From contig NZ_QPIB01000007.1 of NCBI RefSeq assembly GCF_003671765.1, positions 379,536-443,535 of the forward strand: a stretch of DNA of 64,000 nt, read 5' to 3'. A program made the translations under genes and the position numbers. The notes beneath the pieces were generated by a model, which was not told the DNA's origin, did not search any database, and saw only the letters and a program-made list of their open reading frames with translations. This DNA is from Xenophilus sp. E41 (GTDB lineage: Bacteria > Pseudomonadota > Gammaproteobacteria > Burkholderiales > Burkholderiaceae_C). Below, piece after piece: positions 1 through 64,000 of this stretch. Numbering within the stretch: the first letter of the stretch is position 1; every line of letters starts with the position of its first letter.

Positions 1-580
1 GTCGGCCCTGACGGGCAACGAGTCGCCCAGCGTGGGTCTTCTCAACGTCGGTGAGGAAGCGATTAAAGGCAGCGAAACGATCAAGAAAGCGAGCCAATTG
101 CTGCAAAAAGCGGCCAACTCGCAGGATCTGAACTTCTACGGCAACGTCGAGGGCAACGACATCTTCAAGGGCACCACCGACATCGTGGTGTGCGACGGCT
201 TCGTCGGGAACGTGGCGCTCAAGGCCACGGAGGGCGTGGCTTCGATGATCGTCGACTTCATGCGCCAGGAGTTTTCGCGCGGCATTTTCAGCAAATTGGC
301 GGCCATCGTGGCCTATCCGGTCCTAAAAGCTCTGAAAGGCCGGCTCGATCATCGCCGATACAACGGTGCCGCGCTATTGGGTCTGCGCGGGCTGGTCTTC
401 AAGAGCCACGGCTCGGCGGACGAGGAGGCCTTCGGGCATGCGCTGGATCGCGCTTATGATGCCGCTCGCAACAACCTGCTCGACCGAGTGCGTGCCCGCA
501 TCGCCCATGCCGCACCGCTCTTGGCCCGCACCGACGCTGCTCCGGCGACGGTCGAGGCCCCGGTCGTGATCCACGCCTGA
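1..580 (+). CDS. plsX: Phosphate acyltransferase PlsX, C-terminal part (5' end outside window)
   Basis: PlsX makes acyl-phosphate from acyl-ACP for the first acylation of glycerol-3-phosphate. The reading frame is open from base 2 and has no start in the window, so about 192 C-terminal residues of a roughly 340-residue family are visible. Seen in sequence: the conserved stretch [12 protein letters not shown], then [10 protein letters not shown] and the glycine-rich [12 protein letters not shown] typical of the PlsX Rossmann-like fold, followed by a less conserved alanine-rich tail. The stop TGA shares its last base with the ATG of fabH, which fits translational coupling in a plsX-fabHDG operon. 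Identification is firm from the motifs and the neighbours; upstream rpmF is expected but not visible. Confidence 0.95.
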
Positions 581-1557
581 TGACCCTTTATTCCCGCATC
601 ACCGGCACGGGCAGCTACCTGCCTCCGCGCCGGGTGACGAATGACGATCTGGCCCGCGAACTGGCCGGCCGCGGCATCGAGACGTCCGACCAGTGGATCA
701 TCGAGCGCACCGGCATCCGGGCGCGCCACTTCGCGGCGCCCGAGGTGACCAGCAGCGATCTCGCCCTGCACGCCTGCCGCCACGCCCTAGAAGCGTCCGG
801 CCGCGATGCGCAGGACGTGGACCTGATCATCGTCGCGACCTCGACACCCGACATGGTGTTCCCTTCGTCGGCGGCGATTCTTCAGAACAAGCTTGGCATT
901 GCCGGCTGCCCGGCCTTCGACGTGCAGGCGGTGTGCAGCGGCTTCGTCTATGCGCTCACGGTGGCCGACGCGATGATCCGCACCGGCGGCGCCAAGTGCG
1001 CGCTGGTCGTCGGTGCCGAGGTCTTCTCGCGCATCCTCGATTTCAACGACCGCACGACCTGCGTGCTCTTCGGCGACGGCGCCGGGGCCGTGGTGCTCGA
1101 GGCGAGCGACACGCCCGGCATCCTGGCGAGCGACCTGCACGCCGACGGCTCGCACGTCGGCATCCTCTGCACGCCCGGCCACGTCTCGGGCGGCCAGGTG
1201 GTGGGCACGCCCCTGCTGCACATGGACGGCCAGGCGGTCTTCAAGCTCGCGGTCCGCGTGCTCGAGGATGCCGCCCGCGCCACCCTCGCCAAGGCCGGCA
1301 AGACCGATGCCGACATCGACTGGCTGATTCCGCACCAGGCCAACATCCGCATCATGCAGGGCACGGCCAAGAAGCTGAAGCTTCCGCTGGACAAGCTGAT
1401 CGTCACCGTCGACGAGCATGGCAACACCTCCGCGGCGTCCATTCCCCTGGCGCTCGACGCCGCCGTGCGCGACGGCAAGATCAAGAAGGGTGACACGCTC
1501 ATGCTCGAAGGCGTGGGCGGCGGCTTCACCTGGGGCGCGGTGCTATTGAATCTGTAG
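580..1557 (+). CDS. fabH: Beta-ketoacyl-ACP synthase III
   Basis: FabH condenses acetyl-CoA with malonyl-ACP to start fatty-acid synthesis. The 325-residue protein has the full family length. The catalytic triad is visible: Cys119 in [10 protein letters not shown], His252 in [10 protein letters not shown] and Asn282 in HGNTSAAS, with the C-terminal GGGFTWGA loop intact. The start ATG at 580 overlaps the plsX stop by one base. Oddity: the last codons and the TAG stop lie inside a copy of the dispersed 17-bp palindrome R1 (1542-1558), so the C-terminal LLNL and the stop are contributed by the repeat. TAG is a rare stop in such a GC-rich genome. Followed after 51 bp by fabD in the same direction. 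Confidence 0.97.
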
Positions 1558-1558
1558 C
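1542..1558. repeat. R1 dispersed palindrome, copy 1 (in fabH stop)
   Basis: GCTATTGAATCTGTAGC: left arm GCTAT, 7-base gap, right arm GTAGC. It covers the final codons and the TAG stop of fabH. It is the first of the R1 family in this window; all copies have the same arm and gap lengths. Confidence 0.8.
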
Positions 1559-1563
1559 AGCTT

Positions 1564-1582
1564 GCGCCCGCTGGACGGGCGC
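1564..1582 (+). other. Stem-loop between fabH and fabD
   Basis: A perfect 7-bp stem GCGCCCG / CGGGCGC with a 5-base loop lies 6 bp after the fabH stop. There is no T-tract, so it is not an intrinsic terminator. It could stabilise the upstream mRNA or set the fabH/fabD ratio; that role is inference. Confidence 0.5.
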
Positions 1583-1608
1583 TGCGGCTCGATTGGAGAC
1601 ACAAAACG

Positions 1609-2559
1609 ATGAAGACCTTCGCATTCGTCTTTCCTGGGCAGGGTTCGCAGGCCGTGGGCATGCTGGACGCTTGGGGCGACCATCCCGCCGTGCGCGACAC
1701 CCTGGCCGAGGCCTCGGAATCGCTGGGCGAGGACGTGGCGAAGCTGATCCACGAAGGCCCCAAGGAAGCGCTGGCGCTCACCACCAACACCCAGCCCGTG
1801 ATGCTGGTGGCCGGCGTCGCCGCCTGGCGCGCCTGGCTGGCCGAGGGTGGCGCGCAGCCGGCCGTCGTGGCGGGCCATTCGCTCGGCGAGTACTCGGCCC
1901 TGGTGGCCGCCGGCGTGCTCACGCTCGCGCAGGCCGCGCCGCTGGTGCGCTTCCGCGCCCAGGCCATGCAGGAGGCGGTGCCGGTGGGCGTTGGCGCCAT
2001 GGCCGCCATCCTCGGCATGGAATCCGCCAAGGTCATCGCCGGTTGTGCCGAGGTATCGGCCGGCTTCGCCGCAGGCAGCGGCGAGGTGGTGGAGGCGGTG
2101 AACTTCAACGACCCGGTGCAGACGGTGATCGCCGGCAGCAAGGCGGCGGTTGAGAAGGCCTGCGAGGTGCTGAAGGCGAACGGCGCCAAGCGCGCGCTCC
2201 CGCTGCCGGTGTCGGCGCCTTTCCACTCGAGCCTCATGCGCCCGGCGGCGGAAGCGCTCAAGGGCCGGCTGGCGGACGTGGAGCTGAAGGCGCCCGTCAT
2301 TCCGGTGCTGAACAACATCGATGTCGCGGTCGAGAGCGACCCGGCGCGCATCCGCGACGCCCTCGTGCGACAGGCGGCCGGGCCGGTGCGCTGGGTCGAG
2401 AGCGTGCAGGCGCTGCAGGCGCGCGGCGTCCAGGCCATCGTCGAGTGCGGCCCGGGCAAGGTCCTGTCCGGGATGGTCAAGCGCATCGCGCCCGACGTGG
2501 GCAACGGCGCCATCTACGACCCGGCCTCGCTGGCCGACGCCAAGCAACTGCTGGCCTGA
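1609..2559 (+). CDS. fabD: Malonyl-CoA:ACP transacylase
   Basis: FabD moves the malonyl group from CoA to ACP, supplying the elongation substrate for FabH and FabF. The protein has 316 residues, normal for the family. Visible motifs: oxyanion loop GQGSQ at residues 10-14, nucleophile elbow GHSLGEYSAL with Ser91 next to His90, the carboxylate-binding Arg in RFRAQAM near 115-117, and catalytic His206 in PFHSSLM. A GGAG ribosome site lies 9 bases before the ATG. It sits between fabH and fabG in the same direction, as in most proteobacterial fab clusters. Confidence 0.97.
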   Translation: MKTFAFVFPGQGSQAVGMLDAWGDHPAVRDTLAEASESLGEDVAKLIHEGPKEALALTTNTQPVMLVAGVAAWRAWLAEGGAQPAVVAGHSLGEYSALVAAGVLTLAQAAPLVRFRAQAMQEAVPVGVGAMAAILGMESAKVIAGCAEVSAGFAAGSGEVVEAVNFNDPVQTVIAGSKAAVEKACEVLKANGAKRALPLPVSAPFHSSLMRPAAEALKGRLADVELKAPVIPVLNNIDVAVESDPARIRDALVRQAAGPVRWVESVQALQARGVQAIVECGPGKVLSGMVKRIAPDVGNGAIYDPASLADAKQLLA

Positions 2560-2587
2560 GAAGCGCCGCATTCACCTTCCTTCTGTC

Positions 2588-3331
2588 ATGAGCATTCCCA
2601 CCATTGCGGGCCAGGTGGCCCTGGTCACGGGCGCGACGCGCGGCATCGGTGCCGCCATCGCCCTCGAACTGGCCCAGCGCGGCTACAAGGTCATCGGCAC
2701 CGGCACGTCGGCCGACGGCGCAGCCAAGATCGGCGCGGCCCTGGCGGCGCACGGCGGCCTCGGCGAGGTGCTGAACGTCACGGACGGCGCGGCGCTGGAT
2801 GCGCTGGTCGACGGCATCGTCAAGGCGCACGGCGGCCTGCATGTGCTGGTCAACAACGCCGGCATCACGCGGGACATGCTGGCCATGCGCCTGAAGGACG
2901 AGGACTGGGACGCGGTGATCGACACCAACCTCAAGGCCGTGTTCCGTGCCTCGCGCGCCGCCATCCGCCCGATGATGAAGCAGCGCTTCGGCCGCATCAT
3001 CAGCATCACGAGCGTGGTCGGCGCCTCCGGCAACCCGGGCCAGGCCAATTACGCGGCGGCCAAGGCCGGCGTGGCCGGCATGACCCGCGCCCTGGCGCGC
3101 GAACTGGGCAGCCGCAGCATCACCGTCAACTGTGTGGCACCGGGCTTCATCGAGACCGACATGACCGCCAGCCTGCCCGAGGCGCAGCAGCAGGCGCTGC
3201 TGTCGTCGATTCCGCTGGGCCATCTGGGCAAGCCGTCCGACATCGCGCATGCCGTGGCCTACCTCGCGTCGCCGCAGGCCGGTTACATCACGGGGCAGGA
3301 ACTGCACGTCAACGGCGGCATGTACATGTAG
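2588..3331 (+). CDS. fabG: 3-oxoacyl-ACP reductase FabG
   Basis: NADPH-dependent short-chain reductase that reduces beta-ketoacyl-ACP. The frame is open further upstream inside fabD, but the ATG at 2588 gives the standard 247-residue protein beginning MSIPTIAGQVALVTGATRG. Cofactor motif TGATRGIG is at residues 14-21 and NNAG at 89-92. The catalytic tetrad is Asn114, Ser142, Tyr155 and Lys159 (YAAAK). The C-terminus ends in the usual HVNGGMYM. It lies 28 bp after fabD and 100 bp before acpP. A short GC stem (3334-3345) followed by five T after the stop is too weak to call a terminator. Confidence 0.97.
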   Translation: MSIPTIAGQVALVTGATRGIGAAIALELAQRGYKVIGTGTSADGAAKIGAALAAHGGLGEVLNVTDGAALDALVDGIVKAHGGLHVLVNNAGITRDMLAMRLKDEDWDAVIDTNLKAVFRASRAAIRPMMKQRFGRIISITSVVGASGNPGQANYAAAKAGVAGMTRALARELGSRSITVNCVAPGFIETDMTASLPEAQQQALLSSIPLGHLGKPSDIAHAVAYLASPQAGYITGQELHVNGGMYM

Positions 3332-3673
<342 letters not shown>

Positions 3674-3795
3674 TCCAGGCCCTTGCGGAAGCCGAGCCCG
3701 CGCAACCGGGGCCGGCGCCGATGGCGCTGCTGCCGCCCGCGTGACCGTGCGATGCGGCATCGCTTCCTTCCCTTTTCCCAGAAAGGCTCGCCGGC

Positions 3796-5040
3796 ATGAC
3801 CCTACGCCGCGTCGTCGTGACCGGGCTCGGTTGCGTTTCTCCCGTCGGCAACACCGTTGCCGACAGCTGGGCCGGCCTGATCGCAGGCAGGTCCGGGATC
3901 GACACCATCACCAAGTTCGATGTCAGCGCCTTCGCCTGCAAGTTCGCCGGCCAAGTCAAGGACTTCGACATCACGAAGTACATCTCCGAGAAGGAAGCGC
4001 GTCACATGGACCGCTTCATCCATCTCGGGATGGCCGCGTCGATCCAGGCGGTCGAGGACAGTGGGCTGCCCACCGGCGATGCGCTCACGCCGGAGCTGGC
4101 CTCGCGCATCGGCTGCAACATCGGTTCGGGCATCGGCGGCCTGCCGCTGATCGAGGACACGCACGCCGAACTGGTCAACCGCGGTCCGCGCCGCATCTCG
4201 CCCTTCTTCGTACCGGCCTCGATCATCAACATGATCTCGGGCCACGTGTCGATCAAGTACGGCTTCACCGGCGCGAACATCGCCGTCGTGACGGCGTGCA
4301 CGACCGGCCTGCACGCCATCGGCCTGTCGGCCCGGCTGATCCAGGCCGGCGATGCCGACGTGATGGTCGCCGGCGGTGCCGAGTCGACGGTCTCGCCCTT
4401 GGGCATCGGCGGCTTCGCGGCGGCTCGCGCCCTGAGCACCCGCAACGACGATCCGGCGACGGCCTCTCGTCCGTGGGACAAGGACCGTGACGGCTTCGTG
4501 CTCGGCGAGGGCGCGGGCGTGCTGGTGATCGAGGAGTACGAGCACGCCAAGGCCCGCGGCGCCAAGATCTATGCGGAACTGGTCGGCTTCGGCATGAGCG
4601 CCGACGCGTACCACATGACCGCGCCCAACGTCGATGGCCCGCGCCGCTCGATGGAGGCGGCACTGCGCAACGCAGGCATTAATGCCGACCAGGTGAACTA
4701 CCTCAATGCGCACGGCACCTCGACGCCGCTGGGCGACCTCAACGAGACGAACGCGATCAAGAACGCCTTTGGCAGCCACGCGAAGAAGCTCGTCGTGAAC
4801 TCGACCAAGTCGATGACCGGCCACCTGCTGGGCGGCGCCGGTGGCATCGAGTCGGTGTTCACGGTGCTGGCCGTGCACCACCAGAAGAGTCCGCCGACCA
4901 TCAACATCTTCAACCAGGACCCGGAATGCGACCTGGACTACTGCGCCAACGAGGCGCGGGACATGAAGATCGACGTGGCCGTGAAGAACAACTTCGGGTT
5001 CGGTGGCACCAACGGCACCCTGGTGTTCAAGCGCGTCTGA
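3796..5040 (+). CDS. fabF: Beta-ketoacyl-ACP synthase II
   Basis: FabF performs the elongation condensations of fatty-acid synthesis. The protein is 414 residues long. The Cys-His-His active site is complete: Cys168 in [10 protein letters not shown], His306 in [11 protein letters not shown] and His343 in [10 protein letters not shown], with Lys338 in NSTKSMTG. The GFGGTNG motif closes the C-terminus. It is the last gene of the fab cluster. The next gene starts 22 bp on, so the fab genes and the sigma-E module may share a transcript. FabB and FabF are close relatives; the acpP-fabF order favours FabF. Confidence 0.97.
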
Positions 5041-5062
5041 CCCGCCGGAACACGTCGCCCGC

Positions 5063-5554
5063 ATGCACAGCGCCCCATCGGTGAGCTATCCGGTGGGGCG
5101 CTCGCGCGTCGGACACGCCATTCTCTGGACCCTTTGGGCCGCAGGCGCTTGCTGCGCCTGCGCATGGCGCTATCAAAATAATAGCGATGAGGGGCGCTGG
5201 GCGATGGTGCTCGGCGCTTTCGTCCTCGCTTCGCTCGCGCTGGCGTGGGCGCTCAGGCCGCAGGCGGCCCGGGTGTTGCGGTGGGACGGGGCCTTCTGGT
5301 CCCTCTCGGGCGCCAAGCCCCTGGGCATGGCCGAAGCAAGCGTGGCGCTCGATCTGCAAGGCACGCTGCTGCTGCGCCTGCAGGAAGCCGGCCGCGCCAC
5401 CCAATGGCTCTGGACCGACCGGGCCGCGGCGCCCGAGCGCTGGAACGCGATGCGCCGTGCGGTATATTGCCGCGCCCCGAGCCCGCAAGACGCCGGTCTC
5501 GCCCCTGCCGTCGCTGCAGCGCCGCCTCCCCGCACCCCCGATCTCCCCGCATGA
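5063..5554 (+). CDS. Unknown two-helix membrane protein upstream of rpoE (YgfX-like topology)
   Basis: 163 residues, not recognised by sequence. Two hydrophobic segments are visible, about residues 18-35 and 47-64, joined by a short polar loop and followed by a soluble C-terminal domain of about 95 residues ending in a proline-rich tail. The layout (two helices, then a small cytosolic domain) resembles YgfX/CptA proteins, but no diagnostic motif was identified. Its stop overlaps the rpoE ATG in an ATGA arrangement, which implies translational coupling with sigma-E. Oddity: an R1 palindrome (5169-5185) lies in frame and encodes the loop between the helices (YQNNSD). ATG 5063 is preferred to an upstream start inside fabF. 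Confidence 0.7.
   Translation: MHSAPSVSYPVGRSRVGHAILWTLWAAGACCACAWRYQNNSDEGRWAMVLGAFVLASLALAWALRPQAARVLRWDGAFWSLSGAKPLGMAEASVALDLQGTLLLRLQEAGRATQWLWTDRAAAPERWNAMRRAVYCRAPSPQDAGLAPAVAAAPPPRTPDLPA
5169..5185. repeat. R1 dispersed palindrome, copy 2 (inside the gene before rpoE)
   Basis: GCTATCAAAATAATAGC, with perfect 5-bp arms and a 7-base gap. It is coding here and its AT-rich centre stands out against the GC-rich surroundings. It encodes the loop between two membrane helices. Confidence 0.85.
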
Positions 5555-6228
5555 CCTCGTCCGCGCCGCCACCGCCGCCTTCGGGCGAGCTGCCCGACGC
5601 GGCAGCCGCCGCGCCGGCGCGGCCGGTCGATCCCGATTTCCAGCTCGTCCAGCGCACGGTGGCGGGCGATGGCAAGGCCTTCGAACTGCTGGTCCTGAAG
5701 TACCAGCGCCGCATCGAGCGGCTGATCGGCCGCATGGTGCGCGACGTCGACCTGGTCGAGGACATCGCGCAGGAAACCTTCATCCGCGCCTACCGGGCCC
5801 TGCACCAGTTCCGCGGCGAGGCGCAGTTCTACACCTGGCTGTACCGGATCGCCGTCAACACCGCCAAGAAGGCGCTGGTGGACATGAAGCGCGACCCCAC
5901 CATCCCGGAGGCGGCCCTGCGCGGCGCCAGCGACGACGACGATGAAACTTACCGCCCGGCAAACGAACCAATCAGCGACGAAACCCCCGATTCCGTGCTG
6001 GCCGCCAATGAGATTGCGGCAGCGGTGAACGCTGCCATGGAGGCGTTGCCGGCCGAGCTGCGCCAGGCCGTGACGCTGCGCGAGATCGAGGGTTTGAGCT
6101 ACGAAGAGATCGCCGAGGTCATGAACTGCCCCATCGGGACGGTGCGTTCGCGCATCTTCCGGGCGCGGGAAGCCATCTCGGCGCGGGTGAAGCCGCTGCT
6201 GGACAACCAGTCCGGCAAGCGCTGGTGA
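5551..6228 (+). CDS. rpoE: RNA polymerase sigma-E (ECF) factor RpoE/AlgU
   Basis: Extracytoplasmic-function sigma factor for the envelope-stress response. The ATG at 5551 gives 225 residues. Region 2 spans about residues 30-107 (helix VEDIAQETFIRAYRAL, then FYTWLYRIAVNTAKK). An acidic linker DDDDE is at 128-132. Region 4 spans about 163-212, with the helix-turn-helix YEEIAEVMNCPIGTVRSRIF. A proline- and alanine-rich leader of about 25 residues precedes region 2. It is coupled by ATGA overlap to the upstream membrane gene and followed after 15 bp by its anti-sigma factor, so control is by sequestration and regulated proteolysis of RseA. The frame is open further upstream, but no family member needs that extension. 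Confidence 0.96.
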   Translation: MTSSAPPPPPSGELPDAAAAAPARPVDPDFQLVQRTVAGDGKAFELLVLKYQRRIERLIGRMVRDVDLVEDIAQETFIRAYRALHQFRGEAQFYTWLYRIAVNTAKKALVDMKRDPTIPEAALRGASDDDDETYRPANEPISDETPDSVLAANEIAAAVNAAMEALPAELRQAVTLREIEGLSYEEIAEVMNCPIGTVRSRIFRAREAISARVKPLLDNQSGKRW

Positions 6229-6243
6229 TCACAGGTGAACGAC

Positions 6244-6948
6244 ATGAAGCAGACGAACGGATCGGAATCGCTGGAATGGGTGTCCGCGCTGGCCGATGGC
6301 CAGCTCGAGGGCGAGGAATTCGCGCGGGCGGTGGATGAGGTGGGCGCGGGCGCCGAATTGCGCGCGAGCTGGCAGGTGTACCACCTGGTCGGCGACGTGC
6401 TGCGTACCGGCGCGCATGCACCGTGCACCGACTCCGGGGTGTTCATGGCCCGCTTGCAGCAGCGCCTGGCTGCCGAGTCCGTGGCCCGGCCGGTCGCGGC
6501 GGCTGCGCCGCCAGTGGCGCTGCCGCAAGTCGCGGAAGCCGCCAACGAGCCCGTGTTCCGCTGGAAGATGGTGGCCGGCGTGGCGACGATCGCGGCAGCC
6601 GCGGCCATCGGCTGGACGTGGATGGGGCAGGGGCCTGTTCCGGCTGCGGCAGGGGGCGCTCAACTCGCCATGCAGGCGCCCCAGGTGCCCGCGCGGGTGG
6701 ATTTCACGACTCCGGGCGGTGCTTCTTCTGCCTCTCCCGAGGGGTCGATCCTGGCGGCTTCGGCCACGGCCGGCTCGGCGGTGCCGCTCAGCCGCACACG
6801 CGTCCTGGTCGGCAACGGCGCACCGCAGGTGATGCTGCGCAACCCGCGCCTGGACGAACTGCTGGAGGCCCATCAGCAGGCCAGCGGCGCGTCGCAGATG
6901 CCTTCGGGCTTCCTGCGCAACGCCACCTTCGAGGCACCTTCCCGCTGA
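6244..6948 (+). CDS. rseA: Anti-sigma-E factor RseA/MucA
   Basis: Inner-membrane anti-sigma factor, 234 residues. The N-terminal cytosolic domain (about 1-60: SLEWVSALADGQL ... WQVYHLVGDVLR) matches the RseA sigma-binding domain. One transmembrane helix is at about 108-127 (WKMVAGVATIAAAAAIGWTW). The C-terminal half is periplasmic and ends in QMPSGFLRNATF, the kind of segment RseB contacts. The ATG at 6244 is chosen over GTG 6235 because AGGTGA lies at ideal spacing before it. Stress-triggered cleavage by site-1 and site-2 proteases is known for the family but those proteases are not in this window. Confidence 0.93.
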   Translation: MKQTNGSESLEWVSALADGQLEGEEFARAVDEVGAGAELRASWQVYHLVGDVLRTGAHAPCTDSGVFMARLQQRLAAESVARPVAAAAPPVALPQVAEAANEPVFRWKMVAGVATIAAAAAIGWTWMGQGPVPAAAGGAQLAMQAPQVPARVDFTTPGGASSASPEGSILAASATAGSAVPLSRTRVLVGNGAPQVMLRNPRLDELLEAHQQASGASQMPSGFLRNATFEAPSR

Positions 6949-6971
6949 GGCCCGTGCGAAGCCGCCGTTTG

Positions 6972-8069
6972 ATGAATCCAGCATCGCCCGTTCGGCGTCC
7001 TGCACCTGTGCGAACGGCTGTGGCCGTCGCCGTGGTCGCTGGTTGCGCGACGTGGACCGGGGCATGGGCGGGCCGCGAGCAGGCACCGGCGTCAGGGCGC
7101 ACGCACCCTGAGGCGGCGGTCGCGCAGGCGCCGGCCGATCCCGCGAGCTACGGCGTGATCGACTGGCTGCGTCGCATGCATCTGGCGGCGCGGCGCACCA
7201 ACTACGTGGGCACCTTCGTCGTCACGGCGGCGGCGGGCAACCTCTCGAGTGCGCGCATCTGGCACGCCTGCGAGGCCGACCTGCAGATCGAGCGCGTGGA
7301 CACGCTGTCCGGCCCGCCGCGCTCCACCTTCCGCCGCAACGACCTCGTGATGACCTTCCTGCCGGAAGCCAAGCTCATCAGGAGCGAACGGCGCGAGAAC
7401 TTCGACGTGTTCCCGAACCTGCTCGGCGCCTCCGAATCGGCGATCGCCGAGCTCTATGGCGCGCGCCTCCTCGGCAAGGGCCGGGTGGCCGGCATCGATG
7501 CCGACGTGGTGCAACTGGCACCACGGGACGCGCTGCGTTTCGGCTACCGCGTGTGGAGCGAACGCCGCTCGGGGCTGGTGCTCAAGCTGCAGACGCTGGA
7601 CGCGGAAGGGCGTGTCGTCGAACAGTCCGCCTTCTCCGAGCTGCAGCTCGACGCGCCCATCAAGACGCACGCGCTGGCGCAGATGATGAACAAGACGGCC
7701 GGCTATCGCGTGGAACGGTCGGAGCTGGAGCGCACGACGCCCGCTGCCGAGGGCTGGTCGCTGCGCGCAGGGGTCGCCGGCTTCAAGCCCGTCAGTTGCT
7801 ACCGCCGGGCGCTCACCGCACGCGGGGCCGAATCCGGCGAGCGCACGATGCAGTGGACCTTCTCCGACGGCCTGGCGACGGTGTCGCTGTTCGTCGAGCC
7901 TTACGACGCCGAGCATCCGCTGCAGGAGGGCACGATGGCGCTCGGCGCCACGAACACCCTGACACGCCGCATTCCGGATGCGCAGGGCGACTGGTGGCTC
8001 ACGGCCGTCGGTGAGGTGCCTGCGCAGACCCTGGAGGCTTTTGCGCGCAATCTGGTGCGCAATCGCTGA
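6972..8069 (+). CDS. rseB: Sigma-E regulatory protein RseB/MucB
   Basis: Periplasmic protein that binds RseA and shields it from proteolysis until lipid or LPS signals release it. 365 residues from ATG 6972. The N-terminus has a basic start, a hydrophobic core and an AWA cleavage site near residue 33, so export is by Sec. The MucB/RseB N-domain begins at DWLRRMHLAARRTNYVGTFV, and the C-domain (GFKPVSCYRR ... VSLFVEPY) follows. The frame runs open through rseA, but only this start yields a signal peptide. It lies between rseA and mucD, the usual order. Confidence 0.93.
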   Translation: MNPASPVRRPAPVRTAVAVAVVAGCATWTGAWAGREQAPASGRTHPEAAVAQAPADPASYGVIDWLRRMHLAARRTNYVGTFVVTAAAGNLSSARIWHACEADLQIERVDTLSGPPRSTFRRNDLVMTFLPEAKLIRSERRENFDVFPNLLGASESAIAELYGARLLGKGRVAGIDADVVQLAPRDALRFGYRVWSERRSGLVLKLQTLDAEGRVVEQSAFSELQLDAPIKTHALAQMMNKTAGYRVERSELERTTPAAEGWSLRAGVAGFKPVSCYRRALTARGAESGERTMQWTFSDGLATVSLFVEPYDAEHPLQEGTMALGATNTLTRRIPDAQGDWWLTAVGEVPAQTLEAFARNLVRNR

Positions 8070-8096
8070 AATCCGCGGCCCTGGCCGACGAGCGCT

Positions 8097-8123
8097 GAAC
8101 CAAAGCGACCAGGACAATTCAGA
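8097..8123 (+). promoter_or_regulatory. Candidate sigma-E promoter before mucD
   Basis: GAACCA (8097-8102), a 16-bp spacer and TCAGA (8119-8123) resemble the sigma-E consensus GAACTT-N16-TCTGA. It lies in the 94-bp gap between rseB and mucD. DegP-type proteases are classic sigma-E targets. The match is imperfect, so this is a proposal. Confidence 0.35.
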
Positions 8124-8163
8124 GCACTGTCTTGAATCCCCATCCATTCCTGAAAGCAGTTCA

Positions 8164-9675
8164 ATGATGTTCCAACCCGAGGGCAAGAAACTTCATGCAC
8201 GGCTGGTCGCCGGCGCGCTGGCCGTGGGGGCCCTGGCGGCCGTGCAGGCGCCGTTGACACCGGCCTTTGCGCAATCGGCGCCGCAGCCTGCGGCACCGAC
8301 GCGCACGTTGCCGGATTTCACCGACCTTGTGGACCAGGTGGGACCGTCCGTGGTCAACATCCGCACGGTGGAACGCGTGGCGCAGCGCGGCGGCAACGGC
8401 GAGATGGACGAGGAGATGCAGGAGTTCTTCCGCCGCTTCTTCGGCCAGCCCATTCCCGGCGTGCCGCGCCAGGGGCCGAGGCCCAACCGGCCGCAGCAGC
8501 CGCAGGAAGAGGAACGGCCGCGCGGCGTCGGCTCGGGCTTCATCCTCACGCCCGACGGCTACGTGATGACCAACGCGCACGTGGTCGAGGATGCGTCCGA
8601 GGTGCTGGTCACGCTGCCCGACAAGCGCGAGTTCAAGGCCAAGATCGTGGGGGCCGACAAGCGCACCGACGTTGCGGTGGTCAAGATCGAAGCCACCGGC
8701 CTGCCGGCGGTGAAGGTGGGCGACATCTCGCGCCTGCGGGTGGGCGAATGGGTGATGGCCATCGGCTCGCCCTTCGGCCTGGAGAACACCGTGACGGCCG
8801 GCATCGTGAGTGCCAAGCAGCGCGACACGGGCGACTACCTGCCCTTCATCCAGACCGACGTGGCCATCAACCCGGGCAACTCGGGCGGGCCGCTGATCAA
8901 CATGCGCGGCGAGGTGGTGGGCATCAACAGCCAGATCTATTCGCGCTCGGGCGGGTTCATGGGCATCTCGTTCTCGATCCCGATCGACGAGGCCATCCGA
9001 GTCAGCGACCAGCTGCGCACTTCGGGCCGCGTCTCGCGCGGGCGCATCGGCGTGCAGATCGACCAGGTCACGAAGGACGTGGCGGAATCGATCGGCCTGG
9101 GCAAGGCGCAGGGCGCGCTGGTGCGCGGCGTCGAGGCCGGCTCGCCGGGTGAGAAGGCCGGCGTGGAGGCGGGCGACATCATCGTGAAGTTCGACGGCCG
9201 CGCGATCGAGAAGCCCAGCGACCTGCCGCGCCTGGTCGGCAACACCAAGCCCGGGACCAAGAGCACCCTGACCGTGTTCCGTCGCGGGGCCACCAAGGAC
9301 CTCACGGTCACGGTCGCCGAACTGGAGCCGGACAAGCCGGCCCGCCCGGCCACGACCCGCGAAGAGCCCACGCCCAAGCCCTCGTCGGCCTCTGCGGCGG
9401 CCAAGGCGCTGGGCCTGCTCGTCAACGAGCTCAGCGATGCACAGAAGAAGGATCTGAAGCTGCGGGGCGGCGTGCGTGTGGAGGCCGCTTCCGAGGCCGC
9501 CGCGCGCGCCGGGCTGCGCGAGGGCGACGTCATCCTGGCGGTCGGCAACCTGGAGGTGGCGAACGTCAAGGAGTTCGATGCCGCCCTTGCCAAGGCCGAC
9601 AAGTCCAAGCCGATCAGCGTGCTGTTCCGGCGCGGCGAATGGGCCCAGTACGCGCTGATCCGGCCCACCCGCTGA
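8164..9675 (+). CDS. mucD: Periplasmic serine endoprotease, Do/DegP (MucD) family
   Basis: Quality-control protease and chaperone of the periplasm, 503 residues. The signal peptide ends at AFA near residue 36. The trypsin-like domain carries the triad His139 (TNAHVVED), Asp169 (RTDVAVVKIE) and Ser240 (NPGNSGGP). Two PDZ domains follow, about 285-375 and 405-500. A Q/P/E-rich linker of about 25 residues (100-120) forms the LA-loop region. Tandem ATGs at 8164 and 8167 are both possible. As last gene of the sigma-E module it degrades misfolded envelope proteins; an intrinsic terminator follows 20 bp after the stop. MucD and DegP are the same family; the mucABD-like order favours MucD. Confidence 0.95.
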   Translation: MMFQPEGKKLHARLVAGALAVGALAAVQAPLTPAFAQSAPQPAAPTRTLPDFTDLVDQVGPSVVNIRTVERVAQRGGNGEMDEEMQEFFRRFFGQPIPGVPRQGPRPNRPQQPQEEERPRGVGSGFILTPDGYVMTNAHVVEDASEVLVTLPDKREFKAKIVGADKRTDVAVVKIEATGLPAVKVGDISRLRVGEWVMAIGSPFGLENTVTAGIVSAKQRDTGDYLPFIQTDVAINPGNSGGPLINMRGEVVGINSQIYSRSGGFMGISFSIPIDEAIRVSDQLRTSGRVSRGRIGVQIDQVTKDVAESIGLGKAQGALVRGVEAGSPGEKAGVEAGDIIVKFDGRAIEKPSDLPRLVGNTKPGTKSTLTVFRRGATKDLTVTVAELEPDKPARPATTREEPTPKPSSASAAAKALGLLVNELSDAQKKDLKLRGGVRVEAASEAAARAGLREGDVILAVGNLEVANVKEFDAALAKADKSKPISVLFRRGEWAQYALIRPTR

Positions 9676-9695
9676 CAGCTTTGTGACGGTCAAGT

Positions 9696-9731
9696 GGCCC
9701 CACCCGCCAGTCGGGATTGGGGTCTTTTTTT
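9696..9731 (+). terminator. Intrinsic terminator after mucD
   Basis: Stem GGCCCCA (9696-9702) with TGGGGTC (9718-9724), extended by CCC/GGG around the loop, followed by seven T. It closes the rpoE-rseAB-mucD transcript. Confidence 0.85.
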
Positions 9732-9816
9732 AGCGACAGCGTCCGCGCGGACCGGCACGCTGGAGAAAATTTTGGCTCCGGGTCAGGCGGCAGAATTGTT
9801 TGCGACCACTAACTTA

Positions 9817-9847
9817 TTGCCGGGTTAATGACCAAATTCGATAGAAT
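9817..9847 (+). promoter_or_regulatory. Candidate sigma-70 promoter in the mucD-lepA gap
   Basis: TTGCCG (9817-9822) and TAGAAT (9842-9847) separated by 19 bp in an AT-richer stretch. The spacer is longer than the 17-bp optimum. It could drive lepA or a short RNA ending at the terminator at 10142. Confidence 0.4.
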
Positions 9848-10077
9848 GCGGGCCTGCCCGAGCCAGCTCGACGCATAAGCAGGTCACCGTGCGCCACGAT
9901 GCGGGATGTCCCTGTGCCGTGCACCGCCGCTCCACAGATCGCCCACAAGTTGTTCATCAAGTAGCCCACAGATGCTGTGGATAAGTTGTTTATAAAATCC
10001 ATGTTGCTGACCTGCAACGAGCATCGTGGCCCCTCCCTCGGCCTGTACGCGCCCCCTGTTTTGCCTACAATGAAGTT

Positions 10078-10142
10078 CCAACTACTGCAGTTGCCATTGC
10101 TTGTTGGTTCAGGGCGCGTCTCTCGAGGACGCGCCCTTTTTT
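10078..10142 (+). ncRNA. Possible small RNA or leader fragment upstream of lepA
   Basis: If TACAAT at 10066-10071 is a -10 element, transcription would start near 10078 and stop at the terminator about 65 bases later. No -35 of quality is seen (CTGTAC at the right distance), and no known RNA family is recognised. A longer RNA from the promoter at 9817-9847 is equally possible. Confidence 0.2.
10112..10142 (+). terminator. Strong intrinsic terminator just upstream of lepA
   Basis: Perfect 9-bp stem GGGCGCGTC (10112-10120) / GACGCGCCC (10128-10136), 7-base loop, six T. It lies only 55 bp before the lepA start, so it ends an RNA made in the gap rather than the mucD transcript, which already has a terminator. 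Confidence 0.85.
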
Positions 10143-10197
10143 CTTGTGCGCTTCCCTCTGTGCGCCAGCTATTTCAAGTACTTAAGCGTTCCCGTTG

Positions 10198-12009
10198 ATG
10201 AATCACATCAGAAATTTTTCGATCATTGCGCACATCGACCACGGGAAATCGACGCTGGCTGATCGCTTGATCCAACGCTGTGGTGGCCTCGCCGAACGCG
10301 AGATGGAAGCGCAGGTGCTCGACTCGATGGACATCGAGAAAGAGCGTGGGATAACCATCAAGGCACAGACCGCCGCGCTGCACTACAAGGCGCGCGACGG
10401 CCAGGTCTACAACCTCAATCTCATCGACACGCCGGGCCACGTCGACTTCTCGTACGAAGTCTCGCGCTCTCTCTCCGCCTGCGAGGGTGCGCTGCTCGTC
10501 GTCGATGCATCGCAGGGCGTGGAAGCGCAGACGGTGGCCAACTGCTACACCGCACTCGACCTCGGTGTGGAAGTGCTGCCGGTGCTCAACAAGATGGACC
10601 TGCCGCAGTCGGACCCCGACAACGCGAAGGCCGAGATCGAGGACGTGATCGGCATCGATGCGAGCGACGCGATCCCGTGCTCGGCCAAGACCGGCATGGG
10701 CGTGGACGAGATCCTCGAAGCCATCGTCGCCAAGGTGCCCGCGCCGCGCGGCAACCCGGATGCGGCGCTGCGCGCCATGATCATCGACAGCTGGTTCGAC
10801 CCCTACGTCGGCGTCGTGATGCTGGTGCGTGTCGTCGATGGCCGCCTGGCCAAGGGCGAGCGCATCAAGATGATGGCGACGGGCGCGAGCTACAACGCCG
10901 ACAACCTCGGCGTCTTCACGCCGGCGAACGAGCCGCGCGACGCGCTGGAGGCGGGCGAGGTGGGCTACATCATCGCCGGCATCAAGGAGCTGCAGGCCGC
11001 GAAGGTGGGCGACACCGTCACGCTGATCAAGGGCGGCACGGGCGGCGCGGCCTTCACCGCGACGGAGCCCCTGCCGGGCTTCAAGGAGATCCAGCCGCAG
11101 GTCTTCGCGGGCCTGTACCCGACCGAGGCGAGCGAATACGACCAGTTGCGCGACGCGCTGGAGAAGCTCAAGCTCAACGACGCCTCGCTGCACTACGAGC
11201 CCGAGGTGAGCCAGGCGCTGGGTTTCGGCTTCCGCTGCGGCTTCCTGGGCCTGCTGCACATGGAGATCGTGCAGGAGCGCCTGGAGCGCGAGTTCGACCA
11301 GGACCTCATCACCACCGCGCCGAGCGTGGTCTACCAGGTGATGAAGAACGACGGCGAGGTCATCATGGTCGAGAACCCCGCCAAGATGCCCGACGTGGGC
11401 AAGATGGCGGAGATCCGCGAGCCCATCGTCACCGTGCACCTGTACATGCCGCAGGAGTATGTCGGCGCCGTGATGACGCTGGCCAACCAGAAGCGCGGCG
11501 TGCAGATCAACATGGCCTACCACGGTCGCCAGGTCATGCTGACCTACGACATGCCACTGGGCGAGATCGTGCTGGACTTCTTCGACAAGCTGAAGTCGGT
11601 GAGCCGCGGCTACGCCTCGATGGACTACGAATTCAAGGAGTACCGGGCGTCCGACGTGGTGAAGGTCGACATCCTGCTCAACGGCGAGAAGGTCGACGCA
11701 CTGTCGATCATCGTGCACCGCACGCAGGCCCAGTTCCGCGGTCGGGCGGTGGTCAGCAAGATGCGCGAAATCATCAGCCGCCAGATGTTCGACGTCGCGA
11801 TCCAGGCCGCCATCGGCGCCAACATCATCGCGCGCGAGACCATCAAGGCGCTGCGCAAGAACGTGCTGGCAAAATGTTACGGTGGCGACATCACCCGCAA
11901 GCGCAAGCTGCTCGAGAAGCAGAAGGCGGGCAAGAAGCGCATGAAGCAGATCGGTTCGGTCGAGGTCCCGCAAGAGGCCTTCCTCGCCATCCTGCAGGTC
12001 GAAGAATAA
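10198..12009 (+). CDS. lepA: Translation elongation factor 4 (LepA)
   Basis: Ribosome-binding GTPase related to EF-G that acts in back-translocation or initiation. 603 residues from ATG 10198; a TTG one codon upstream is in frame but [19 protein letters not shown] is the family start. G1 is AHIDHGKS (residues 11-18), G3 DTPGHVDF and G4 NKMD. The C-terminal LepA-specific domain ([19 protein letters not shown]) is complete. Followed after 37 bp by lepB, the standard lepA-lepB pair that supplies the gene name. A terminator lies just upstream. Confidence 0.98.
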
Positions 12010-12046
12010 GCGGCGGCCCGGCCCGCCAGAAGAAGAATTCCCAGCG

Positions 12047-13018
12047 ATGGCACTCCTGACTTCCCTGATCCTGGCCGCCTTCGTCGGCTATATCGGCGCC
12101 TGGTACACCGGCGCCGTGGAGGGCAACTTCGCCCTGCTGCTTCTGCTGGCGACCGTGGTCACCGGCGCGTACTGGCTGGTCGAGCGCTTCTATTTCCTGC
12201 CGCGCCGCCGGCGCGCCGCGGAGGCCTTCGAGACTTCCAGCGCGCAGCGGCGCGAGGCGCTGACTCAGCAGGGGATCACGCAGTTCGACCGCGAGGACAG
12301 CAAGGCGCGCGAGAAGATCCTGGCCCAGCCCTGGTGGCTGGACTGGACGGCCGGGCTGTTCCCGGTGATCCTGGTCGTGTTCCTGCTGCGCTCCTTCGTG
12401 GTGGAGCCCTTCAAGATCCCCTCGGGCTCGATGATGCCGACCCTGCTCACCGGCGACCTGATCCTGGTGAACAAGTTCACCTACGGGCTGCGGCTGCCGG
12501 TGGCCAACACCAAGGTGACCGACGGCACGCCGCCGGCGCGCGGCGACGTGATGGTCTTCCGCTACCCCCCCAAGCCCAGCATGGACTACATCAAGCGCGT
12601 GGTGGGCGTGCCCGGCGACGAGGTGGCCTACCTCAACAAGAAGCTCACCATCAACGGCCAGCCGGTCAGCAAGGTCGAGGTGCCCGACTACTTCGACGAC
12701 GAGGTGATGCGCTACTTCAAGCAGTACCGCGAGAACCTCGGAGGCAAGGAGCACCTGCTGCTCAACGACGACACGCGCCGCGCGGGCCTGTCCGATGCCG
12801 AGATCATGTCGTTCCCGAACCGTGAAAATTGTCGTTACAGTGTCGAGGGCGTGGTCTGCAAGGTGCCGCCCGGTCACTATTTCATGATGGGCGACAACCG
12901 CGACAACTCGCTCGATTCGCGCTATTGGGGCTTCGTTCCGGACCAGAACATCGTGGGCAAGGCCTTCTTCGTCTGGATGAACTTCGGCAACCTCAAGCGC
13001 ATCGGTCCATTTCAATAA
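12047..13018 (+). CDS. lepB: Signal peptidase I
   Basis: Cleaves Sec signal peptides at the outer face of the inner membrane. 323 residues. Two N-terminal hydrophobic segments (about 2-20 and 28-45) are followed by a third before the active site (about 103-119). The Ser-Lys dyad is Ser128 in IPSGSMMPTL and Lys183 in YIKRVVGVPGD. Box E, GDNRDNSLDSRYWG, is at 282-295. Its substrates here include RseB, MucD and several unknown exported proteins. The start has an AGAAGAA ribosome site. Confidence 0.97.
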   Translation: MALLTSLILAAFVGYIGAWYTGAVEGNFALLLLLATVVTGAYWLVERFYFLPRRRRAAEAFETSSAQRREALTQQGITQFDREDSKAREKILAQPWWLDWTAGLFPVILVVFLLRSFVVEPFKIPSGSMMPTLLTGDLILVNKFTYGLRLPVANTKVTDGTPPARGDVMVFRYPPKPSMDYIKRVVGVPGDEVAYLNKKLTINGQPVSKVEVPDYFDDEVMRYFKQYRENLGGKEHLLLNDDTRRAGLSDAEIMSFPNRENCRYSVEGVVCKVPPGHYFMMGDNRDNSLDSRYWGFVPDQNIVGKAFFVWMNFGNLKRIGPFQ

Positions 13019-13049
13019 CCCGTTGACCAGGGAAGAGGAAGAAGAGGGT

Positions 13050-13406
13050 ATGAGGGCAATGCAATCCAGGGCGCGCCAGCGCGGCATCTCGTTCATCGGC
13101 CTGCTGTTCGTGGCGGTCGTCTTCGTGTGCGTGGGCATCGTGGTGGCCAAGGTGGTGCCGACGGCGATCGAGTACCAGAGCATCCTCAAGGCCGCCAACA
13201 AGGCCAAGGAAGGCTCGACCGTGCCGGAAGTCCGCGCCATCTTCGATCGGGCCCAGGCGGTCGACTACTTCGACGCCATATCGGGCAAGGATCTCGACGT
13301 GCAGAAGGTGGGCGACAAGGTGGTCGTTTCCTTCGCATACGACAAGGAGATCCCGCTCTTCGGCCCCGCCTATCTGTTGATCAAGTACCGAGGCCAGTCC
13401 AACTGA
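13050..13406 (+). CDS. DUF4845 membrane protein
   Basis: 118 residues, one N-terminal transmembrane helix (about 13-33: [20 protein letters not shown]), then a small extracytoplasmic alpha/beta domain ([15 protein letters not shown] ... [10 protein letters not shown] ... [19 protein letters not shown]). This pattern and its place between lepB and rnc match DUF4845 of beta- and gammaproteobacteria; the function is unknown. The start is uncertain among TTG 13023, ATG 13050 and ATG 13059; GGAAGAAGAGGG upstream favours 13050 or 13059. The N-terminus resembles a type IV pilin-like leader only superficially, since the GFxxxE motif is missing. Confidence 0.8.
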
Positions 13407-13435
13407 GCCCGACCAGCCGCCAGCGCCCCGTCGAC

Positions 13436-14122
13436 GTGGCTCCCAGCGGGCTCGGGGCACTGCAGGCGCGCCTGCAGCACGCCTTCCGCGACGCTGGGCT
13501 GCTCCAGCGCGCACTGACGCACCGCAGCTTCTCGTCCGAGCACAACGAGCGCCTGGAATTCCTGGGCGACTCGGTGCTGAACCTGGCCGTCTCCCATCTG
13601 CTCTACACCCGCCTGGCCCAGTTGCCCGAGGGCGACCTCTCGCGCGTGCGGGCCAACCTCGTCAAGCAGGACACCCTGCACCGCATCGCCCTGCAGCTGG
13701 AACTGTCGCCGCTGCTGCGGCTGGGCGAGGGCGAGGCCCGATCGGGCGGTTCGGCGCGTCCTTCGATCCTGGCCGACGCGCTGGAGGCCGTGATCGGCGC
13801 CGTCTACCTGGACGCGGGCTACGGCGCGGCGCAGGCGCTCGTCGAACGCCTGTACGAGGCCGTGGAGATCAACCCGCGCATGGAGGCGGTCTCCAAGGAC
13901 CCGAAGACCGAATTGCAGGAATGGCTGCAGGGCCACAAAATGAAACTGCCCGCCTACCGCGTGGCCGGCACACTGGGTGCGGCGCACAAGCAGACCTTCG
14001 AGGTGGAGTGCGAAGTCGCCGAACTCGGCTTGGTCGCACGCGGCATCGGCGGTTCGCGCCGGGCCGGCGAGCAGGCCGCCGCTGCGGCGATGCTGCTCCA
14101 GCTGAAGGCCCGCGGCCGTTGA
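13436..14122 (+). CDS. rnc: Ribonuclease III
   Basis: Double-strand-specific endoribonuclease that processes rRNA precursors and structured mRNAs. From GTG 13436 it has 228 residues, close to the E. coli length. The signature [14 protein letters not shown] holds Glu38, Glu41 and Asp45; the second acidic pair is Asp114 and Glu117 in [15 protein letters not shown] double-stranded RNA-binding domain covers about residues 155-225. There is no ATG at the right place; CTG 13403 or GTG 13436 are the only candidates, so the start is tentative. It sits 29 bp after the DUF4845 gene and 8 bp before era; rnc-era-recO is a conserved operon. Confidence 0.93.
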
Positions 14123-14130
14123 ACACATCC

Positions 14131-15162
14131 ATGACCACCGATCCCAATGCTATCGATTCCGTAGCGCCCCCCGCAGGCGCCACGGGCGTTCCCGCCCCAA
14201 ATGGCTCGCACATCCCGGGCGCGGGCGGCGTGCGGCGCTGCGGCCTCGTGGCCATCGTCGGCAAGCCCAACGTGGGCAAATCCACGCTCCTCAATGCGCT
14301 GGTGGGCCAGAAGATCAGCATCACCTCGCGCAAGGCCCAGACCACGCGTCACCGCATCACCGGCATCCGCACCGTGGCGACGCCGGACGGCGGCGGCGCA
14401 CAGTTCGTCTTCGTCGACACGCCGGGTTTCCAGACCCGCCACGCCAACGCCCTCAACCGCTCGCTGAACAAGACCGTGCTGGGCGCGGTGGCGGACGTCG
14501 ACCTGATCCTCTTCGTGGTCGAAGCGGGGCGCTTTGCGCCGGCCGACGCCAAGGTGCTGTCGCTGCTGGGCAAGAACATCCCGGTGCTGCTGGTTGCCAA
14601 CAAGCTCGACACCGTGCACCGCCGGGCCGACATCGCGCCCTGGCTGGCGCAGATGCAGGCCGACAACGCGGGCGAGGGCGCCGAGCGCTTCGCCGAGTTC
14701 GTGCCAATGTCGGCCAAGAACGCCAAGGACATCGAGCGGCTCATCGGCATCTGCGAGAAGTTCCTGCCCGAGCAGCCCTGGTGGTACGACGAGGACGAGC
14801 TGACCGACCGCAGCGAGAAGTTCCTCGCCAGCGAGACGGTGCGCGAAAAGCTGTTCCGGCTCACCGGCGACGAACTGCCCTACACCTCGACCGTGGTCAT
14901 CGACAAGTTCGAGGAAGAGCCGCCGCAGAAGAAGGGACAGAAGCGCCTGGTCAAGATCGCCGCCACCATCGTGGTCGAGCGTGACGGCCACAAGGCGATG
15001 GTGATCGGCGACAAGGGCGAGCGCATCAAGCGCATCGGCACCGAGACGCGCCAGGAGCTCGAAAAACTCATGGACGCCAAGGTGTTCATCGAACTGTGGG
15101 TCAAGGTGCGCTCCGGCTGGGCCGACGACGAGGCACGCGTCAAGTCCTTCGGCTATGAGTGA
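14131..15162 (+). CDS. era: GTPase Era
   Basis: Essential GTPase that binds the 3' end of 16S rRNA during 30S maturation. 343 residues, longer than the usual 300 because of a 35-residue Pro/Ala-rich N-terminal extension. G1 GKPNVGKS is at 44-51, G2 TTRH near 71-74, G3 DTPG at 96-99 and G4 NKLD further on. The KH domain includes [14 protein letters not shown]. The extension contains an R1 palindrome in frame (14149-14165, encoding AIDSVA), so either the extension was created by insertion or translation starts downstream. No better start with a ribosome site was found. Its stop overlaps the next ATG by 8 bp. Confidence 0.96.
14149..14165. repeat. R1 dispersed palindrome, copy 3 (5' end of era)
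   Basis: GCTATCGATTCCGTAGC, left arm GCTAT, right arm GTAGC, 7-base gap, codons 7-12 of the annotated era frame. Confidence 0.8.
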
Positions 15163-15826
15163 ACCGGGCCGGCGCGCCGCCGGCCGCCTGCGGGTGCTGA
15201 TGCTTGCCGCCTGCCTGCTCGGCGGCGGCGCGGGCGCCCTGGCGCAGACGCCGCCCGCCGCGCCGACGCCGCTGCTGCTGCGCGCCGGCACCGAACAGCA
15301 TCTAATCATCGATGCCTCCGGCGACCCGCGCCTGCCGCACCTCTTTTCCGTCGAAGGCGATGCCGCCGCGCCGCAGCGGCGGCCGTGGGCCGTGTCGCTC
15401 AACGTCGCGCTCGAGGGCGCGGCGGAGCTCGACCGGCGGCTGGTGCAGGAACTGGCGCAGCGCCAGATGGCCGGGCAGGTGCTGCTGGAGGAATTCCGCC
15501 CCCCGCACGTCCCCCGCTGTACCGAGCTGCAGGTCGGCAGCCGCGTGCCCGTCGCGGTCGTGCAGGCTGTCGTTCGCGCGCTGCTGCCGCTGCCGCAGCG
15601 CTGGTCGGTGCAGATCGTGGAGGACGATGAATCCGGCACCGGCGAGTCGCAGCGCGTCTACATCGGCGGCATGGTGCAGCGGCCCTGCGCGCTGGCCTCG
15701 CCGTCCAGGCTGCGCGAACTGGCCGCGCCGGGCCTGAGCCTGCCCGAACTCCATCGCCTGCTGCGCACCATCAACGGCACCGTGCGGCAACATGCCGCCG
15801 CGGCGCAACCGCCGGGCGGAGCGTGA
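15155..15826 (+). CDS. Unknown exported protein between era and recO
   Basis: 223 residues, not recognised. The N-terminus (basic RRAAGRLR, hydrophobic [17 protein letters not shown], cleavage after residue 30) is a clear Sec signal peptide. The mature part is rich in Leu, Ala, Arg and Pro and has two cysteines (VPRCTEL and QRPCALA) that could form a disulfide. A predicted helical segment [25 protein letters not shown] is visible only as composition. The start overlaps the era stop by 8 bp and the stop lies 1 bp before the recO GTG, so it is embedded in a tightly packed operon. Codon use matches the neighbours, so it is a real gene. Confidence 0.75.
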
Positions 15827-15827
15827 C

Positions 15828-16598
15828 GTGAAGCGTGGCGTCGTGCACGAGCCGGCCTTCGTGCTGCACCGCTACGACTGGAGCGAATCGAGCCTGATCC
15901 TCGAGACGCTGACCCGGCACCACGGCCGCATCGCGCTGGTCGCCAAGGGCGCCAAGCGGCCCAGCTCGAATTTCCGGCCCATCCTGCTGCCGCTGCAGCC
16001 GCTGCAGCTGAGCTATGGCGGCGACGCGGAGATCCGCACGCTCAAGGCCGCCGAGTGGATGGGCGGCCATGTGATGCCGACCGGCGAGGCCCTGCTGTCG
16101 GGCTACTACCTCAACGAGCTGCTGATCCGCCTGCTGGCGCGCGACGATGCGCATCCGGCGCTCTTCGACGCCTACGCCGCCACCGTGCGGGTGCTGGCCA
16201 CGGCACATGAAGCGGGCTCGCAGGCCAGCGTGCAGGCGTCGGCGCTGCGGGCCTTCGAACTGCTGCTGCTGCGCGAGGTGGGCCTGCTGCCCACGCTCGA
16301 CGCGCAGACCTCCACCCTCGCGCCGCTCGATGCCCGGCTCGCCTATGCGCTGGTCGCCGAAGCCGGCCTGCGCGAGGCGCAGGCCGGCGAGGCGTCGCTG
16401 AACGGCGCGGGCTGGTCCGTTCTGCAGCGCGCGCTCGACGACCCCGCGCCCTTCACCGCCACGTTGCGCGCGGTGGCCGAGCTGTCGGCGGGGGCCAACG
16501 CCTCGCTGCGCGGCCAGTTGCGCACCCTGCTCAACTACCATTGCGGCGTGTCCACGCTGCGCACGCGGCAGCTGATGCGGGAGCTGCAGAACCTCTGA
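15828..16598 (+). CDS. recO: DNA repair protein RecO
   Basis: Helps load RecA on SSB-coated single-stranded DNA in the RecFOR pathway. From GTG 15828 the protein has 256 residues, near the 240-250 of the family. The OB-fold domain starts with [36 protein letters not shown]. The helical C-domain has [16 protein letters not shown] and ends LLNYHCGV. The four-cysteine zinc site of some RecO proteins is not present. An ATG at 15792 would overlap the previous gene by 35 bp; GGCGGA before GTG 15828 supports the shorter form. Confidence 0.94.
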
Positions 16599-16659
16599 GC
16601 CCCGCCGATGCCCGGCCTGGCGCGGCGCGTCCTGCCTCCGGGCGCATGAAAGTCTTGCC

Positions 16660-17436
16660 ATGAGTGCTTCTTCCTCCTCGCTCAACCGCACGGCCCTGTC
16701 GGTCAACCTGAACAAGGTGGCCCTGGTGCGAAACACGCGCCACCTCGGCATTCCCAGCGTGGTGTATGCCGCCGCGCTGTGCCTGGACGCCGGTGCCGAC
16801 GGCATCACCGTTCATCCGCGGCCTGACGGGCGCCACATCCGTGCGCAGGACGTGGCCGACCTGTCCGCGCTGCTGCGCCGCGACTGGCCGCAGGTCGAGT
16901 TCAACATCGAAGGCAACCCGTTCCAGAACCTGATGGACTTCGTGCGCGAGTTCCGCCCCCAGCAGGCCACCTTCGTCCCCGACAGCGAAGACCAGTTCAC
17001 CAGCGACCACGGCTGGCGCTTCCCGGACGATCTGGCGCGCCTCAAGCCCCTGGTGGCCGAGGCGCGTGCGCTCGGCGTGCGCGTCAGCCTGTTCATGGAC
17101 CCCGATGCCGACCAGATGGCGCAGGCAAGGGCCACCGGTGCCGACCGCGTCGAGCTATACACCGAGGGCTATGCGGCCTCGCGCGGCACTTCGCGCGCGG
17201 CCCAGGTGCTGGCCCGCTATGCCGAGGCGGCACGCGCCGCGCAGGACGTGGGTCTGCAGGTGAATGCGGGGCACGACCTGAGCCGCGACAACCTCACCGA
17301 CTTCCTGCGTGCGGTGCCCGGTGTGAAGGAGGTCTCGATCGGCCATGCCTTCATCGCCGATGCGCTGGAGCTGGGCTACGCCGCCACCACCCGCGACTAC
17401 CTGCGCTGCATCGACGATGCGGCGCGCATCGCCTGA
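16660..17436 (+). CDS. pdxJ: Pyridoxine 5'-phosphate synthase
   Basis: Joins 1-deoxyxylulose-5-phosphate to aminoacetone phosphate to form pyridoxine phosphate. 258 residues, TIM barrel. Active-site residues are visible: His52 in [12 protein letters not shown], Glu84 in EFNIEGNP and His205 in [11 protein letters not shown]; Glu166 in VELYTEGYA is also conserved. Its substrate DXP comes from Dxs, whose gene starts at 63496 in this window. It lies 61 bp after recO and 11 bp before acpS; pdxJ-acpS is a conserved pair. Confidence 0.97.
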
Positions 17437-17447
17437 GGGCACACGCC

Positions 17448-17846
17448 TTGGTCCACGGCATCGGCACCGACATCTGCGACATCCGGCGCATCGCCGCCAC
17501 CTTCGAACGCCAGGGCGATCGCTTCGCCGAGCGCGTGCTGGGCGACGCCGAGCTGGCCGTCTGGCGGGCCCGCAGCGCCCGCTGGCCCAAGCGCGGCCTG
17601 CGCTACCTGGCGACGCGCTTTTCCGCCAAGGAAGCCTTCAGCAAGGCCATCGGCCTGGGCATGCGCATGCCCATGGCGTGGCGCCTGTGCGAAATCCTCA
17701 ACGAGCCCAGCGGCAAGCCCCGCATCGTGCTGCACGACCCGCTCAGGAGCTGGTTCGAGGCGCAGGGTTTGACGGCGCACGTGACCGTCACCGACGAGAC
17801 CGATTACGCCGCCAGCTTCGTGGTGGTCGAGAAGAAGAACCCCTGA
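17448..17846 (+). CDS. acpS: Holo-ACP synthase
   Basis: Transfers 4'-phosphopantetheine from CoA to the serine of apo-ACP (Ser37 of AcpP here). 132 residues. Magnesium ligands are Asp8 in [11 protein letters not shown] and Glu62 in [10 protein letters not shown]. The start is TTG 17448, the only start that places GIGTDI near the N-terminus; GAGGG lies 9 bases upstream. It is 11 bp after pdxJ and 1 bp before nagZ. A TTG start may hold expression low. The C-terminus [12 protein letters not shown] completes the family fold. Confidence 0.95.
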
Positions 17847-17847
17847 G

Positions 17848-18915
17848 ATGGCCGACTCCCTTCACCGCCCCCTCGTCATCGACGTCGCGGGCACCACGCT
17901 CACGGCCGACGACCGCCGGCGCATCGCGCATCCACAGGTCGGCGGCGTCATCCATTTCGCGCGAAACTGGGAAAGCTGCGCGCAGATGACGGCGCTCAAC
18001 GCCGAGATCAAGTCGATCAACCCGCAGGTGCTGGTCTGCGTCGACCACGAGGGCGGTCGGGTGCAGCGCTTTCGCACCGACGGCTTCACGCGCCTGCCCT
18101 CGATGCGCGCGCTGGGCGAACGCTGGATGCACGACCCGATAGAAGCCACGCAGGTGGCCACCGCGGTGGGCTTCGTTCTGGCGAGCGAACTGCGCGCCGT
18201 CGGCGTGGATTTCAGCTTTGCCCCGGTGCTCGACCTCGATCACGGCGAGAGCAGCGTCATCGGCGACCGCAGCTTCCACCGCGACCCGCGAGTCGTGGCC
18301 CTGCTGGCCAAGAGCGTCATGCACGGCATGCTGCAGGCCGGCATGGCCAACTGCGGCAAGCACTTTCCGGGACATGGCTTCGTCAAGGCCGACTCGCATA
18401 CCGCCATTCCGGTCGACCGCCGGGGGCTGAAGGCCATCCTCGGCGACGACGGCCGACCCTTCGAATGGCTGGCCGGCACGCTGGATGCCGTGATGCCGGC
18501 GCACGTCATTTATGCGCGCGTCGACGCCCGGCCCGCTGGCTTCTCGGCCAAGTGGTTGCAGGAGATCCTGCGCGGCCGCCTCGGCTTCGAGGGCGCGATC
18601 TTCAGCGACGACCTCAGCATGGAGGCGGGGCGCTACATCGATGGCCGCTTGCTGAGCTACACCGACGCCGCGCTGGCGGCGCTCGCGGCCGGATGCGACC
18701 TGGCGATGCTGTGCAACCAGAGTGTGGGCGCCGGTGCGCCGCTGGACGAACTGCTGGAGGGCTTCGCCGCGGCGGCGGCGGGGCGGCGCTGGCGGCCGGT
18801 GCACGACAGCGAAGTGCGACGCCAGGCCCTGCTGCCGCAGGCTGCGGGGCGGGACTGGGGCGCGCTCAAGGTCTTCGCTCCGTACGATGCAGCGCGCCGG
18901 CTGCTATCGAGTTGA
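17848..18915 (+). CDS. nagZ: Beta-N-acetylhexosaminidase NagZ
   Basis: Cytosolic GH3 enzyme that removes GlcNAc from anhydromuropeptides in cell-wall recycling; its product is the inducer of AmpC systems. 355 residues. The GH3 signature KHFPGHG is at 171-177 with Asp182 and His184 in ADSHT forming the acid/base pair. The nucleophile is probably Asp254 in IFSDDLSM. Starts 1 bp after acpS. The last codons and the TGA stop lie inside an R1 copy (18903-18919), so the C-terminal LLSS is repeat-derived. A 320-bp poorly coding gap follows. Confidence 0.95.
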   Translation: MADSLHRPLVIDVAGTTLTADDRRRIAHPQVGGVIHFARNWESCAQMTALNAEIKSINPQVLVCVDHEGGRVQRFRTDGFTRLPSMRALGERWMHDPIEATQVATAVGFVLASELRAVGVDFSFAPVLDLDHGESSVIGDRSFHRDPRVVALLAKSVMHGMLQAGMANCGKHFPGHGFVKADSHTAIPVDRRGLKAILGDDGRPFEWLAGTLDAVMPAHVIYARVDARPAGFSAKWLQEILRGRLGFEGAIFSDDLSMEAGRYIDGRLLSYTDAALAALAAGCDLAMLCNQSVGAGAPLDELLEGFAAAAAGRRWRPVHDSEVRRQALLPQAAGRDWGALKVFAPYDAARRLLSS

Positions 18916-18919
18916 TGGC
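18903..18919. repeat. R1 dispersed palindrome, copy 4 (nagZ stop)
   Basis: GCTATCGAGTTGATGGC: left arm intact, right arm ATGGC with one mismatch, 7-base gap. It supplies the TGA stop of nagZ. Confidence 0.65.
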
Positions 18920-19238
18920 CGGCGTGCCTGATCGGACGGGTGTTGACGCCATGTTTCGGTCACAGGCACGCCCTTCGCCGCGGCTGCCGCAGGGGTGGTT
19001 TCCGCCGGTCCCATCTTGCGCGCGTCGACGGCACAGTGCTGCGCAACCATGCTCGCCTCTGCTGTCAGATCGACCGACCATCCATGCTTGGCCGACGGTC
19101 AGTTTCGATTCACCCGGGTGCTCGAACGGAGCGGAACTGCCGGCGAAGTCGATGCTTATGACCACGTCTGTATCGACTGCCCCCTACGTTGCCGCTGAGG
19201 ACAGGCGACAACTCTGGCAGGGCCATCTGGACGTCTGA
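18920..19238. other. Poorly coding spacer between nagZ and the methyltransferase gene
   Basis: The two flanking genes converge on this stretch. A frame of 107 codons begins at an ATG overlapping the nagZ stop (18915) and runs to 19238. Its third positions are not GC-biased and the protein (PSCARRRHSAAQ ...) has no recognisable motif. A second frame from GTG 18995 gives 67 cysteine-rich residues. The lower GC suggests decayed or acquired DNA. No terminator is visible for either neighbour. Confidence 0.4.
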
Positions 19239-20039
19239 TCAGCTGCCCCCGCCGAACGCGTAGACGGGAGGGTAGTGGTTGGAGGCCAACTCGCGCTCGG
19301 CGTCGTTGGCGAACTCGCCGTGGTGGGGAGAGATCAAGTAGAGGTTCTGGTCTGCGCACAGCAACGCAAGGTCATGGCGGGACGCGACCTTCAAACTCAT
19401 GTCGCCGACGAAGAGCGTGGTTGGAAAATCAGTGCCCTGGTGCCGTTCGAAGATATCTCGGCCTGCGCCGATGAAGTTCAGGCGGTGGTCGAGCACGCGA
19501 TAGCCGGCCTGGTAGAACATCTTGCGCGCGTCGAAGTCGGTGAAGAAGCGCAGGTGCGTGAAGTCCAGCAGGCCCCAACTGCCGTACTTCCAATGCCCGC
19601 GCAGCGCGTCGTACAGCAGCGGCAGATTCGAGACGTTGGGCAGGCTCACCAGCACCTGGGCGTCAGGGGCCACCATCCGGCTCAATCCATGCAGCAATTG
19701 CCACGGGTTGACGAGATGCTCCAGCACATCGAACAGGCACACCAGATCGAACGGTTTCGTCAGCCCGAGGGCCGCGAAATCCACGCTTTCGACGTCCTGT
19801 TCCACCACGAAGTCGAAGTGCTGCCGGGCAATCTGCGCGGCCGAGGCGTTGAACTCGCAGCCCCAGGTCTGGCAGTCGGGGAAGCGCTCGCGCAGCGCGT
19901 GGCCCACGCCGCCCGAGCCGCAGCCGATGTCCAGCGCGACCGTGGGCGGCCGCTGGATCATGGCGAGGCACTCTGGCCGCGGGTTGAACGGGTAGACATA
20001 CTCCCGTTGTTCTCGGTCCTGCCAGAGAAACTGCGCCAT
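19239..20039 (-). CDS. Class I SAM-dependent methyltransferase
   Basis: 266 residues. SAM-binding motif I is ALDIGCGSGGVG (residues 35-46), with acidic post-I CEFNAS and motif DLVCLFDVLEHLVNP, a MetW/Coq3-like type 11/12 fold. The C-terminal third (LCADQNLYLISPHHGEF) is not shared with well-known members, so the substrate is unknown. The start lies 11 bp after the lysS stop in the same direction, so the two are probably co-transcribed. It may act on a small molecule or surface polysaccharide; nothing here decides. Confidence 0.85.
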   Translation of the reverse strand: MAQFLWQDREQREYVYPFNPRPECLAMIQRPPTVALDIGCGSGGVGHALRERFPDCQTWGCEFNASAAQIARQHFDFVVEQDVESVDFAALGLTKPFDLVCLFDVLEHLVNPWQLLHGLSRMVAPDAQVLVSLPNVSNLPLLYDALRGHWKYGSWGLLDFTHLRFFTDFDARKMFYQAGYRVLDHRLNFIGAGRDIFERHQGTDFPTTLFVGDMSLKVASRHDLALLCADQNLYLISPHHGEFANDAERELASNHYPPVYAFGGGS

Positions 20040-20050
20040 GGCGCCTCCGC

Positions 20051-21574
20051 TCAGCTTTCGCGCCGCAGCGCAGGAAACAGGATCACGTCCCGGATGCTCG
20101 GAGAATCCGTGAGCAGCATCATCAGCCGGTCGATGCCGATGCCGCAGCCGCCGGTGGGCGGCATGCCGTACTCGAGGGCACGCACGAAGTCGTGGTCGAA
20201 GTACATGGCCTCGTCGTCGCCGGCGTCCTTGGCGCTGACCTGCGCGTTGAAGCGGGCGGCCTGGTCCTCGGCGTCGTTCAGTTCGCTGAAGCCGTTGCCG
20301 AACTCGCGACCGGTGATGTAGAGCTCGAAGCGCTCGGTCACCTCCGGGCGATCGTCGTTGGCGCGGGCCAGCGGCGAGATTTCGGTCGGGTGCTCCATGA
20401 TGAAGGTCGGCTGCCAGAGCTTTTCCTCCACCGTTTCCTCGAAATACAGCACCTGCAGGCTGGCCAGGCTGCGGCCGGACAGGCGGTCCTTCTCCTCGCT
20501 CAGGCCCAGCTTGCGCAGGGCGTGGGTCAGCCATGCGGCATCGTCGACGTGCTCCCCGGCGTCGGTGTACTTCAGGATCGCCTCGCGGATCGTCAGCCGA
20601 GCGAAGGGCTGGCTCAGGTCGACCGGCTGGCCCTGGTAGCTCAGCTGCTGCGAGCCCACGGCCTTGTCGGCGATGGTGCGGATGAGCAGCTCGGTGAAGT
20701 CCATCAGGTCGCGGTAGTTCCAGTAGGCCGCGTAGAACTCCATCATCGTGAACTCGGGGTTGTGCCGCACCGAGATGCCCTCGTTGCGGTAGCTCCGGTT
20801 GATCTCGAACACGCGCTCGAAGCCGCCGACGATCAGGCGCTTGAGGTACAGCTCCGGCGCGATGCGCAGGAACATCTCCTGGTCGAGCGCGTTGTGGTGC
20901 GTCTTGAAGGGCTTGGCGTTGGCACCGCCGGGGATGGGGTGCAGCATCGGCGTCTCGACCTCGAGGAAGTCGTTGGCCACCATGAACTCGCGCAGCGCGC
21001 TCACGGCGCGGCTGCGGGCCTTGAAGCGCTCGCGCGCGGTCTCGTCGGTGATGAGATCCACATAACGCTGGCGGTACTTCTGCTCCTGGTCGGCCATGCC
21101 GTGGAACTTGTCCGGCAGCGGGCGCAGGCTCTTGGTCAGCAGGCGCAGCGACGTGACCTTGATCGACAGCTCGCCGGTCTTGGTCTTCATCAAGGTGCCT
21201 TCGGCGCCGACGATGTCGCCCAGGTCCCACTTCTTGAAGTCGGCATACGCCTCTTCGCCGATCGCGTCGCGCGTCACATACAGCTGGATGCGGCCCGTCG
21301 AGTCCTGCAGGGTGGCGAAGCTGGCCTTGCCCATCACGCGCTTGAGCATCATGCGGCCGGCCACGCTGGCCGCGACGGGCTGCGCTTCGAGCGCGTCGGC
21401 GCCGGTCTCGCCGTGGACTGCGGCCAGCGCGGCAGCGCGGTCGGCAGGCTTGAAGTCGTTGGGGAAGGCCACGCCCTTGCCCTCGGCTTGCGCAGCGCGC
21501 AGCGTCTTGAGCTTCTCGCGCCGTTCGGCGATCAGCTGGTTGTCATCGGGGGGGAGGGCGGGCGTGTCGGACAT
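20051..21574 (-). CDS. lysS: Lysyl-tRNA synthetase, class II
   Basis: Charges tRNA-Lys. 507 residues from [14 protein letters not shown], close to E. coli LysS (505). The N-terminal OB-fold anticodon-binding domain covers about 65-165 ([19 protein letters not shown]). Class II motif 2 is [20 protein letters not shown] and motif 3 is [20 protein letters not shown], followed by [12 protein letters not shown]. The frame is open 22 codons upstream, but the ATG at 21574 with GAAAA-rich leader is the family start. First gene of a lysS-methyltransferase pair. Confidence 0.97.
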
Positions 21575-21680
21575 GAAGAAAAAAGAAAACGGAAAGGGGG
21601 CGCCAGGCGCAGCCGCACATTTTAGCTGCGCAGGTTGCAAGGCAAATCGGCCGCTGGCGCCCGTGGGACGGGCGCAACGT

Positions 21681-21697
21681 GCTATGAAAAAAGGAGC
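21681..21697. repeat. Degenerate R1 palindrome, copy 11
   Basis: GCTATGAAAAAAGGAGC: left arm intact, 7-base gap, right arm with two changes (GGAGC for GTAGC). It lies just after the stop of the LON-domain gene in the 124-bp gap before lysS. Accepted only because spacing and position fit the family. Confidence 0.35.
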
Positions 21698-21698
21698 A

Positions 21699-22358
21699 TC
21701 ACTCCTTGGCGATGCCGGTGCGCGCGAGCAGGTCGCTCACCAGCTCCAGCCGCATGAGCGGGCTGCCCAGCTCCATCAGGCGCTGCTTGAGTTCGGGTGG
21801 CAGCGGCAGCAGCTCGCACCAGCGGTTGGCCACCCAACCGCAGTCGTCGAAGCGGAAGGGCTCGGCGATGGGCAGCCTGGGCGCAGTGCCCGTCGCCTCG
21901 GCCTGCATGCGCTGGCGTTCTTCCAGCGTGCGCAGCAGGCGCTGCAGGGCCTCGGCCGTGTGCCGCAGGTCGTCGGGGATGGCCAAGGCGACGTCCTCGT
22001 CCACCATCTCCACCTCGGCCGTCCACAGGCCGTGCTTGTGCAGTTCGCTGCTGCGCACGCGAAAGCGTGAACCGCCGACGCATTCGATCTGCATCAGGCC
22101 GGACTGGGGCGACTCGAAGCGGCGGATGTGGGCCACGGTGCCGATGCTGGCGAACTGCTCGGCGTCGGCGCCGGCCACACGCACTTCGGAGCCCTGCGTG
22201 AGCCCGACCACGCCGAAGGGCGTGCCGGCCTTGTGGCACTTGCCGATCATGTCGAGGTAGCGCACCTCGAAGATCCGCAGCGGCAGGAGGCCGCCGGGAT
22301 AGAGCACGGTGCCCAGTGGAAACAAAGGCAGTACGGAACGCGGGGGAGGGGAGGTCAT
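21699..22358 (-). CDS. LON peptidase substrate-binding domain protein
   Basis: 219 residues from [23 protein letters not shown]. The start matches the Lon N-terminal (PUA-like) domain: [29 protein letters not shown], but the AAA and protease domains of Lon are absent. Such stand-alone domains are common in proteobacteria and of uncertain role, perhaps in protein quality control. The C-terminal helical part ([23 protein letters not shown]) is typical. An in-frame ATG 24 bases upstream is possible. Divergent from the YggT gene with a 51-bp gap. Confidence 0.88.
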
Positions 22359-22409
22359 CGGAGCCTTTCGCGTGGCTATCATCGCACTCCCTTTTCGCCC
22401 TGGCCGTCG

Positions 22410-22967
22410 ATGTTCTATCAGATCCCTTCGTTCCTGCTCGATGTGATCGTCGGTCTGCTTGGCGGCGCCTGCCTGCTGCGCCTGTACATGCAGTACCACC
22501 GCGTGCCCTTCGGCAACCCGCTGGGCCGCTTCGTGTTCGCGCTGTCCGACTGGATCGTGCTGCCGCTGCGCAAGATCGTGCCCTCGGTCAAGCGCTGGGA
22601 CCTCGCCAGCCTCATCGCCGCGTGGCTGCTGGTGATGCTGAAGTACCTGCTGCTGATGCTGCTGGGCGGCGTGATGCGCCTGAGCGTGCTGCCCCTGCTG
22701 TCGATCTTCGGGCTGCTGCAGCTCGCGGTCTCGGGGCTCACGGCGCTGCTCGTGGTGTATGCGGTGCTCTCGTGGGTGCCGAACGTGTCGTCGATGCTGC
22801 GCGACCTGGTCGAGCGCCTGGCGGAGCCGCTGGTGCGGCCGCTGCGCAAGGTGGTCCCGCTGGTGGGCGGCGTCGACCTGTCGCCGCTGGTGGCGATCGT
22901 GCTGCTGCAGGTGGGCGCGATCATCCTCGGCAACCTGCTGGCCGGGGCCTACGCGCTCGGGCGCTGA
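22410..22967 (+). CDS. YggT family membrane protein
   Basis: 185 residues with two YGGT repeats: the first about 10-60 (GGACLLRLYMQYHRVPFGNPLGRFVFALSDWIVLPLRKIVPS), the second about 105-180 (YAVLSWVPNVSSMLRDLVERLAEPLVRPLRKVVP). At least four hydrophobic segments are visible. Integral inner-membrane protein, linked in other bacteria to osmotic tolerance and division-site functions, not firmly assigned. Divergent from the LON-domain gene, and convergent with accD across a perfect hairpin terminator. Confidence 0.92.
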   Translation: MFYQIPSFLLDVIVGLLGGACLLRLYMQYHRVPFGNPLGRFVFALSDWIVLPLRKIVPSVKRWDLASLIAAWLLVMLKYLLLMLLGGVMRLSVLPLLSIFGLLQLAVSGLTALLVVYAVLSWVPNVSSMLRDLVERLAEPLVRPLRKVVPLVGGVDLSPLVAIVLLQVGAIILGNLLAGAYALGR

Positions 22968-22987
22968 AGCCGCGGCACCCGACCCAA

Positions 22988-23017
22988 CGAAAACGGCGCC
23001 CGAGGGCGCCGTTTTCG
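22988..23017. terminator. Bidirectional terminator between yggT and accD
   Basis: Perfect 13-bp stem CGAAAACGGCGCC / GGCGCCGTTTTCG with a 4-base loop. A-tract on one side and T-tract on the other allow termination of both converging transcripts. Confidence 0.92.
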
Positions 23018-23040
23018 TCGGTGTGCTGCGAGCAGCGCGT

Positions 23041-23913
23041 TCAGCTCACCGCATCGGCCGGCTGACGCGTCAGCATGGCCAGCACGCTGGCGATGGTCTT
23101 GCGCAGTTCGCGGCGGTCGCTGATGAAGTCGATGGCGCCCTTTTCCTGCAGGAACTCGGCACGCTGGAAGCCCTCGGGCAGCTTCACGCGCACGGTCGAC
23201 TCGATCACGCGGGGGCCCGCGAAGCCGATCAGAGCCTTGGGCTCGGCGATCACCACGTCGCCCACGAAGGCGAAGCCGGCCGACACGCCGCCCATGGTCG
23301 GGTCGGTCAGCACGCTGATGTAGGGCAGGCCCTTCTTGGCCAGGCGCGTGAGCGCGGCGTTCGTCTTGGCCATCTGCATGAGCGAGAGCAGGCCTTCCTG
23401 CATGCGCGCGCCGCCGGTGGCGGTGAAGCAGATGAAGGGCACCTTCTGCTCGATGGCGGTCTCGACACCGCGCACGAAGCGCTCGCCGACCACGCTGCCC
23501 ATCGAGCCGCCCATGAACTCGAACTCGAAGCAGGCCGCGACCACGCTGATGCTGTGCACGCAACCGCCCATCACGATCAGCGCGTCGGTCTCGCCGGTCG
23601 ATTCCAGGGCTTCCTTCAGGCGTTCGGGATACTTGCGGCTGTCCTTGAACTTGAGGGCGTCGACCGGCAGCACCTCCTGGCCGAGCTCGTAGCGGCCTTC
23701 CGGGTCGAGGAAGGCATCGAGCCGCGCGCGCGCGCCGATGCGGTGGTGGTGGCTGCAGCTCGGGCAGACGTTCTGGTTCTGCTCCAGGTCGGTCTTGTAG
23801 AGCACCGTCTCGCAGCTCGGGCACTTGATCCACAGGCCCTCGGGCACCTGGCGGCGCTCGGCGGGGTCGGTCTGGGCGATCTTGGGGGGAAGCAGTTTTT
23901 CAAGCCAGCTCAT
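23041..23913 (-). CDS. accD: Acetyl-CoA carboxylase carboxyltransferase subunit beta
   Basis: Beta subunit of the carboxyltransferase that makes malonyl-CoA, feeding FabD. 290 residues. The zinc ribbon is Cys31, Cys34, Cys50 and Cys53 (CPSC ... CPSC). The crotonase-like core has [12 protein letters not shown] and [16 protein letters not shown]. It is the last gene of the leu-asd-fimV-truA-trp chain. In many betaproteobacteria folC follows accD; here the transcript ends at a hairpin 24 bp downstream and a convergent gene follows instead. Confidence 0.97.
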
Positions 23914-23979
23914 GGGGTTCCATCCTGAAGGCTTCCCCCGCCCGGCGGCCGGGCGGAGGGTTGGAAAGGCAGCGGGCGA

Positions 23980-24821
23980 TTATCCGCCAGCCGCGTTCTT
24001 GGGCACGGCCGCCGGCAGGGCGTCCAGCGCCTGGCGGATCTCGGCCAGGAATCCGGCCACCCGCGGCGCCACCTGGTCGCGCGGCTGGCCCTCGATCAGC
24101 TGGATGATCTTCGTGCCGATCACCACCGCGTCGCCGGCCGAGCCCACGGCCTGTGCCGTGCGTGCGTCGCGGATGCCGAAGCCCACGCCGACGGGGATCT
24201 TCACGTGCTGGCGGATGCGCGGCACCATCAGGCCGACGGCTTCCGTGTCCAGGTGGCCGGCGCCGGTCACGCCCTTGAGCGACACGTAATACACGTAGCC
24301 GCTGGCGATGCGGGCGACCTGCGCCATGCGCTCGGGCGTGCTGGTGGGTGCGAGCAGGAAGATCAGGTCGATGCCGGCGGCGCGCAGCCTGGCGGCGAAG
24401 TCCTCGCACTCCTCGGGCGGGTAGTCGACGATCAGCACGCCATCCACGCCGGCGGCCGCGGCGTCGCGCACGAAGGCGTCGGTGCCATGACGCAGGTCGT
24501 AGCGCTCGACCGGGTTGGCGTAGCCCATCAGCACCACGGGCGTGGCGCCGTCCTTTTCGCGGAAGGCGCGCACCATCGCCAGCACCTGGGCCATGCCGAT
24601 GCCCATCGCCAGCGCGGCCTCGCCGGCCTTCTGGATCACCGGGCCGTCGGCCATGGGGTCGGAGAAGGGCACGCCCAGCTCGATCACGTCCGCGCCGGCG
24701 GCGACCATGCCATGCATGAGCTCGGGCGTGATGTCGGCGTAGGGGAAGCCGGCGGTGACGTACGGGATCAGCGCACGCCGCCCGTCCTTCTTCAGCGTCT
24801 CGAAGGTGGCGGCGATGCGGC

Positions 24822-24825
<4 letters not shown>
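23980..24825 (-). CDS. trpA: Tryptophan synthase alpha subunit
   Basis: Cleaves indole-3-glycerol phosphate and passes indole to TrpB through a tunnel. 281 residues. Catalytic Glu49 ([11 protein letters not shown]) and Asp60 (MADGP) have canonical numbering. Phosphate loop [13 protein letters not shown] is present. The ATG overlaps the trpB stop by 4 bp (ATGA), giving translational coupling for the alpha2beta2 complex. 66 bp separate it from accD. Confidence 0.97.
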
Positions 24826-26102
<1,277 letters not shown>

Positions 26103-26163
26103 GGTGCTCGACTCTCGATGAGGGCCGCGAAGCCCTCGACGTCGAGACGGCTGCGCGGCAGGT

Positions 26164-26907
26164 TCAGGAAGCGGCGGGCGCGTCGGCTGCCGGGGTGCGG
26201 ACGAGGGCGGTGTCGGCCTCCCGCACGGCAGCGATGAACTCGCGGATCTTGCCGGCGTCCTTGATGCCCTTGCTGGCCTCGACGCCGGAACTCACGTCAA
26301 CGGACAGCGACTTTGCGCCCGTCCGCAACGCCTGCAAGGCACGCAGGCCATCGCCCACGTTTGCAGGTGTGAGCCCACCACTCAAGACGAGGTGAGCGTC
26401 GACGGCGGTTGGAAGCAGTGACCAATCGAATGCCTTGCCGCCGCCGCCAAAGCCGTCGACCTGGGCGTCGAGCAGGATGGCGTGGGCGCGGGAGAAATCG
26501 GACGCATAGTTTACGAGGTCGAAGCCGCGCCCCGCCTCGCCCAGGGGAATGCGCGCGGCGCGCAGGTAGCGAAAGCGTCCCTCGCCGCTGGCGGCCCAGC
26601 ATTGCTCGGGCGTTTCATCACCATGAAATTGGGCTGCAGCGCCCGCCATGCCTGCGAGAGCAGCTATCGTTTTCGTAGCATCCTCGTTGACGAACAGCAG
26701 CACGGGCGTGACGAAGGGGGGCAGGCGCCGTGCGAGCTCGGCCGCCCGCTGCGCGCTCACGGCCCGCGGGCTCCTGGCGTACAGCACGAAGCCGACCGCG
26801 TCGGCCCCTGCGTCCACGGCCGCATCGACGTCCTGTTCGCGCGTCAGTCCGCAGATCTTCACGCGGGTGCGCGTCGAGGCGGAGAGCTTGGAAGCGGCAT
26901 CCTTCAT
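26164..26907 (-). CDS. trpF: Phosphoribosylanthranilate isomerase
   Basis: Converts phosphoribosylanthranilate to CdRP. 247 residues, slightly longer than usual because of tails on both ends. Conserved VKICGLT holds the catalytic Cys; the catalytic Asp is in [11 protein letters not shown]; phosphate sites [10 protein letters not shown] and the QFHGDE strand are intact. Oddity: an R1 copy (26663-26679) is in frame and encodes ATKTIA after LLFVNED, a surface helix in this fold, without breaking the gene. Start overlaps the truA stop by 4 bp. Confidence 0.96.
26663..26679. repeat. R1 dispersed palindrome, copy 5 (inside trpF)
   Basis: GCTATCGTTTTCGTAGC on the plus strand, flanked by GCA and ATC. 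Read in the trpF direction it encodes Ala-Thr-Lys-Thr-Ile-Ala, nearly the same peptide as copy 8 in the lyase gene. Confidence 0.85.
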
Positions 26908-27719
26908 GGCGGCCCATCATACGAAGCGCCCTGCTCCCCGAGCGTGACCTCCGGCGGAAGGCCCCAATGCGCGTCGTACAGCGGCCCCAGGAAGTACAGC
27001 CCGTCGGCAGAGAAGGTCGGCGCCGCCACCTCGCGGCTGCGGGCGTCGCGCACCTCGCGCACCCAATCGGGCGCCGCATGGCCCTGGCCGACGCGCACCA
27101 GGCAGCCCATGATGTTGCGGATCATGTGGTGCAGGAAGGCATCGGCCTCGAACTCGAAGTGCCAGCGGCACCGCGCGCCATCGCCCACGCGGGTGACTGC
27201 AATGCGGCGCAGCGTCTTGACCGGCGAGCGTGCCTGGCAGGCCGAGGCGCGGAAGGACGAGAAGTCGTGCTCGCCGAGCAGGTGCGCGGCTGCGGCGCGC
27301 ATCGCGTCGCCGTCGAGCGCGTGCATCGACCAGCCGACCCGGCCGTTGTCGAGGCTGGGCCGCACGGGCGACTGCGAGAGCACGTACAGGTAGCGCCGGC
27401 CGAGCGCGCTCGCGCGGCAGTGGAATTCCGCCGGCACCGTCTGCGCCCACTGCACGGCGATGTCGTCCGGCAGGAAGCGGTTCGGCCCGCGCACCCATGA
27501 AAAGGGCACGCGGTCGATCTCGGTGTCGAAGTGCACCACCTGCATCCAGCCGTGCACGCCGGCGTCGGTGCGGCCGGCACACAGCGTGCCGACGCGCGGG
27601 CCGGCGGTGAATCGGGCGAGCGCCTGCTCGAGGCGGTCCTGCACCGTGCGGCCCGAGGGCTGGCTCTGCCAGCCGTCGTAGGCCTGGCCGTTGTAGCGGA
27701 CGCCGAGCGCCAATCTCAT
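26904..27719 (-). CDS. truA: tRNA pseudouridine(38-40) synthase TruA
   Basis: Makes pseudouridine at positions 38-40 of tRNA anticodon stems. 271 residues. The catalytic Asp52 is in the CAGRTDAGVH motif; YNGQAYDGWQSQ at the N-terminus and FLHHMIRNIMGCLVRVG near the C-terminus are family hallmarks. It follows a terminator after fimV and overlaps trpF by 4 bp, so truA-trpF-trpB-trpA-accD may start its own transcript or depend on readthrough. Confidence 0.97.
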   Translation of the reverse strand: MRLALGVRYNGQAYDGWQSQPSGRTVQDRLEQALARFTAGPRVGTLCAGRTDAGVHGWMQVVHFDTEIDRVPFSWVRGPNRFLPDDIAVQWAQTVPAEFHCRASALGRRYLYVLSQSPVRPSLDNGRVGWSMHALDGDAMRAAAAHLLGEHDFSSFRASACQARSPVKTLRRIAVTRVGDGARCRWHFEFEADAFLHHMIRNIMGCLVRVGQGHAAPDWVREVRDARSREVAAPTFSADGLYFLGPLYDAHWGLPPEVTLGEQGASYDGPP

Positions 27720-27739
27720 GAAAGTCGTGGAGCGGAAAA

Positions 27740-27766
27740 GAAAAGGGCGGCCGAAAGGGCCGCCCC
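27740..27766 (-). terminator. Intrinsic terminator after fimV
   Basis: On the minus strand, stem GGGCGGCC / GGCCGCCC with a 5-base loop, then CTTTTCTTTT. It lies 19 bp after the fimV stop and 21 bp before the truA start, so it separates or attenuates the downstream truA-trp-accD genes. Confidence 0.8.
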
Positions 27767-27784
27767 GGAGTCTTGCACAAACGC

Positions 27785-30550
27785 TCAGCGCAGTTGGGCG
27801 AGCAGTTGTTCGGCCTGGTGGCGCATCTCGCCGGAGCTTTCGCTCGCCACTTCCTCGACCAGCGAGCGGGCGCCTTCGGCATCGCCCAGGGCCTGCAGCT
27901 CGCGGGCCAGCGACAGCTTGATCGCCTGCGGGCTGTCGCCGCCGGCGTCGTCCAGTTCGGCGGCACGCGTCGGCTCGAGCGCGCCAGGGCGCGTGTCGCC
28001 GGTGCCCGAGCGCAGCGAGGACAGCGTGCTCATGTCGAACTCGATGAAGCCCGAGTCCCCGGGCAGCCCGGCGCGCAGCGTGGCGGGCTGGGTGTGCTCG
28101 TCGTCGTTGAGCGCGCCGTTGCGCGGCAGCGCATCGAGTTCGGCGGGCGCCGTGTCGAAGTCGTTGTCCAGCTCGGGCATCGCGCCGCGCGACAGCGGGG
28201 CACGCGCAGGCGGCTCGTACATCGACGCGGCCGGCGCTGCCTTGGGGGCAGCCGACACGCCCCCCAGCGGGGCCCGGGCCGTGGGCTCGTAGCTGGCGCT
28301 GGGCGCTGGCGAGGAGATCGGCGCGGGCGCCGTGTCGGGCAGCGGTGCCACGTCGGAGGGCTTGGCCAGGTCCAGGTCGAAATCCAGCGGGGCGACGGAC
28401 GGGACGAAGGGCGGCGGCGGTTCGGCCGGAGGTGGCGGCGCCGTGGCGGCGATGGCGGCTGCCGTGGCGGCGGTGCCGGCCAGCCCGGCCAGCGGCAGGG
28501 TCTTCTCGTTGTCGGCGAGCGCTGCGCTGCCTTGGTACAGCGGGTTCCCCGGATCGAGTTCGCGGCCCATGTCGATCACGCGACCCCAGTCGGCACCGCT
28601 GCCGCCGGTGAGCTTGTGCACGTCGTTGGCCAGGGCTTCGAAGGCGCGCAGGTCGCGGCGCTTGGCGTGGATCTCGAGCAGCTTGAGGTGGATCGCCGTG
28701 CGCTCGGGCGTGGTGCGCAGGGCTTCACGCAGGATTTCCTCGGCCTGCAGGTCGCGGCCGTAGGCCAGGTACACGTCGGCTTCGGCGACCGGGTCGACGT
28801 CGCCGGCATCGAGCTGGCTGGGCGAATAGGACAGCGACGACGCCATGGAACTGCTGCGGCCCTTGGTGTCGACCGATTCGCCGCCGGTGGCGCCGAAGAA
28901 GGAGTCCTTGGGCAGGCGGCTTTCGGGGAACACGCTGTCGGCTGCATCCTGCTTCTTGCGACCCAGCACGCGGTAGAGCAGGAAGCCGATGAGCAGCAGG
29001 ATCAGTGCGCCGCCGGCCAGCAGGATGGGGTTCTCCATCAACTGGTCAAAGAGGCTCGGCTCGGGCGGTGGAGGAGGGGCTGCGACCTTGGGCTTGGGAG
29101 CGGGTGCAGCAGCAGGAGCGGGCGCGGCCGCTGCAGGCGCCGTTGCTGCAGCAGGCGCCGCTGGTGCGCTTGCGGCCGGCGTTGCCGGGCTCGCGGCAGG
29201 TGAGGCGGCCGGTGCGGTGGTGGCCGTGCCCGCGCTTGGCGCCGGGGACGCCGGTGCCGCGGCGGTCGGGCCAGCCGCATTGGCCGGGGCAGTCACTGGT
29301 GCGCCAGCGGCGGCTGGAGCGGCCGCCGCTGCCGGCGCAGCAGGTGCCGCACTGGCGGCCGGGGCGGCGCCTGCGCCGGCGCCGGCGTTCTGGAGCTTGT
29401 TGAGTTCGTTGATGTTGCGCGATAGCTCGGCCACGCGCGTGCTCGATTCCTGCGCCTGGCGCGTCTGCGCCAGCTTGTCCTCGGCGGCGCGGGCGGCGCT
29501 GCCCTGCGAGACCGTGAGCTTGTCCGGCGCGGCGGCGTTCGCGTTGCGGTCCTCGACGTTGGCCTGCAGTCGGCCCGAAGCCTGTCGGTCGGCGCTGGCG
29601 ACGCGCGAAGTGGGTGCGTTCTCGGCCAGGCGCCGGCGGTAGTCGCCGAAATCGCGGCTCTGGGCCACGACGGTGCGACGGGCTTCGTCCGGCGGCATCG
29701 CCGTGGCCGTCGCGGCGCTCGGCACCTGCAGCACCGCGCCGGCCTTGATGCGGTTCACGTTGCCGTTGATGAAGGCATCGGGATTGGCGCGCAGCAGCGC
29801 CACCAGCATCTGGTCGAGCGAGACGTCGGCCGGCTTCAGGCTGGCCGCCAGGCGTCCGGCGGTGTCGCCGGCGCGCACGGTCACCTGCTGGTCGCCGCCG
29901 CCTTCGGCACGCACGCGGCTTTCTGCCGGCAGGGGCGCGGCCGCGGGCGCGGCCGGGCGCTGGCGCCGCGGGGCGGCGGCCCCGGCATCGCCGGAGGGTG
30001 CGATGGCCACGCGCGGTGCGGGCGCCGGCGCCGACATCTGGGGTGCGACCGGAGTGATCGGCACCGCGGCGCTGGGCTGCCGGCTGCTGGGCGGGTCGAG
30101 CAGGACGGTGTAGTCACGGACGATCCGCCCGCTGGACCAGTTGGCTTCGAGCAGGATGTCGACGAAGGGTTCGTTCATCGGCCGCGAACCGGTCAGGCGG
30201 ACCACGTAGCGGCCGTCGGCGCGACGTTGCAGGGCCGCACGGACGTTCGACAGGGCGTCGTTGTAGGCGACACCGGCCGCCTGGAAGGCCTCCCGCGAGG
30301 CCATGCCGACCTTCAGGCCGTCGGCCTCGGCCGCGCTGATCTCGGTGACATCGATCTCGGCCCGCAGCGGTTCGCCCAGGGCGGACTGGACGTTCAAGCG
30401 CCCCAGCGCAAGGGCGTGGGCATTGCCGCTGACCGCACCAATGGCCAAGGCCACAGCCATGCCGAGCAGGGACAACTGGCTGCGGCTGGCGAGGGCCGGG
30501 TTCGAGCGATCGGAGGGGGCGCCGGTCGCGGGCAGCGAAGGTCTGGTCAT
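27785..30550 (-). CDS. fimV: FimV/HubP-type polar membrane protein
   Basis: Large inner-membrane protein that organises cell-pole functions such as type IV pili. 921 residues from MTRPSLPATG. Order seen: signal segment about 24-46 (cleavage near AHA), FimV N-domain ALGRLNVQSALGEPLRAEI, a LysM domain (VTVRAGDTAGRLAASL ... VNRIKAGAVLQVP), a coiled coil (AEDKLAQTRQAQESSTRVAEL), a long Ala/Pro-rich spacer, one transmembrane helix (PILLAGGALILLLIGFLLYR), an acidic cytosolic part with TPR-like helices, and the conserved C-terminal FimV domain (AIKLSLARELQALGDAEGARSLVEEV). Start is uncertain; an ATG near 30595 is also in frame. Confidence 0.92.
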   Translation of the reverse strand: MTRPSLPATGAPSDRSNPALASRSQLSLLGMAVALAIGAVSGNAHALALGRLNVQSALGEPLRAEIDVTEISAAEADGLKVGMASREAFQAAGVAYNDALSNVRAALQRRADGRYVVRLTGSRPMNEPFVDILLEANWSSGRIVRDYTVLLDPPSSRQPSAAVPITPVAPQMSAPAPAPRVAIAPSGDAGAAAPRRQRPAAPAAAPLPAESRVRAEGGGDQQVTVRAGDTAGRLAASLKPADVSLDQMLVALLRANPDAFINGNVNRIKAGAVLQVPSAATATAMPPDEARRTVVAQSRDFGDYRRRLAENAPTSRVASADRQASGRLQANVEDRNANAAAPDKLTVSQGSAARAAEDKLAQTRQAQESSTRVAELSRNINELNKLQNAGAGAGAAPAASAAPAAPAAAAAPAAAGAPVTAPANAAGPTAAAPASPAPSAGTATTAPAASPAASPATPAASAPAAPAAATAPAAAAPAPAAAPAPKPKVAAPPPPPEPSLFDQLMENPILLAGGALILLLIGFLLYRVLGRKKQDAADSVFPESRLPKDSFFGATGGESVDTKGRSSSMASSLSYSPSQLDAGDVDPVAEADVYLAYGRDLQAEEILREALRTTPERTAIHLKLLEIHAKRRDLRAFEALANDVHKLTGGSGADWGRVIDMGRELDPGNPLYQGSAALADNEKTLPLAGLAGTAATAAAIAATAPPPPAEPPPPFVPSVAPLDFDLDLAKPSDVAPLPDTAPAPISSPAPSASYEPTARAPLGGVSAAPKAAPAASMYEPPARAPLSRGAMPELDNDFDTAPAELDALPRNGALNDDEHTQPATLRAGLPGDSGFIEFDMSTLSSLRSGTGDTRPGALEPTRAAELDDAGGDSPQAIKLSLARELQALGDAEGARSLVEEVASESSGEMRHQAEQLLAQLR

Positions 30551-30715
30551 GCTGAACGGGGCGGGACGCCCAAAAATGTAAGAGGACGTTAACATCATCC
30601 CGCCCGGACTGACAAGGCAACGGAAGTGTTCCACCAGTGCGCGCCAACTTCGGCACACGCGTCTCGTTGCGCCTGTGCAACGTCGGGGCGACCGGGCGCC
30701 CCGCGCACCCCCCGG

Positions 30716-31858
30716 TCAGGCTTCCAGGAGGATCCGCAGCATCCGGCGCAGCGGCTCGGCTGCGCCCCACAGCAGCTGGTCGCCGATGGTGAAGGCGCCG
30801 AGGTACTCAGGCCCCATGGCGAGCTTGCGGATCCGCCCGACCGGGATCGACATCGTGCCGGTCACGGCGACGGGCGTCAGGTCCTTGACGGTCGCCTCGC
30901 GCGTGTTGGGCACGACCTTCACCCAGTCGTTGTCGGCGGCGATCATGGCCTCGATGTCGGCGACCGGCACATCCTTCTTGAGCTTGAAGGTCAGCGCCTG
31001 GCTGTGGCAGCGCATGGCACCGATGCGCACGCAGAAGCCGTCGACCGGCGTCGCGGCCGTGCCGAACCCGGCGCCCTGGCCGAGGATCTTGTTGGTCTCG
31101 GCCCCGCCCTTCCACTCTTCCTTGGACATGCCGTCGCCCAGGTCCTTGTCGATCCAGGGGATCAGCGACCCGCCCAGCGGCGCGCCGAAGTTGGCCGTTT
31201 CGGCGGCGCTCAGCGTCTGCTGCTTGTGCAGCACCTTGCGGTCGATCTCGAGGATCGCGCTCTTGGGGTCGTCCAGCAGTGCCTTGACCTCGGCATTGAG
31301 GGTGCCGAACTGGGTCAGCAACTCGCGCATGTGCTGCGCGCCGCCACCCGAGGCCGCCTGGTAGGTCATGCTGGTCATCCACTCGACCAGGCCGGCCTTG
31401 TAGAGCGCGCCCACGCCCATCAGCATGCAGCTGACGGTGCAGTTGCCGCCGATCCAGTTCTTGCCGCCCTTGGCCAGCGCGTTCTGGATGACCGGCAGGT
31501 TGACGGGGTCGAGGACGATGATGGCGTCGTCCTGCATGCGCAGGGTCGAGGCGGCGTCGATCCAGTGGCCGTTCCAGCCCGCGGCGCGCAGCTTGGGAAA
31601 GACCTCGCTCGTGTAGTCGCCGCCCTGGCAGGTGATGACGATGTCGCACTTCTTCAGCGCGGCGATGTCGTGGGCATCCTGCAGCGTGGACTCGTTCTTC
31701 GCCACCGCCGGGGCCTTGCCGCCGGCGTTGGAAGTGGAGAAGAAGACCGGCTCGATGAGCGCAAAGTCGTTTTCGGCCTGCATGCGGTCCATCAGGACCG
31801 AGCCGACCATGCCGCGCCAGCCCACGAGGCCGACCAGGGGTTGTTGTGCGTTCGCCAT
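30716..31858 (-). CDS. asd: Aspartate-semialdehyde dehydrogenase
   Basis: Reduces aspartyl phosphate to aspartate semialdehyde for lysine, DAP, threonine and methionine. 380 residues, of the long gammaproteobacterial type. NADP motif [11 protein letters not shown] is at 12-22; the nucleophile is Cys140 in [11 protein letters not shown]; the His in [11 protein letters not shown] is the base. It lies between leuB (94 bp upstream) and fimV (165 bp downstream), the usual betaproteobacterial order. Confidence 0.97.
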
Positions 31859-31952
31859 TTCAGTAGTGCCCTTCGAAGAAAAAACCAGGAAATTCAGTTT
31901 TCTTGCGCCCGGCTCGTCGAGCCGGGGGAGGGCGTGACGAAGCGGGCTGCGG

Positions 31953-33041
31953 TTAGCCGGTAATCGTCTTTTTGGTGATGGCGGCCACGACGGCGTCGCC
32001 CATCTCGCGCGTGCCGACCTTGGTGGTGCCCTCGGACCAGATGTCCGCCGTGCGCAGCCCCGACGCGAGCACCGACTTGACCGCCGACTCGATACGGTCG
32101 GCAGCTTCGGCTTGGTCGAGGGAGAAACGGAGCATCATGGCAGCAGACAGGATTGTAGCCAGAGGATTGGCAACCCCTTGCCCTGCAATGTCGGGTGCAC
32201 TGCCGTGGCTGGGCTCGTACAGGCCCTGTTTGTTGCTGTTGAGCGACGCCGAGGGGAGCATGCCGATCGAGCCGGTGAGCATCGCGGCTTCGTCCGAGAG
32301 GATGTCGCCGAACATGTTGCCGGTCACGACCACGTCGAACTTCTTCGGTGCCTTCACCAGCTGCATGGCCGCGTTGTCGACGTACATGTGGTCGAGCTCG
32401 ACGTCCGGGTAGTCCTTGTGGACCTCGGTGACCACGTCCTTCCAGAACTGGAAGGTCTCCAGCACGTTGGCCTTGTCGACGCTGGTCACGCGCTTGCTGC
32501 GCTTGCGGGCGGCCTCGAAGGCGACGCGCGCGATGCGTTCGATTTCGGGCTTCGAATAGCGCATCGTGTCGAAGGCTTCCTCGGCGCCCGGAAAGTGCCC
32601 GTCGGTGGCGACGCGCTTGCCCCGCGGCTGGCCGAAATAGATGTCGCCGGTCAGCTCGCGAATGATCAGGATGTCCAGGCCCGCGATCAGCTCGGGCTTC
32701 AGGCTCGACGCGCCCACCAGCTGCTCGTAGCAGATGGCCGGCCGGAAGTTGGCGAACAGGCCCAGGTTCTTGCGCAGGCCCAGGATGGCCTGCTCGGGGC
32801 GCAGCGGGCGGTCCAGCTTGTCGTACTTCCAGTCGCCCACGGCGCCGAAGAGCACCGCGTCGGCTTCCTTGGCGAGCTTGAGCGTCGAATCGGGCAGCGG
32901 GTGGCCGTGCGCCTCGTAGGCGGCGCCGCCGACCAGTGCCGTTTCCATCTCGAACTTCAGGTCGAGCACGTCGAGCACGCGCACGGCCTCCGCGACGATT
33001 TCGGTGCCGATGCCATCTCCGGGCAGGACTGCGATTTTCAT
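31953..33041 (-). CDS. leuB: 3-isopropylmalate dehydrogenase
   Basis: Oxidative decarboxylation step of leucine synthesis. 362 residues from ATG 33041 ([15 protein letters not shown]); an in-frame TTG two codons earlier is unlikely. The metal and substrate residues are in [13 protein letters not shown], and NAD specificity is marked by [18 protein letters not shown]. Downstream of leuD, from which it is separated by a palindromic R2 element. Part of leuC-leuD-leuB-asd. Confidence 0.97.
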
Positions 33042-33085
33042 GGTCAATGATTGGTTGGTTCAGACGTTTGGAATGCGGACATCCA

Positions 33086-33166
33086 TACGCGAAGGGCGCA
33101 AAGGCTTCACGAAGGGCGCGAAAGAATCAAAGAATAGTGCGAAGTCTCTTTCGCGTCCTTCGCGTA
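33086..33166. repeat. R2 palindromic element, copy A (leuD-leuB gap)
   Basis: About 81 bp. The left end TACGCGAAGGGCGCAAAG and the right end TTTCGCGTCCTTCGCGTA are near-perfect inverted copies. The interior repeats the CGAAGG-type unit. It fills most of the 144-bp gap between leuD and leuB and can fold as a long hairpin in the transcript. Confidence 0.85.
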
Positions 33167-33185
33167 CGAAGCCCGTTCTGGAAGT

Positions 33186-33836
33186 TCAGCCGACGAGCTG
33201 GTGCGCCAGCCAGGGCTTGGCCGCGAGGCGCTCCGCCTCGAAGGCCTTGATCTTGTCCTTGTGGCGCAGCGTGAGCCCGATGTCGTCCAGGCCGTTGACG
33301 AGGCAGTACTTGCGGAAAGGCTGCACGTCGAAGGCGATCTCCACGCCGTCGGGCTTGACGATCACCTGGCGCTCCAGATCGATGGTGAGCTGGTAGCCCG
33401 GGAAGGCGTACACCTCGTCGAAGAGCTGGGCCACGGTCGCTTCGGGCAGCACGATCGGCAGCAGGCCGTTCTTGAAGCTGTTGTTGAAGAAGATGTCGGC
33501 GTAGCTCGGCGCGATGATCGCGCGGAAGCCGAACTGGTCGAGCGCCCAGGGCGCGTGTTCGCGGCTGGAGCCGCAGCCGAAATTCTTGCGCGCCAGCAGC
33601 ACCGACGCGCCTTGGTAGCGCGGCTGGTTCAGCACGAAGTCCGGGTTCGGCTTGCGGCTGGCCGGGTCCATGCCCGGCTCGCCGTGGTCGAGGTAGCGCC
33701 ACTCGTCGAACAGGTTCGGGCCGAAGCCCGTCTTCTTGATCGACTTGAGGAACTGCTTGGGAATGATCGCGTCGGTGTCGACGTTCTCGCGGTCCATGGG
33801 GGCGACGAGGCCCTGGTGCACGGTGAATTTCTGCAT
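33186..33836 (-). CDS. leuD: 3-isopropylmalate dehydratase small subunit
   Basis: Small subunit of the isomerase that interconverts 2- and 3-isopropylmalate. 216 residues from MQKFTVHQG. Family motifs: [14 protein letters not shown] near the N-terminus and [15 protein letters not shown], the substrate-binding loop that completes the LeuC active site. It is flanked on both sides by R2 palindromic elements, an unusual arrangement for a single gene within an operon. Confidence 0.97.
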
Positions 33837-33863
33837 GTGAGACTCCAAAAAGGCGGACTGCCG

Positions 33864-33955
33864 TACGCGAAGGTTTCGCGAAAGACGCAAAGGAAATCCA
33901 AGATTTCTACGGGCTGTTCTTTTTCGACTTTCGCGTGTCTTCGCGTCCTTCGCGG
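33864..33955. repeat. R2 palindromic element, copy B (leuC-leuD gap)
   Basis: About 92 bp. Left end TACGCGAAGGTTTCGCGAAA; right end TTCGCGTCCTTCGCGG. Same boundaries and architecture as copies A and C, with a different centre. Many relatives carry a small lipoprotein gene in this gap; here only the repeat is present. Confidence 0.82.
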
Positions 33956-33975
33956 ATAGATGCCCGTGTCGGTTT

Positions 33976-35397
33976 TCAGGCGAACTTGCGCACGTCCACG
34001 AAGTGGCCGTGCACCGCGGCGGCGGCCGCCATGGCGGGGCTCACGAGGTGGGTGCGGCCGCCGGCGCCCTGGCGACCTTCGAAGTTGCGGTTGCTGGTCG
34101 AGGCGCAGCGCTCGCCGGGTTCGAGGCGGTCGGCGTTCATGGCCAGGCACATCGAGCAGCCGGGTTCGCGCCACTCGAAGCCCGCGGCCTTGAAGATCTC
34201 GTGCAGGCCCTCGCGCTCGGCCTGCTCCTTCACCACGCCCGAGCCGGGCACCACCATCGCGAGCTTCACGTTCTTCGCCACCTTCTGGCCCAGCTTCTTC
34301 ACCACGGCCGCGGCTTCGCGCATGTCCTCGATGCGGCTGTTGGTGCAGCTACCGATGAACACCTTGTCGATGAAGATGTCGTCCATCGCCTTGTTGGGCT
34401 CGAGGCCCATGTAGGTCAGCGCGCGCTCGATGGCGCCGCGCTTGTTGGCGTCCTTCTCCTTGTCCGGGTCGGGCACGCGGCCGTCGACGGGCAGCACCAT
34501 CTCGGGCGAGGTGCCCCAGGTCACCTGCGGCTTGATCTGCGTGGCGTCGAGCTCGACCACGGTGTCGAAGTGCGCGCCGGCGTCGGAGTGCAGCGTCTTC
34601 CAGTAGCTCACGGCCTGGTCCCACTCCACGCCCGACGGCGCGAGGGGCCGGCCCTTCACGTAGTCGATGGTCTTCTGGTCCACGGCCACCAGGCCCGCAC
34701 GCGCGCCGGCCTCGATCGCCATGTTGCACACGGTCATGCGGCCCTCCATGGACAGGTCGCGAATGGCCGAGCCGGCGAACTCGATGGTGTAGCCCGTGCC
34801 GCCGGCGGTGCCGATCCTGCCGATGATGGCCAGCACGATGTCCTTGGCCGTGCAGCCCAGGGGCAGCTTGCCCTCGACCTTGACCAGCATGTTCTTCGCC
34901 TTCTTGGCCAGCAGCGTCTGCGTGGCCATCACGTGCTCGACCTCGCTGGTGCCGATGCCGTGCGCCAGCGCGCCGAAGGCGCCGTGCGTGGAGGTGTGGC
35001 TGTCGCCGCACACCACCGTCATGCCCGGCAGCGTGGCGCCCGACTCGGGGCCGATCACGTGCACGATGCCCTGGCGCTTGCTGAGAAAGGGGAAGAAGGC
35101 GGCCGAGCCGAACTCGGCGATGTTGTGGTCCAGCGTCGTCACCTGCTCCTTGCTGATCGGGTCCTCGATGCCGTCGTAGCCGCGCTCCCAGCCGGTGGTG
35201 GGCGTGTTGTGATCGGCGGTGGCCACCACCGAGCTGATGCGCCACAGCTTGCGGCCGGCCACGCGCAGGCCCTCGAAGGCCTGCGGGCTGGTCACCTCGT
35301 GCACCAGGTGGCGGTCGATGTAGAGCACCGCGGTGCCGTCTTCCTCGGTATGGACGACGTGTTCGTCCCAGATCTTGTCGTAGAGCGTGCGTGCCAT
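33976..35397 (-). CDS. leuC: 3-isopropylmalate dehydratase large subunit
   Basis: Aconitase-family enzyme with a 4Fe-4S cluster. 473 residues from [15 protein letters not shown]. Cluster cysteines are in [12 protein letters not shown] and in [10 protein letters not shown]; substrate motifs [27 protein letters not shown] are intact. The frame is open far upstream, through the LysR gene, but this start is universal. It lies 53 bp downstream of a LysR regulator gene in the same direction. Confidence 0.97.
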
Positions 35398-35450
35398 GGT
35401 GGGGTCTCGTTTCTTTCGTGGGAAGCGTGGGGAAAAGGTGGGCGCCGCGC

Positions 35451-36410
35451 TCAGGCGGCCAGCGCCTCGGTGGCGGCGGGTGCCTGCAGGTGCTGCACCA
35501 GGGTTCGGGCCGCCACCGGCAGGGTGGAGAAGTCGCGCGCGACGAGCCGGATCTCGCGCAGCGCCCAGGCGTCGTTCAGCGCGACGCTGACCAGCCGCCG
35601 CCCGATGCCGCCGCGCATGAGCTCGAAGGCGCGTTGCGGCATCACGCCGATGCCCAGGCCGTTGTCGATCATGCGGCACATGGCGTCCAGGCCGGTCACG
35701 TGGATGCGCAGGCGCACGCTGCGCCCCGCGTCCAGCGCCGCCTGGTGCATGGCGACATAGATGGAGCTGTTGGTGTGCAGGCCGACGTGGTCGAAATCGA
35801 GCGCGTCGACGAAATCGATGGCACCGCCCGCCGCGAGCGGGTGGCCGGCCGGCACGATGAGTGCCAGGCGATCCTGGCGATAGGGCTGCGTCTGCAGGTC
35901 GCCGGCACCGTCGGGCACGTGGCAGATGCCCAGGTCGGCCGCGCCTTCCTGCACCGCACGCACGACTTCGCTGGAGAGGTGCTCTTCCAGGTCGATCTTG
36001 ATGGCGTCGTGCGCCTGCACGAAGGCGCCCAGGTCCTCGGGCAGGAACTGCACGATCGCCGAGATGTTCGCGTGCACGCGCACGTGCCCGCGCACGCCCT
36101 CGGCATATTCGCTGAGCTCGCCCTGCATCTTCTCCAGGCTGTAGAGCATCGAGCGGGCGTGGTGCAGCAGGCTCTCGCCGGCCGGCGTGAGGTCCACGCC
36201 GCGCGCGTGGCGATAAAGCAGGGTGATGCCGAGCGTGGCCTCCAGGTCCGACAGGCGCTTGCTGATCGCCGAGGCGGCGATGAACTCCCGCTCGGCCGCA
36301 CGGCCGATGCTGCCCAGCTCGCACACGGCCACGAACAGCTGCAGCGACGTCAGGTCGATGCGGCGCGCGAAGTTACGCTCGGACGGTGGGAGGACGGGGG
36401 AAGCTGGCAT
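35451..36410 (-). CDS. LysR-family transcriptional regulator
   Basis: 319 residues. The N-terminal winged helix-turn-helix is at about residues 18-77 ([25 protein letters not shown], then [21 protein letters not shown]). The substrate-binding domain follows ([28 protein letters not shown]). Transcribed toward leuC with a 53-bp gap, so it may be co-transcribed with leuCDB or regulate it, but LysR genes that control a target are more often divergent from it. The effector is unknown. Confidence 0.88.
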
Positions 36411-36581
36411 CGTGGTTCGCGAAGGCGAGCCGGGATTTTCCTACCGTTTGACCGCGTCGGCCATCGCGTATCGCGAAGAGCGTGGTGCTGCCTGGGCAAT
36501 GCCGAGGAAAATCGGCCGTCAGCGCCCGTCCTGCCTGCGCCTGCAGCTATCGAATCAATAGCATTGCGCCGTGCATAGGCA
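36411..36581. other. Spacer between the LysR gene and gltA
   Basis: Should hold the LysR promoter on the minus strand. It contains R1 copy 6 and no convincing gene. No clear -10/-35 pair was identified. Confidence 0.5.
36546..36562. repeat. R1 dispersed palindrome, copy 6
   Basis: GCTATCGAATCAATAGC, perfect arms, 7-base gap, preceded by TGCA and followed by ATTG. Intergenic, between the LysR gene and the gltA terminator. Confidence 0.88.
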
Positions 36582-36583
36582 TG

Positions 36584-36606
36584 AAAAAGGCCGCCCTCGG
36601 GCGGCC
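36584..36606 (-). terminator. Intrinsic terminator after gltA
   Basis: On the minus strand, stem GGCCGCC / GGCGGCC with a CGAG loop, followed by CTTTTT. It closes the sdhCDAB-sdhE-gltA transcript about 52 bp after the gltA stop. Confidence 0.88.
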
Positions 36607-36657
36607 GGGTGGCGTGGGAGGCGCGCCGCAGGCGGCGCACCCTCCATCGCGCGGCGA

Positions 36658-37968
<1,311 letters not shown>

Positions 37969-37992
37969 AGCGACTTTCTCTCGGAAGGTTGA

Positions 37993-38319
37993 TTAAGAAG
38001 ACGAAGACGGAGACGCAGCGGAGGGCGAGTGCGCGCCCTCGGCGCGCATCAACCCGATCAACGCCACCACCTCGGCCCCGGCCCATGCGGGCTCGGGCTC
38101 CTTTCTTTGCAGCAGGAGGTCCAGGAGGTCGTTGTCCGACAGATCCATGAGCGTCTCCATCGCCTGGGCCTGACCGACGGTCAAGCGAGATTCGTGCCGC
38201 TCGAAGAAACGGGCGATGAAGAGGTCGTTTTCCAGCAGGCCCCGCCGGCAGCGCCATTTCAGCTTGCCGACCTCGCGCGGGTCGAGCAGCTCGAGGGTGG
38301 CGTCGTGCTCAGGGGGCAT
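37993..38319 (-). CDS. sdhE: Succinate dehydrogenase flavinylation factor SdhE
   Basis: Small protein that promotes covalent FAD attachment to SdhA. 108 residues, longer than the typical 85-95 because of a Ser/Ala-rich tail. The diagnostic RGLLEND motif (Arg26, Gly27, Glu30) follows KLKWRCR. The helical core ARFFERHESRLTVGQAQAMETLMDLSDNDLLDLL matches DUF339. It lies between sdhB (25 bp) and gltA (24 bp), placing the assembly factor in the operon of its client. Confidence 0.94.
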   Translation of the reverse strand: MPPEHDATLELLDPREVGKLKWRCRRGLLENDLFIARFFERHESRLTVGQAQAMETLMDLSDNDLLDLLLQRKEPEPAWAGAEVVALIGLMRAEGAHSPSAASPSSSS

Positions 38320-38344
38320 GCGTTTTCCTGGAAGGGCGTGGCCG

Positions 38345-39046
38345 TCAGACGGCGCGGCGCACCATCAATTCCTTGATCTTGCCGATCGCCTGCGTGGGGT
38401 TCAGGTGCTTGGGGCACACGTCCACGCAGTTCATGATGGTGTGGCAGCGGAACAGGCGGTACGGGTCCTCGAGGTTGTCCAGGCGGGCGCCGGTGGCTTC
38501 GTCGCGGCTGTCGGCGATGAAGCGGTAGGCCTGCAGCAGGCCGGCCGGGCCGACGAACTTGTCGGGGTTCCACCAGAAGCTGGGGCAGCTGGTGGAGCAG
38601 CTGGCGCACAGGATGCACTCGTACAGACCGTTGAGTTCCTCGCGTTCCTCGGGCGACTGCAGCCGCTCGCGCTCGGGCGGCGGCGTGTCGTTGATGAGGT
38701 ACGGCTTGATCGAGTTGTACTGCTTGAAGAACTGCGTCATGTCCACGATCAGGTCGCGGATCACCGGCAGGCCGGGCAGCGGCTTGAGCACGATCGGGTC
38801 CTTGAGCGTGTTCATGTTGGTGAGGCACGCCAGGCCGTTCTTGCCGTTGATGTTCATCGCATCCGAACCGCACACGCCTTCGCGGCAGGAGCGGCGGAAG
38901 GAGATGGTCGGGTCCTGCGCCTTGAGCTTGACCAGCGCGTCCAGCAGCATGCGCTCGTGGCCGTCGAGTTCGATCTCGACGGTCTGCATGTAGGGCTTGG
39001 CGTCCTTGTCCGGGTCGTAGCGGTAGATCTTGAATGTGCGCTTCAT
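38345..39046 (-). CDS. sdhB: Succinate dehydrogenase iron-sulfur subunit
   Basis: Electron-transfer subunit of complex II. 233 residues. 2Fe-2S ligands: Cys54, Cys59, Asp62 and Cys74 (SCREGVCGSDAMN ... LAC), the Asp replacing a Cys as in E. coli. 4Fe-4S: Cys144, Cys147, Cys150 with Cys154 (CILCASCSTSC). 3Fe-4S: Cys201 and Cys207 (CHTIMNC); Cys211 (VDVCP) belongs to the same ferredoxin motif. Between sdhA and sdhE. Confidence 0.98.
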   Translation of the reverse strand: MKRTFKIYRYDPDKDAKPYMQTVEIELDGHERMLLDALVKLKAQDPTISFRRSCREGVCGSDAMNINGKNGLACLTNMNTLKDPIVLKPLPGLPVIRDLIVDMTQFFKQYNSIKPYLINDTPPPERERLQSPEEREELNGLYECILCASCSTSCPSFWWNPDKFVGPAGLLQAYRFIADSRDEATGARLDNLEDPYRLFRCHTIMNCVDVCPKHLNPTQAIGKIKELMVRRAV

Positions 39047-39062
39047 CGTGGTGGGACCTTGT

Positions 39063-40871
39063 TCAGAACGTGCGGACCTTCGGCGGAACCGAGTCGACCG
39101 TCAGGGGCTTCAAATTGACCGGCTTGTAGGTCAGGTTGTTGCCCGCGCTGTGCCACAGCGTGTGCTTCATCCATTCCTTGTCGTTGCGGCCCAGCGGGCA
39201 TTCCGGATCGTCGGCCGGGCGCTCGTAGTCGTCGACGGTGTGGGCACCGCGGCATTCGTGGCGCGCGGCCGCCGACGTCATGGTGGCCTGCGCGACCTCG
39301 ATCAGGTTGTCGACCTCGAGGGCTTCCATGCGGGCGGTGTTCCACACCAGCGACTTGTCGGCCAGCGCCACGGCGCCGACGCGGTCGCGGATCGCATCGA
39401 TCTTGCCCACGCCTTCGTCCATGCTCGCCTGCGTGCGGAACACGCCGGCGTGCTGCTGCATGGTGCTGCGGATGTCGTTGGCGATGTCCTGGGCGTATTC
39501 GCCGCTGGTCGAGTCCTGCAGCTGGTTCAGGCGCGCCAGCGAGCGGTCCGCGCCGTCCTTCGGCAGCGGCTTGTGCTCCCCGCTGCTCTTGACGAACTCG
39601 ACGATGTGCTTGCCGGCCGACTTGCCGAACACCAGCAGGTCGAGCAGCGAGTTGGTGCCCAGGCGGTTGGCGCCGTGCACCGACACGCAGGAGCATTCGC
39701 CCACCGCGTACAGGCCGTTCACGACCTGGTTGTTCACGTCGCCGTTCTGCACCACCACCTGGCCGTTGATGTTGGTCGGGATGCCGCCCATCTGGTAGTG
39801 GATGGTCGGCACCACCGGGATCGGCTCCTTGGTGATGTCGACGTTGGCGAAGTTGTGGCCGATCTCTTCCACCGAGGGCAGGCGCTTGCGGATGGTGTCG
39901 GCACCCAGGTGGTCGAGCTTCATCAGGATGTAGTCCTTGTTGGGACCGCAGCCGCGACCTTCCTTGATCTCCTGGTCCATGGAGCGCGACACGAAGTCTC
40001 GCGGTGCCAGGTCCTTGAGCGTGGGTGCGTAGCGCTCCATGAAGCGCTCGCCGTTGCTGTTGAGCAGGATCGCGCCTTCGCCGCGGCAGCCTTCGGTCAG
40101 CAGCACGCCCGCGCCGGCCACGCCGGTGGGGTGGAACTGCCAGAACTCCATGTCCTGCAGCGGGATGCCGGCGCGCGCCGCCATGCCCAGGCCGTCGCCG
40201 GTGTTGATGAAGGCGTTGGTGCTCGCCGCGAAGATGCGGCCCGCGCCGCCGGTGGCCAGCAGCACGGCCTTGGCCTGCAGCACGTGCAGGTCACCGGTTT
40301 CCAGTTCGAGGGCCGTGACGCCCACCACGTCGCCGTCGGCGTCGCGGATCAGGTCCAGCGCCATCCATTCGACGAAGAAGTTCGTCTTGGACTTCACGTT
40401 CTGCTGGTACAGCGTGTGCAGCATGGCGTGGCCGGTGCGGTCGGCCGCGGCGCAGGCGCGCTGCACGGGCTTCTCGCCGTAGTTGGCCGTGTGGCCGCCG
40501 AAGGGGCGCTGGTAGATGGTGCCGTCCGGGTTGCGGTCGAAGGGCATGCCGAAGTGCTCGAGCTCGATCACAACGTTCGGCGCTTCGCGGCACATGAACT
40601 CGATGGCGTCCTGGTCGCCCAGCCAGTCGGAGCCCTTGATGGTGTCGTAGAAGTGGTAGTGCCAGTTGTCCTCGGACATGTTGCCCAGCGAGGCCGACAC
40701 GCCGCCCTGCGCCGCCACCGTGTGCGAGCGGGTGGGGAAGACCTTGGACAGGCAGGCCACGGTGAGCCCGGCGCGCGAGAGTTCCAGCGCGGCGCGCAGT
40801 CCGGAGCCGCCGGCCCCGACGATCACGACGTCGAACTTGCGATGGGCAATTTTTTCTTTTGTGTAGCTCAT
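39063..40871 (-). CDS. sdhA: Succinate dehydrogenase flavoprotein subunit
   Basis: Oxidises succinate to fumarate with covalent FAD. 602 residues from MSYTKEKIAHRKFD. Dinucleotide motif VVIVGAGGSGLRAA is at 15-28. The FAD-linked histidine is His50 in TRSHTVAAQGG. Substrate loop residues include HPTGVAGAGVLLTEGCRGEG and SVHGANRLGTNSL. It lies 5 bp after sdhD and 16 bp before sdhB. Confidence 0.98.
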   Translation of the reverse strand: MSYTKEKIAHRKFDVVIVGAGGSGLRAALELSRAGLTVACLSKVFPTRSHTVAAQGGVSASLGNMSEDNWHYHFYDTIKGSDWLGDQDAIEFMCREAPNVVIELEHFGMPFDRNPDGTIYQRPFGGHTANYGEKPVQRACAAADRTGHAMLHTLYQQNVKSKTNFFVEWMALDLIRDADGDVVGVTALELETGDLHVLQAKAVLLATGGAGRIFAASTNAFINTGDGLGMAARAGIPLQDMEFWQFHPTGVAGAGVLLTEGCRGEGAILLNSNGERFMERYAPTLKDLAPRDFVSRSMDQEIKEGRGCGPNKDYILMKLDHLGADTIRKRLPSVEEIGHNFANVDITKEPIPVVPTIHYQMGGIPTNINGQVVVQNGDVNNQVVNGLYAVGECSCVSVHGANRLGTNSLLDLLVFGKSAGKHIVEFVKSSGEHKPLPKDGADRSLARLNQLQDSTSGEYAQDIANDIRSTMQQHAGVFRTQASMDEGVGKIDAIRDRVGAVALADKSLVWNTARMEALEVDNLIEVAQATMTSAAARHECRGAHTVDDYERPADDPECPLGRNDKEWMKHTLWHSAGNNLTYKPVNLKPLTVDSVPPKVRTF

Positions 40872-40876
40872 TGGAA

Positions 40877-41242
40877 TCACACTCTCCAGAGGACTTGGAT
40901 GGCCCAACCCGCGCAGCCCACCAGCCAGACGATGGTGAAGATCTGCAGGGCAAGGCGGATGCCGACGGGCTGGACGTAGTCCATCCACACGTCGCGCATG
41001 CCGACCCACACGTGGTAGAGCAGGCCCGCGATGACGGCGAAGGTGAGGACCTTCATCCACTGCGAGGCGAAGATGCCGGCCCACTTGTCGTAGCTGATCG
41101 GGCCGCTGGTCAGCAGCAGCTGCGCCAGCACGATGAGGGTGAAGAGCGCCATGAGGGCGCCGGTGATGCGCTGCGAGAGCCAGTCGCGAAGGCCGTAGTG
41201 CGCGCCGACGACAACGCGCTTGGAGCCGTAGTTCACTGCCAT
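40877..41242 (-). CDS. sdhD: Succinate dehydrogenase membrane anchor SdhD
   Basis: 121 residues with three hydrophobic helices (about 28-45, 65-85 and 95-118). The heme-b histidine is in GLLYHVWVGMRDVWMDY. The N-terminus SKRVVVGAHYGLRDWLSQRITG is typical of betaproteobacterial SdhD. It binds quinone with SdhC. Confidence 0.95.
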   Translation of the reverse strand: MAVNYGSKRVVVGAHYGLRDWLSQRITGALMALFTLIVLAQLLLTSGPISYDKWAGIFASQWMKVLTFAVIAGLLYHVWVGMRDVWMDYVQPVGIRLALQIFTIVWLVGCAGWAIQVLWRV

Positions 41243-41261
41243 GATGAATGTGCTCCGTTGA

Positions 41262-41705
41262 TCAGTAGAGGCCGAAGAGCTTGGCGCCGAGCACCACGGT
41301 GAGCAGCACGCTCAGCGCCAGGGTGATGATGGCGGAGGTCTTGCCGAACTCCTTGGTCACGGCCGCGTGGCTGACGTCCATCCACAGGTGGCGCAGGCCG
41401 GCGATGAAGTGGTGCAGGTAGGCCCAGATCAGCGCCAGCGCCACCAGCTTGAGGAACCAGCCCGGAACGAAACCAAGGCCGCTGTTGAAGGCGGCCTTGA
41501 ACTTGGCGAACGAGATTTCGGAAGAGACGGAGGTGTCGAACATCCAGATGATGAAGGGCATCAGCAGGAACATCAGCACACCGCTCACGCGATGCAGGAT
41601 CGACACGATGCCGGCAGGCGGCAGCCGGTAGGTGGTGAGGTCCGTGAACGCGTTGATGTTTCGGAACTCGCGGCGTGGCCGTGAGGAGGATGCAAGCTCT
41701 GTCAT
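41262..41705 (-). CDS. sdhC: Succinate dehydrogenase cytochrome b556 subunit SdhC
   Basis: 147 residues, three transmembrane helices. Signature ILHRVSGVLMFLLMPF (quinone site Arg/Ser) and heme ligand His in LHHFIAGLRHLWMD. First gene of sdhCDAB-sdhE-gltA. A -10-like TAGAAT lies about 66 bp upstream on the minus strand. Confidence 0.96.
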   Translation of the reverse strand: MTELASSSRPRREFRNINAFTDLTTYRLPPAGIVSILHRVSGVLMFLLMPFIIWMFDTSVSSEISFAKFKAAFNSGLGFVPGWFLKLVALALIWAYLHHFIAGLRHLWMDVSHAAVTKEFGKTSAIITLALSVLLTVVLGAKLFGLY

Positions 41706-41770
41706 GGGGATGGCTTTCGTGTTTATTGAGGAAGCGGCTTGTTCTTCAGGCGAAATGCAAACAACGCAAA

Positions 41771-41776
41771 ATTCTA
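41771..41776 (-). promoter_or_regulatory. Candidate -10 of the sdh operon promoter
   Basis: Minus-strand TAGAAT in an AT-rich stretch, 66 bp before the sdhC ATG. The -35 is not clear. The whole gap 41706-41903 separates sdhC from the GntR gene and also holds R1 copy 7. Confidence 0.4.
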
Positions 41777-41834
41777 TTGCAATGCACCATGACGCACCGG
41801 TCGCGAAGGGCTCATCGCACCAACTCGCTCGACT

Positions 41835-41851
41835 GCTATCGGTTTGATAGC
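41835..41851. repeat. R1 dispersed palindrome, copy 7 (upstream of sdhC)
   Basis: GCTATCGGTTTGATAGC, perfect arms, 7-base gap, with flanking T and T. Lies upstream of the sdh promoter region and downstream of the GntR gene. Confidence 0.88.
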
Positions 41852-41903
41852 TACATGCGCCCGTCGCGCCTGCGCTGCCGCCCGATTTCCTTGTTGTCGT
41901 GCA

Positions 41904-42695
41904 TCAGCCGAGTTCGTTGCGATAGTGGTGCGTGTCGGTGCGGTACAGGCCGCGGCGCAGCTCCATGGGCGTGTCGTGGTAGGTGTGGGCGACGCGCTCC
42001 ACGCTCAGCAGCGGCGTGGCGGTGTCGACGTCGAGCAGCCGTGCCTGCTGCGCATCGGGCAGCACGGCGCGCAGCTTTTCCTCGGCCCGCACCATGCGCA
42101 CGCCGAACTCGGTTTCGAAGAGCGCGTACATGGGGCCGTGCCACTGGGTGAGCCGTTCGGCCGTCAGGCCCTTGAAGGGGGTGCCCGGCAGCCAGAGGTC
42201 TTCCAGGATGGTCGGCACGCCGCCATAGGCCAGCACGCGTCGCACCTGCAGCACCGGATCGCCGGTGCGCAATGCCAGGGCGCGCGCCACCTCGGCGCTC
42301 GCGCGCTGGCGCCTGCAGTCGACGATGGTGCGTTCGGCGGGGCCTTCGGTGTTCGGATCGCCGGCGTCGGGCACCAGCTTCAGGAAGCGGTACTGCACAT
42401 GCTGTTCGGCATGCGTGGCGACGAAGGTGCCCTTGCCCTGGCGGCGCACCACCAGGTTCTCGGCGGAGAGTTCGTCGATCGCCTTGCGCACCGTGCCCTG
42501 GCTCACGCGGTAGCGCGCGGCCAGTTCGATCTCGCTGGGGATGGGTTCGCCCGGCTTCCATTCGCCCGCCTGCAGGCTTTGCAATATCAGCGCCTTGATC
42601 TGCTGGTACAAGGGGCTGAACGAAGGCGTGCTCGGTTCGGCGATGGGTGTGGGGGAGGGCATGGGCAGGTCGGTGGCGCCCGCAGCGCGATCCAT
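41904..42695 (-). CDS. GntR-family regulator (HutC/FarR type)
   Basis: 263 residues from MDRAAGATDLPMP; a start at 42662 is also possible. The GntR winged helix is at about 30-95 (SPLYQQIKALILQSLQAGEWKPG, EIELAARYRVSQGTVRKAI, VVRRQGKGTFV). The UTRA effector domain follows (PVLQVRRVLAYGGVPTILEDLWLPG, PLLSVERVAHTYHDTPMELRRGLYR). It is divergent from mdh and upstream of the sdh operon, so it is a likely TCA-cycle regulator. A palindromic operator lies in the shared promoter region. Confidence 0.9.
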   Translation of the reverse strand: MDRAAGATDLPMPSPTPIAEPSTPSFSPLYQQIKALILQSLQAGEWKPGEPIPSEIELAARYRVSQGTVRKAIDELSAENLVVRRQGKGTFVATHAEQHVQYRFLKLVPDAGDPNTEGPAERTIVDCRRQRASAEVARALALRTGDPVLQVRRVLAYGGVPTILEDLWLPGTPFKGLTAERLTQWHGPMYALFETEFGVRMVRAEEKLRAVLPDAQQARLLDVDTATPLLSVERVAHTYHDTPMELRRGLYRTDTHHYRNELG

Positions 42696-42733
42696 GGGGC
42701 ATGCCTGGATCCGTCTTCTGCGATGAGCGGGCC

Positions 42734-42756
42734 GTATCTTATATAAGACATAAGAC
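42734..42756. promoter_or_regulatory. Palindromic operator between the GntR gene and mdh
   Basis: The perfect 12-bp palindrome TCTTATATAAGA (42737-42748) lies within GTATCTTATATAAGAC, followed directly by a second ATAAGAC half-site (42750-42756). AT-rich symmetric sites of this type are bound by GntR dimers. It overlaps the probable mdh -35, so binding would block mdh and possibly the regulator's own gene. Confidence 0.65.
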
Positions 42757-42781
42757 AAGCGCCATCGATTGAGCCTAGAAT
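42752..42781 (+). promoter_or_regulatory. Candidate mdh promoter
   Basis: -35 AAGACA (42752-42757), 18-bp spacer, -10 TAGAAT (42776-42781). The -35 overlaps the second operator half-site. It predicts a 5' leader of about 145 nt before the mdh ATG. Confidence 0.5.
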
Positions 42782-42932
42782 GCTCGGTGGTTCCCGAGCG
42801 CAGGCGGGCCATGCACGGTGCAAGGCATGGCCGTGGGCCCCGCGCCGGGATCGCAGCGTTTCGGCGGTCCTTCTGTTGTTCCATGTCGCCAGAAGGGCTG
42901 CGCGTTTTCCTTTCACCTTCTGGAGTTCTCCC

Positions 42933-43919
42933 ATGAGCAAAAAGCCCGTTCGCGTTGCCGTCACCGGCGCCGCAGGTCAAATCGGTTACGCCCTCCTGTT
43001 CCGCATCGCCTCGGGCGAAATGCTCGGCAAGGACCAGCCGGTCATCCTGCAGCTGCTCGAGATTCCTGACGAGAAGGCGCAGAAGGCGCTCAAGGGCGTG
43101 ATCATGGAACTCGAGGACTGCGCGTTCCCGCTGCTGGCCGGCGTGGTGCCGACCGGTGACCCGGAAGTGGCCTTCAAGGACGCCGACTACGCGCTGCTCG
43201 TCGGCGCCCGCCCCCGCGGCCCCGGCATGGAGCGTGCCGACCTGCTGGCCGCCAACGCGCAGATCTTCACCGCGCAGGGCAAGGCACTGGACAAGGTCGC
43301 CAGCCGCGACGTCAAGGTGCTGGTCGTCGGCAACCCCGCCAACACCAACGCCTACATCGCCATGAAGAGCGCGCCCAGCCTGCCGCGCGAGAACTTCACC
43401 GCCATGCTGCGCCTGGACCACAACCGCGCCGCCAGCCAGATCGCCGCCAAGACCGGCGGCAAGGTCGGCGAGATCGAGAAGCTCACCGTGTGGGGCAACC
43501 ATTCGCCCACGATGTACGCCGACTACCGCTTCGCCACCATCGGCAACAAGTCGGTCAAGGACACCATCAACGACCAGGTCTGGAACGAGACCGTGTTCCT
43601 GCCGACCGTCGGCAAGCGCGGCGCGGCCATCATCGAGGCGCGTGGCCTGTCTTCGGCCGCCTCGGCCGCCAACGCCGCCATCGACCACATGCGCGACTGG
43701 GCCCTGGGCTCCAACGGCAAGTGGGTCACGATGGGCGTGCCTTCCAACGGCGAGTACGGCATCCCCAAGGACGTGATCTTCGGCTTCCCGGTCACCACGG
43801 AAGGCGGCAAGTACAAGATCGTCGAAGGCCTGCCGATCGACGAGTTCAGCCAGAAGTGCATCGACAAGACCCTGGCCGAGCTGCAGGGCGAGCAGGACGG
43901 CGTCAAGCACCTTCTCTGA
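42933..43919 (+). CDS. mdh: Malate dehydrogenase
   Basis: NAD-dependent oxidation of malate to oxaloacetate. 328 residues from ATG 42933, with GGAG 7 bases upstream; the open frame reaches further but without support. NAD motif [13 protein letters not shown] is at 10-22. Substrate arginines are in [15 protein letters not shown], and the proton relay is Asp162 (RLDHNRA) and His190 (WGNHSPTMY). It is the LDH-like type of beta- and actinobacteria. First gene of a mdh-tam-lyase run. Confidence 0.97.
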
Positions 43920-43928
43920 GCGACCGCC

Positions 43929-44714
43929 ATGGCCGAGTGGAACCCCGCGCTCTACCGTCGCTACGAGGACGAGCGCACGCGCCCGGCGGCCGAGTTGCTG
44001 GCGCGGGTACCGCTGGCCGCGGCCTCCCGTGTGGTCGACCTGGGCTGCGGCCCCGGCAACTCCACCGAACTGCTGGTGCGGCGCTTCCCGCAGGCGCAGG
44101 TCACCGGCACCGACAACTCCGAGGCGATGCTGGTCAGCGCCCGCGAGCGGCTGCCGCAGGCCCGCTTCGAGCTGAGCGACATCGCCACCTGGGCGCCGGC
44201 CGCCGATGCCGGCGCGCCGGATCTCATCTACGCCAACGCGGCGCTGCAATGGGTGCCCGACCATGAGGCGCTGATCCCGCGCCTCTTCGCGGCCCTGGCG
44301 CCCGGCGGCGTGCTCGCCGTCCAGATGCCCGACAACCGCGCCGAGCCCACGCACCGCCTGATGCGCGAAATAGCGGCCGAAGCCCCGTGGACGGAGCCCA
44401 TCGGCGACTACACCCGCCTGCGCACCGAACTGCTGACCATCGGCGGCTACTACGACCTGCTGGCGCCGGTGGCGGCCGAGGTCGATGTCTGGCACACCAT
44501 CTACCAGCACCGCATGGATTCGGCGGCTGCCATCGTCGAGTGGGTGCGCGCCACCGGGCTGCGGCCCTTCATCGATCCGCTCCCGCCCGAGCTGCGGGCG
44601 AGCTACCTGGCCGAGTACGAGCGCCGCATCGACGCGGCCTACCCCGTGCGCACGGACGGCAAGCGCCTGCTGGCCTTCCCACGCATGTTCATCGTGGCGC
44701 GCAAGGCGGCATGA
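43929..44714 (+). CDS. tam: Trans-aconitate 2-methyltransferase
   Basis: Methylates trans-aconitate, an inhibitory isomer formed from cis-aconitate. 261 residues. N-terminus [24 protein letters not shown] is typical of Tam. SAM motif [15 protein letters not shown] is at 35-49, with [10 protein letters not shown] and [11 protein letters not shown] following. It starts 9 bp after mdh and overlaps the next gene by ATGA. acnB lies 1.7 kb downstream, so the detoxifying enzyme is near the source of its substrate. Confidence 0.93.
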
Positions 44715-45721
44715 CCACGCCGCGCCGCTCCCATCCTGCCGAGGTGCTGCTCGGGGCGCAGGCCGGTGCCGTGAGCCTGCCGGTGTGCGACCACTACAGC
44801 GGCGTCGAGGCGCGCATGCGCAAGAGCCTCGCGCTGCAGGCCCAGATGGCCGAGGAATTCGGCGCCTGCGTGTTCGACGTCACCCTCGACTGCGAGGACG
44901 GCGCGCCCGTGGGCGGCGAAGCCGAGCTCGCGCATCTGGTCACCGAACTCGCACTCGCCGCGAGACCGGGCATGCGTGTCGGCGTGCGCGTGCACCCGGT
45001 CGACCATCCGGCTTTCGAAGCCGACGTGGCCACCATCGCCGGCCGCGCCGGCGATCGTCTGAGCCACCTGATGGTGCCGAAGGTCGAGCGGCTGGAAGAC
45101 GTGGTGCGCGCCGCCGCGGCGCTGGACGCGGCTGGTGCCGCCGATCTGCCGCTGCACGTGCTCATCGAGTCGCCGCTGGCGGTGCGCCATGCCTTCGACA
45201 TGGCCGCCCACCCGCGCGTGCAGTCGCTCAGCTTCGGCCTCATGGATTTCGTCTCGGCCCACGCGGGCGCCATCCCGGCCGACGGCATGGGCGTGGCGGG
45301 CCAGTTCTCGCATCCGCTCGTGGTGCGCGCCAAGCTCGAGATCGCCTCCGCTGCCCATGCCTTCGGCAAGGTGCCCTCGCATTGCGTCGTCACCGAGTTC
45401 CGCGATGCGCAGGCCCTTCGCACCGCCGCGCGCCGCGCCAGCCGGGAGTTCGGCTACACGCGCATGTGGAGCATCCATCCGGACCAGATCCGCCCCATCC
45501 TCGAGGCCTTCGCGCCCGACGAGGAACAGATTCACATTGCTACAAAAATAATAGCTGCTGCCGCCGATGCCGACTGGGCTCCGGTCCAGTTTGATGGCAC
45601 ATTGCACGACCGCGCGAGCTACCGCCATTTCTGGCAGGTGCTGGCGCGTGCGCACGCCACCGGGCGTGCGCTGCCGTCCGAAGCGAAGGCGTGGTTCGCG
45701 CCCGCCGACGCCGAAAACTGA
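44711..45721 (+). CDS. HpcH/HpaI aldolase / CitE-like CoA-ester lyase
   Basis: 336 residues, TIM-barrel fold. Acidic metal residues are in DVTLDCEDGAPVGGE and HVLIESPLAV; VPKVERLEDV and MWSIHPDQI are family motifs. Members split malyl-CoA, citramalyl-CoA or citryl-CoA; genes for other citrate-lyase subunits are absent, so a stand-alone CoA-ester lyase or thioesterase is more likely. ATG overlaps the tam stop. An R1 copy (45539-45555) is in frame and encodes ATKIIA in a helix near residue 280. Confidence 0.85.
   Translation: MTTPRRSHPAEVLLGAQAGAVSLPVCDHYSGVEARMRKSLALQAQMAEEFGACVFDVTLDCEDGAPVGGEAELAHLVTELALAARPGMRVGVRVHPVDHPAFEADVATIAGRAGDRLSHLMVPKVERLEDVVRAAAALDAAGAADLPLHVLIESPLAVRHAFDMAAHPRVQSLSFGLMDFVSAHAGAIPADGMGVAGQFSHPLVVRAKLEIASAAHAFGKVPSHCVVTEFRDAQALRTAARRASREFGYTRMWSIHPDQIRPILEAFAPDEEQIHIATKIIAAAADADWAPVQFDGTLHDRASYRHFWQVLARAHATGRALPSEAKAWFAPADAEN
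45539..45555. repeat. R1 dispersed palindrome, copy 8 (inside the CitE-like gene)
   Basis: GCTACAAAAATAATAGC, the only copy with left arm GCTAC. In frame it encodes Ala-Thr-Lys-Ile-Ile-Ala; its AT content is strikingly different from the flanking codons. Confidence 0.82.
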
Positions 45722-45753
45722 TGCAAGACATTCACGCCAAGGAAACCCACTCC

Positions 45754-46320
45754 ATGAAGACGCTCGCCCTCCTCGTTGCCGCCGCCGTCGCCCTGCCGTT
45801 CGCCGCTTCGGCGCAGAGCAGCAGCACCGCCAAGCCGGCCGCCAAGACCACCACGAAGTCCACCAAGCCGGCCCCGAAGAAGAAGGCCCCCATCGCGCGC
45901 AGCGCCGCCAAGGCGGTCGAGGAAGTCACGCCCATCGCGGACGACCCGAGCGTGGTGCTGACCGAAGCCGAACTGGCCGTGGCGCAGAAGGTGTTCACCG
46001 GCAAGATCCAGTGCGAACTGGGTGCCGACGTGACCGTGGCCGCCGACGACAAGAAGCCCGGCTTCTTCACCGTGTCGACCAAGGGCGCGCGCTACCGCAT
46101 GCACCCGGTCGAAAGCCGCACCGGCGCCATCCGCCTCGAGGATGCCCGTGCCGGTGCCATGTGGCTCCAGCTGGGCAACAAGTCCATGCTGATGAACCAG
46201 AAGCAGGGCATCCGCCTGGCCGACGAGTGCCAGTCGCCGGCGCAGGTCGCGTTCGCCGACGAGATGAAGAAGAACCCGCCGAAGGCCCTGTTCGACGGCG
46301 CCGACGCGCCGAAGAAATAA
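45754..46320 (+). CDS. Unknown exported protein with Lys/Ala/Pro-rich tail segment
   Basis: 188 residues from ATG 45754 (AAGGAAA ribosome site 9 bases upstream; ATG 45721 is less likely). Signal peptide MKTLALLVAAAVALPFAASA, cleaved after residue 20. Residues 26-54 are a histone-H1-like Lys/Ala/Thr/Pro stretch. The remaining domain (VLTEAELAVAQKVFTGKIQCELGADVTV ... YRMHPVESRTGAIRLEDARAGAMWLQLGNKSMLM) has two Cys and is not recognised. It lies between the lyase and acnB. Codon use is like its neighbours. Exported, so its link to the cytosolic TCA genes is unclear. Confidence 0.75.
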   Translation: MKTLALLVAAAVALPFAASAQSSSTAKPAAKTTTKSTKPAPKKKAPIARSAAKAVEEVTPIADDPSVVLTEAELAVAQKVFTGKIQCELGADVTVAADDKKPGFFTVSTKGARYRMHPVESRTGAIRLEDARAGAMWLQLGNKSMLMNQKQGIRLADECQSPAQVAFADEMKKNPPKALFDGADAPKK

Positions 46321-46395
46321 CCCGCGATTTCGCCCCACGCTGGCGGCGCGCGTCTTGCTTGCGCTGCCGCCAGCCCCGTTCCCGGAGAAAAGAAG

Positions 46396-48987
46396 ATGTT
46401 GCAAGCCTATGTTGACCACGTTGCCGAGCGCGCCGCGCTGGGCATTCCGCCGCTGCCCCTGTCGGCCAAGCAGACCAGCGAGCTCATCGAGCTGCTGAAG
46501 AACGCGTCCACCAAGGACGGCGAGTTCCTGCTCAACCTGCTGACGCACCGCGTGCCGGCGGGCGTGGACGACGCCGCCAAGGTCAAGGCCAGCTACCTGG
46601 CCGCCGTGGCGCACGGCACCGAGAAGAACGCGCTGATCTCCCGGGCGCACGCCACCGAACTGCTGGGCACCATGCTGGGCGGCTACAACATCGGCCCGCT
46701 GATCGACCTGCTCAAGGACGCCGAAGTCGGCGCCGTGGCCGCCGAAGGCCTGAAGAAAACGCTGCTGATGTTCGACCAGTTCCACGACGTCAAGGAACTG
46801 GCCGATGCCGGCAACGCCCATGCCCAGGCCGTGCTGCAGAGCTGGGCCGACGCCGAATGGTTCACCAGCCGCCCCGAAGTGCCGCAGAGCATCACCTTCA
46901 CCGTGTTCAAGGTGCCGGGCGAGACCAACACCGACGACCTGTCGCCGGCGCCCGACGCCACGACGCGGCCGGACATCCCGATGCACGCCCTGGCGATGCT
47001 GAAGAACAAGCGCGAAGGCGCGCCCTTCGAGCCCGAGGAAGACGGCAAGCGCGGCCCGGTCAAGTTCATCCAGGACCTGGTGGGGCGCGGCCTGCCCGTG
47101 GCCTACGTGGGCGACGTCGTGGGCACCGGCTCTTCGCGCAAGTCGGCCACCAACAGCGTGCTGTGGTTCACCGGCGAGGACATCCCCTACATCCCCAACA
47201 AGCGCTTCGGCGGCATCTGCCTGGGCAACAAGATCGCGCCGATCTTCTACAACACCATGGAAGACGCGGGCTCCCTGCCCATCGAGCTGGACGTGAGCCA
47301 GATGAACATGGGCGACACGATCGAGCTGCGCCCCTACGAAGGCAAGGCCCTCAAGGACGGCCAGGTCATCGCCGAGTTCAAGGTCAAGAGTGAAGTGCTC
47401 TTCGACGAAGTGCGCGCCGGTGGCCGCATTCCGCTGATCATCGGCCGCGGCCTGACGGCCAAGGCGCGCGAGGCGCTGGGCCTGCCGGTGTCGACGCTGT
47501 TCCGCCTGCCCCAGGCCCCGGTCGACAGCGGCAAGGGCTTCTCGCTGGCCCAGAAGATGGTCGGCCGCGCCTGCGGCCTGCCGGAAGGGCAGGGCGTGCG
47601 CCCTGGCACCTACTGCGAACCGAAGATGACCTCGGTGGGCAGCCAGGACACCACCGGCCCCATGACCCGCGACGAGCTGAAGGACCTGGCCTGCCTGGGC
47701 TTCTCGGCCGACCTGGTCATGCAGTCCTTCTGCCACACGGCCGCCTATCCCAAGAAGGTGGACGTGAAGATGCACCACGAGCTGCCCGACTTCATCAGCA
47801 CCCGCGGCGGCATCTCGCTGCGCCCGGGCGACGGCGTGATCCATTCGTGGCTCAACCGCCTGCTGCTGCCCGACACCGTCGGCACCGGCGGCGACAGCCA
47901 CACGCGCTTCCCGATCGGCATCAGCTTCCCGGCCGGCTCGGGCCTGGTGGCCTTCGCAGCCGCCACCGGCGTCATGCCGCTGGACATGCCCGAATCGGTG
48001 CTGGTGCGCTTCAATGGCAAGATGCAGCCCGGCGTCACCCTGCGCGACCTGGTCAACGCCATTCCGCTGTACGCCATCAAGCAGGGCCTGCTCACGGTCG
48101 AGAAGAAGGGCAAGAAGAACATCTTCTCCGGCCGCATCCTCGAGATCGAGGGGCTGCCCGACCTCAAGGTGGAGCAGGCCTTCGAACTGTCCGACGCCAG
48201 CGCCGAGCGCTCGGCTGCCGGCTGCACGGTGCACCTGAACAAGGCGCCGATCATCGAGTACCTCAACAGCAACATCACGCTGATGCGCTGGATGATCGCC
48301 AACGGTTATGCCGACGCCCGCACGCTGGCCCGCCGCATCGCCGCGCAGGAAGCCTGGCTCAAGGACCCGCAACTGCTGCAGCCGGACGCGGACGCCGAGT
48401 ACGCGGCCGTCATCGAGATCGACCTGGCCGACATCCACGAGCCCATCGTGGCCTGCCCGAACGACCCCGACGACGTGAAGACGCTGTCCGACGTGGCCGG
48501 CGCCCACATCGACGAAGTGTTCATCGGCTCGTGCATGACCAACATCGGTCACTTCCGCGCAGCCTCGAAGCTGCTCGAGGGCAAGCGCGACATCCCGGTC
48601 AAGCTGTGGATCGCGCCGCCCACCAAGATGGACGCGCACCAGCTCACCGAGGAGGGCCACTACGGCGTCTTCGGCAACGCCGGCGCGCGCACCGAGATGC
48701 CCGGCTGCTCGCTGTGCATGGGCAACCAGGCCCAGGTGCGCGAGGGCGCCACGGTCATGTCGACCAGCACCCGCAACTTCCCGAACCGCCTGGGCAAGAA
48801 CACCAACGTGTACCTGGGCAGCGCGGAACTGGCATCGATCTGCTCCAAGCTGGGCCGCATCCCGACCAAGGCCGAGTACATGGCGGACATCGGCGTCATC
48901 AACAGCAACGGCGACAAGATCTACCAGTACCTGAACTTCGACCAGATCGAGGAGTTCAAGGAAGCGGCCGACGGCGTCGCCGCCTGA
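46396..48987 (+). CDS. acnB: Aconitate hydratase B
   Basis: Interconverts citrate and isocitrate. 863 residues, near E. coli AcnB (865). The N-terminal HEAT-like domain (1-160) is present, followed by the swivelling domain and the 4Fe-4S core. Cluster ligands are Cys713 ([11 protein letters not shown]), Cys771 and Cys774 ([10 protein letters not shown]). Apo-AcnB of other species binds mRNAs, so it may also sense iron. A GGAG ribosome site precedes the ATG. An intrinsic terminator follows 52 bp after the stop. Confidence 0.98.
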
Positions 48988-49039
48988 GCGATCGGCCATG
49001 CGTTCGCATCGGCGGCAGCCGATGCGCACCGGCCATCCG

Positions 49040-49061
49040 AGCCCGCTTCGGCGGGCTTTTT
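49040..49061 (+). terminator. Intrinsic terminator after acnB
   Basis: Perfect 7-bp stem AGCCCGC / GCGGGCT with a TTCG tetraloop, followed by TTTT. Ends the mdh-acnB region. Confidence 0.9.
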
Positions 49062-49113
49062 GCTGCCCGCTTCAAGCTGCATACTCCTGCGACACCCCCG
49101 TCGAAGGAGCGCC

Positions 49114-50358
49114 GTGCCCCCGCCCATCCGAAGCCTCCACACCCGCTGCTGCATCGTCGGCGGCGGCCCCGCAGGGTTGATGCTCGCCCTGCTGCTCGTG
49201 CGTGCCGGCGTCGAGGTCACGGTGCTGGAAAAGCACGCGGACTTCCTGCGCGACTTCCGTGGCGACACCGTCCATCCGTCGACCCTGCAGGTCATGGCCG
49301 ACCTGGGCCTGCTCGACGCCTTCCTGGCGCGTCCGCACGACGAGGTGCGCCGTCTGCATGCCACCGTCTCGGGCCAGCGTGCGCGCCTGGCCGACTTCGA
49401 GCGCCTGCGCTCGATGCCCTGCCGCTTCATCGCGCTCATGCCGCAATGGGACTTCCTCGACTTCCTGCGCGACGAGGCCGAGCGCAGCCCGCGCTTCCGT
49501 CTGCTGCTGCGCACGGAGGGCACGGACGTGATCGAAGAGGAAGGCCGTGTCGTGGGCGTGCAGGCCCGTGACCCGGAAGGCGAGCTGAGCATCCGGGCCG
49601 ACCTCGTCGTCGCCTGCGACGGGCGCCGCTCCGTGCTGCGCAATGCGGCGGGGCTGAAGGTGCGCGACATCGGTGCGCCCATCGACGTGCTGTGGATGCG
49701 CCTGTCGAAGGCGCCCACGGACGACAACGAGAGCGGCGGCTTCGTCGACGCCGGCCACTTCCTGGCCATGATCGACCGCCACGACTACTGGCAATGTGCC
49801 TACGTCATCGCCAAGGGTGGCATCGACGCGCTCCGGGCGCGCGGGCTCGAGGCCTTCCGCGAGGCCTTGGCACGTGCCGCACCCCCGCTGGCCGGCCGTA
49901 TGCACGAGATCGCGAGCTGGGACGACGTGAAGCTGCTGAGCGTGACGGTGGACCGCCTCGACACCTGGTGGAAGCCCGGCCTGCTGTGCATCGGCGACGC
50001 GGCCCATGCCATGTCGCCCATCGGCGGGGTGGGCATCAACCTGGCGGTGCAGGATGCGGTGGCCACGGCCAACCTGCTGCGCCGGGTGCTGGCCGCACCG
50101 GCGGTGTCGCAGGCCGACCTCGCGCCCCTGCTCGCGAAGGTGCAGGCCCGGCGCATGCTGCCTGCGCGGCTGACCCAGGCGGTGCAGGTCGCGGTCCAGA
50201 ACCGGTTGCTGGCGCCGGTCCTTCGCAGCGCGGGCCAGGCGGCGCCGCTGGCGCTGCCCTGGCCGGTGAAGCTGCTGCAGCGCGTGCCGGCTCTGCAGGG
50301 CCTGCCGGCCTATGCGGTGGGCGTGGGCGTGCGGCCGGAGCGCGCCAAGGGCTACTGA
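49114..50358 (+). CDS. FAD-dependent monooxygenase (PHBH fold)
   Basis: 414 residues from GTG 49114, with AAGGAG 4 bases upstream. FAD motif IVGGGPAGLMLALLL is at about 14-28. DG motif VACDGRRSVLR and the GD motif CIGDAAHAMSPIGGVGINLA are intact, marking a class A flavoprotein hydroxylase of the UbiH/pentachlorophenol hydroxylase group. The substrate is not evident; no dioxygenase or ring-cleavage gene is adjacent. Its 3' end overlaps the convergent GH15 gene by 7 bp. Confidence 0.88.
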   Translation: MPPPIRSLHTRCCIVGGGPAGLMLALLLVRAGVEVTVLEKHADFLRDFRGDTVHPSTLQVMADLGLLDAFLARPHDEVRRLHATVSGQRARLADFERLRSMPCRFIALMPQWDFLDFLRDEAERSPRFRLLLRTEGTDVIEEEGRVVGVQARDPEGELSIRADLVVACDGRRSVLRNAAGLKVRDIGAPIDVLWMRLSKAPTDDNESGGFVDAGHFLAMIDRHDYWQCAYVIAKGGIDALRARGLEAFREALARAAPPLAGRMHEIASWDDVKLLSVTVDRLDTWWKPGLLCIGDAAHAMSPIGGVGINLAVQDAVATANLLRRVLAAPAVSQADLAPLLAKVQARRMLPARLTQAVQVAVQNRLLAPVLRSAGQAAPLALPWPVKLLQRVPALQGLPAYAVGVGVRPERAKGY

Positions 50359-52301
50359 CGCGGCTGGCGCGACGGCCGCGCCTTCGCCTTCGTCGTCGTC
50401 TCCTTTGCCTTCTTGCGCAGTGTCTTCGGCAGATGCGCAGGCCCGTGGCCGTCCATGTCCGCAAGCTCCCACACGCCGCCCACCGCCAGAGTGATGGCAT
50501 GCGCACTGTTGATGAGGCCGATGTGCGAGAAGGCCTGCGGAAAGTTGCCCAGCTGCCGGCCGCTGGCAGGGTCGTATTCCTCGGCGAACAGGCCCAGGTC
50601 GTTGCCCAGTGCCAGCAGTCGCTTGAAGAGGGCACGGGCCTTGCGCAGCCGGCCCATGGCTGCATAGACGTTCACCAGCCAGAAGCTGCAGGCCAGGAAG
50701 GCGCCTTCGCCGCCGGCCAGGCCGTCCACGCCGAGTTCGGTGCGGTAGCGGTACACCAGGCCGCCGGAGATCAGCTCGCGTTCGATGCGCGCGATCGTGC
50801 CCTGCACCCGCGCGTCGTGGATGGGCAGGAAGCCGATCAGCGGAATGAGCAGCAGCGCCGCATCGACCGTGTCGGCGCCGTAGTACTGCACGAAGGAATT
50901 GCTGGCCGCGTCGTAGCCTTTCGCCAGGACGTCGGCGCGGATGGCGTCGCGCGTCTTGCGCCACTGCTCGACGGGTCCTTCGAGGCCGAAGTGCTCGGCG
51001 CTCGAGATCATGCGGTCGAAGGCCAGCCAGCACATGATCTTGGAATGCACGAAGTGGCGGGGCTCGCCGCGCACCTCCCACAGGCTGCTGTCGGGCTCGC
51101 GCCAGAGCGTGGTGAGCTGGCGGGCGATGGCGCGCTCCAGCGGCCAGACCTTGTCCATGTCGGCCAGGCCCGCCTTGCGGGAGGCATGGAAGGCGGCGAT
51201 CACCGAGCCGTACACGTCGAGCTGGCGCTGCACGTGCGCGCCGTTGCCCACGCGCACCGGCCGGCTGTTGTCGAAGCCGGCCAGCCAGTCGAGCTCGAAC
51301 TCGTTGAGCACGCGCTCGCCGTGCAGGCCGTACATGATCTGCAGGTCCTCGGGCGAACCGCCTACCGCGCGCATCAGCCACCAGCGCCACTCGCTCGCCT
51401 CGTCGAGGTAGCCCGAACCGATCAGCGCGTACAGCGTGAGCGCCGCGTCGCGCAGCCAGCAGAAGCGGTAGTCCCAGTTGCGCGCGCCACCGGGCTGCTC
51501 GGGCAGCGAGGTGGTGGGCGCCGCCACGATGCCCCCGGTGGGCGCGTAGGTCAGGGCCTTGAGCGTGAGCAGCGAGCGCTCCACCGGCTCGCGGTACTCG
51601 CCGCGGTTGCCGCAATGCGCGCTCCAGGCGCGCCAGCGGCGCGTCGTGTGCTCGAGCAGCGAGTAGGCGTCGCGCGTGATCGGCGGCCGCTCGTGCGAGG
51701 GGAACCACTCCAGCGCGAAGGCCATCGACTGCCCCGCGGTGACCGAGAACTCGGCGCAGCTGGCAAAGTCCTCGTTGACCAGCGGCACGCCGGCCGTGAT
51801 GCGCACCGCATCGGGGCCGGCTACGGCGTGGATCGCGCCGTCGACCCGCTGCACCCATGGCACCCATTCGCCATAGTTGAAGCGGATGCGCAGTTCGGTG
51901 CGCAGGTCCACGGTGCCCCGCACGCCGCGCACGATGCGCACCACCTCGTGCGTGCCGTCGCGCGAGGGCTGTGGCATGAAGTCGGTCACCGTGGCCGTGC
52001 CGTGCGGCGTCTGCCAGGTGGTCTCCAGCACCATCGTGCCGGGCAGATAGCGTCGCGTGACACGCGCCTTCGCATGGTCGGCGCGCAGGCTCCAGTGGCC
52101 GTTGCGCTCGTCGCCCAGCAGGCTGGCGAACATGGCCGCGGCGTCGAAGCGGGGCAGGCACAGCCAGTCGATGCTGCCGTCGCGGTGCACGAGCGCGGCG
52201 CTGTGGGTGGAGCCGATGAGAGCGTAGTCCTCGATACGGCGGGACGACGGCTTGCGTGAGCCTGGGGGTTGGGGCGTGGCGCGCGGCGGTCTGGAGGTCA
52301 A
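50352..52301 (-). CDS. Glycoside hydrolase family 15 protein
   Basis: 649 residues. Layout: N-terminal beta-sandwich (IEDYALIGSTHSAALVHRDGSIDWLCLPRFD), then the (alpha/alpha)6 barrel with NWDYRFCWLRDAALTL and the acidic GGEGAFLACSFWLVN region. GH15 covers glucoamylases and also bacterial trehalases, so the substrate is open. The C-terminus is a basic Lys/Thr/Arg tail. No ATG is available; TTG 52301 with GGAGA upstream is the likely start. No signal peptide, hence cytosolic. Convergent 7-bp overlap with the FAD monooxygenase gene. Confidence 0.88.
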   Translation of the reverse strand: MTSRPPRATPQPPGSRKPSSRRIEDYALIGSTHSAALVHRDGSIDWLCLPRFDAAAMFASLLGDERNGHWSLRADHAKARVTRRYLPGTMVLETTWQTPHGTATVTDFMPQPSRDGTHEVVRIVRGVRGTVDLRTELRIRFNYGEWVPWVQRVDGAIHAVAGPDAVRITAGVPLVNEDFASCAEFSVTAGQSMAFALEWFPSHERPPITRDAYSLLEHTTRRWRAWSAHCGNRGEYREPVERSLLTLKALTYAPTGGIVAAPTTSLPEQPGGARNWDYRFCWLRDAALTLYALIGSGYLDEASEWRWWLMRAVGGSPEDLQIMYGLHGERVLNEFELDWLAGFDNSRPVRVGNGAHVQRQLDVYGSVIAAFHASRKAGLADMDKVWPLERAIARQLTTLWREPDSSLWEVRGEPRHFVHSKIMCWLAFDRMISSAEHFGLEGPVEQWRKTRDAIRADVLAKGYDAASNSFVQYYGADTVDAALLLIPLIGFLPIHDARVQGTIARIERELISGGLVYRYRTELGVDGLAGGEGAFLACSFWLVNVYAAMGRLRKARALFKRLLALGNDLGLFAEEYDPASGRQLGNFPQAFSHIGLINSAHAITLAVGGVWELADMDGHGPAHLPKTLRKKAKETTTKAKARPSRQPRQ

Positions 52302-52393
52302 CGCGGGATGTCTCCGTGCGGTCGCGCGTCCGGCCCCGCGCCGTGCGGCGTCGAAGGCGCGAGGATGGTTCGGCCTCAGCCTACCATGGCGCC

Positions 52394-52981
52394 ATGCACC
52401 CCGTGACCCCCTGCGCCGCGGCCGTGGCCGAGGCCCTGCTGCCCGATCCCTTCTATCTCGCCGTCACCGTCGACCATGCCGACGACCCCGCGCGCCGGCT
52501 GGCGGTGCTCGGCGCCTATGTGGACCAGGCCCTCGACGAGGCGCCGACGGTGGGCTTCTGCACCCGCGCCCAGCACGACGAGGCCGGGGCGGCGATCTGG
52601 CATCTGCCGCAGCCGCCCGAGGTGGCTGCGCGCGCCGATGCGGCGAAGCGGGCGCAGCTCTCGGCGTTGCTCGGCGCGCGCGGCCTGAGGAACTACCGGG
52701 CCATCGTCGACTTCATGGCGCCCCATGCGGCGCGCGCCGTTCCGCCCGATGCGTGGTACCTCTCCATCGTGGGCGTCGCACCCTCGCTGCAAGGGCGGGG
52801 CGTGGGCGCGCAACTGCTGGCGCCTGCGCTCGCACGCGCCACGGCGCATCGGCGCCCGTGCTACCTCGAGACCTTCACGCCGCGCAACCTGCCGTTCTAC
52901 GAGCGGCTGGGGTTCCGGCCGCTTGCCATGCACCGCGAGCCGGTGACGGGCGCGGACTACTGGATCCTGCTGCGCGACTGA
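52394..52981 (+). CDS. GNAT-family N-acetyltransferase
   Basis: 195 residues from ATG 52394. Motif A, IVGVAPSLQGRGVGAQLL (acetyl-CoA pyrophosphate loop), is at about 130-147; the C-terminal NLPFYERLGFRPLAM is motif B. Substrate unknown. Divergent from the GH15 gene across a 92-bp GC-rich gap. It converges with the DUF3300 gene 46 bp downstream. Confidence 0.88.
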   Translation: MHPVTPCAAAVAEALLPDPFYLAVTVDHADDPARRLAVLGAYVDQALDEAPTVGFCTRAQHDEAGAAIWHLPQPPEVAARADAAKRAQLSALLGARGLRNYRAIVDFMAPHAARAVPPDAWYLSIVGVAPSLQGRGVGAQLLAPALARATAHRRPCYLETFTPRNLPFYERLGFRPLAMHREPVTGADYWILLRD

Positions 52982-53027
52982 GCTACCGGTACGGCGTACT
53001 GGGGCGCCTCGGAGCGAGCCGAAACGC

Positions 53028-55181
53028 TCACTGCGGCGGGTTGTCGCCGCGTGGACGGCGTTGCGCCTGCTGCTGCATCTGCTGCATGCGGGCCTGGGCG
53101 GCCTGCTGCTGCTGTTGCTGCATCTGGGCCTGCTGCTGCGCGCGCTGCTGCATCTGCTGTTGCATCTGGGCTTGCTGCTGCGCCCGCTGCTGCATCTGTT
53201 GCTGCATCTGCTGCTGTTGTTGTTGCTGCTGCTGGCGCATCGCCTGCATCTGCTGCTCGCGTGCCTGGGCCTGCATCTGCTGGGCGCGCTGCGCTTCCTG
53301 CTGCTGACGCATGGCGTGCTGTTGCGCCTCCTGCTGCTGGCGCATGGCCTGCATCTGCTGGGCGCGCTGCTGTTGCTGCTCGGCCTGCTGCTGCATCGCG
53401 CGCTGCTGCTGCTGTTGTTGCTGCTGCTGCGCTGCCTGTTGCTGCTGCATCTGCTGACGGCGGGACTGCTCCTGCACCGCCTGTTGCTGCTGTTGCTGGC
53501 GCTGGGCCATCTCCTGGGCACGCTGCTGCTGGGCCTGCTGCAGTTGCTGCTGGCGCGCCCGGTCGCGTTGCTGGGCCTGCAGCTGATTCTGCTGTGCGTC
53601 CCGCGCCTGGCGCTGCTGCTGTTCCATCAGTGCCTGGCGTTGCTGCTGCTGTTGAAGGCGGCCCTGCGCGTCCTGCTGGGCCCGCAGCTGGGCTTGCTGT
53701 TGCTGAGCACGCGCGGCCTGCTGCTGCTGCTGCTGTTGTTGTTGCTGCGCCTGAAGTTGCGCTTCGCGGCCGCGCTGCAACTGTTGCTGCTGCTGAAGCT
53801 GCCGTGCCTGGTCCTGCTGGGCGCGTGCCGCCTGTTGTTGTTGCGCCTGGAGCTGCTGCATGCGGCCTTGCTGTTGCTGCTGCTGGGCCATCTGCGCCTC
53901 GCGTGCCTGCTGGGCCTGCTGCGCCTGGAGCATCTGGGCCTGTTGCTGGCGCCCGGCCTGCACCTGCTGTTGCTGCAGCATCTGCTGCTGCGCCGCCTGC
54001 TGCATCTGCGCGGCTTGTTGCTGGCGGGCGGCCTGCGCCTGCTGCGCCAACTGCTGCTGCTGCGCCAACTGCTGTTGCTGCTGCTGGGCCTGCTGCTGCA
54101 TCTGCGCCTGCAGCATCGCCTGCGGGTTGCCGCCCGGGCCGAAGCGGCCTCGCTCCACGTTCGCGGGCGGCACCCACACGTTGTTGTTGAAGACCACGGC
54201 GGGGCGGTCCCAGCCGGGTGGCCGGCGGTCCGGTCCGCGGTCGCGGTCACGCCAGTTCGGCCGACCCCAATACATGTCCCAGTTGCGCCAGCCCCAGTCG
54301 TGGCGCTGCAGCGCCGAGCTGACGACGATGCCCGTGCCGAAGGCCAGGGCGCCCACCACCACAGGGTTCACGCGCTGGGGCTCGGCCCAGTACACCGGCG
54401 GGTTGTAGTCGTAGCCCGAGTAGTAGGGGACCGGCTCGCCGTACGCGACGCGCGGGTCGTACGCGGGCACGTACACCACGTCGGGCTGGGCCGGCTCGAT
54501 CGTGATGTAGGTGGGCGGCGGCTCCACGATCAGGGGGCCACCGTAGCCCGGCGGCGGCGCGCTGCCCTGGTACATCGGCGGCGCACTGCTGGCCTGGGCG
54601 ACGCGCAGCTGCTTGCTGCTCTTGAGTTCGCCGGCCTTCTGCGCGCGCAGGCGCATGACCTGGATGGCGTTCATGACGTCGTTCGGGTCGTTGTAGTAGG
54701 CCTGGCCCAGGGCGGTGGTCCACGGGATGTTGTTCGCCAGCTGGTCGAGCGCGGGGCGGAAGGCGGTGAGCGCCTTCACGCTCGGGTCCCAGGGCTGCTG
54801 GTTCGCCGCGTCCGCGAGCGGGCCGCCCTTGAGTCCGGCGTTCTGCTTCATCCAGCCTTGTGCAGCCGTCACCTGGTCGGGGAAGGTCGAGGCCGCGAGC
54901 ACCTGGGCGACCAGCTTGTCGGGATAGAGCGCGATCGGCGCCACCATCTGGTAGAGCGCTTCGGCGGTGGGGGGCGTGTAGGCGACAGGCGTGGGGGCCG
55001 CTGCAGCCGGTGCCGGGGCGGGCGCGGGTGCGGGCTCTGTTGCAGCGGCCTGTGGGGCCGGCGTCTCGGTCTTGCCGCAGGCGGCCAGCACCAGGGCTGC
55101 GGCAACGGCCAGCACCGTGGCGCGGCTGGAGGCGCGTCGCGTCGCGGCGGTCGTGTGGCAAAGGGGGACGGGTCGGTTCAT
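53028..55181 (-). CDS. DUF3300 lipoprotein with long glutamine-rich tail
   Basis: 717 residues. Lipoprotein signal: hydrophobic VLAVAAALVLAAC with lipid-anchor Cys35, then an Ala/Pro linker. DUF3300 domain about 75-330 (LYQMVAPIALYPDKLVAQVLAAS, GWMKQNAGLKGGPLADAAN, DVVYVPAYDPRVAYG). From about residue 354 to 707 the chain is almost only Gln with Met, Ala and Arg, in runs of up to eight Gln. Such length of Q-rich sequence is unusual in bacteria and resembles prion-like or coiled domains. Function unknown. Start ATG 55181 is chosen because it gives the lipobox. Confidence 0.9.
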   Translation of the reverse strand: MNRPVPLCHTTAATRRASSRATVLAVAAALVLAACGKTETPAPQAAATEPAPAPAPAPAAAAPTPVAYTPPTAEALYQMVAPIALYPDKLVAQVLAASTFPDQVTAAQGWMKQNAGLKGGPLADAANQQPWDPSVKALTAFRPALDQLANNIPWTTALGQAYYNDPNDVMNAIQVMRLRAQKAGELKSSKQLRVAQASSAPPMYQGSAPPPGYGGPLIVEPPPTYITIEPAQPDVVYVPAYDPRVAYGEPVPYYSGYDYNPPVYWAEPQRVNPVVVGALAFGTGIVVSSALQRHDWGWRNWDMYWGRPNWRDRDRGPDRRPPGWDRPAVVFNNNVWVPPANVERGRFGPGGNPQAMLQAQMQQQAQQQQQQLAQQQQLAQQAQAARQQQAAQMQQAAQQQMLQQQQVQAGRQQQAQMLQAQQAQQAREAQMAQQQQQQGRMQQLQAQQQQAARAQQDQARQLQQQQQLQRGREAQLQAQQQQQQQQQQAARAQQQQAQLRAQQDAQGRLQQQQQRQALMEQQQRQARDAQQNQLQAQQRDRARQQQLQQAQQQRAQEMAQRQQQQQQAVQEQSRRQQMQQQQAAQQQQQQQQQRAMQQQAEQQQQRAQQMQAMRQQQEAQQHAMRQQQEAQRAQQMQAQAREQQMQAMRQQQQQQQQQMQQQMQQRAQQQAQMQQQMQQRAQQQAQMQQQQQQAAQARMQQMQQQAQRRPRGDNPPQ
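53061..54120. repeat. CTG/CAG low-complexity tract coding poly-Gln
   Basis: About 1.06 kb dominated by CTG and TTG triplets on the plus strand (CAG/CAA on the coding strand). Mixed CAG and CAA codons and interspersed Ala, Met and Arg argue for selection on the protein rather than simple slippage. It produces artificial leucine-rich reading frames on the opposite strand. Confidence 0.85.
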
Positions 55182-55440
55182 GGCACGATTCCCTGTATGG
55201 ATGAACGTCCAACGGTCGAACCCGCCGGCCGGCGGACCGCCTCGCGTCAAGCCCGAGTCAAGCGTGTGACCGTTTGCGTCAGTGTGCGCCCGGGCAGGCG
55301 TGCGCGGCTGCCGTCCCGTGCCGACAGCGGCTGTAGTCGGGCCGCCGGCTTCCGGGCCGCGCGGCGCGCACCCGCTATCCTTTTAGTAGCAGTCGACGCC
55401 CGCCCCATAAGCGTCGGACGCCGATTCGGCTCCTGAACTT
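55182..55440. other. Gap between the DUF3300 and DUF3299 genes
   Basis: About 260 bp, with no gene seen. It should carry the DUF3300 promoter on the minus strand and the end of the DUF3299 transcript. R1 copy 9 lies at 55374-55390. Confidence 0.5.
55374..55390. repeat. R1 dispersed palindrome, copy 9
   Basis: GCTATCCTTTTAGTAGC, arms GCTAT and GTAGC, 7-base gap, followed by AGT. Intergenic, 50 bp from the DUF3299 stop. Confidence 0.82.
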
Positions 55441-56040
55441 CTACTTGGCGCCGCCCGTGTACTTGGTCACCGTGTCGGCCGTCATGGTGTAGCCGCTGGT
55501 GCCCATCATCGAGTCGTTGCGTTGTGCCACCAGCTTGCCCGTGACCCACACCGTGTCCATGGCACGGAACTTGGCCGGCGACTTGGGCCGCACGTGCAGG
55601 ATCTGGTTGGCCGGCGGCGGCGGCGTGTGGATGCAGGCCCCGAAGTACGGCACCAGCAGGAACTCGCTCACCTCGCCCTTGTTCTCTTCCAGCGGCACGA
55701 TGAAGCCCGGCAGCTTCACGTTCTGGCCGTTCATCTCGGGGTTGGTGGGGGCGTTGTTCGACACCTCCTGCATCTTCAGCAGCAGCTCGTTCGCGCGCGG
55801 GTCGGCGTCGTCGAGCTTGGACAGGTCGATGTCCTTGAAGGCCTTGGCCGGGTCCCAGTCCTTGGGCACCAGCTCTTCCCAGGTGATCTGGCGTGGCCCG
55901 CTGCTTGGCTTGGCCGAGGCACCCTTGCCGCCCAGCGGGTTGGTCGCGGTGGTGGCCTCGGGCGCAGGGCCTGCCGCCAGTGCGGCGGTGGCAACGGCAG
56001 TGCCCAGCAGGGCGATCAGAGTGGAGCGCAGGGTGGTCAT
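55441..56040 (-). CDS. DUF3299 exported protein
   Basis: 199 residues with signal peptide about 1-22 (cleavage ALA). Core: ITWEELVPKDWDP, VKLPGFIVPLEENKGEVSEFLLVPYFGACIHTPPPPANQILHV, matching DUF3299; the Cys and His in FGACIHTPPPPANQ could bind metal. The start is 2 bp after the permease stop, so it belongs to the same operon as the ABC genes. A role in metal or envelope transport is inferred from context. Confidence 0.88.
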   Translation of the reverse strand: MTTLRSTLIALLGTAVATAALAAGPAPEATTATNPLGGKGASAKPSSGPRQITWEELVPKDWDPAKAFKDIDLSKLDDADPRANELLLKMQEVSNNAPTNPEMNGQNVKLPGFIVPLEENKGEVSEFLLVPYFGACIHTPPPPANQILHVRPKSPAKFRAMDTVWVTGKLVAQRNDSMMGTSGYTMTADTVTKYTGGAK

Positions 56041-56042
56041 CG

Positions 56043-57374
56043 TCAGATCCTCGGAGACAGGCCGTCGGCCAGCGACAGGCGGTACGCCCGGATGCCGGGC
56101 AGCAGGCTGGCCAGCCAGCCGGCGGCGAGCAGCCCGCCCAGCAGCAGCCATTCGTTCAGTGTAGGGGCCGACAGCTGCAGCGCGAGGCCGTACTGCGCCT
56201 GCAACCACGGCCCCAGTGCGGCGATGCCCAGGGCCGCCAGCAGGGCGCCCAGCGCCACGCCCAGCACGGTGACGATGGCGCCTTCGAGCGCCAGCAGCGC
56301 CAGCACGTGGCGCAGGCTCGCGCCGACGGCGCGCAGCACGGCCAGCTCGCGCCGCCGCTCGTTGAGCCCGGCCATCACCACCGACACCAACCCGGCCAGG
56401 CTGACGATGCCCACCAGGCCCGACATCGCGAGCAGCGCCTTCTCGCCCACGCCGATCACCTGCCACAGTTCGTCGAGCGCCACGCCGGGCAGGATGCCCA
56501 TCAGCGGCTCCTCGGGATAGGTCGACACCCAGCGCTGCACCGAGAACACGGCGGCGCGGTTCTTCAGGCCGACCAGCGCGGCCGTGACGTTCTTGGGCGT
56601 GAGGTCGAACTTGCGCACCTGCTCGGCGCTGATCTTCACGCCGGGCATCGGCGCACCGCCGACCCATTCGAGATGGATGGCCTCCATCGCCTCCAGCCCG
56701 ATGTGCACGGTGCGGTCGATGGGCGTGCCGGTGCGCTTGAGGATGCCGACCACCGTGAAGGGCTTGTCGGCATGTTCGGGCGTGAGCTCGCCGCTGCCGT
56801 GGGCCAGGGTGATCTGCTTGCCGACGTGGTAGCCCAGCTGCTCGGCCACGTCCGCGCCCACCACCGCATCGAACAAACCCGTTGGCCCCGAGGATTGGGC
56901 TGAGCCCGATCCGCCCCCCGAGGGGGGCAAAGAAGCTGGGGGCGGCCCGGCGCTTCTTTGGGAGAACACCTTGCCCTCGGCCAGCAACTGCTCGCCGCGG
57001 CGCACGTGGTCGAAGTAGGCCGGCGTGGTGGCCACCACCGGAAAGCCGCGGTGCGAATCGCCCAGCGACAGCGGCACCACCCAGGCCACGCCCTTGTGCG
57101 CCTCCAGCGCCTGCACGCTCTTCCACGCGATGTTGTTGGTCGCACTGCCGATGTGGAACACCGAGTACAGCAGCAGCTGCGTGCTGCCCGTGCGCGCGCC
57201 CACGATCAGGTCCGTGCCCGACACGGCCGACGCGAAGTTCTCGCGCAGCTCGGTGCGGATGCGCTCCACCCCCAGCAGCAGCAGCGTCGCGAGCGCGATC
57301 GACAGCACCGTCAGCGACAGCGTGAAGCGCCGGTTCCAGGCGCTCTTCCAGGCAATGGCGAGGAGGGCGTTCAT
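56043..57374 (-). CDS. ABC transporter permease, MacB/FtsX type
   Basis: 443 residues. One N-terminal helix (about 18-36), a large extracytoplasmic domain, and three C-terminal helices (about 325-345, 372-395, 410-430) with the FtsX-domain motif LNERRRELAVLRAVGAS. Residues 138-166 are a low-complexity Gly/Ser/Pro stretch encoded by hairpin-forming DNA (R3), which looks inserted into the MacB-like periplasmic domain. It pairs with the ATPase encoded upstream. Confidence 0.9.
   Translation of the reverse strand: MNALLAIAWKSAWNRRFTLSLTVLSIALATLLLLGVERIRTELRENFASAVSGTDLIVGARTGSTQLLLYSVFHIGSATNNIAWKSVQALEAHKGVAWVVPLSLGDSHRGFPVVATTPAYFDHVRRGEQLLAEGKVFSQRSAGPPPASLPPSGGGSGSAQSSGPTGLFDAVVGADVAEQLGYHVGKQITLAHGSGELTPEHADKPFTVVGILKRTGTPIDRTVHIGLEAMEAIHLEWVGGAPMPGVKISAEQVRKFDLTPKNVTAALVGLKNRAAVFSVQRWVSTYPEEPLMGILPGVALDELWQVIGVGEKALLAMSGLVGIVSLAGLVSVVMAGLNERRRELAVLRAVGASLRHVLALLALEGAIVTVLGVALGALLAALGIAALGPWLQAQYGLALQLSAPTLNEWLLLGGLLAAGWLASLLPGIRAYRLSLADGLSPRI
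56880..56965. repeat. R3: hairpin-rich insert within the permease gene
   Basis: Two adjacent inverted repeats: GCCCCCCGAGGGGGGC (56913-56928) and CAAAGAAGC / GCTTCTTTG (56928-56936, 56952-56960). In frame, no stop. It encodes residues 138-166 of the permease, which do not fit the rest of the domain in composition. Its boundaries are approximate. Confidence 0.55.
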
Positions 57375-57395
57375 GGATACGGATGCGGGAACCGT

Positions 57396-57500
57396 ACGCG
57401 AAGGACGCGAAGGTCTCGCGAAGGACGCGAAAAAGACAGCGGGAAAATTTTCATTGAATTCTTTTGCGACCTTCGCGGGACCTTTGCGCCTTTCGCGTAT
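57396..57500. repeat. R2 palindromic element, copy C (between ABC genes)
   Basis: About 105 bp. The left end TACGCGAAGGACGCGAAGG and the right end CCTTTGCGCCTTTCGCGTA are inverted; the centre is AT-rich. It fills most of the 144-bp gap between the ATPase and permease genes. Confidence 0.85.
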
Positions 57501-57518
57501 GGAGGTCCGATCCCGTTT

Positions 57519-58211
57519 TCATGCCACCGCCGAAACCGCCGCACGGTTGATCTCGGGCAAGAGCACGTGGCGCGCGAAGCGGTCGGCGATGCGGCGGTCG
57601 TGGCTCACGAAGACGAGGGCGCTGCCGTTGGCTTCGCAGGCCGCCAGCAGCACGTCGAGGAAGGCCTCGCGCCGGTCCTCGTCGAGGGCGGAGGTGGGCT
57701 CGTCGGCGATGACCAGCTCGGGCCGGCCGATGAGCGCACGCGCGGCGGCCACGCGCTGCTGCTGGCCCACCGACAGCTGCAGGGCGGTGCGCTGCCACAG
57801 CTCGGCGGGCAGGCCCATGCGGGCGAGCAGTTCCTCGGCCTGTGCGCGCGACCCCTGCACACGTCGTCGTGCCGAGAAGCGGCAGGGCAGCAGCACGTTG
57901 TCCATCACGCTCAGGTAGGGCAGCAGGTTGAACTGCTGGAAGATGTAGCCCACGTGCGCGACGCGGCAGCGGTCGCGCGCGCTGCCGCCCATGGCAGCCC
58001 AGTCGTGGCCCAGCAGGCACACGCGGCCGCTGTCCGCCACCAGCACGCCGGCCAGCAGCGACAGCAGCGTGCTCTTGCCGCAGCCGCTGGGGCCATGCAG
58101 GAACACGGCCTCGCCGGCGCGCACCTCGAAGCGCTCGATGTCGATGCACGGCGCGGCGGCGCCGGGCCAGGCGAAGCGCAGGTCCTGCGCCTGCAGGACT
58201 ACGGAGCTCAT
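57519..58211 (-). CDS. ABC transporter ATP-binding protein (LolD/MacB-like)
   Basis: 230 residues. Walker A GPSGCGKST is at 40-48, Q-loop IFQQFNLLPYLSVMDNVLLP, signature LSVGQQQR, Walker B LVIADEPTSALD, and H-loop FVSHDRR. Subfamily features match LolD/MacB-type mechanotransmission exporters or FtsX-associated importers. Downstream of the DUF2796 gene (72-bp gap) and upstream of its permease, with an R2 repeat between them. Confidence 0.93.
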   Translation of the reverse strand: MSSVVLQAQDLRFAWPGAAAPCIDIERFEVRAGEAVFLHGPSGCGKSTLLSLLAGVLVADSGRVCLLGHDWAAMGGSARDRCRVAHVGYIFQQFNLLPYLSVMDNVLLPCRFSARRRVQGSRAQAEELLARMGLPAELWQRTALQLSVGQQQRVAAARALIGRPELVIADEPTSALDEDRREAFLDVLLAACEANGSALVFVSHDRRIADRFARHVLLPEINRAAVSAVA

Positions 58212-58283
58212 TGGATAGCCCCCGCGCGACGCGCTGCGGTGCAAACTCCCTTCGGAGCGGCCGGGCGCGGGCTCATGCGCGCG

Positions 58284-58853
58284 TCACTTGCCCCAGCCGA
58301 TGCGGGCGCTGCCGGACGCGGGTCGCTTCAGGCTGCGCTTGAACTGGCCATCGGGCGCGGCGATCTCGGCCTCGATCTGACGCGTGGCGGGAAATGCCTC
58401 GAACAGCTGCGTGTCGACGAAGCGCGCCTTGGCCGCATTGGTGCAGTTGAAGGCGAAGCTGGCCTCCAGTTCCGCATGCCCGTCCTTGTCGGGCTCGGCC
58501 TTGCCCAGGCCGAGCGCGGCCGATTCGAGCTGCACCGGGCCGAGCTTGCAGCCGGCGGCCGGGTCGATCTGGAACAGGTGGTCGGCCGCACGAAGGCGTG
58601 CCACCATCTGCTCGACCGCGTTCTTCTCGACGTCGGTGCGCGGCGCGCGCTCGAAGCCCAGCAGGTTGTCCAGCGGCGACTCCATCTCGATCGTGACCGA
58701 CGGGCCGTCGACGGCGATGCCGAGCTCGACCTTGCCGTGCACGTGCGCATGCTGGGCGCGCTGCGCCAGCGCCGGTGAGGACAGCAGCACGGCGCCGGCC
58801 GTGAACAGCGAAAGGACGAGAAAGGTGCGGAAGAAGGGTCGTGTCATGCGCAT
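58284..58853 (-). CDS. DUF2796 (ZrgA-like) periplasmic protein
   Basis: 189 residues, signal peptide cleaved after residue 30 (ALA). Mature start QRAQHAHVHGKVELGIAVDG has clustered His, and the core ESPLDNLLGFERAPRTDVEKNAV is characteristic of DUF2796. ZrgA of Vibrio belongs to this family and takes part in zinc uptake together with ABC components, so a zinc role is plausible here. The long His-rich loop of ZrgA is not seen, which weakens the functional transfer. Starts 9 bp from the sulfurtransferase stop. Confidence 0.85.
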   Translation of the reverse strand: MRMTRPFFRTFLVLSLFTAGAVLLSSPALAQRAQHAHVHGKVELGIAVDGPSVTIEMESPLDNLLGFERAPRTDVEKNAVEQMVARLRAADHLFQIDPAAGCKLGPVQLESAALGLGKAEPDKDGHAELEASFAFNCTNAAKARFVDTQLFEAFPATRQIEAEIAAPDGQFKRSLKRPASGSARIGWGK

Positions 58854-58862
58854 CGTCAGCGG

Positions 58863-59774
58863 TCAGGGCTGCGGCCCCTGGCGGGTCGGCAGGCCCGGTG
58901 TGTTGCTCCATTCGCTCCAGCTGCCGGCGTACAGGGCCGGGGTGCCCAGGCCGGCGATCTGCATCGCCAGCACATTGGGCACGGCGCTCACGCCGCTGCC
59001 GCAGTGGTGCACCACGGTGGCGGGATCGCGCCCGGCCAGCAGCGCCTCGAATTCGGCGCGCAACTGCTCGGCAGGCTTGAAGCGGCCATCGGCCGTCAGG
59101 TTGTCGGCGAAGGGGCGGTTCAGCGCCCCGGGGATGTGACCGGCGATCGGGTCCAGAGGTTCCACCTCGCCGCGGTAACGAGGTGCAGCACGGGCATCGA
59201 CGAGGGTCTGCGCGGGATCGTCCAGTCCGGCCGCGACCGTCTTCGTGTCGACCAGCCGCACCAAGGGCGCACCCGGCACGAAGTTGGTCTGGAAGTGCGC
59301 CGGCTCTTCGCCCGCCTTCGCGGGCAGGCCCGCCGCCTGCCAGGCCTGCAGCCCGCCGTCGAGCACGGCCACCGCGTCGTGGCCCATCCACTTGAGCATC
59401 CACCACAGGCGCCCACAGTAGTTGGCACCGTTGCGGTCGTAGACCACGGCCTGCATGTCGTTGGCCAGCCCCACCGACGACAGCCAGGCCGCGAACTTCT
59501 CCCGGCTGGGCAGCGGGTGGCGTCCGCCCGATGCGGGCTTGTCGGCCTCCTGCGCGACCAGCACCTGGCCGCCCGGGCCCGGGTGGCCATGTCTGGCACT
59601 GAGGTCGGTGTCGAGGTTGGCGTACACCGCGCCCGGGATGTGGGCGTCGAGGTACTGCGCCGGCCCGACCTCGGGCTTCGTGAGGTCGAAGGTGCAGTCG
59701 AAGATGCGCAGCGGCGCCTTGGCATCGATCAGTGCCTGCAGTTGCGAAACGGAGATGAGCGTCGAGTAGGTCAT
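58863..59774 (-). CDS. Sulfurtransferase (3-mercaptopyruvate type, two rhodanese domains)
   Basis: 303 residues. The N-terminal inactive rhodanese domain covers about 5-150 (HIPGAVYANLDTDLSA, VVYDRNGANYCGRLWWML) and the C-terminal active one about 170-295. The catalytic Cys258 loop reads CGSGVSA, closer to the CGSGVT of mercaptopyruvate sulfurtransferases than to the CRKGVT of thiosulfate sulfurtransferases. No signal peptide, hence cytosolic. It is followed 9 bp later by the DUF2796 gene, so it may be co-transcribed with the ABC locus. Confidence 0.9.
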   Translation of the reverse strand: MTYSTLISVSQLQALIDAKAPLRIFDCTFDLTKPEVGPAQYLDAHIPGAVYANLDTDLSARHGHPGPGGQVLVAQEADKPASGGRHPLPSREKFAAWLSSVGLANDMQAVVYDRNGANYCGRLWWMLKWMGHDAVAVLDGGLQAWQAAGLPAKAGEEPAHFQTNFVPGAPLVRLVDTKTVAAGLDDPAQTLVDARAAPRYRGEVEPLDPIAGHIPGALNRPFADNLTADGRFKPAEQLRAEFEALLAGRDPATVVHHCGSGVSAVPNVLAMQIAGLGTPALYAGSWSEWSNTPGLPTRQGPQP

Positions 59775-59873
59775 GGCAGGTGGGCTGGAGGCGCGCGCCT
59801 GGCGCGCGGCAACCATTGTGCGGGCACCCGCGGCCATTCTGGACGGCGGGGCTTTGGCCGACCTGACTCGTGT

Positions 59874-60797
59874 TCAGTGCTCTTCGGCCGGCGCCTTGGG
59901 CACCGCGCGCTGGCGCAGCACCGTGGCCAGGATGCCGCTGCCGATGATCAGCGCGATGCCGCCCCAGCCGGCCAGGTCGATGCGGTCGCCGAACAGCAGC
60001 ACGCTGTAGAGCGCGCCGAACACGATGCCCGAGTACTGCAGGTTGGCCACCACCAGCGTGGCGGCCTGGGTCTTGGCGCTGGCGTAGGCCCGCGTCAGGC
60101 ACAACTGGCCCAGGGCGGCCAGCACACCCACCGGCAGCAGCCACAGCGCATGCGCCCAGGACCAGGCCGACACACCGGTGAAGAGCATCCACAGCGCGCC
60201 GGTCACGGTGGAGCCCACGGCGAAGTAGAAGACGGTGCGCGTCTCGGGCTCGCCGATGCGCGACAGCGCGATCACCTGCATGTAGGCGAAGGCGGCGGCC
60301 ATGCCCGACAGCAGGCCCACCAGGCCGGCGAAGGCGTCGGCACCCTGCGTGCTGGGCTTGAGCAGCAGCACCACCCCCACGAAGCCGGCCACCACCGTGA
60401 GCGTGAGCGGCCCCTGCAGCGGTGGCAGCGGCACGCGGCCGTTGCGCCCGGGCACCGGCGCCCACGCGAGCAGCGCGCCACCGACGAGAAAGGCCGCGAT
60501 CCAGATGCTGCTCATGTAGTTCAGCGTCATGGCCGTGGCCAGCGGCATGTGGGCGATGGCGTAGAACCAGGCGCCCAGCGATGCGGTGCCGATGATGCTG
60601 CGCCAGGCGTGCATGCCGGGGTACTGCGTCTTCAGCGTCACGCCCTGGCGGCGGGCCAGCGCGGCCAGCACGACCATGCCGATCACGCCGCGCCAGAACA
60701 CGATCTCGGAACTGGCGAACCAGGCCGAGGCGATCTTCACGCACACGCCCATGCTCGCGAAGAGCAGGGCCGACAGCAGCATCCAGAGGCTTTGCAT
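59874..60797 (-). CDS. EamA/DMT-family permease
   Basis: 307 residues with about ten hydrophobic segments in two EamA halves (first SLWMLLSALLFASMGVCVKIA ..., second AGLVGLLSGMAAAFAYMQVIAL ...). Conserved first-half pattern FWRGVIG and second-half GIVFGALYSVLLFGDRI. Probably exports metabolites, substrate unknown. Transcribed in line with the Rieske oxygenase gene upstream (106-bp gap containing R1 copy 10) and the sulfurtransferase gene downstream. Confidence 0.92.
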   Translation of the reverse strand: MQSLWMLLSALLFASMGVCVKIASAWFASSEIVFWRGVIGMVVLAALARRQGVTLKTQYPGMHAWRSIIGTASLGAWFYAIAHMPLATAMTLNYMSSIWIAAFLVGGALLAWAPVPGRNGRVPLPPLQGPLTLTVVAGFVGVVLLLKPSTQGADAFAGLVGLLSGMAAAFAYMQVIALSRIGEPETRTVFYFAVGSTVTGALWMLFTGVSAWSWAHALWLLPVGVLAALGQLCLTRAYASAKTQAATLVVANLQYSGIVFGALYSVLLFGDRIDLAGWGGIALIIGSGILATVLRQRAVPKAPAEEH

Positions 60798-60878
60798 GCC
60801 GCTCGTTCTCAGTGCATGAAGGAACAAAGGCGTCGCGAGCCGAATCGGCCCGTAACGCGCGCCGGTCGTGCGCCAGCA

Positions 60879-60895
60879 GCTATGAATTCGATAGC
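60879..60895. repeat. R1 dispersed palindrome, copy 10
   Basis: GCTATGAATTCGATAGC, perfect arms, 7-base gap that itself contains GAATTC, preceded by GCA and followed by AGA. Lies in the gap between the Rieske oxygenase and EamA genes. Confidence 0.88.
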
Positions 60896-60903
60896 AGACA
60901 GCC

Positions 60904-62067
60904 TCACCGGCGCACTGCCGCCAGCCGCGCCAGCGCATCGGGCGAGGCCTGCAGCTCGCGCCGGTACCACTCGTGGAAGTGCTGCATGCCGTCCTCCATC
61001 GGGCTCTGGTAGGGGCCGACCTCGTTGTCGCCGCGCTGCAGCAGCGCCTTGCGGCCGGCGTCCATGCGCTCGGCGATCTCGTCGTCCTCGATGCAAGTCT
61101 CCATGTAGGCGGCCTGTTGCGCCTCGACGAACTCGCGCTCGAAGGCGACGATCTCCTCGGGGTAATAGAACTCGACCATGTTCATGGTCTTGTCCGGCCC
61201 CATCGGGTGCAGGGTCGAGACGGTGAGCACGTGCGGATACCACTCGACCATGATGTGCGGGTAGTAGGTCAGCCAGATGGCGCCGTACTCCGGCGGCTTG
61301 CCCTCGCGGTACTTGAGCAGCTGCTCGTGCCAGCGCTGGTACACCGGGCTGCCGGCACGGCCGAGACGGTTGGCCACGCCCACGGTCTGCACCGAATAGC
61401 GCGGCTTGAATTCCCAGCGCAGGTCCTCGCAGGTCACGAAGTTGCCCAGGCCCGGGTGGAAGGGGCCGACGTGGTAGTCCTCGAGGTAGACCTCGATGAA
61501 GGTCTTCCAGTTGTAGTTGCACTCGTGCATCTCGACCCGGTCGAGCTGGTAGCCGGTGAAGTCGAGCGTGCTGCGCGGGCCCATGTGGGCGAGGTCGGCG
61601 GCTACGTCGCGGCCGTTCTTTTCGAACAGCAGGCCGTTCCATTCCTGCAGCTCCCAGGTGCGCAGGTTGAGGCACGGGTCTTCGGCGAAATGGGGCGCAC
61701 CCAGCAGCGTGCCGGTGGGCTGCGGGCCGGCGGCGTTGTAGGTCCAGCGGTGCAGCGGGCAGACGATGTGGCCGCTGCCCCGCGCATCGAGCGCGCCGCG
61801 GCCCTTCATGATCACGGCCTGCCGGTGGCGGCACACGTTGGACACGAGCTCCACCCCGCGCGGCGTGTGCAGCAGCGCACGGCCCTCGTGCTCCTGGGGC
61901 AGGGCGTAGAAGTCGCCCGGCTCGGGCACGGCCAGGCAATGGCCGACGTAGCGGGGACCCTTGGCGAAGAAGGTTTCCATCTCGAGCGCATACAGCGCCG
62001 GATCGAAATACGCGGAAACCGGGAGTTGGCTCGAGGCCTGCTGCAGTTGAAGACTTAAATCAGACAT
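60904..62067 (-). CDS. Rieske non-heme iron oxygenase, alpha subunit type
   Basis: 387 residues from MSDLSLQLQQASSQ; the frame is open upstream without a better start. Rieske ligands Cys79, His81, Cys103 and His106 (CRH ... CPLH). Mononuclear iron site His199 and His204 in EDYHVGPFHPGL, with the bridging Asp197. No beta subunit, ferredoxin or reductase gene is adjacent, so it depends on electron carriers encoded elsewhere. It resembles oxygenases acting on quaternary amines or aromatic acids, but the substrate cannot be called. Confidence 0.88.
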   Translation of the reverse strand: MSDLSLQLQQASSQLPVSAYFDPALYALEMETFFAKGPRYVGHCLAVPEPGDFYALPQEHEGRALLHTPRGVELVSNVCRHRQAVIMKGRGALDARGSGHIVCPLHRWTYNAAGPQPTGTLLGAPHFAEDPCLNLRTWELQEWNGLLFEKNGRDVAADLAHMGPRSTLDFTGYQLDRVEMHECNYNWKTFIEVYLEDYHVGPFHPGLGNFVTCEDLRWEFKPRYSVQTVGVANRLGRAGSPVYQRWHEQLLKYREGKPPEYGAIWLTYYPHIMVEWYPHVLTVSTLHPMGPDKTMNMVEFYYPEEIVAFEREFVEAQQAAYMETCIEDDEIAERMDAGRKALLQRGDNEVGPYQSPMEDGMQHFHEWYRRELQASPDALARLAAVRR

Positions 62068-62236
62068 GGGTGACCTGACCAAGCCCCCCCACAGGGAGGG
62101 AAAAACCAAAATGCCCCGCCTCACTCCTGCGACTGAGCCGGCATCGAAACGGGTGTTCGGGCCGGCATCTCCGCGGAAAAAGTTGCGCCGGCCCACAGGA
62201 AAGCAGGCCGGCGCGGGGATGAGAGGGGATTGTACC

Positions 62237-62275
62237 CCGGACATATCTGTCCGGCCCGGCCCGCCCTTCTAGAAT
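62237..62275. promoter_or_regulatory. Perfect dyad over the promoter of xseB-ispA-dxs
   Basis: CCGGACA-TATC-TGTCCGG (62237-62254) is an 18-bp perfect interrupted palindrome. A promoter reads -35 CTGTCC (62247-62252), 17-bp spacer, -10 TAGAAT (62270-62275), so the dyad overlaps the -35. The region is shared with the divergent Rieske oxygenase gene (62068-62301 has no gene). A repressor binding the dyad would control isoprenoid genes and perhaps the oxygenase. Confidence 0.5.
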
Positions 62276-62301
62276 GGCCGGTTTTCACCCACGGTCTTTG
62301 C

Positions 62302-62553
62302 ATGCCCAAGGCGCCTTCCTCGTCCCCCGCTTCCGATGCCGCGGCACTGCCCGCCAGCTACGAGGCGGGCCTGCAGGAACTCGAACAGCTCGTCGCCGCG
62401 CTGGAGTCCGGCCAGCTGCCGCTGGACCAGCTGCTGGTGAGCTACCAGCGCGGCGCGGCGCTGCTCGCCTTCTGCCGCGACAAGCTCCAGGCCGTGGAAG
62501 ACCAGATCAAGGTGCTGGACGCCGGCAGCCTCAAGACATGGTCGGCGCAGTGA
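62302..62553 (+). CDS. xseB: Exodeoxyribonuclease VII small subunit
   Basis: 83 residues. The family core [45 protein letters not shown] is complete. XseB binds XseA, encoded elsewhere, to form the single-strand exonuclease. ATG 62302 is chosen over an upstream in-frame ATG at 62230 that lies inside the promoter. xseB-ispA-dxs is a conserved operon in proteobacteria. Confidence 0.96.
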
Positions 62554-63485
62554 GCGGCGTGTCGCAGCGCTGGAGCGAGCACCAGCTGGCCGACTGGGCC
62601 GAGCCGCAGCTCGCGCGCGTCGAGGCGGCGCTGTCGCGCTGGGTGGGCATCGATGCCCCGGTGCTGCTCGGCGAGGCCATGCGTTATGCGGTGCTCGATG
62701 GCGGCAAGCGCCTTCGACCGCTGCTGGTGCTGGCCGCGAGCGAAGCGGTGGCGCCGCTCGCCCCGGCGGGCACCGCCATCGGCGAGGCGGCGCTGCGCGC
62801 GGCCTGTGCGGTCGAACTGATCCATGCCTATTCGCTCGTGCACGACGACCTGCCCTGCATGGACAACGACGTGTTGCGCCGTGGCAAGCCCACCGTGCAC
62901 GTGAAGTTCGGCGAGGCCGATGCGCTGCTGGCCGGCGACGCGCTGCAGGCGCTGGCCTTCGAACTGCTGGTGCCCGACGAGGCGGACATTCCCGCCACCG
63001 TGCAGGCGCGGCTGGTGCGCCTGCTGACGCGGGCGGCCGGCAGCCAGGGCATGGCCGGCGGCCAGGCCATCGACCTGGCCAGCGTCGGCCGCCGCCTGAG
63101 CGAAGCCGAACTGCGCGAGATGCATCGCCTCAAGACCGGCGCGCTGCTGCAAGGCAGCGTCGAGATGGGCGCGGCCTGCGCGGGCGATCTGCCCGAGCTC
63201 GCGCTGGCCGGCCTGCGCGAGTACGGCGCGGCCATCGGGCTCGCGTTCCAGGTGGTGGACGACATCCTCGACGTCGTCGCCGATTCCCAGACGCTGGGCA
63301 AGACCGCCGGCAAGGACGCCGCGGCCGACAAGCCCACTTATGTGTCGCTGCTCGGCCTCGAAGGTGCACGCGCCAGTGCGCAGCAGCTGCTGGCGCAGGC
63401 GTTGGCCGCACTCGACCGCTCGGCGCTGTCAGACACGGCCGCATTGCGCGCACTCGCCCACATGGTCGTCGACCGCGACCGATAA
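62538..63485 (+). CDS. ispA: Farnesyl diphosphate synthase (geranyltranstransferase)
   Basis: Extends DMAPP/GPP with IPP to farnesyl diphosphate. 315 residues from ATG 62538, overlapping xseB by 16 bp; GTG 62550, in frame, would overlap by only 4 and cannot be excluded. First aspartate-rich motif [15 protein letters not shown], second [11 protein letters not shown]; also GGKRLRP and KTGALLQGS. Ten bp before dxs. Confidence 0.96.
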
Positions 63486-63495
63486 AAATACCCCG

Positions 63496-64000
63496 ATGGC
63501 CCCACTGCTTCCCGAGATCAACGACCCCGCGGACCTGCGCCAGCTCGATCGCGAACAACTCAAGCAGGTGGCCGACGAGGTCCGCGCCTGCGTGCTCGAC
63601 AACGTCTCGCGCACCGGCGGCCACCTGAGCTCCAACCTGGGCACTGTGGAACTCACGGTGGCGCTGCACTACGTCTTCAACACGCCGGAAGACCGCATCG
63701 TGTGGGACGTGGGCCACCAGACCTACCCGCACAAGATCCTCACCGGCCGGCGCGAGCGCATGCCCACGCTGCGCCAGCTCGGCGGCATCTCGGGCTTTCC
63801 GCAGCGGGCCGAGAGCGTCTACGACACCTTCGGCACCGCGCATTCGTCGACCAGCATCTCGGCGGCGCTGGGCATGGCCATGGCCGCGCACCAGAAGGGC
63901 GAGGACCGCCACGCCATCGCCGTGATCGGCGACGGCGCGATGACCGCCGGCATGGCCTTCGAGGCGATGAACAACGCGGGCGTGAGCGACGACTGCAAGC
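63496..64000 (+). CDS. dxs: 1-deoxy-D-xylulose-5-phosphate synthase, N-terminal part (3' end outside window)
   Basis: First step of the MEP isoprenoid pathway; DXP also feeds PdxJ (16660-17436). 168 codons are visible from ATG 63496. N-terminal motifs: [36 protein letters not shown] (the substrate histidines), and [14 protein letters not shown]; the thiamine-diphosphate signature [18 protein letters not shown] follows. The gene continues past the window edge. Co-directional with ispA, gap 10 bp. Confidence 0.97.

What the first reader, a model, noticed from the sequence alone, without database searches (positions are those of the whole stretch)
1542..60895. R1: a 17-bp interrupted palindrome repeated across the whole window
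Copies at 1542, 5169, 14149, 18903, 26663, 36546, 41835, 45539, 55374 and 60879 (plus a degenerate one at 21681) share GCTAY-N7-RTAGC, with the gap always exactly 7 and the gap sequence different in each. At most positions the arms extend to TGCTAT or RTAGCA. Ten fixed positions, AT-rich in a GC-rich genome, should occur less than once by chance in 64 kb. Spacing is about 3.5-10 kb with no clustering, unlike REP/BIME or IS-derived repeats. Constant arms with free gap sequence are what a dimeric DNA-binding protein selects, so possible roles are a nucleoid or segregation signal, a DNA-uptake signal, or a minimal mobile unit. I know of no named family with this definition.
Basis: partly seen in the sequence, partly recalled or inferred. 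Interest (0 to 1): 0.78.

Follow-up and report, generated by a model that had tools for sequence, protein, structure and literature searches.

The report
Ancient 66-bp repeat behind stop codons
The small palindrome is the front part of a 66-base DNA element that sits hundreds of times in this bacterium and in many relatives, mostly right behind genes, and is kept in some lineages but decays in others, which points to an unknown DNA-binding partner.

Summary
In detail: 9 exact GCTAY-N7-RTAGC in the window against 0.04 expected, 376 in the 5.92-Mb Xenophilus genome, gap 7 almost exclusively. But the palindrome is not the unit. It is the first quarter of a directional, ungapped ~66-bp element: in 1.135 Mb, 87 of 88 exact palindromes lie in one, including 45 of 45 not used to build the model. 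Elements are mostly non-coding, beside stop codons, on both strands. Sister species keep the palindrome at the 7 sites that could be compared (14 of 14 comparisons), while an equally close relative kept 10 of 35. At fabH the site recurs in distant genera (21 of 30 high-copy genomes), yet the two genera sampled deeply have different middle sequences. Pairing tests speak mostly against an RNA stem. I read it as an old REP-like repeat whose palindrome is a double-stranded DNA site for an unidentified dimeric protein, perhaps architectural. RAYT mobilisation, uptake signal, terminator and OxyR site fit less well. No published family was matched in the searches made. New variant of a known kind.

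The parts
1542..1607 (+). 66-bp element at the fabH stop codon; palindrome 1542-1558; the TAG of the right arm is the fabH stop
   Evidence: FabH (ACP_syn_III) and downstream acyl transferase (FabD) by Pfam; same site in other genera
5120..5185 (-). 66-bp element; palindrome 5169-5185
   Evidence: E 5.9e-8 (copy used in training)
14149..14214 (+). 66-bp element inside the N-terminal coding region of a GTPase with KH domain (Era-like)
18903..18919 (+). degenerate palindrome, one mismatch, at the end of a gene (17848-18915); not found by the 66-bp model at E<=1
21632..21697 (-). 66-bp element with left arm GCTCC (palindrome 21681-21697, one mismatch)
   Evidence: found by the model although not used in training
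26614..26679 (-). 66-bp element inside trpF coding sequence, no length change against three low-copy relatives
   Evidence: (PRAI)
36497..36562 (-). 66-bp element between a citrate synthase gene and the next gene
41835..41900 (+). 66-bp element between a succinate dehydrogenase membrane-subunit gene and the next gene, opposite to transcription
45539..45604 (+). 66-bp element inside the coding region of an HpcH/HpaI-type aldolase gene; palindrome also exact in low-copy G153
55374..55439 (+). 66-bp element abutting a stop codon, opposite to transcription
60830..60895 (-). 66-bp element 8 bp behind the stop codon of a ring-hydroxylating oxygenase gene

Best explanation
An old, vertically inherited, REP-like dispersed DNA element of ~66 bp, very roughly 680 copies in this Xenophilus genome (extrapolated from 131 model hits in 1.135 Mb, two of them doubles). 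Its left end, GCTAY-N7-RTAGC with an AT-only core, is the recognition site of an unidentified dimeric DNA-binding protein acting on double-stranded DNA. Bound sites, several kilobases apart and parked behind stop codons where they disturb neither promoters nor proteins, probably shape or mark the chromosome. Where the partner is lost or changes, the sites are no longer kept and decay, mostly by point mutation. Shown: the element, its fixed register, its location, retention in some lineages and loss in another, the shared site at fabH, different middles in two genera. Inferred: the protein, its dimeric binding, its loss and the architectural role.
For: Ungapped 66-column profile in 42 copies, gap always 7. 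131 model hits in 1.135 Mb, 0 in the reversed decoy. Exact palindromes kept in 14 of 14 comparisons with G155/G157/G158, covering 7 distinct sites, but in 10 of 35 with G150 (2 of 6 at the same sites) although flank identity is alike (0.92-0.93 and 0.92); arm mismatches 11 of 270 against 74 of 432 (P 3e-6 and 5e-8, treating comparisons as independent, which they are not). Other low-copy genus mates keep 2 of 17. Position-5/13 types T..A 48, C..A 23, T..G 15, C..G 1; C..A and T..G do not depend on transcript strand (sense 9:5, antisense 11:7). A/T core. 34 of 131 hits more than 90% coding; in a smaller set 15 of 60 against 88% of random placements. Convergent 1.9, codirectional 1.0, divergent 0.26 per kb of spacer. 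TAGC at the fabH stop in 21 of 30 high-copy genomes. Counts split into 90 genomes with at most 10, 11 with 11-30 and 49 with at least 40, of 150.
Against: No protein was identified and no binding shown. The profile carries about 65 bits, far more than a plain binding site needs, which asks for common descent by copying. Different middles in two genera (identity 0.59 and 0.61 within, 0.38 between) suggest homogenisation or replacement, not only selection on a site. Even spacing is significant on one of five contigs, and one contig is less even than the null. TpA avoidance is absent in G031. The retention contrast rests on 7 distinct exact sites from one region for the sisters, and all comparisons start from copies present in the own genome. 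One shifted pairing register and one single pair in the middle do exceed shuffles.
Confidence: 0.42

Rival explanations
1. A REP/REPIN-like element population copied by a RAYT (REP-associated tyrosine transposase): the RTAG before a GC hairpin would be the transposase tag, and the palindrome two tags back to back.
For: One RAYT-like gene in the genome (PF01797 E 1.9e-10; NCBIfam REP_Tyr_transpos 68 bits, cut-off 80). A degenerate element directly follows its stop codon in Xenophilus and one of the local dialect in G031. PF01797 matches in 45 of 49 genomes with at least 40 copies against 67 of 101 others. Different middles per genus resemble RAYT-REP coevolution (abstract and passages of PMC2817692).
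Against: The RAYT is not flanked by two inverted copies. Four of 49 high-copy genomes have no PF01797 match, among them G020 (420 copies, 100% complete) and G141 (309, 99%; unlisted, so without a match by elimination). G150 keeps a RAYT reading frame 94% identical over 226 residues while its elements decay. The head is mostly ATAG, not GTAG/GTGG. Close pairs are depleted. A copy is present in all 27 sister comparisons with both flanks aligned.
Confidence: 0.25
2. An uptake or recombination signal kept by molecular drive, like DUS of Neisseriaceae, with one dialect per genus.
For: Different middles in two genera, sites in permissive places and inside genes, near absence in whole lineages. DUS dialects and their link to conversion fragments are described in PMC3630211 and PMC2397512 (passages).
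Against: About one element per 8.7 kb, not thousands of copies; 66 bp, not 10-12; no competence test was possible.
Confidence: 0.1
3. A structured RNA or bidirectional transcription terminator at gene ends.
For: Lies at gene 3' ends; the middle often forms a GC hairpin followed by a short T run; at the fabH site genera have different hairpins. A pairing register shifted by two columns gives z 4.0 and the single pair 24-40 z 3.7.
Against: The variable arm pair 5-13 (z 0.4), the inner hairpin as a whole (z 1.25) and the outer stem (z 1.25) pair no better than shuffled partners. C..A mismatches are as common on the sense as on the antisense strand. Codirectional elements are 29 sense and 34 antisense. 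No Rfam match at the elements.
Confidence: 0.09
4. Binding sites of a LysR-type regulator such as OxyR, whose consensus contains CTAT-N7-ATAG.
For: [quoted passage not shown]
Against: The outer boxes are absent: ATAG with at most one mismatch at the expected left offset in 3 of 87, CTAT at the right offset in 1 of 87, no more than at other offsets. Divergent (promoter) spacers are avoided.
Confidence: 0.03

Closest known systems
REP / REPIN elements with RAYT transposases
   Same: Hundreds of mostly extragenic copies, lineage-specific sequence, a GC-rich middle next to an RTAG tag, long vertical persistence, a RAYT-like gene in most genomes that have it
   Different: Fixed 66-bp ungapped unit with a 17-bp dyad whose arms hardly vary in lineages that keep it; not in close pairs; RAYT not flanked by two inverted copies; decays while the RAYT frame stays open in G150
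Beta-proteobacterial repeat element BRE (PMC3110155, section 14 read)
   Same: Dispersed repeat reported in Bordetella and several Comamonadaceae, mostly intergenic
   Different: BRE is ~90 bp, 1-29 copies per genome, at some loci in tandem; its letters were not available to me, so sequence identity is untested
DNA uptake sequences (DUS/USS)
   Same: Sites in genes and spacers, differences between related genera, near absence in some lineages
   Different: Far longer and rarer; uptake not tested
Chromosome-organising palindromes (matS, SlmA sites, Noc sites; recalled, not looked up)
   Same: Dispersed short dyads bound by a dimer
   Different: Many more copies here, longer conserved neighbourhood, no known protein, distribution over replichores untested
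OxyR / LysR-type operator
   Same: CTAT-N7-ATAG inner dyad
   Different: No outer boxes, divergent spacers avoided

Membership tests
REP/RAYT system | GT(A/G)G head followed by a complementary GC palindrome | tested here: not met
   Position 13 is A in 34 of 42 copies (ATAG); middle pairs 27-37 and 28-36 are standard pairs in 60 and 67 of 131. Head definition from passages of PMC2817692
REP/RAYT system | rayt gene flanked by two inverted cognate repeats | tested here: not met
   Own RAYT: one degenerate element on the 3' side; palindromes with up to 2 mismatches around it are 4 against 2.56 expected. 3' sides of 20 other genomes: no palindrome with fewer than 2 mismatches in the 330 nt after the stop, though partial elements are visible in some; most of the 5' side of those 20 was not fetched
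REP/RAYT system | copy number follows presence of the rayt gene | tested here: inconclusive
   45 of 49 high-copy against 67 of 101 other genomes; not corrected for relatedness
REP/RAYT system | more than 100 extragenic copies per genome | tested here: met
   376 exact palindromes in the genome; in 1.135 Mb 97 of 131 hits are not more than 90% coding
REP/RAYT system | arrangement in close alternating pairs (BIME/REPIN) | tested here: not met
   Spacings under 2 kb 7 against about 24 in the null, summed over five contigs
DUS/USS uptake signal | biased uptake of DNA carrying the site | not testable with these tools
   needs transformation assays
DUS/USS uptake signal | thousands of short copies, about one per kb | tested here: not met
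   about one hit per 8.7 kb
DUS/USS uptake signal | dialects between related genera | tested here: met
   two genera measured; further middles seen in single copies
BRE of Bordetella | sequence identity to BRE | not tested
   letters of BRE not in the text read (section 14 of PMC3110155)
BRE of Bordetella | tandem arrays of ~90-bp units at some loci | tested here: not met
   no tandem units among 131 hits; the two pairs 61-62 bp apart are near-symmetric elements found on both strands
Structured RNA / terminator | compensatory pairing and transcript-strand bias | tested here: not met
   with two pairing signals that do exceed shuffles (shifted register z 4.0, pair 24-40 z 3.7)
OxyR operator | four boxes at 11-bp steps | tested here: not met
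Site of a dimeric chromosome-organising protein | a protein that binds the dyad | not testable with these tools
   no candidate identified
Site of a dimeric chromosome-organising protein | constraint on the dyad as double-stranded DNA | tested here: met
   few distinct sites

The most novel reading that the evidence does not exclude
A genome-wide DNA signal of Comamonadaceae with hundreds of sites, at least some of them family-old and fixed in place, maintained by the host through an unknown dimeric chromosome protein and homogenised in place into a genus dialect: a site network that evolves in concert, is lost as a whole, and then decays as a whole.
Probability: 0.3. Interest if true: 0.85.

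Novelty: new variant of a known kind. Interest (0 to 1): 0.6.

Why it matters
Short bacterial repeats are often seen as mobile or neutral litter. Here copies can be followed site by site between species, and one site across genera of a family: kept exactly in some lineages, decaying in a sister lineage. That makes it testable what keeps a dispersed repeat in a bacterial genome (host function, transposase or drive), and it offers a clean bait to fish for an unknown DNA-binding protein.

Tried and rejected
RAYT as the maintenance factor: presence is only loosely associated, and its frame is open in the decaying G150. RNA structure: little support from pairing; Rfam gives nothing at gathering and two weak hits elsewhere at E<=1. 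OxyR-type site: no outer boxes. Gene content of the 443-kb stretch against the G150 stretch fetched: 52 of 406 genes without a match, many at the left end, which the G150 stretch may not cover; no convincing candidate, and only 7.5% of the genome is covered. First gene caller chose wrong strands and was replaced; the gene models are my own and uncurated. Site 378981 (window -554) was dropped from the profile (43 copies to 42): it is a terminator-like stem present in all eight relatives aligned, low-copy ones included. Literature: nine searches; no paper naming this element was found; only open-licence PMC papers are held. PMC3733652 was only searched for six genus names, none found. E-values of copies in the 443-kb stretch are optimistic because 42 of them trained the model; 45 of 45 palindromes outside it were found. 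The model used for named loci was partly trained on those loci. Whether Variovorax, Comamonas or Acidovorax by name are low- or high-copy was not counted; only 17-kb loci of them were held.
Full report
Check of the observation. The pattern GCTAY-N7-RTAGC occurs 9 times in the window, 0.04 expected from shuffles, and 376 times in the own genome, with 73 for the pattern read backwards. In 443,535 bp that include the window 43 copies have gap 7, two have gap 2, one has gap 17, none another gap from 0 to 30. The finding is not chance. The organism is a Xenophilus: FabH of the window is 100% identical in X. aerolatus E41.

The real unit. Printing both strands around each copy showed a GC-rich stretch on one side. 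After orienting 43 copies, the same sequence follows without gaps: GCTAY-N7-RTAGC, TGCTCGCGC..., GGGACGGGCGCTGCAGCC, GATTT..., about 66 bp in all. A profile built from 42 of these copies (one, a terminator stem, was dropped) finds 60 elements in 443 kb at E<=0.01 and none in the reversed sequence, and 131 with no decoy in 1,135,482 bp of the own genome; two of the 131 are opposite-strand doubles of one element. Of 88 exact palindromes there, 87 lie in a hit; of the 45 outside the training stretch, all 45 do. Seventy-two hits lie outside the training stretch. Extrapolated to 5.92 Mb this is about 680. Hits without an exact palindrome often have a changed left arm such as GCTCC.

Place. With my own gene caller, 34 of 131 hits are more than 90% coding, although 90% of the sequence is; in the smaller set 15 of 60 against 88% of random placements. 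Per kb of spacer: convergent 1.9, codirectional 1.0, divergent 0.26. Many abut a stop codon: where one lies on the side of the right end, 35 of 60 are within -10 to +9 bp of it, and in 9 of 58 on the other side the palindrome overlaps the stop. Orientation is balanced: 69 plus, 62 minus; codirectional 29 sense, 34 antisense. On the main contig spacing is more even than random gene ends (CV 0.64 against 0.93, none of 2000 draws as low; spacings under 2 kb 5 against 15.9); the other four contigs are not significant alone, and one has a higher CV than the null. In G031, for exact palindromes, the CV is 0.83 and spacings under 2 kb are 8 against 15.1 for an exponential.

Evolution within the genus. 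Fifteen genomes of the genus, the own included, carry either 368-476 copies (five, two of them the same species) or 3-10 (eight), with 81 in G150 and 28 in G152. In three sister genomes at 0.92-0.93 flank identity, all 27 comparisons with both flanks aligned (14 distinct own sites) hold a copy with at most one gap, and exact palindromes are kept in 14 of 14 comparisons, which are 7 distinct sites; in G150, at 0.92, in 10 of 35 (six of the 35 with more than 8 gap columns), and in 2 of 6 of the same sites. The other low-copy mates keep 2 of 17 (1 of 5, 0 of 6, 1 of 5, 0 of 1). Arm mismatches are 11 of 270 in the sisters and 74 of 432 in G150, while the middle differs at 17.8% and 22.1% (sums from the table; tests treat comparisons as independent). 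In G150, 44 of 51 comparisons have at most 8 gap columns, so decay is mostly by substitution. At the end of fabH low-copy relatives encode the same or nearly the same residues without the palindrome, and in trpF the element lies in coding sequence whose length equals that of G151, G152 and G153, which lack it. So at these two places it is not a simple insertion. All sites were chosen because the own genome has them, which affects both comparisons alike.

Evolution across the family. Of 150 family genomes, 49 have at least 40 copies (up to 708), 11 have 11-30 and 90 at most 10. Of 229 genomes drawn from the class, three belong to the family (the own among them) and the other 226 have at most 27. 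The fabH stop reads TAGC, as in the element, in 21 of 30 high-copy genomes of 28 genera, and element-like middles can be read behind most of them. Nine of the 30 lack TAGC; one of these, G031, has an element some bases further on. Among 80 named loci the models find an element there in 14, in Xenophilus, Acidovorax, Comamonas, Rhodoferax, Xylophilus, Variovorax and unnamed MAGs, in the same orientation, and TAGC in 28. Yet the middle differs between genera: in G031, 55 of 59 exact palindromes lie in 112 hits of a local model (no decoy) with the consensus TGCTTAGGCAATAAATACGCCGGCTACAGCC; the Xenophilus model finds only 5 there and the G031 model only 1 in 1.135 Mb of Xenophilus; identity of the middle is 0.59 and 0.61 within and 0.38 between. 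Part of the difference may follow genome GC. Only these two genera were measured in depth; single copies from others suggest more variants.

DNA or RNA. In 87 copies the two variable arm positions are T..A 48, C..A 23, T..G 15, C..G 1. An RNA stem would avoid C..A on the transcribed strand; sense copies have C..A 9 and T..G 5, antisense 11 and 7 (P 1). Shuffled-partner tests give no excess pairing for pair 5-13 (z 0.4), the inner hairpin (z 1.25) or the outer stem (z 1.25), while the arms as a whole reach z 1.7; against this, a register shifted by two columns gives z 4.0 and the single pair 24-40 z 3.7, which I cannot explain. In Xenophilus the three central gap bases are A/T in 94% and avoid TpA (2 against 17.9), as rigid A-tracts do; in G031 they do not. 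I conclude that the dyad is most likely read as double-stranded DNA, as by a dimeric protein.

What it is. The anatomy resembles REP elements, but defining associations fail or stay open: the head is mostly ATAG; the single RAYT-like gene has one degenerate element behind it, not two inverted ones; 4 of 49 high-copy genomes have no PF01797 match; and G150 keeps a RAYT frame at 94% identity while its elements decay. RAYT-REP traits are taken from the abstract and passages of PMC2817692, persistence of REPINs from passages of PMC8049555. The high information content and the different middles argue that copying or homogenisation made the family; the conservation of the arms at shared sites argues that the host now keeps them. 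My best reading joins the two: an old repeat whose dyad became, or always was, a protein site. The protein, its loss in low-copy lineages, and the architectural role are inference.

Literature. The only published beta-proteobacterial repeat found is BRE (passages and section 14 of PMC3110155), which differs in length, number and tandem arrangement; its letters were not available. Nine searches of the open PMC library listed no description of this element; subscription papers are not held.

Noticed in passing
own contig C41:378981-378997 (554 bases left of the window), L088 about 6867: A GCTAC-N7-GTAGC stem inside a terminator-like hairpin (AAGGCCCG...CGGGCCTT), between a short gene that looks like rpmF and a gene that looks like plsX (by eye), present in all eight relatives aligned, low-copy ones included; a different thing that matches the same pattern. 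Similar stems appear in many of the other genera.
   Followed up: partly
L016 1462-2157 and L273-L292: A RAYT-like gene directly upstream of a gene that looks like gltB (by eye) in many genera is followed by a conserved pair of motifs like TGTCCC(C)AATT ... TCTGACCCC(A)ATT, perhaps its own cognate repeats.
   Followed up: partly
window 45539-45555: The palindrome inside an aldolase gene is exact in the low-copy relative G153 too, so coding constraint or AT-rich codons may explain this copy.
   Followed up: no
L097-L120, spacer after fabF: Several Variovorax loci keep a copy like GCTATCGAAGAGATAGC here and the palindrome-like fabH end; possibly remnants held by coding constraint. Their genome-wide copy number was not counted.
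   Followed up: no
window 10183-10277 (-): Weak Rfam match to AsrC (32 bits, gathering 111), probably chance.
   Followed up: no
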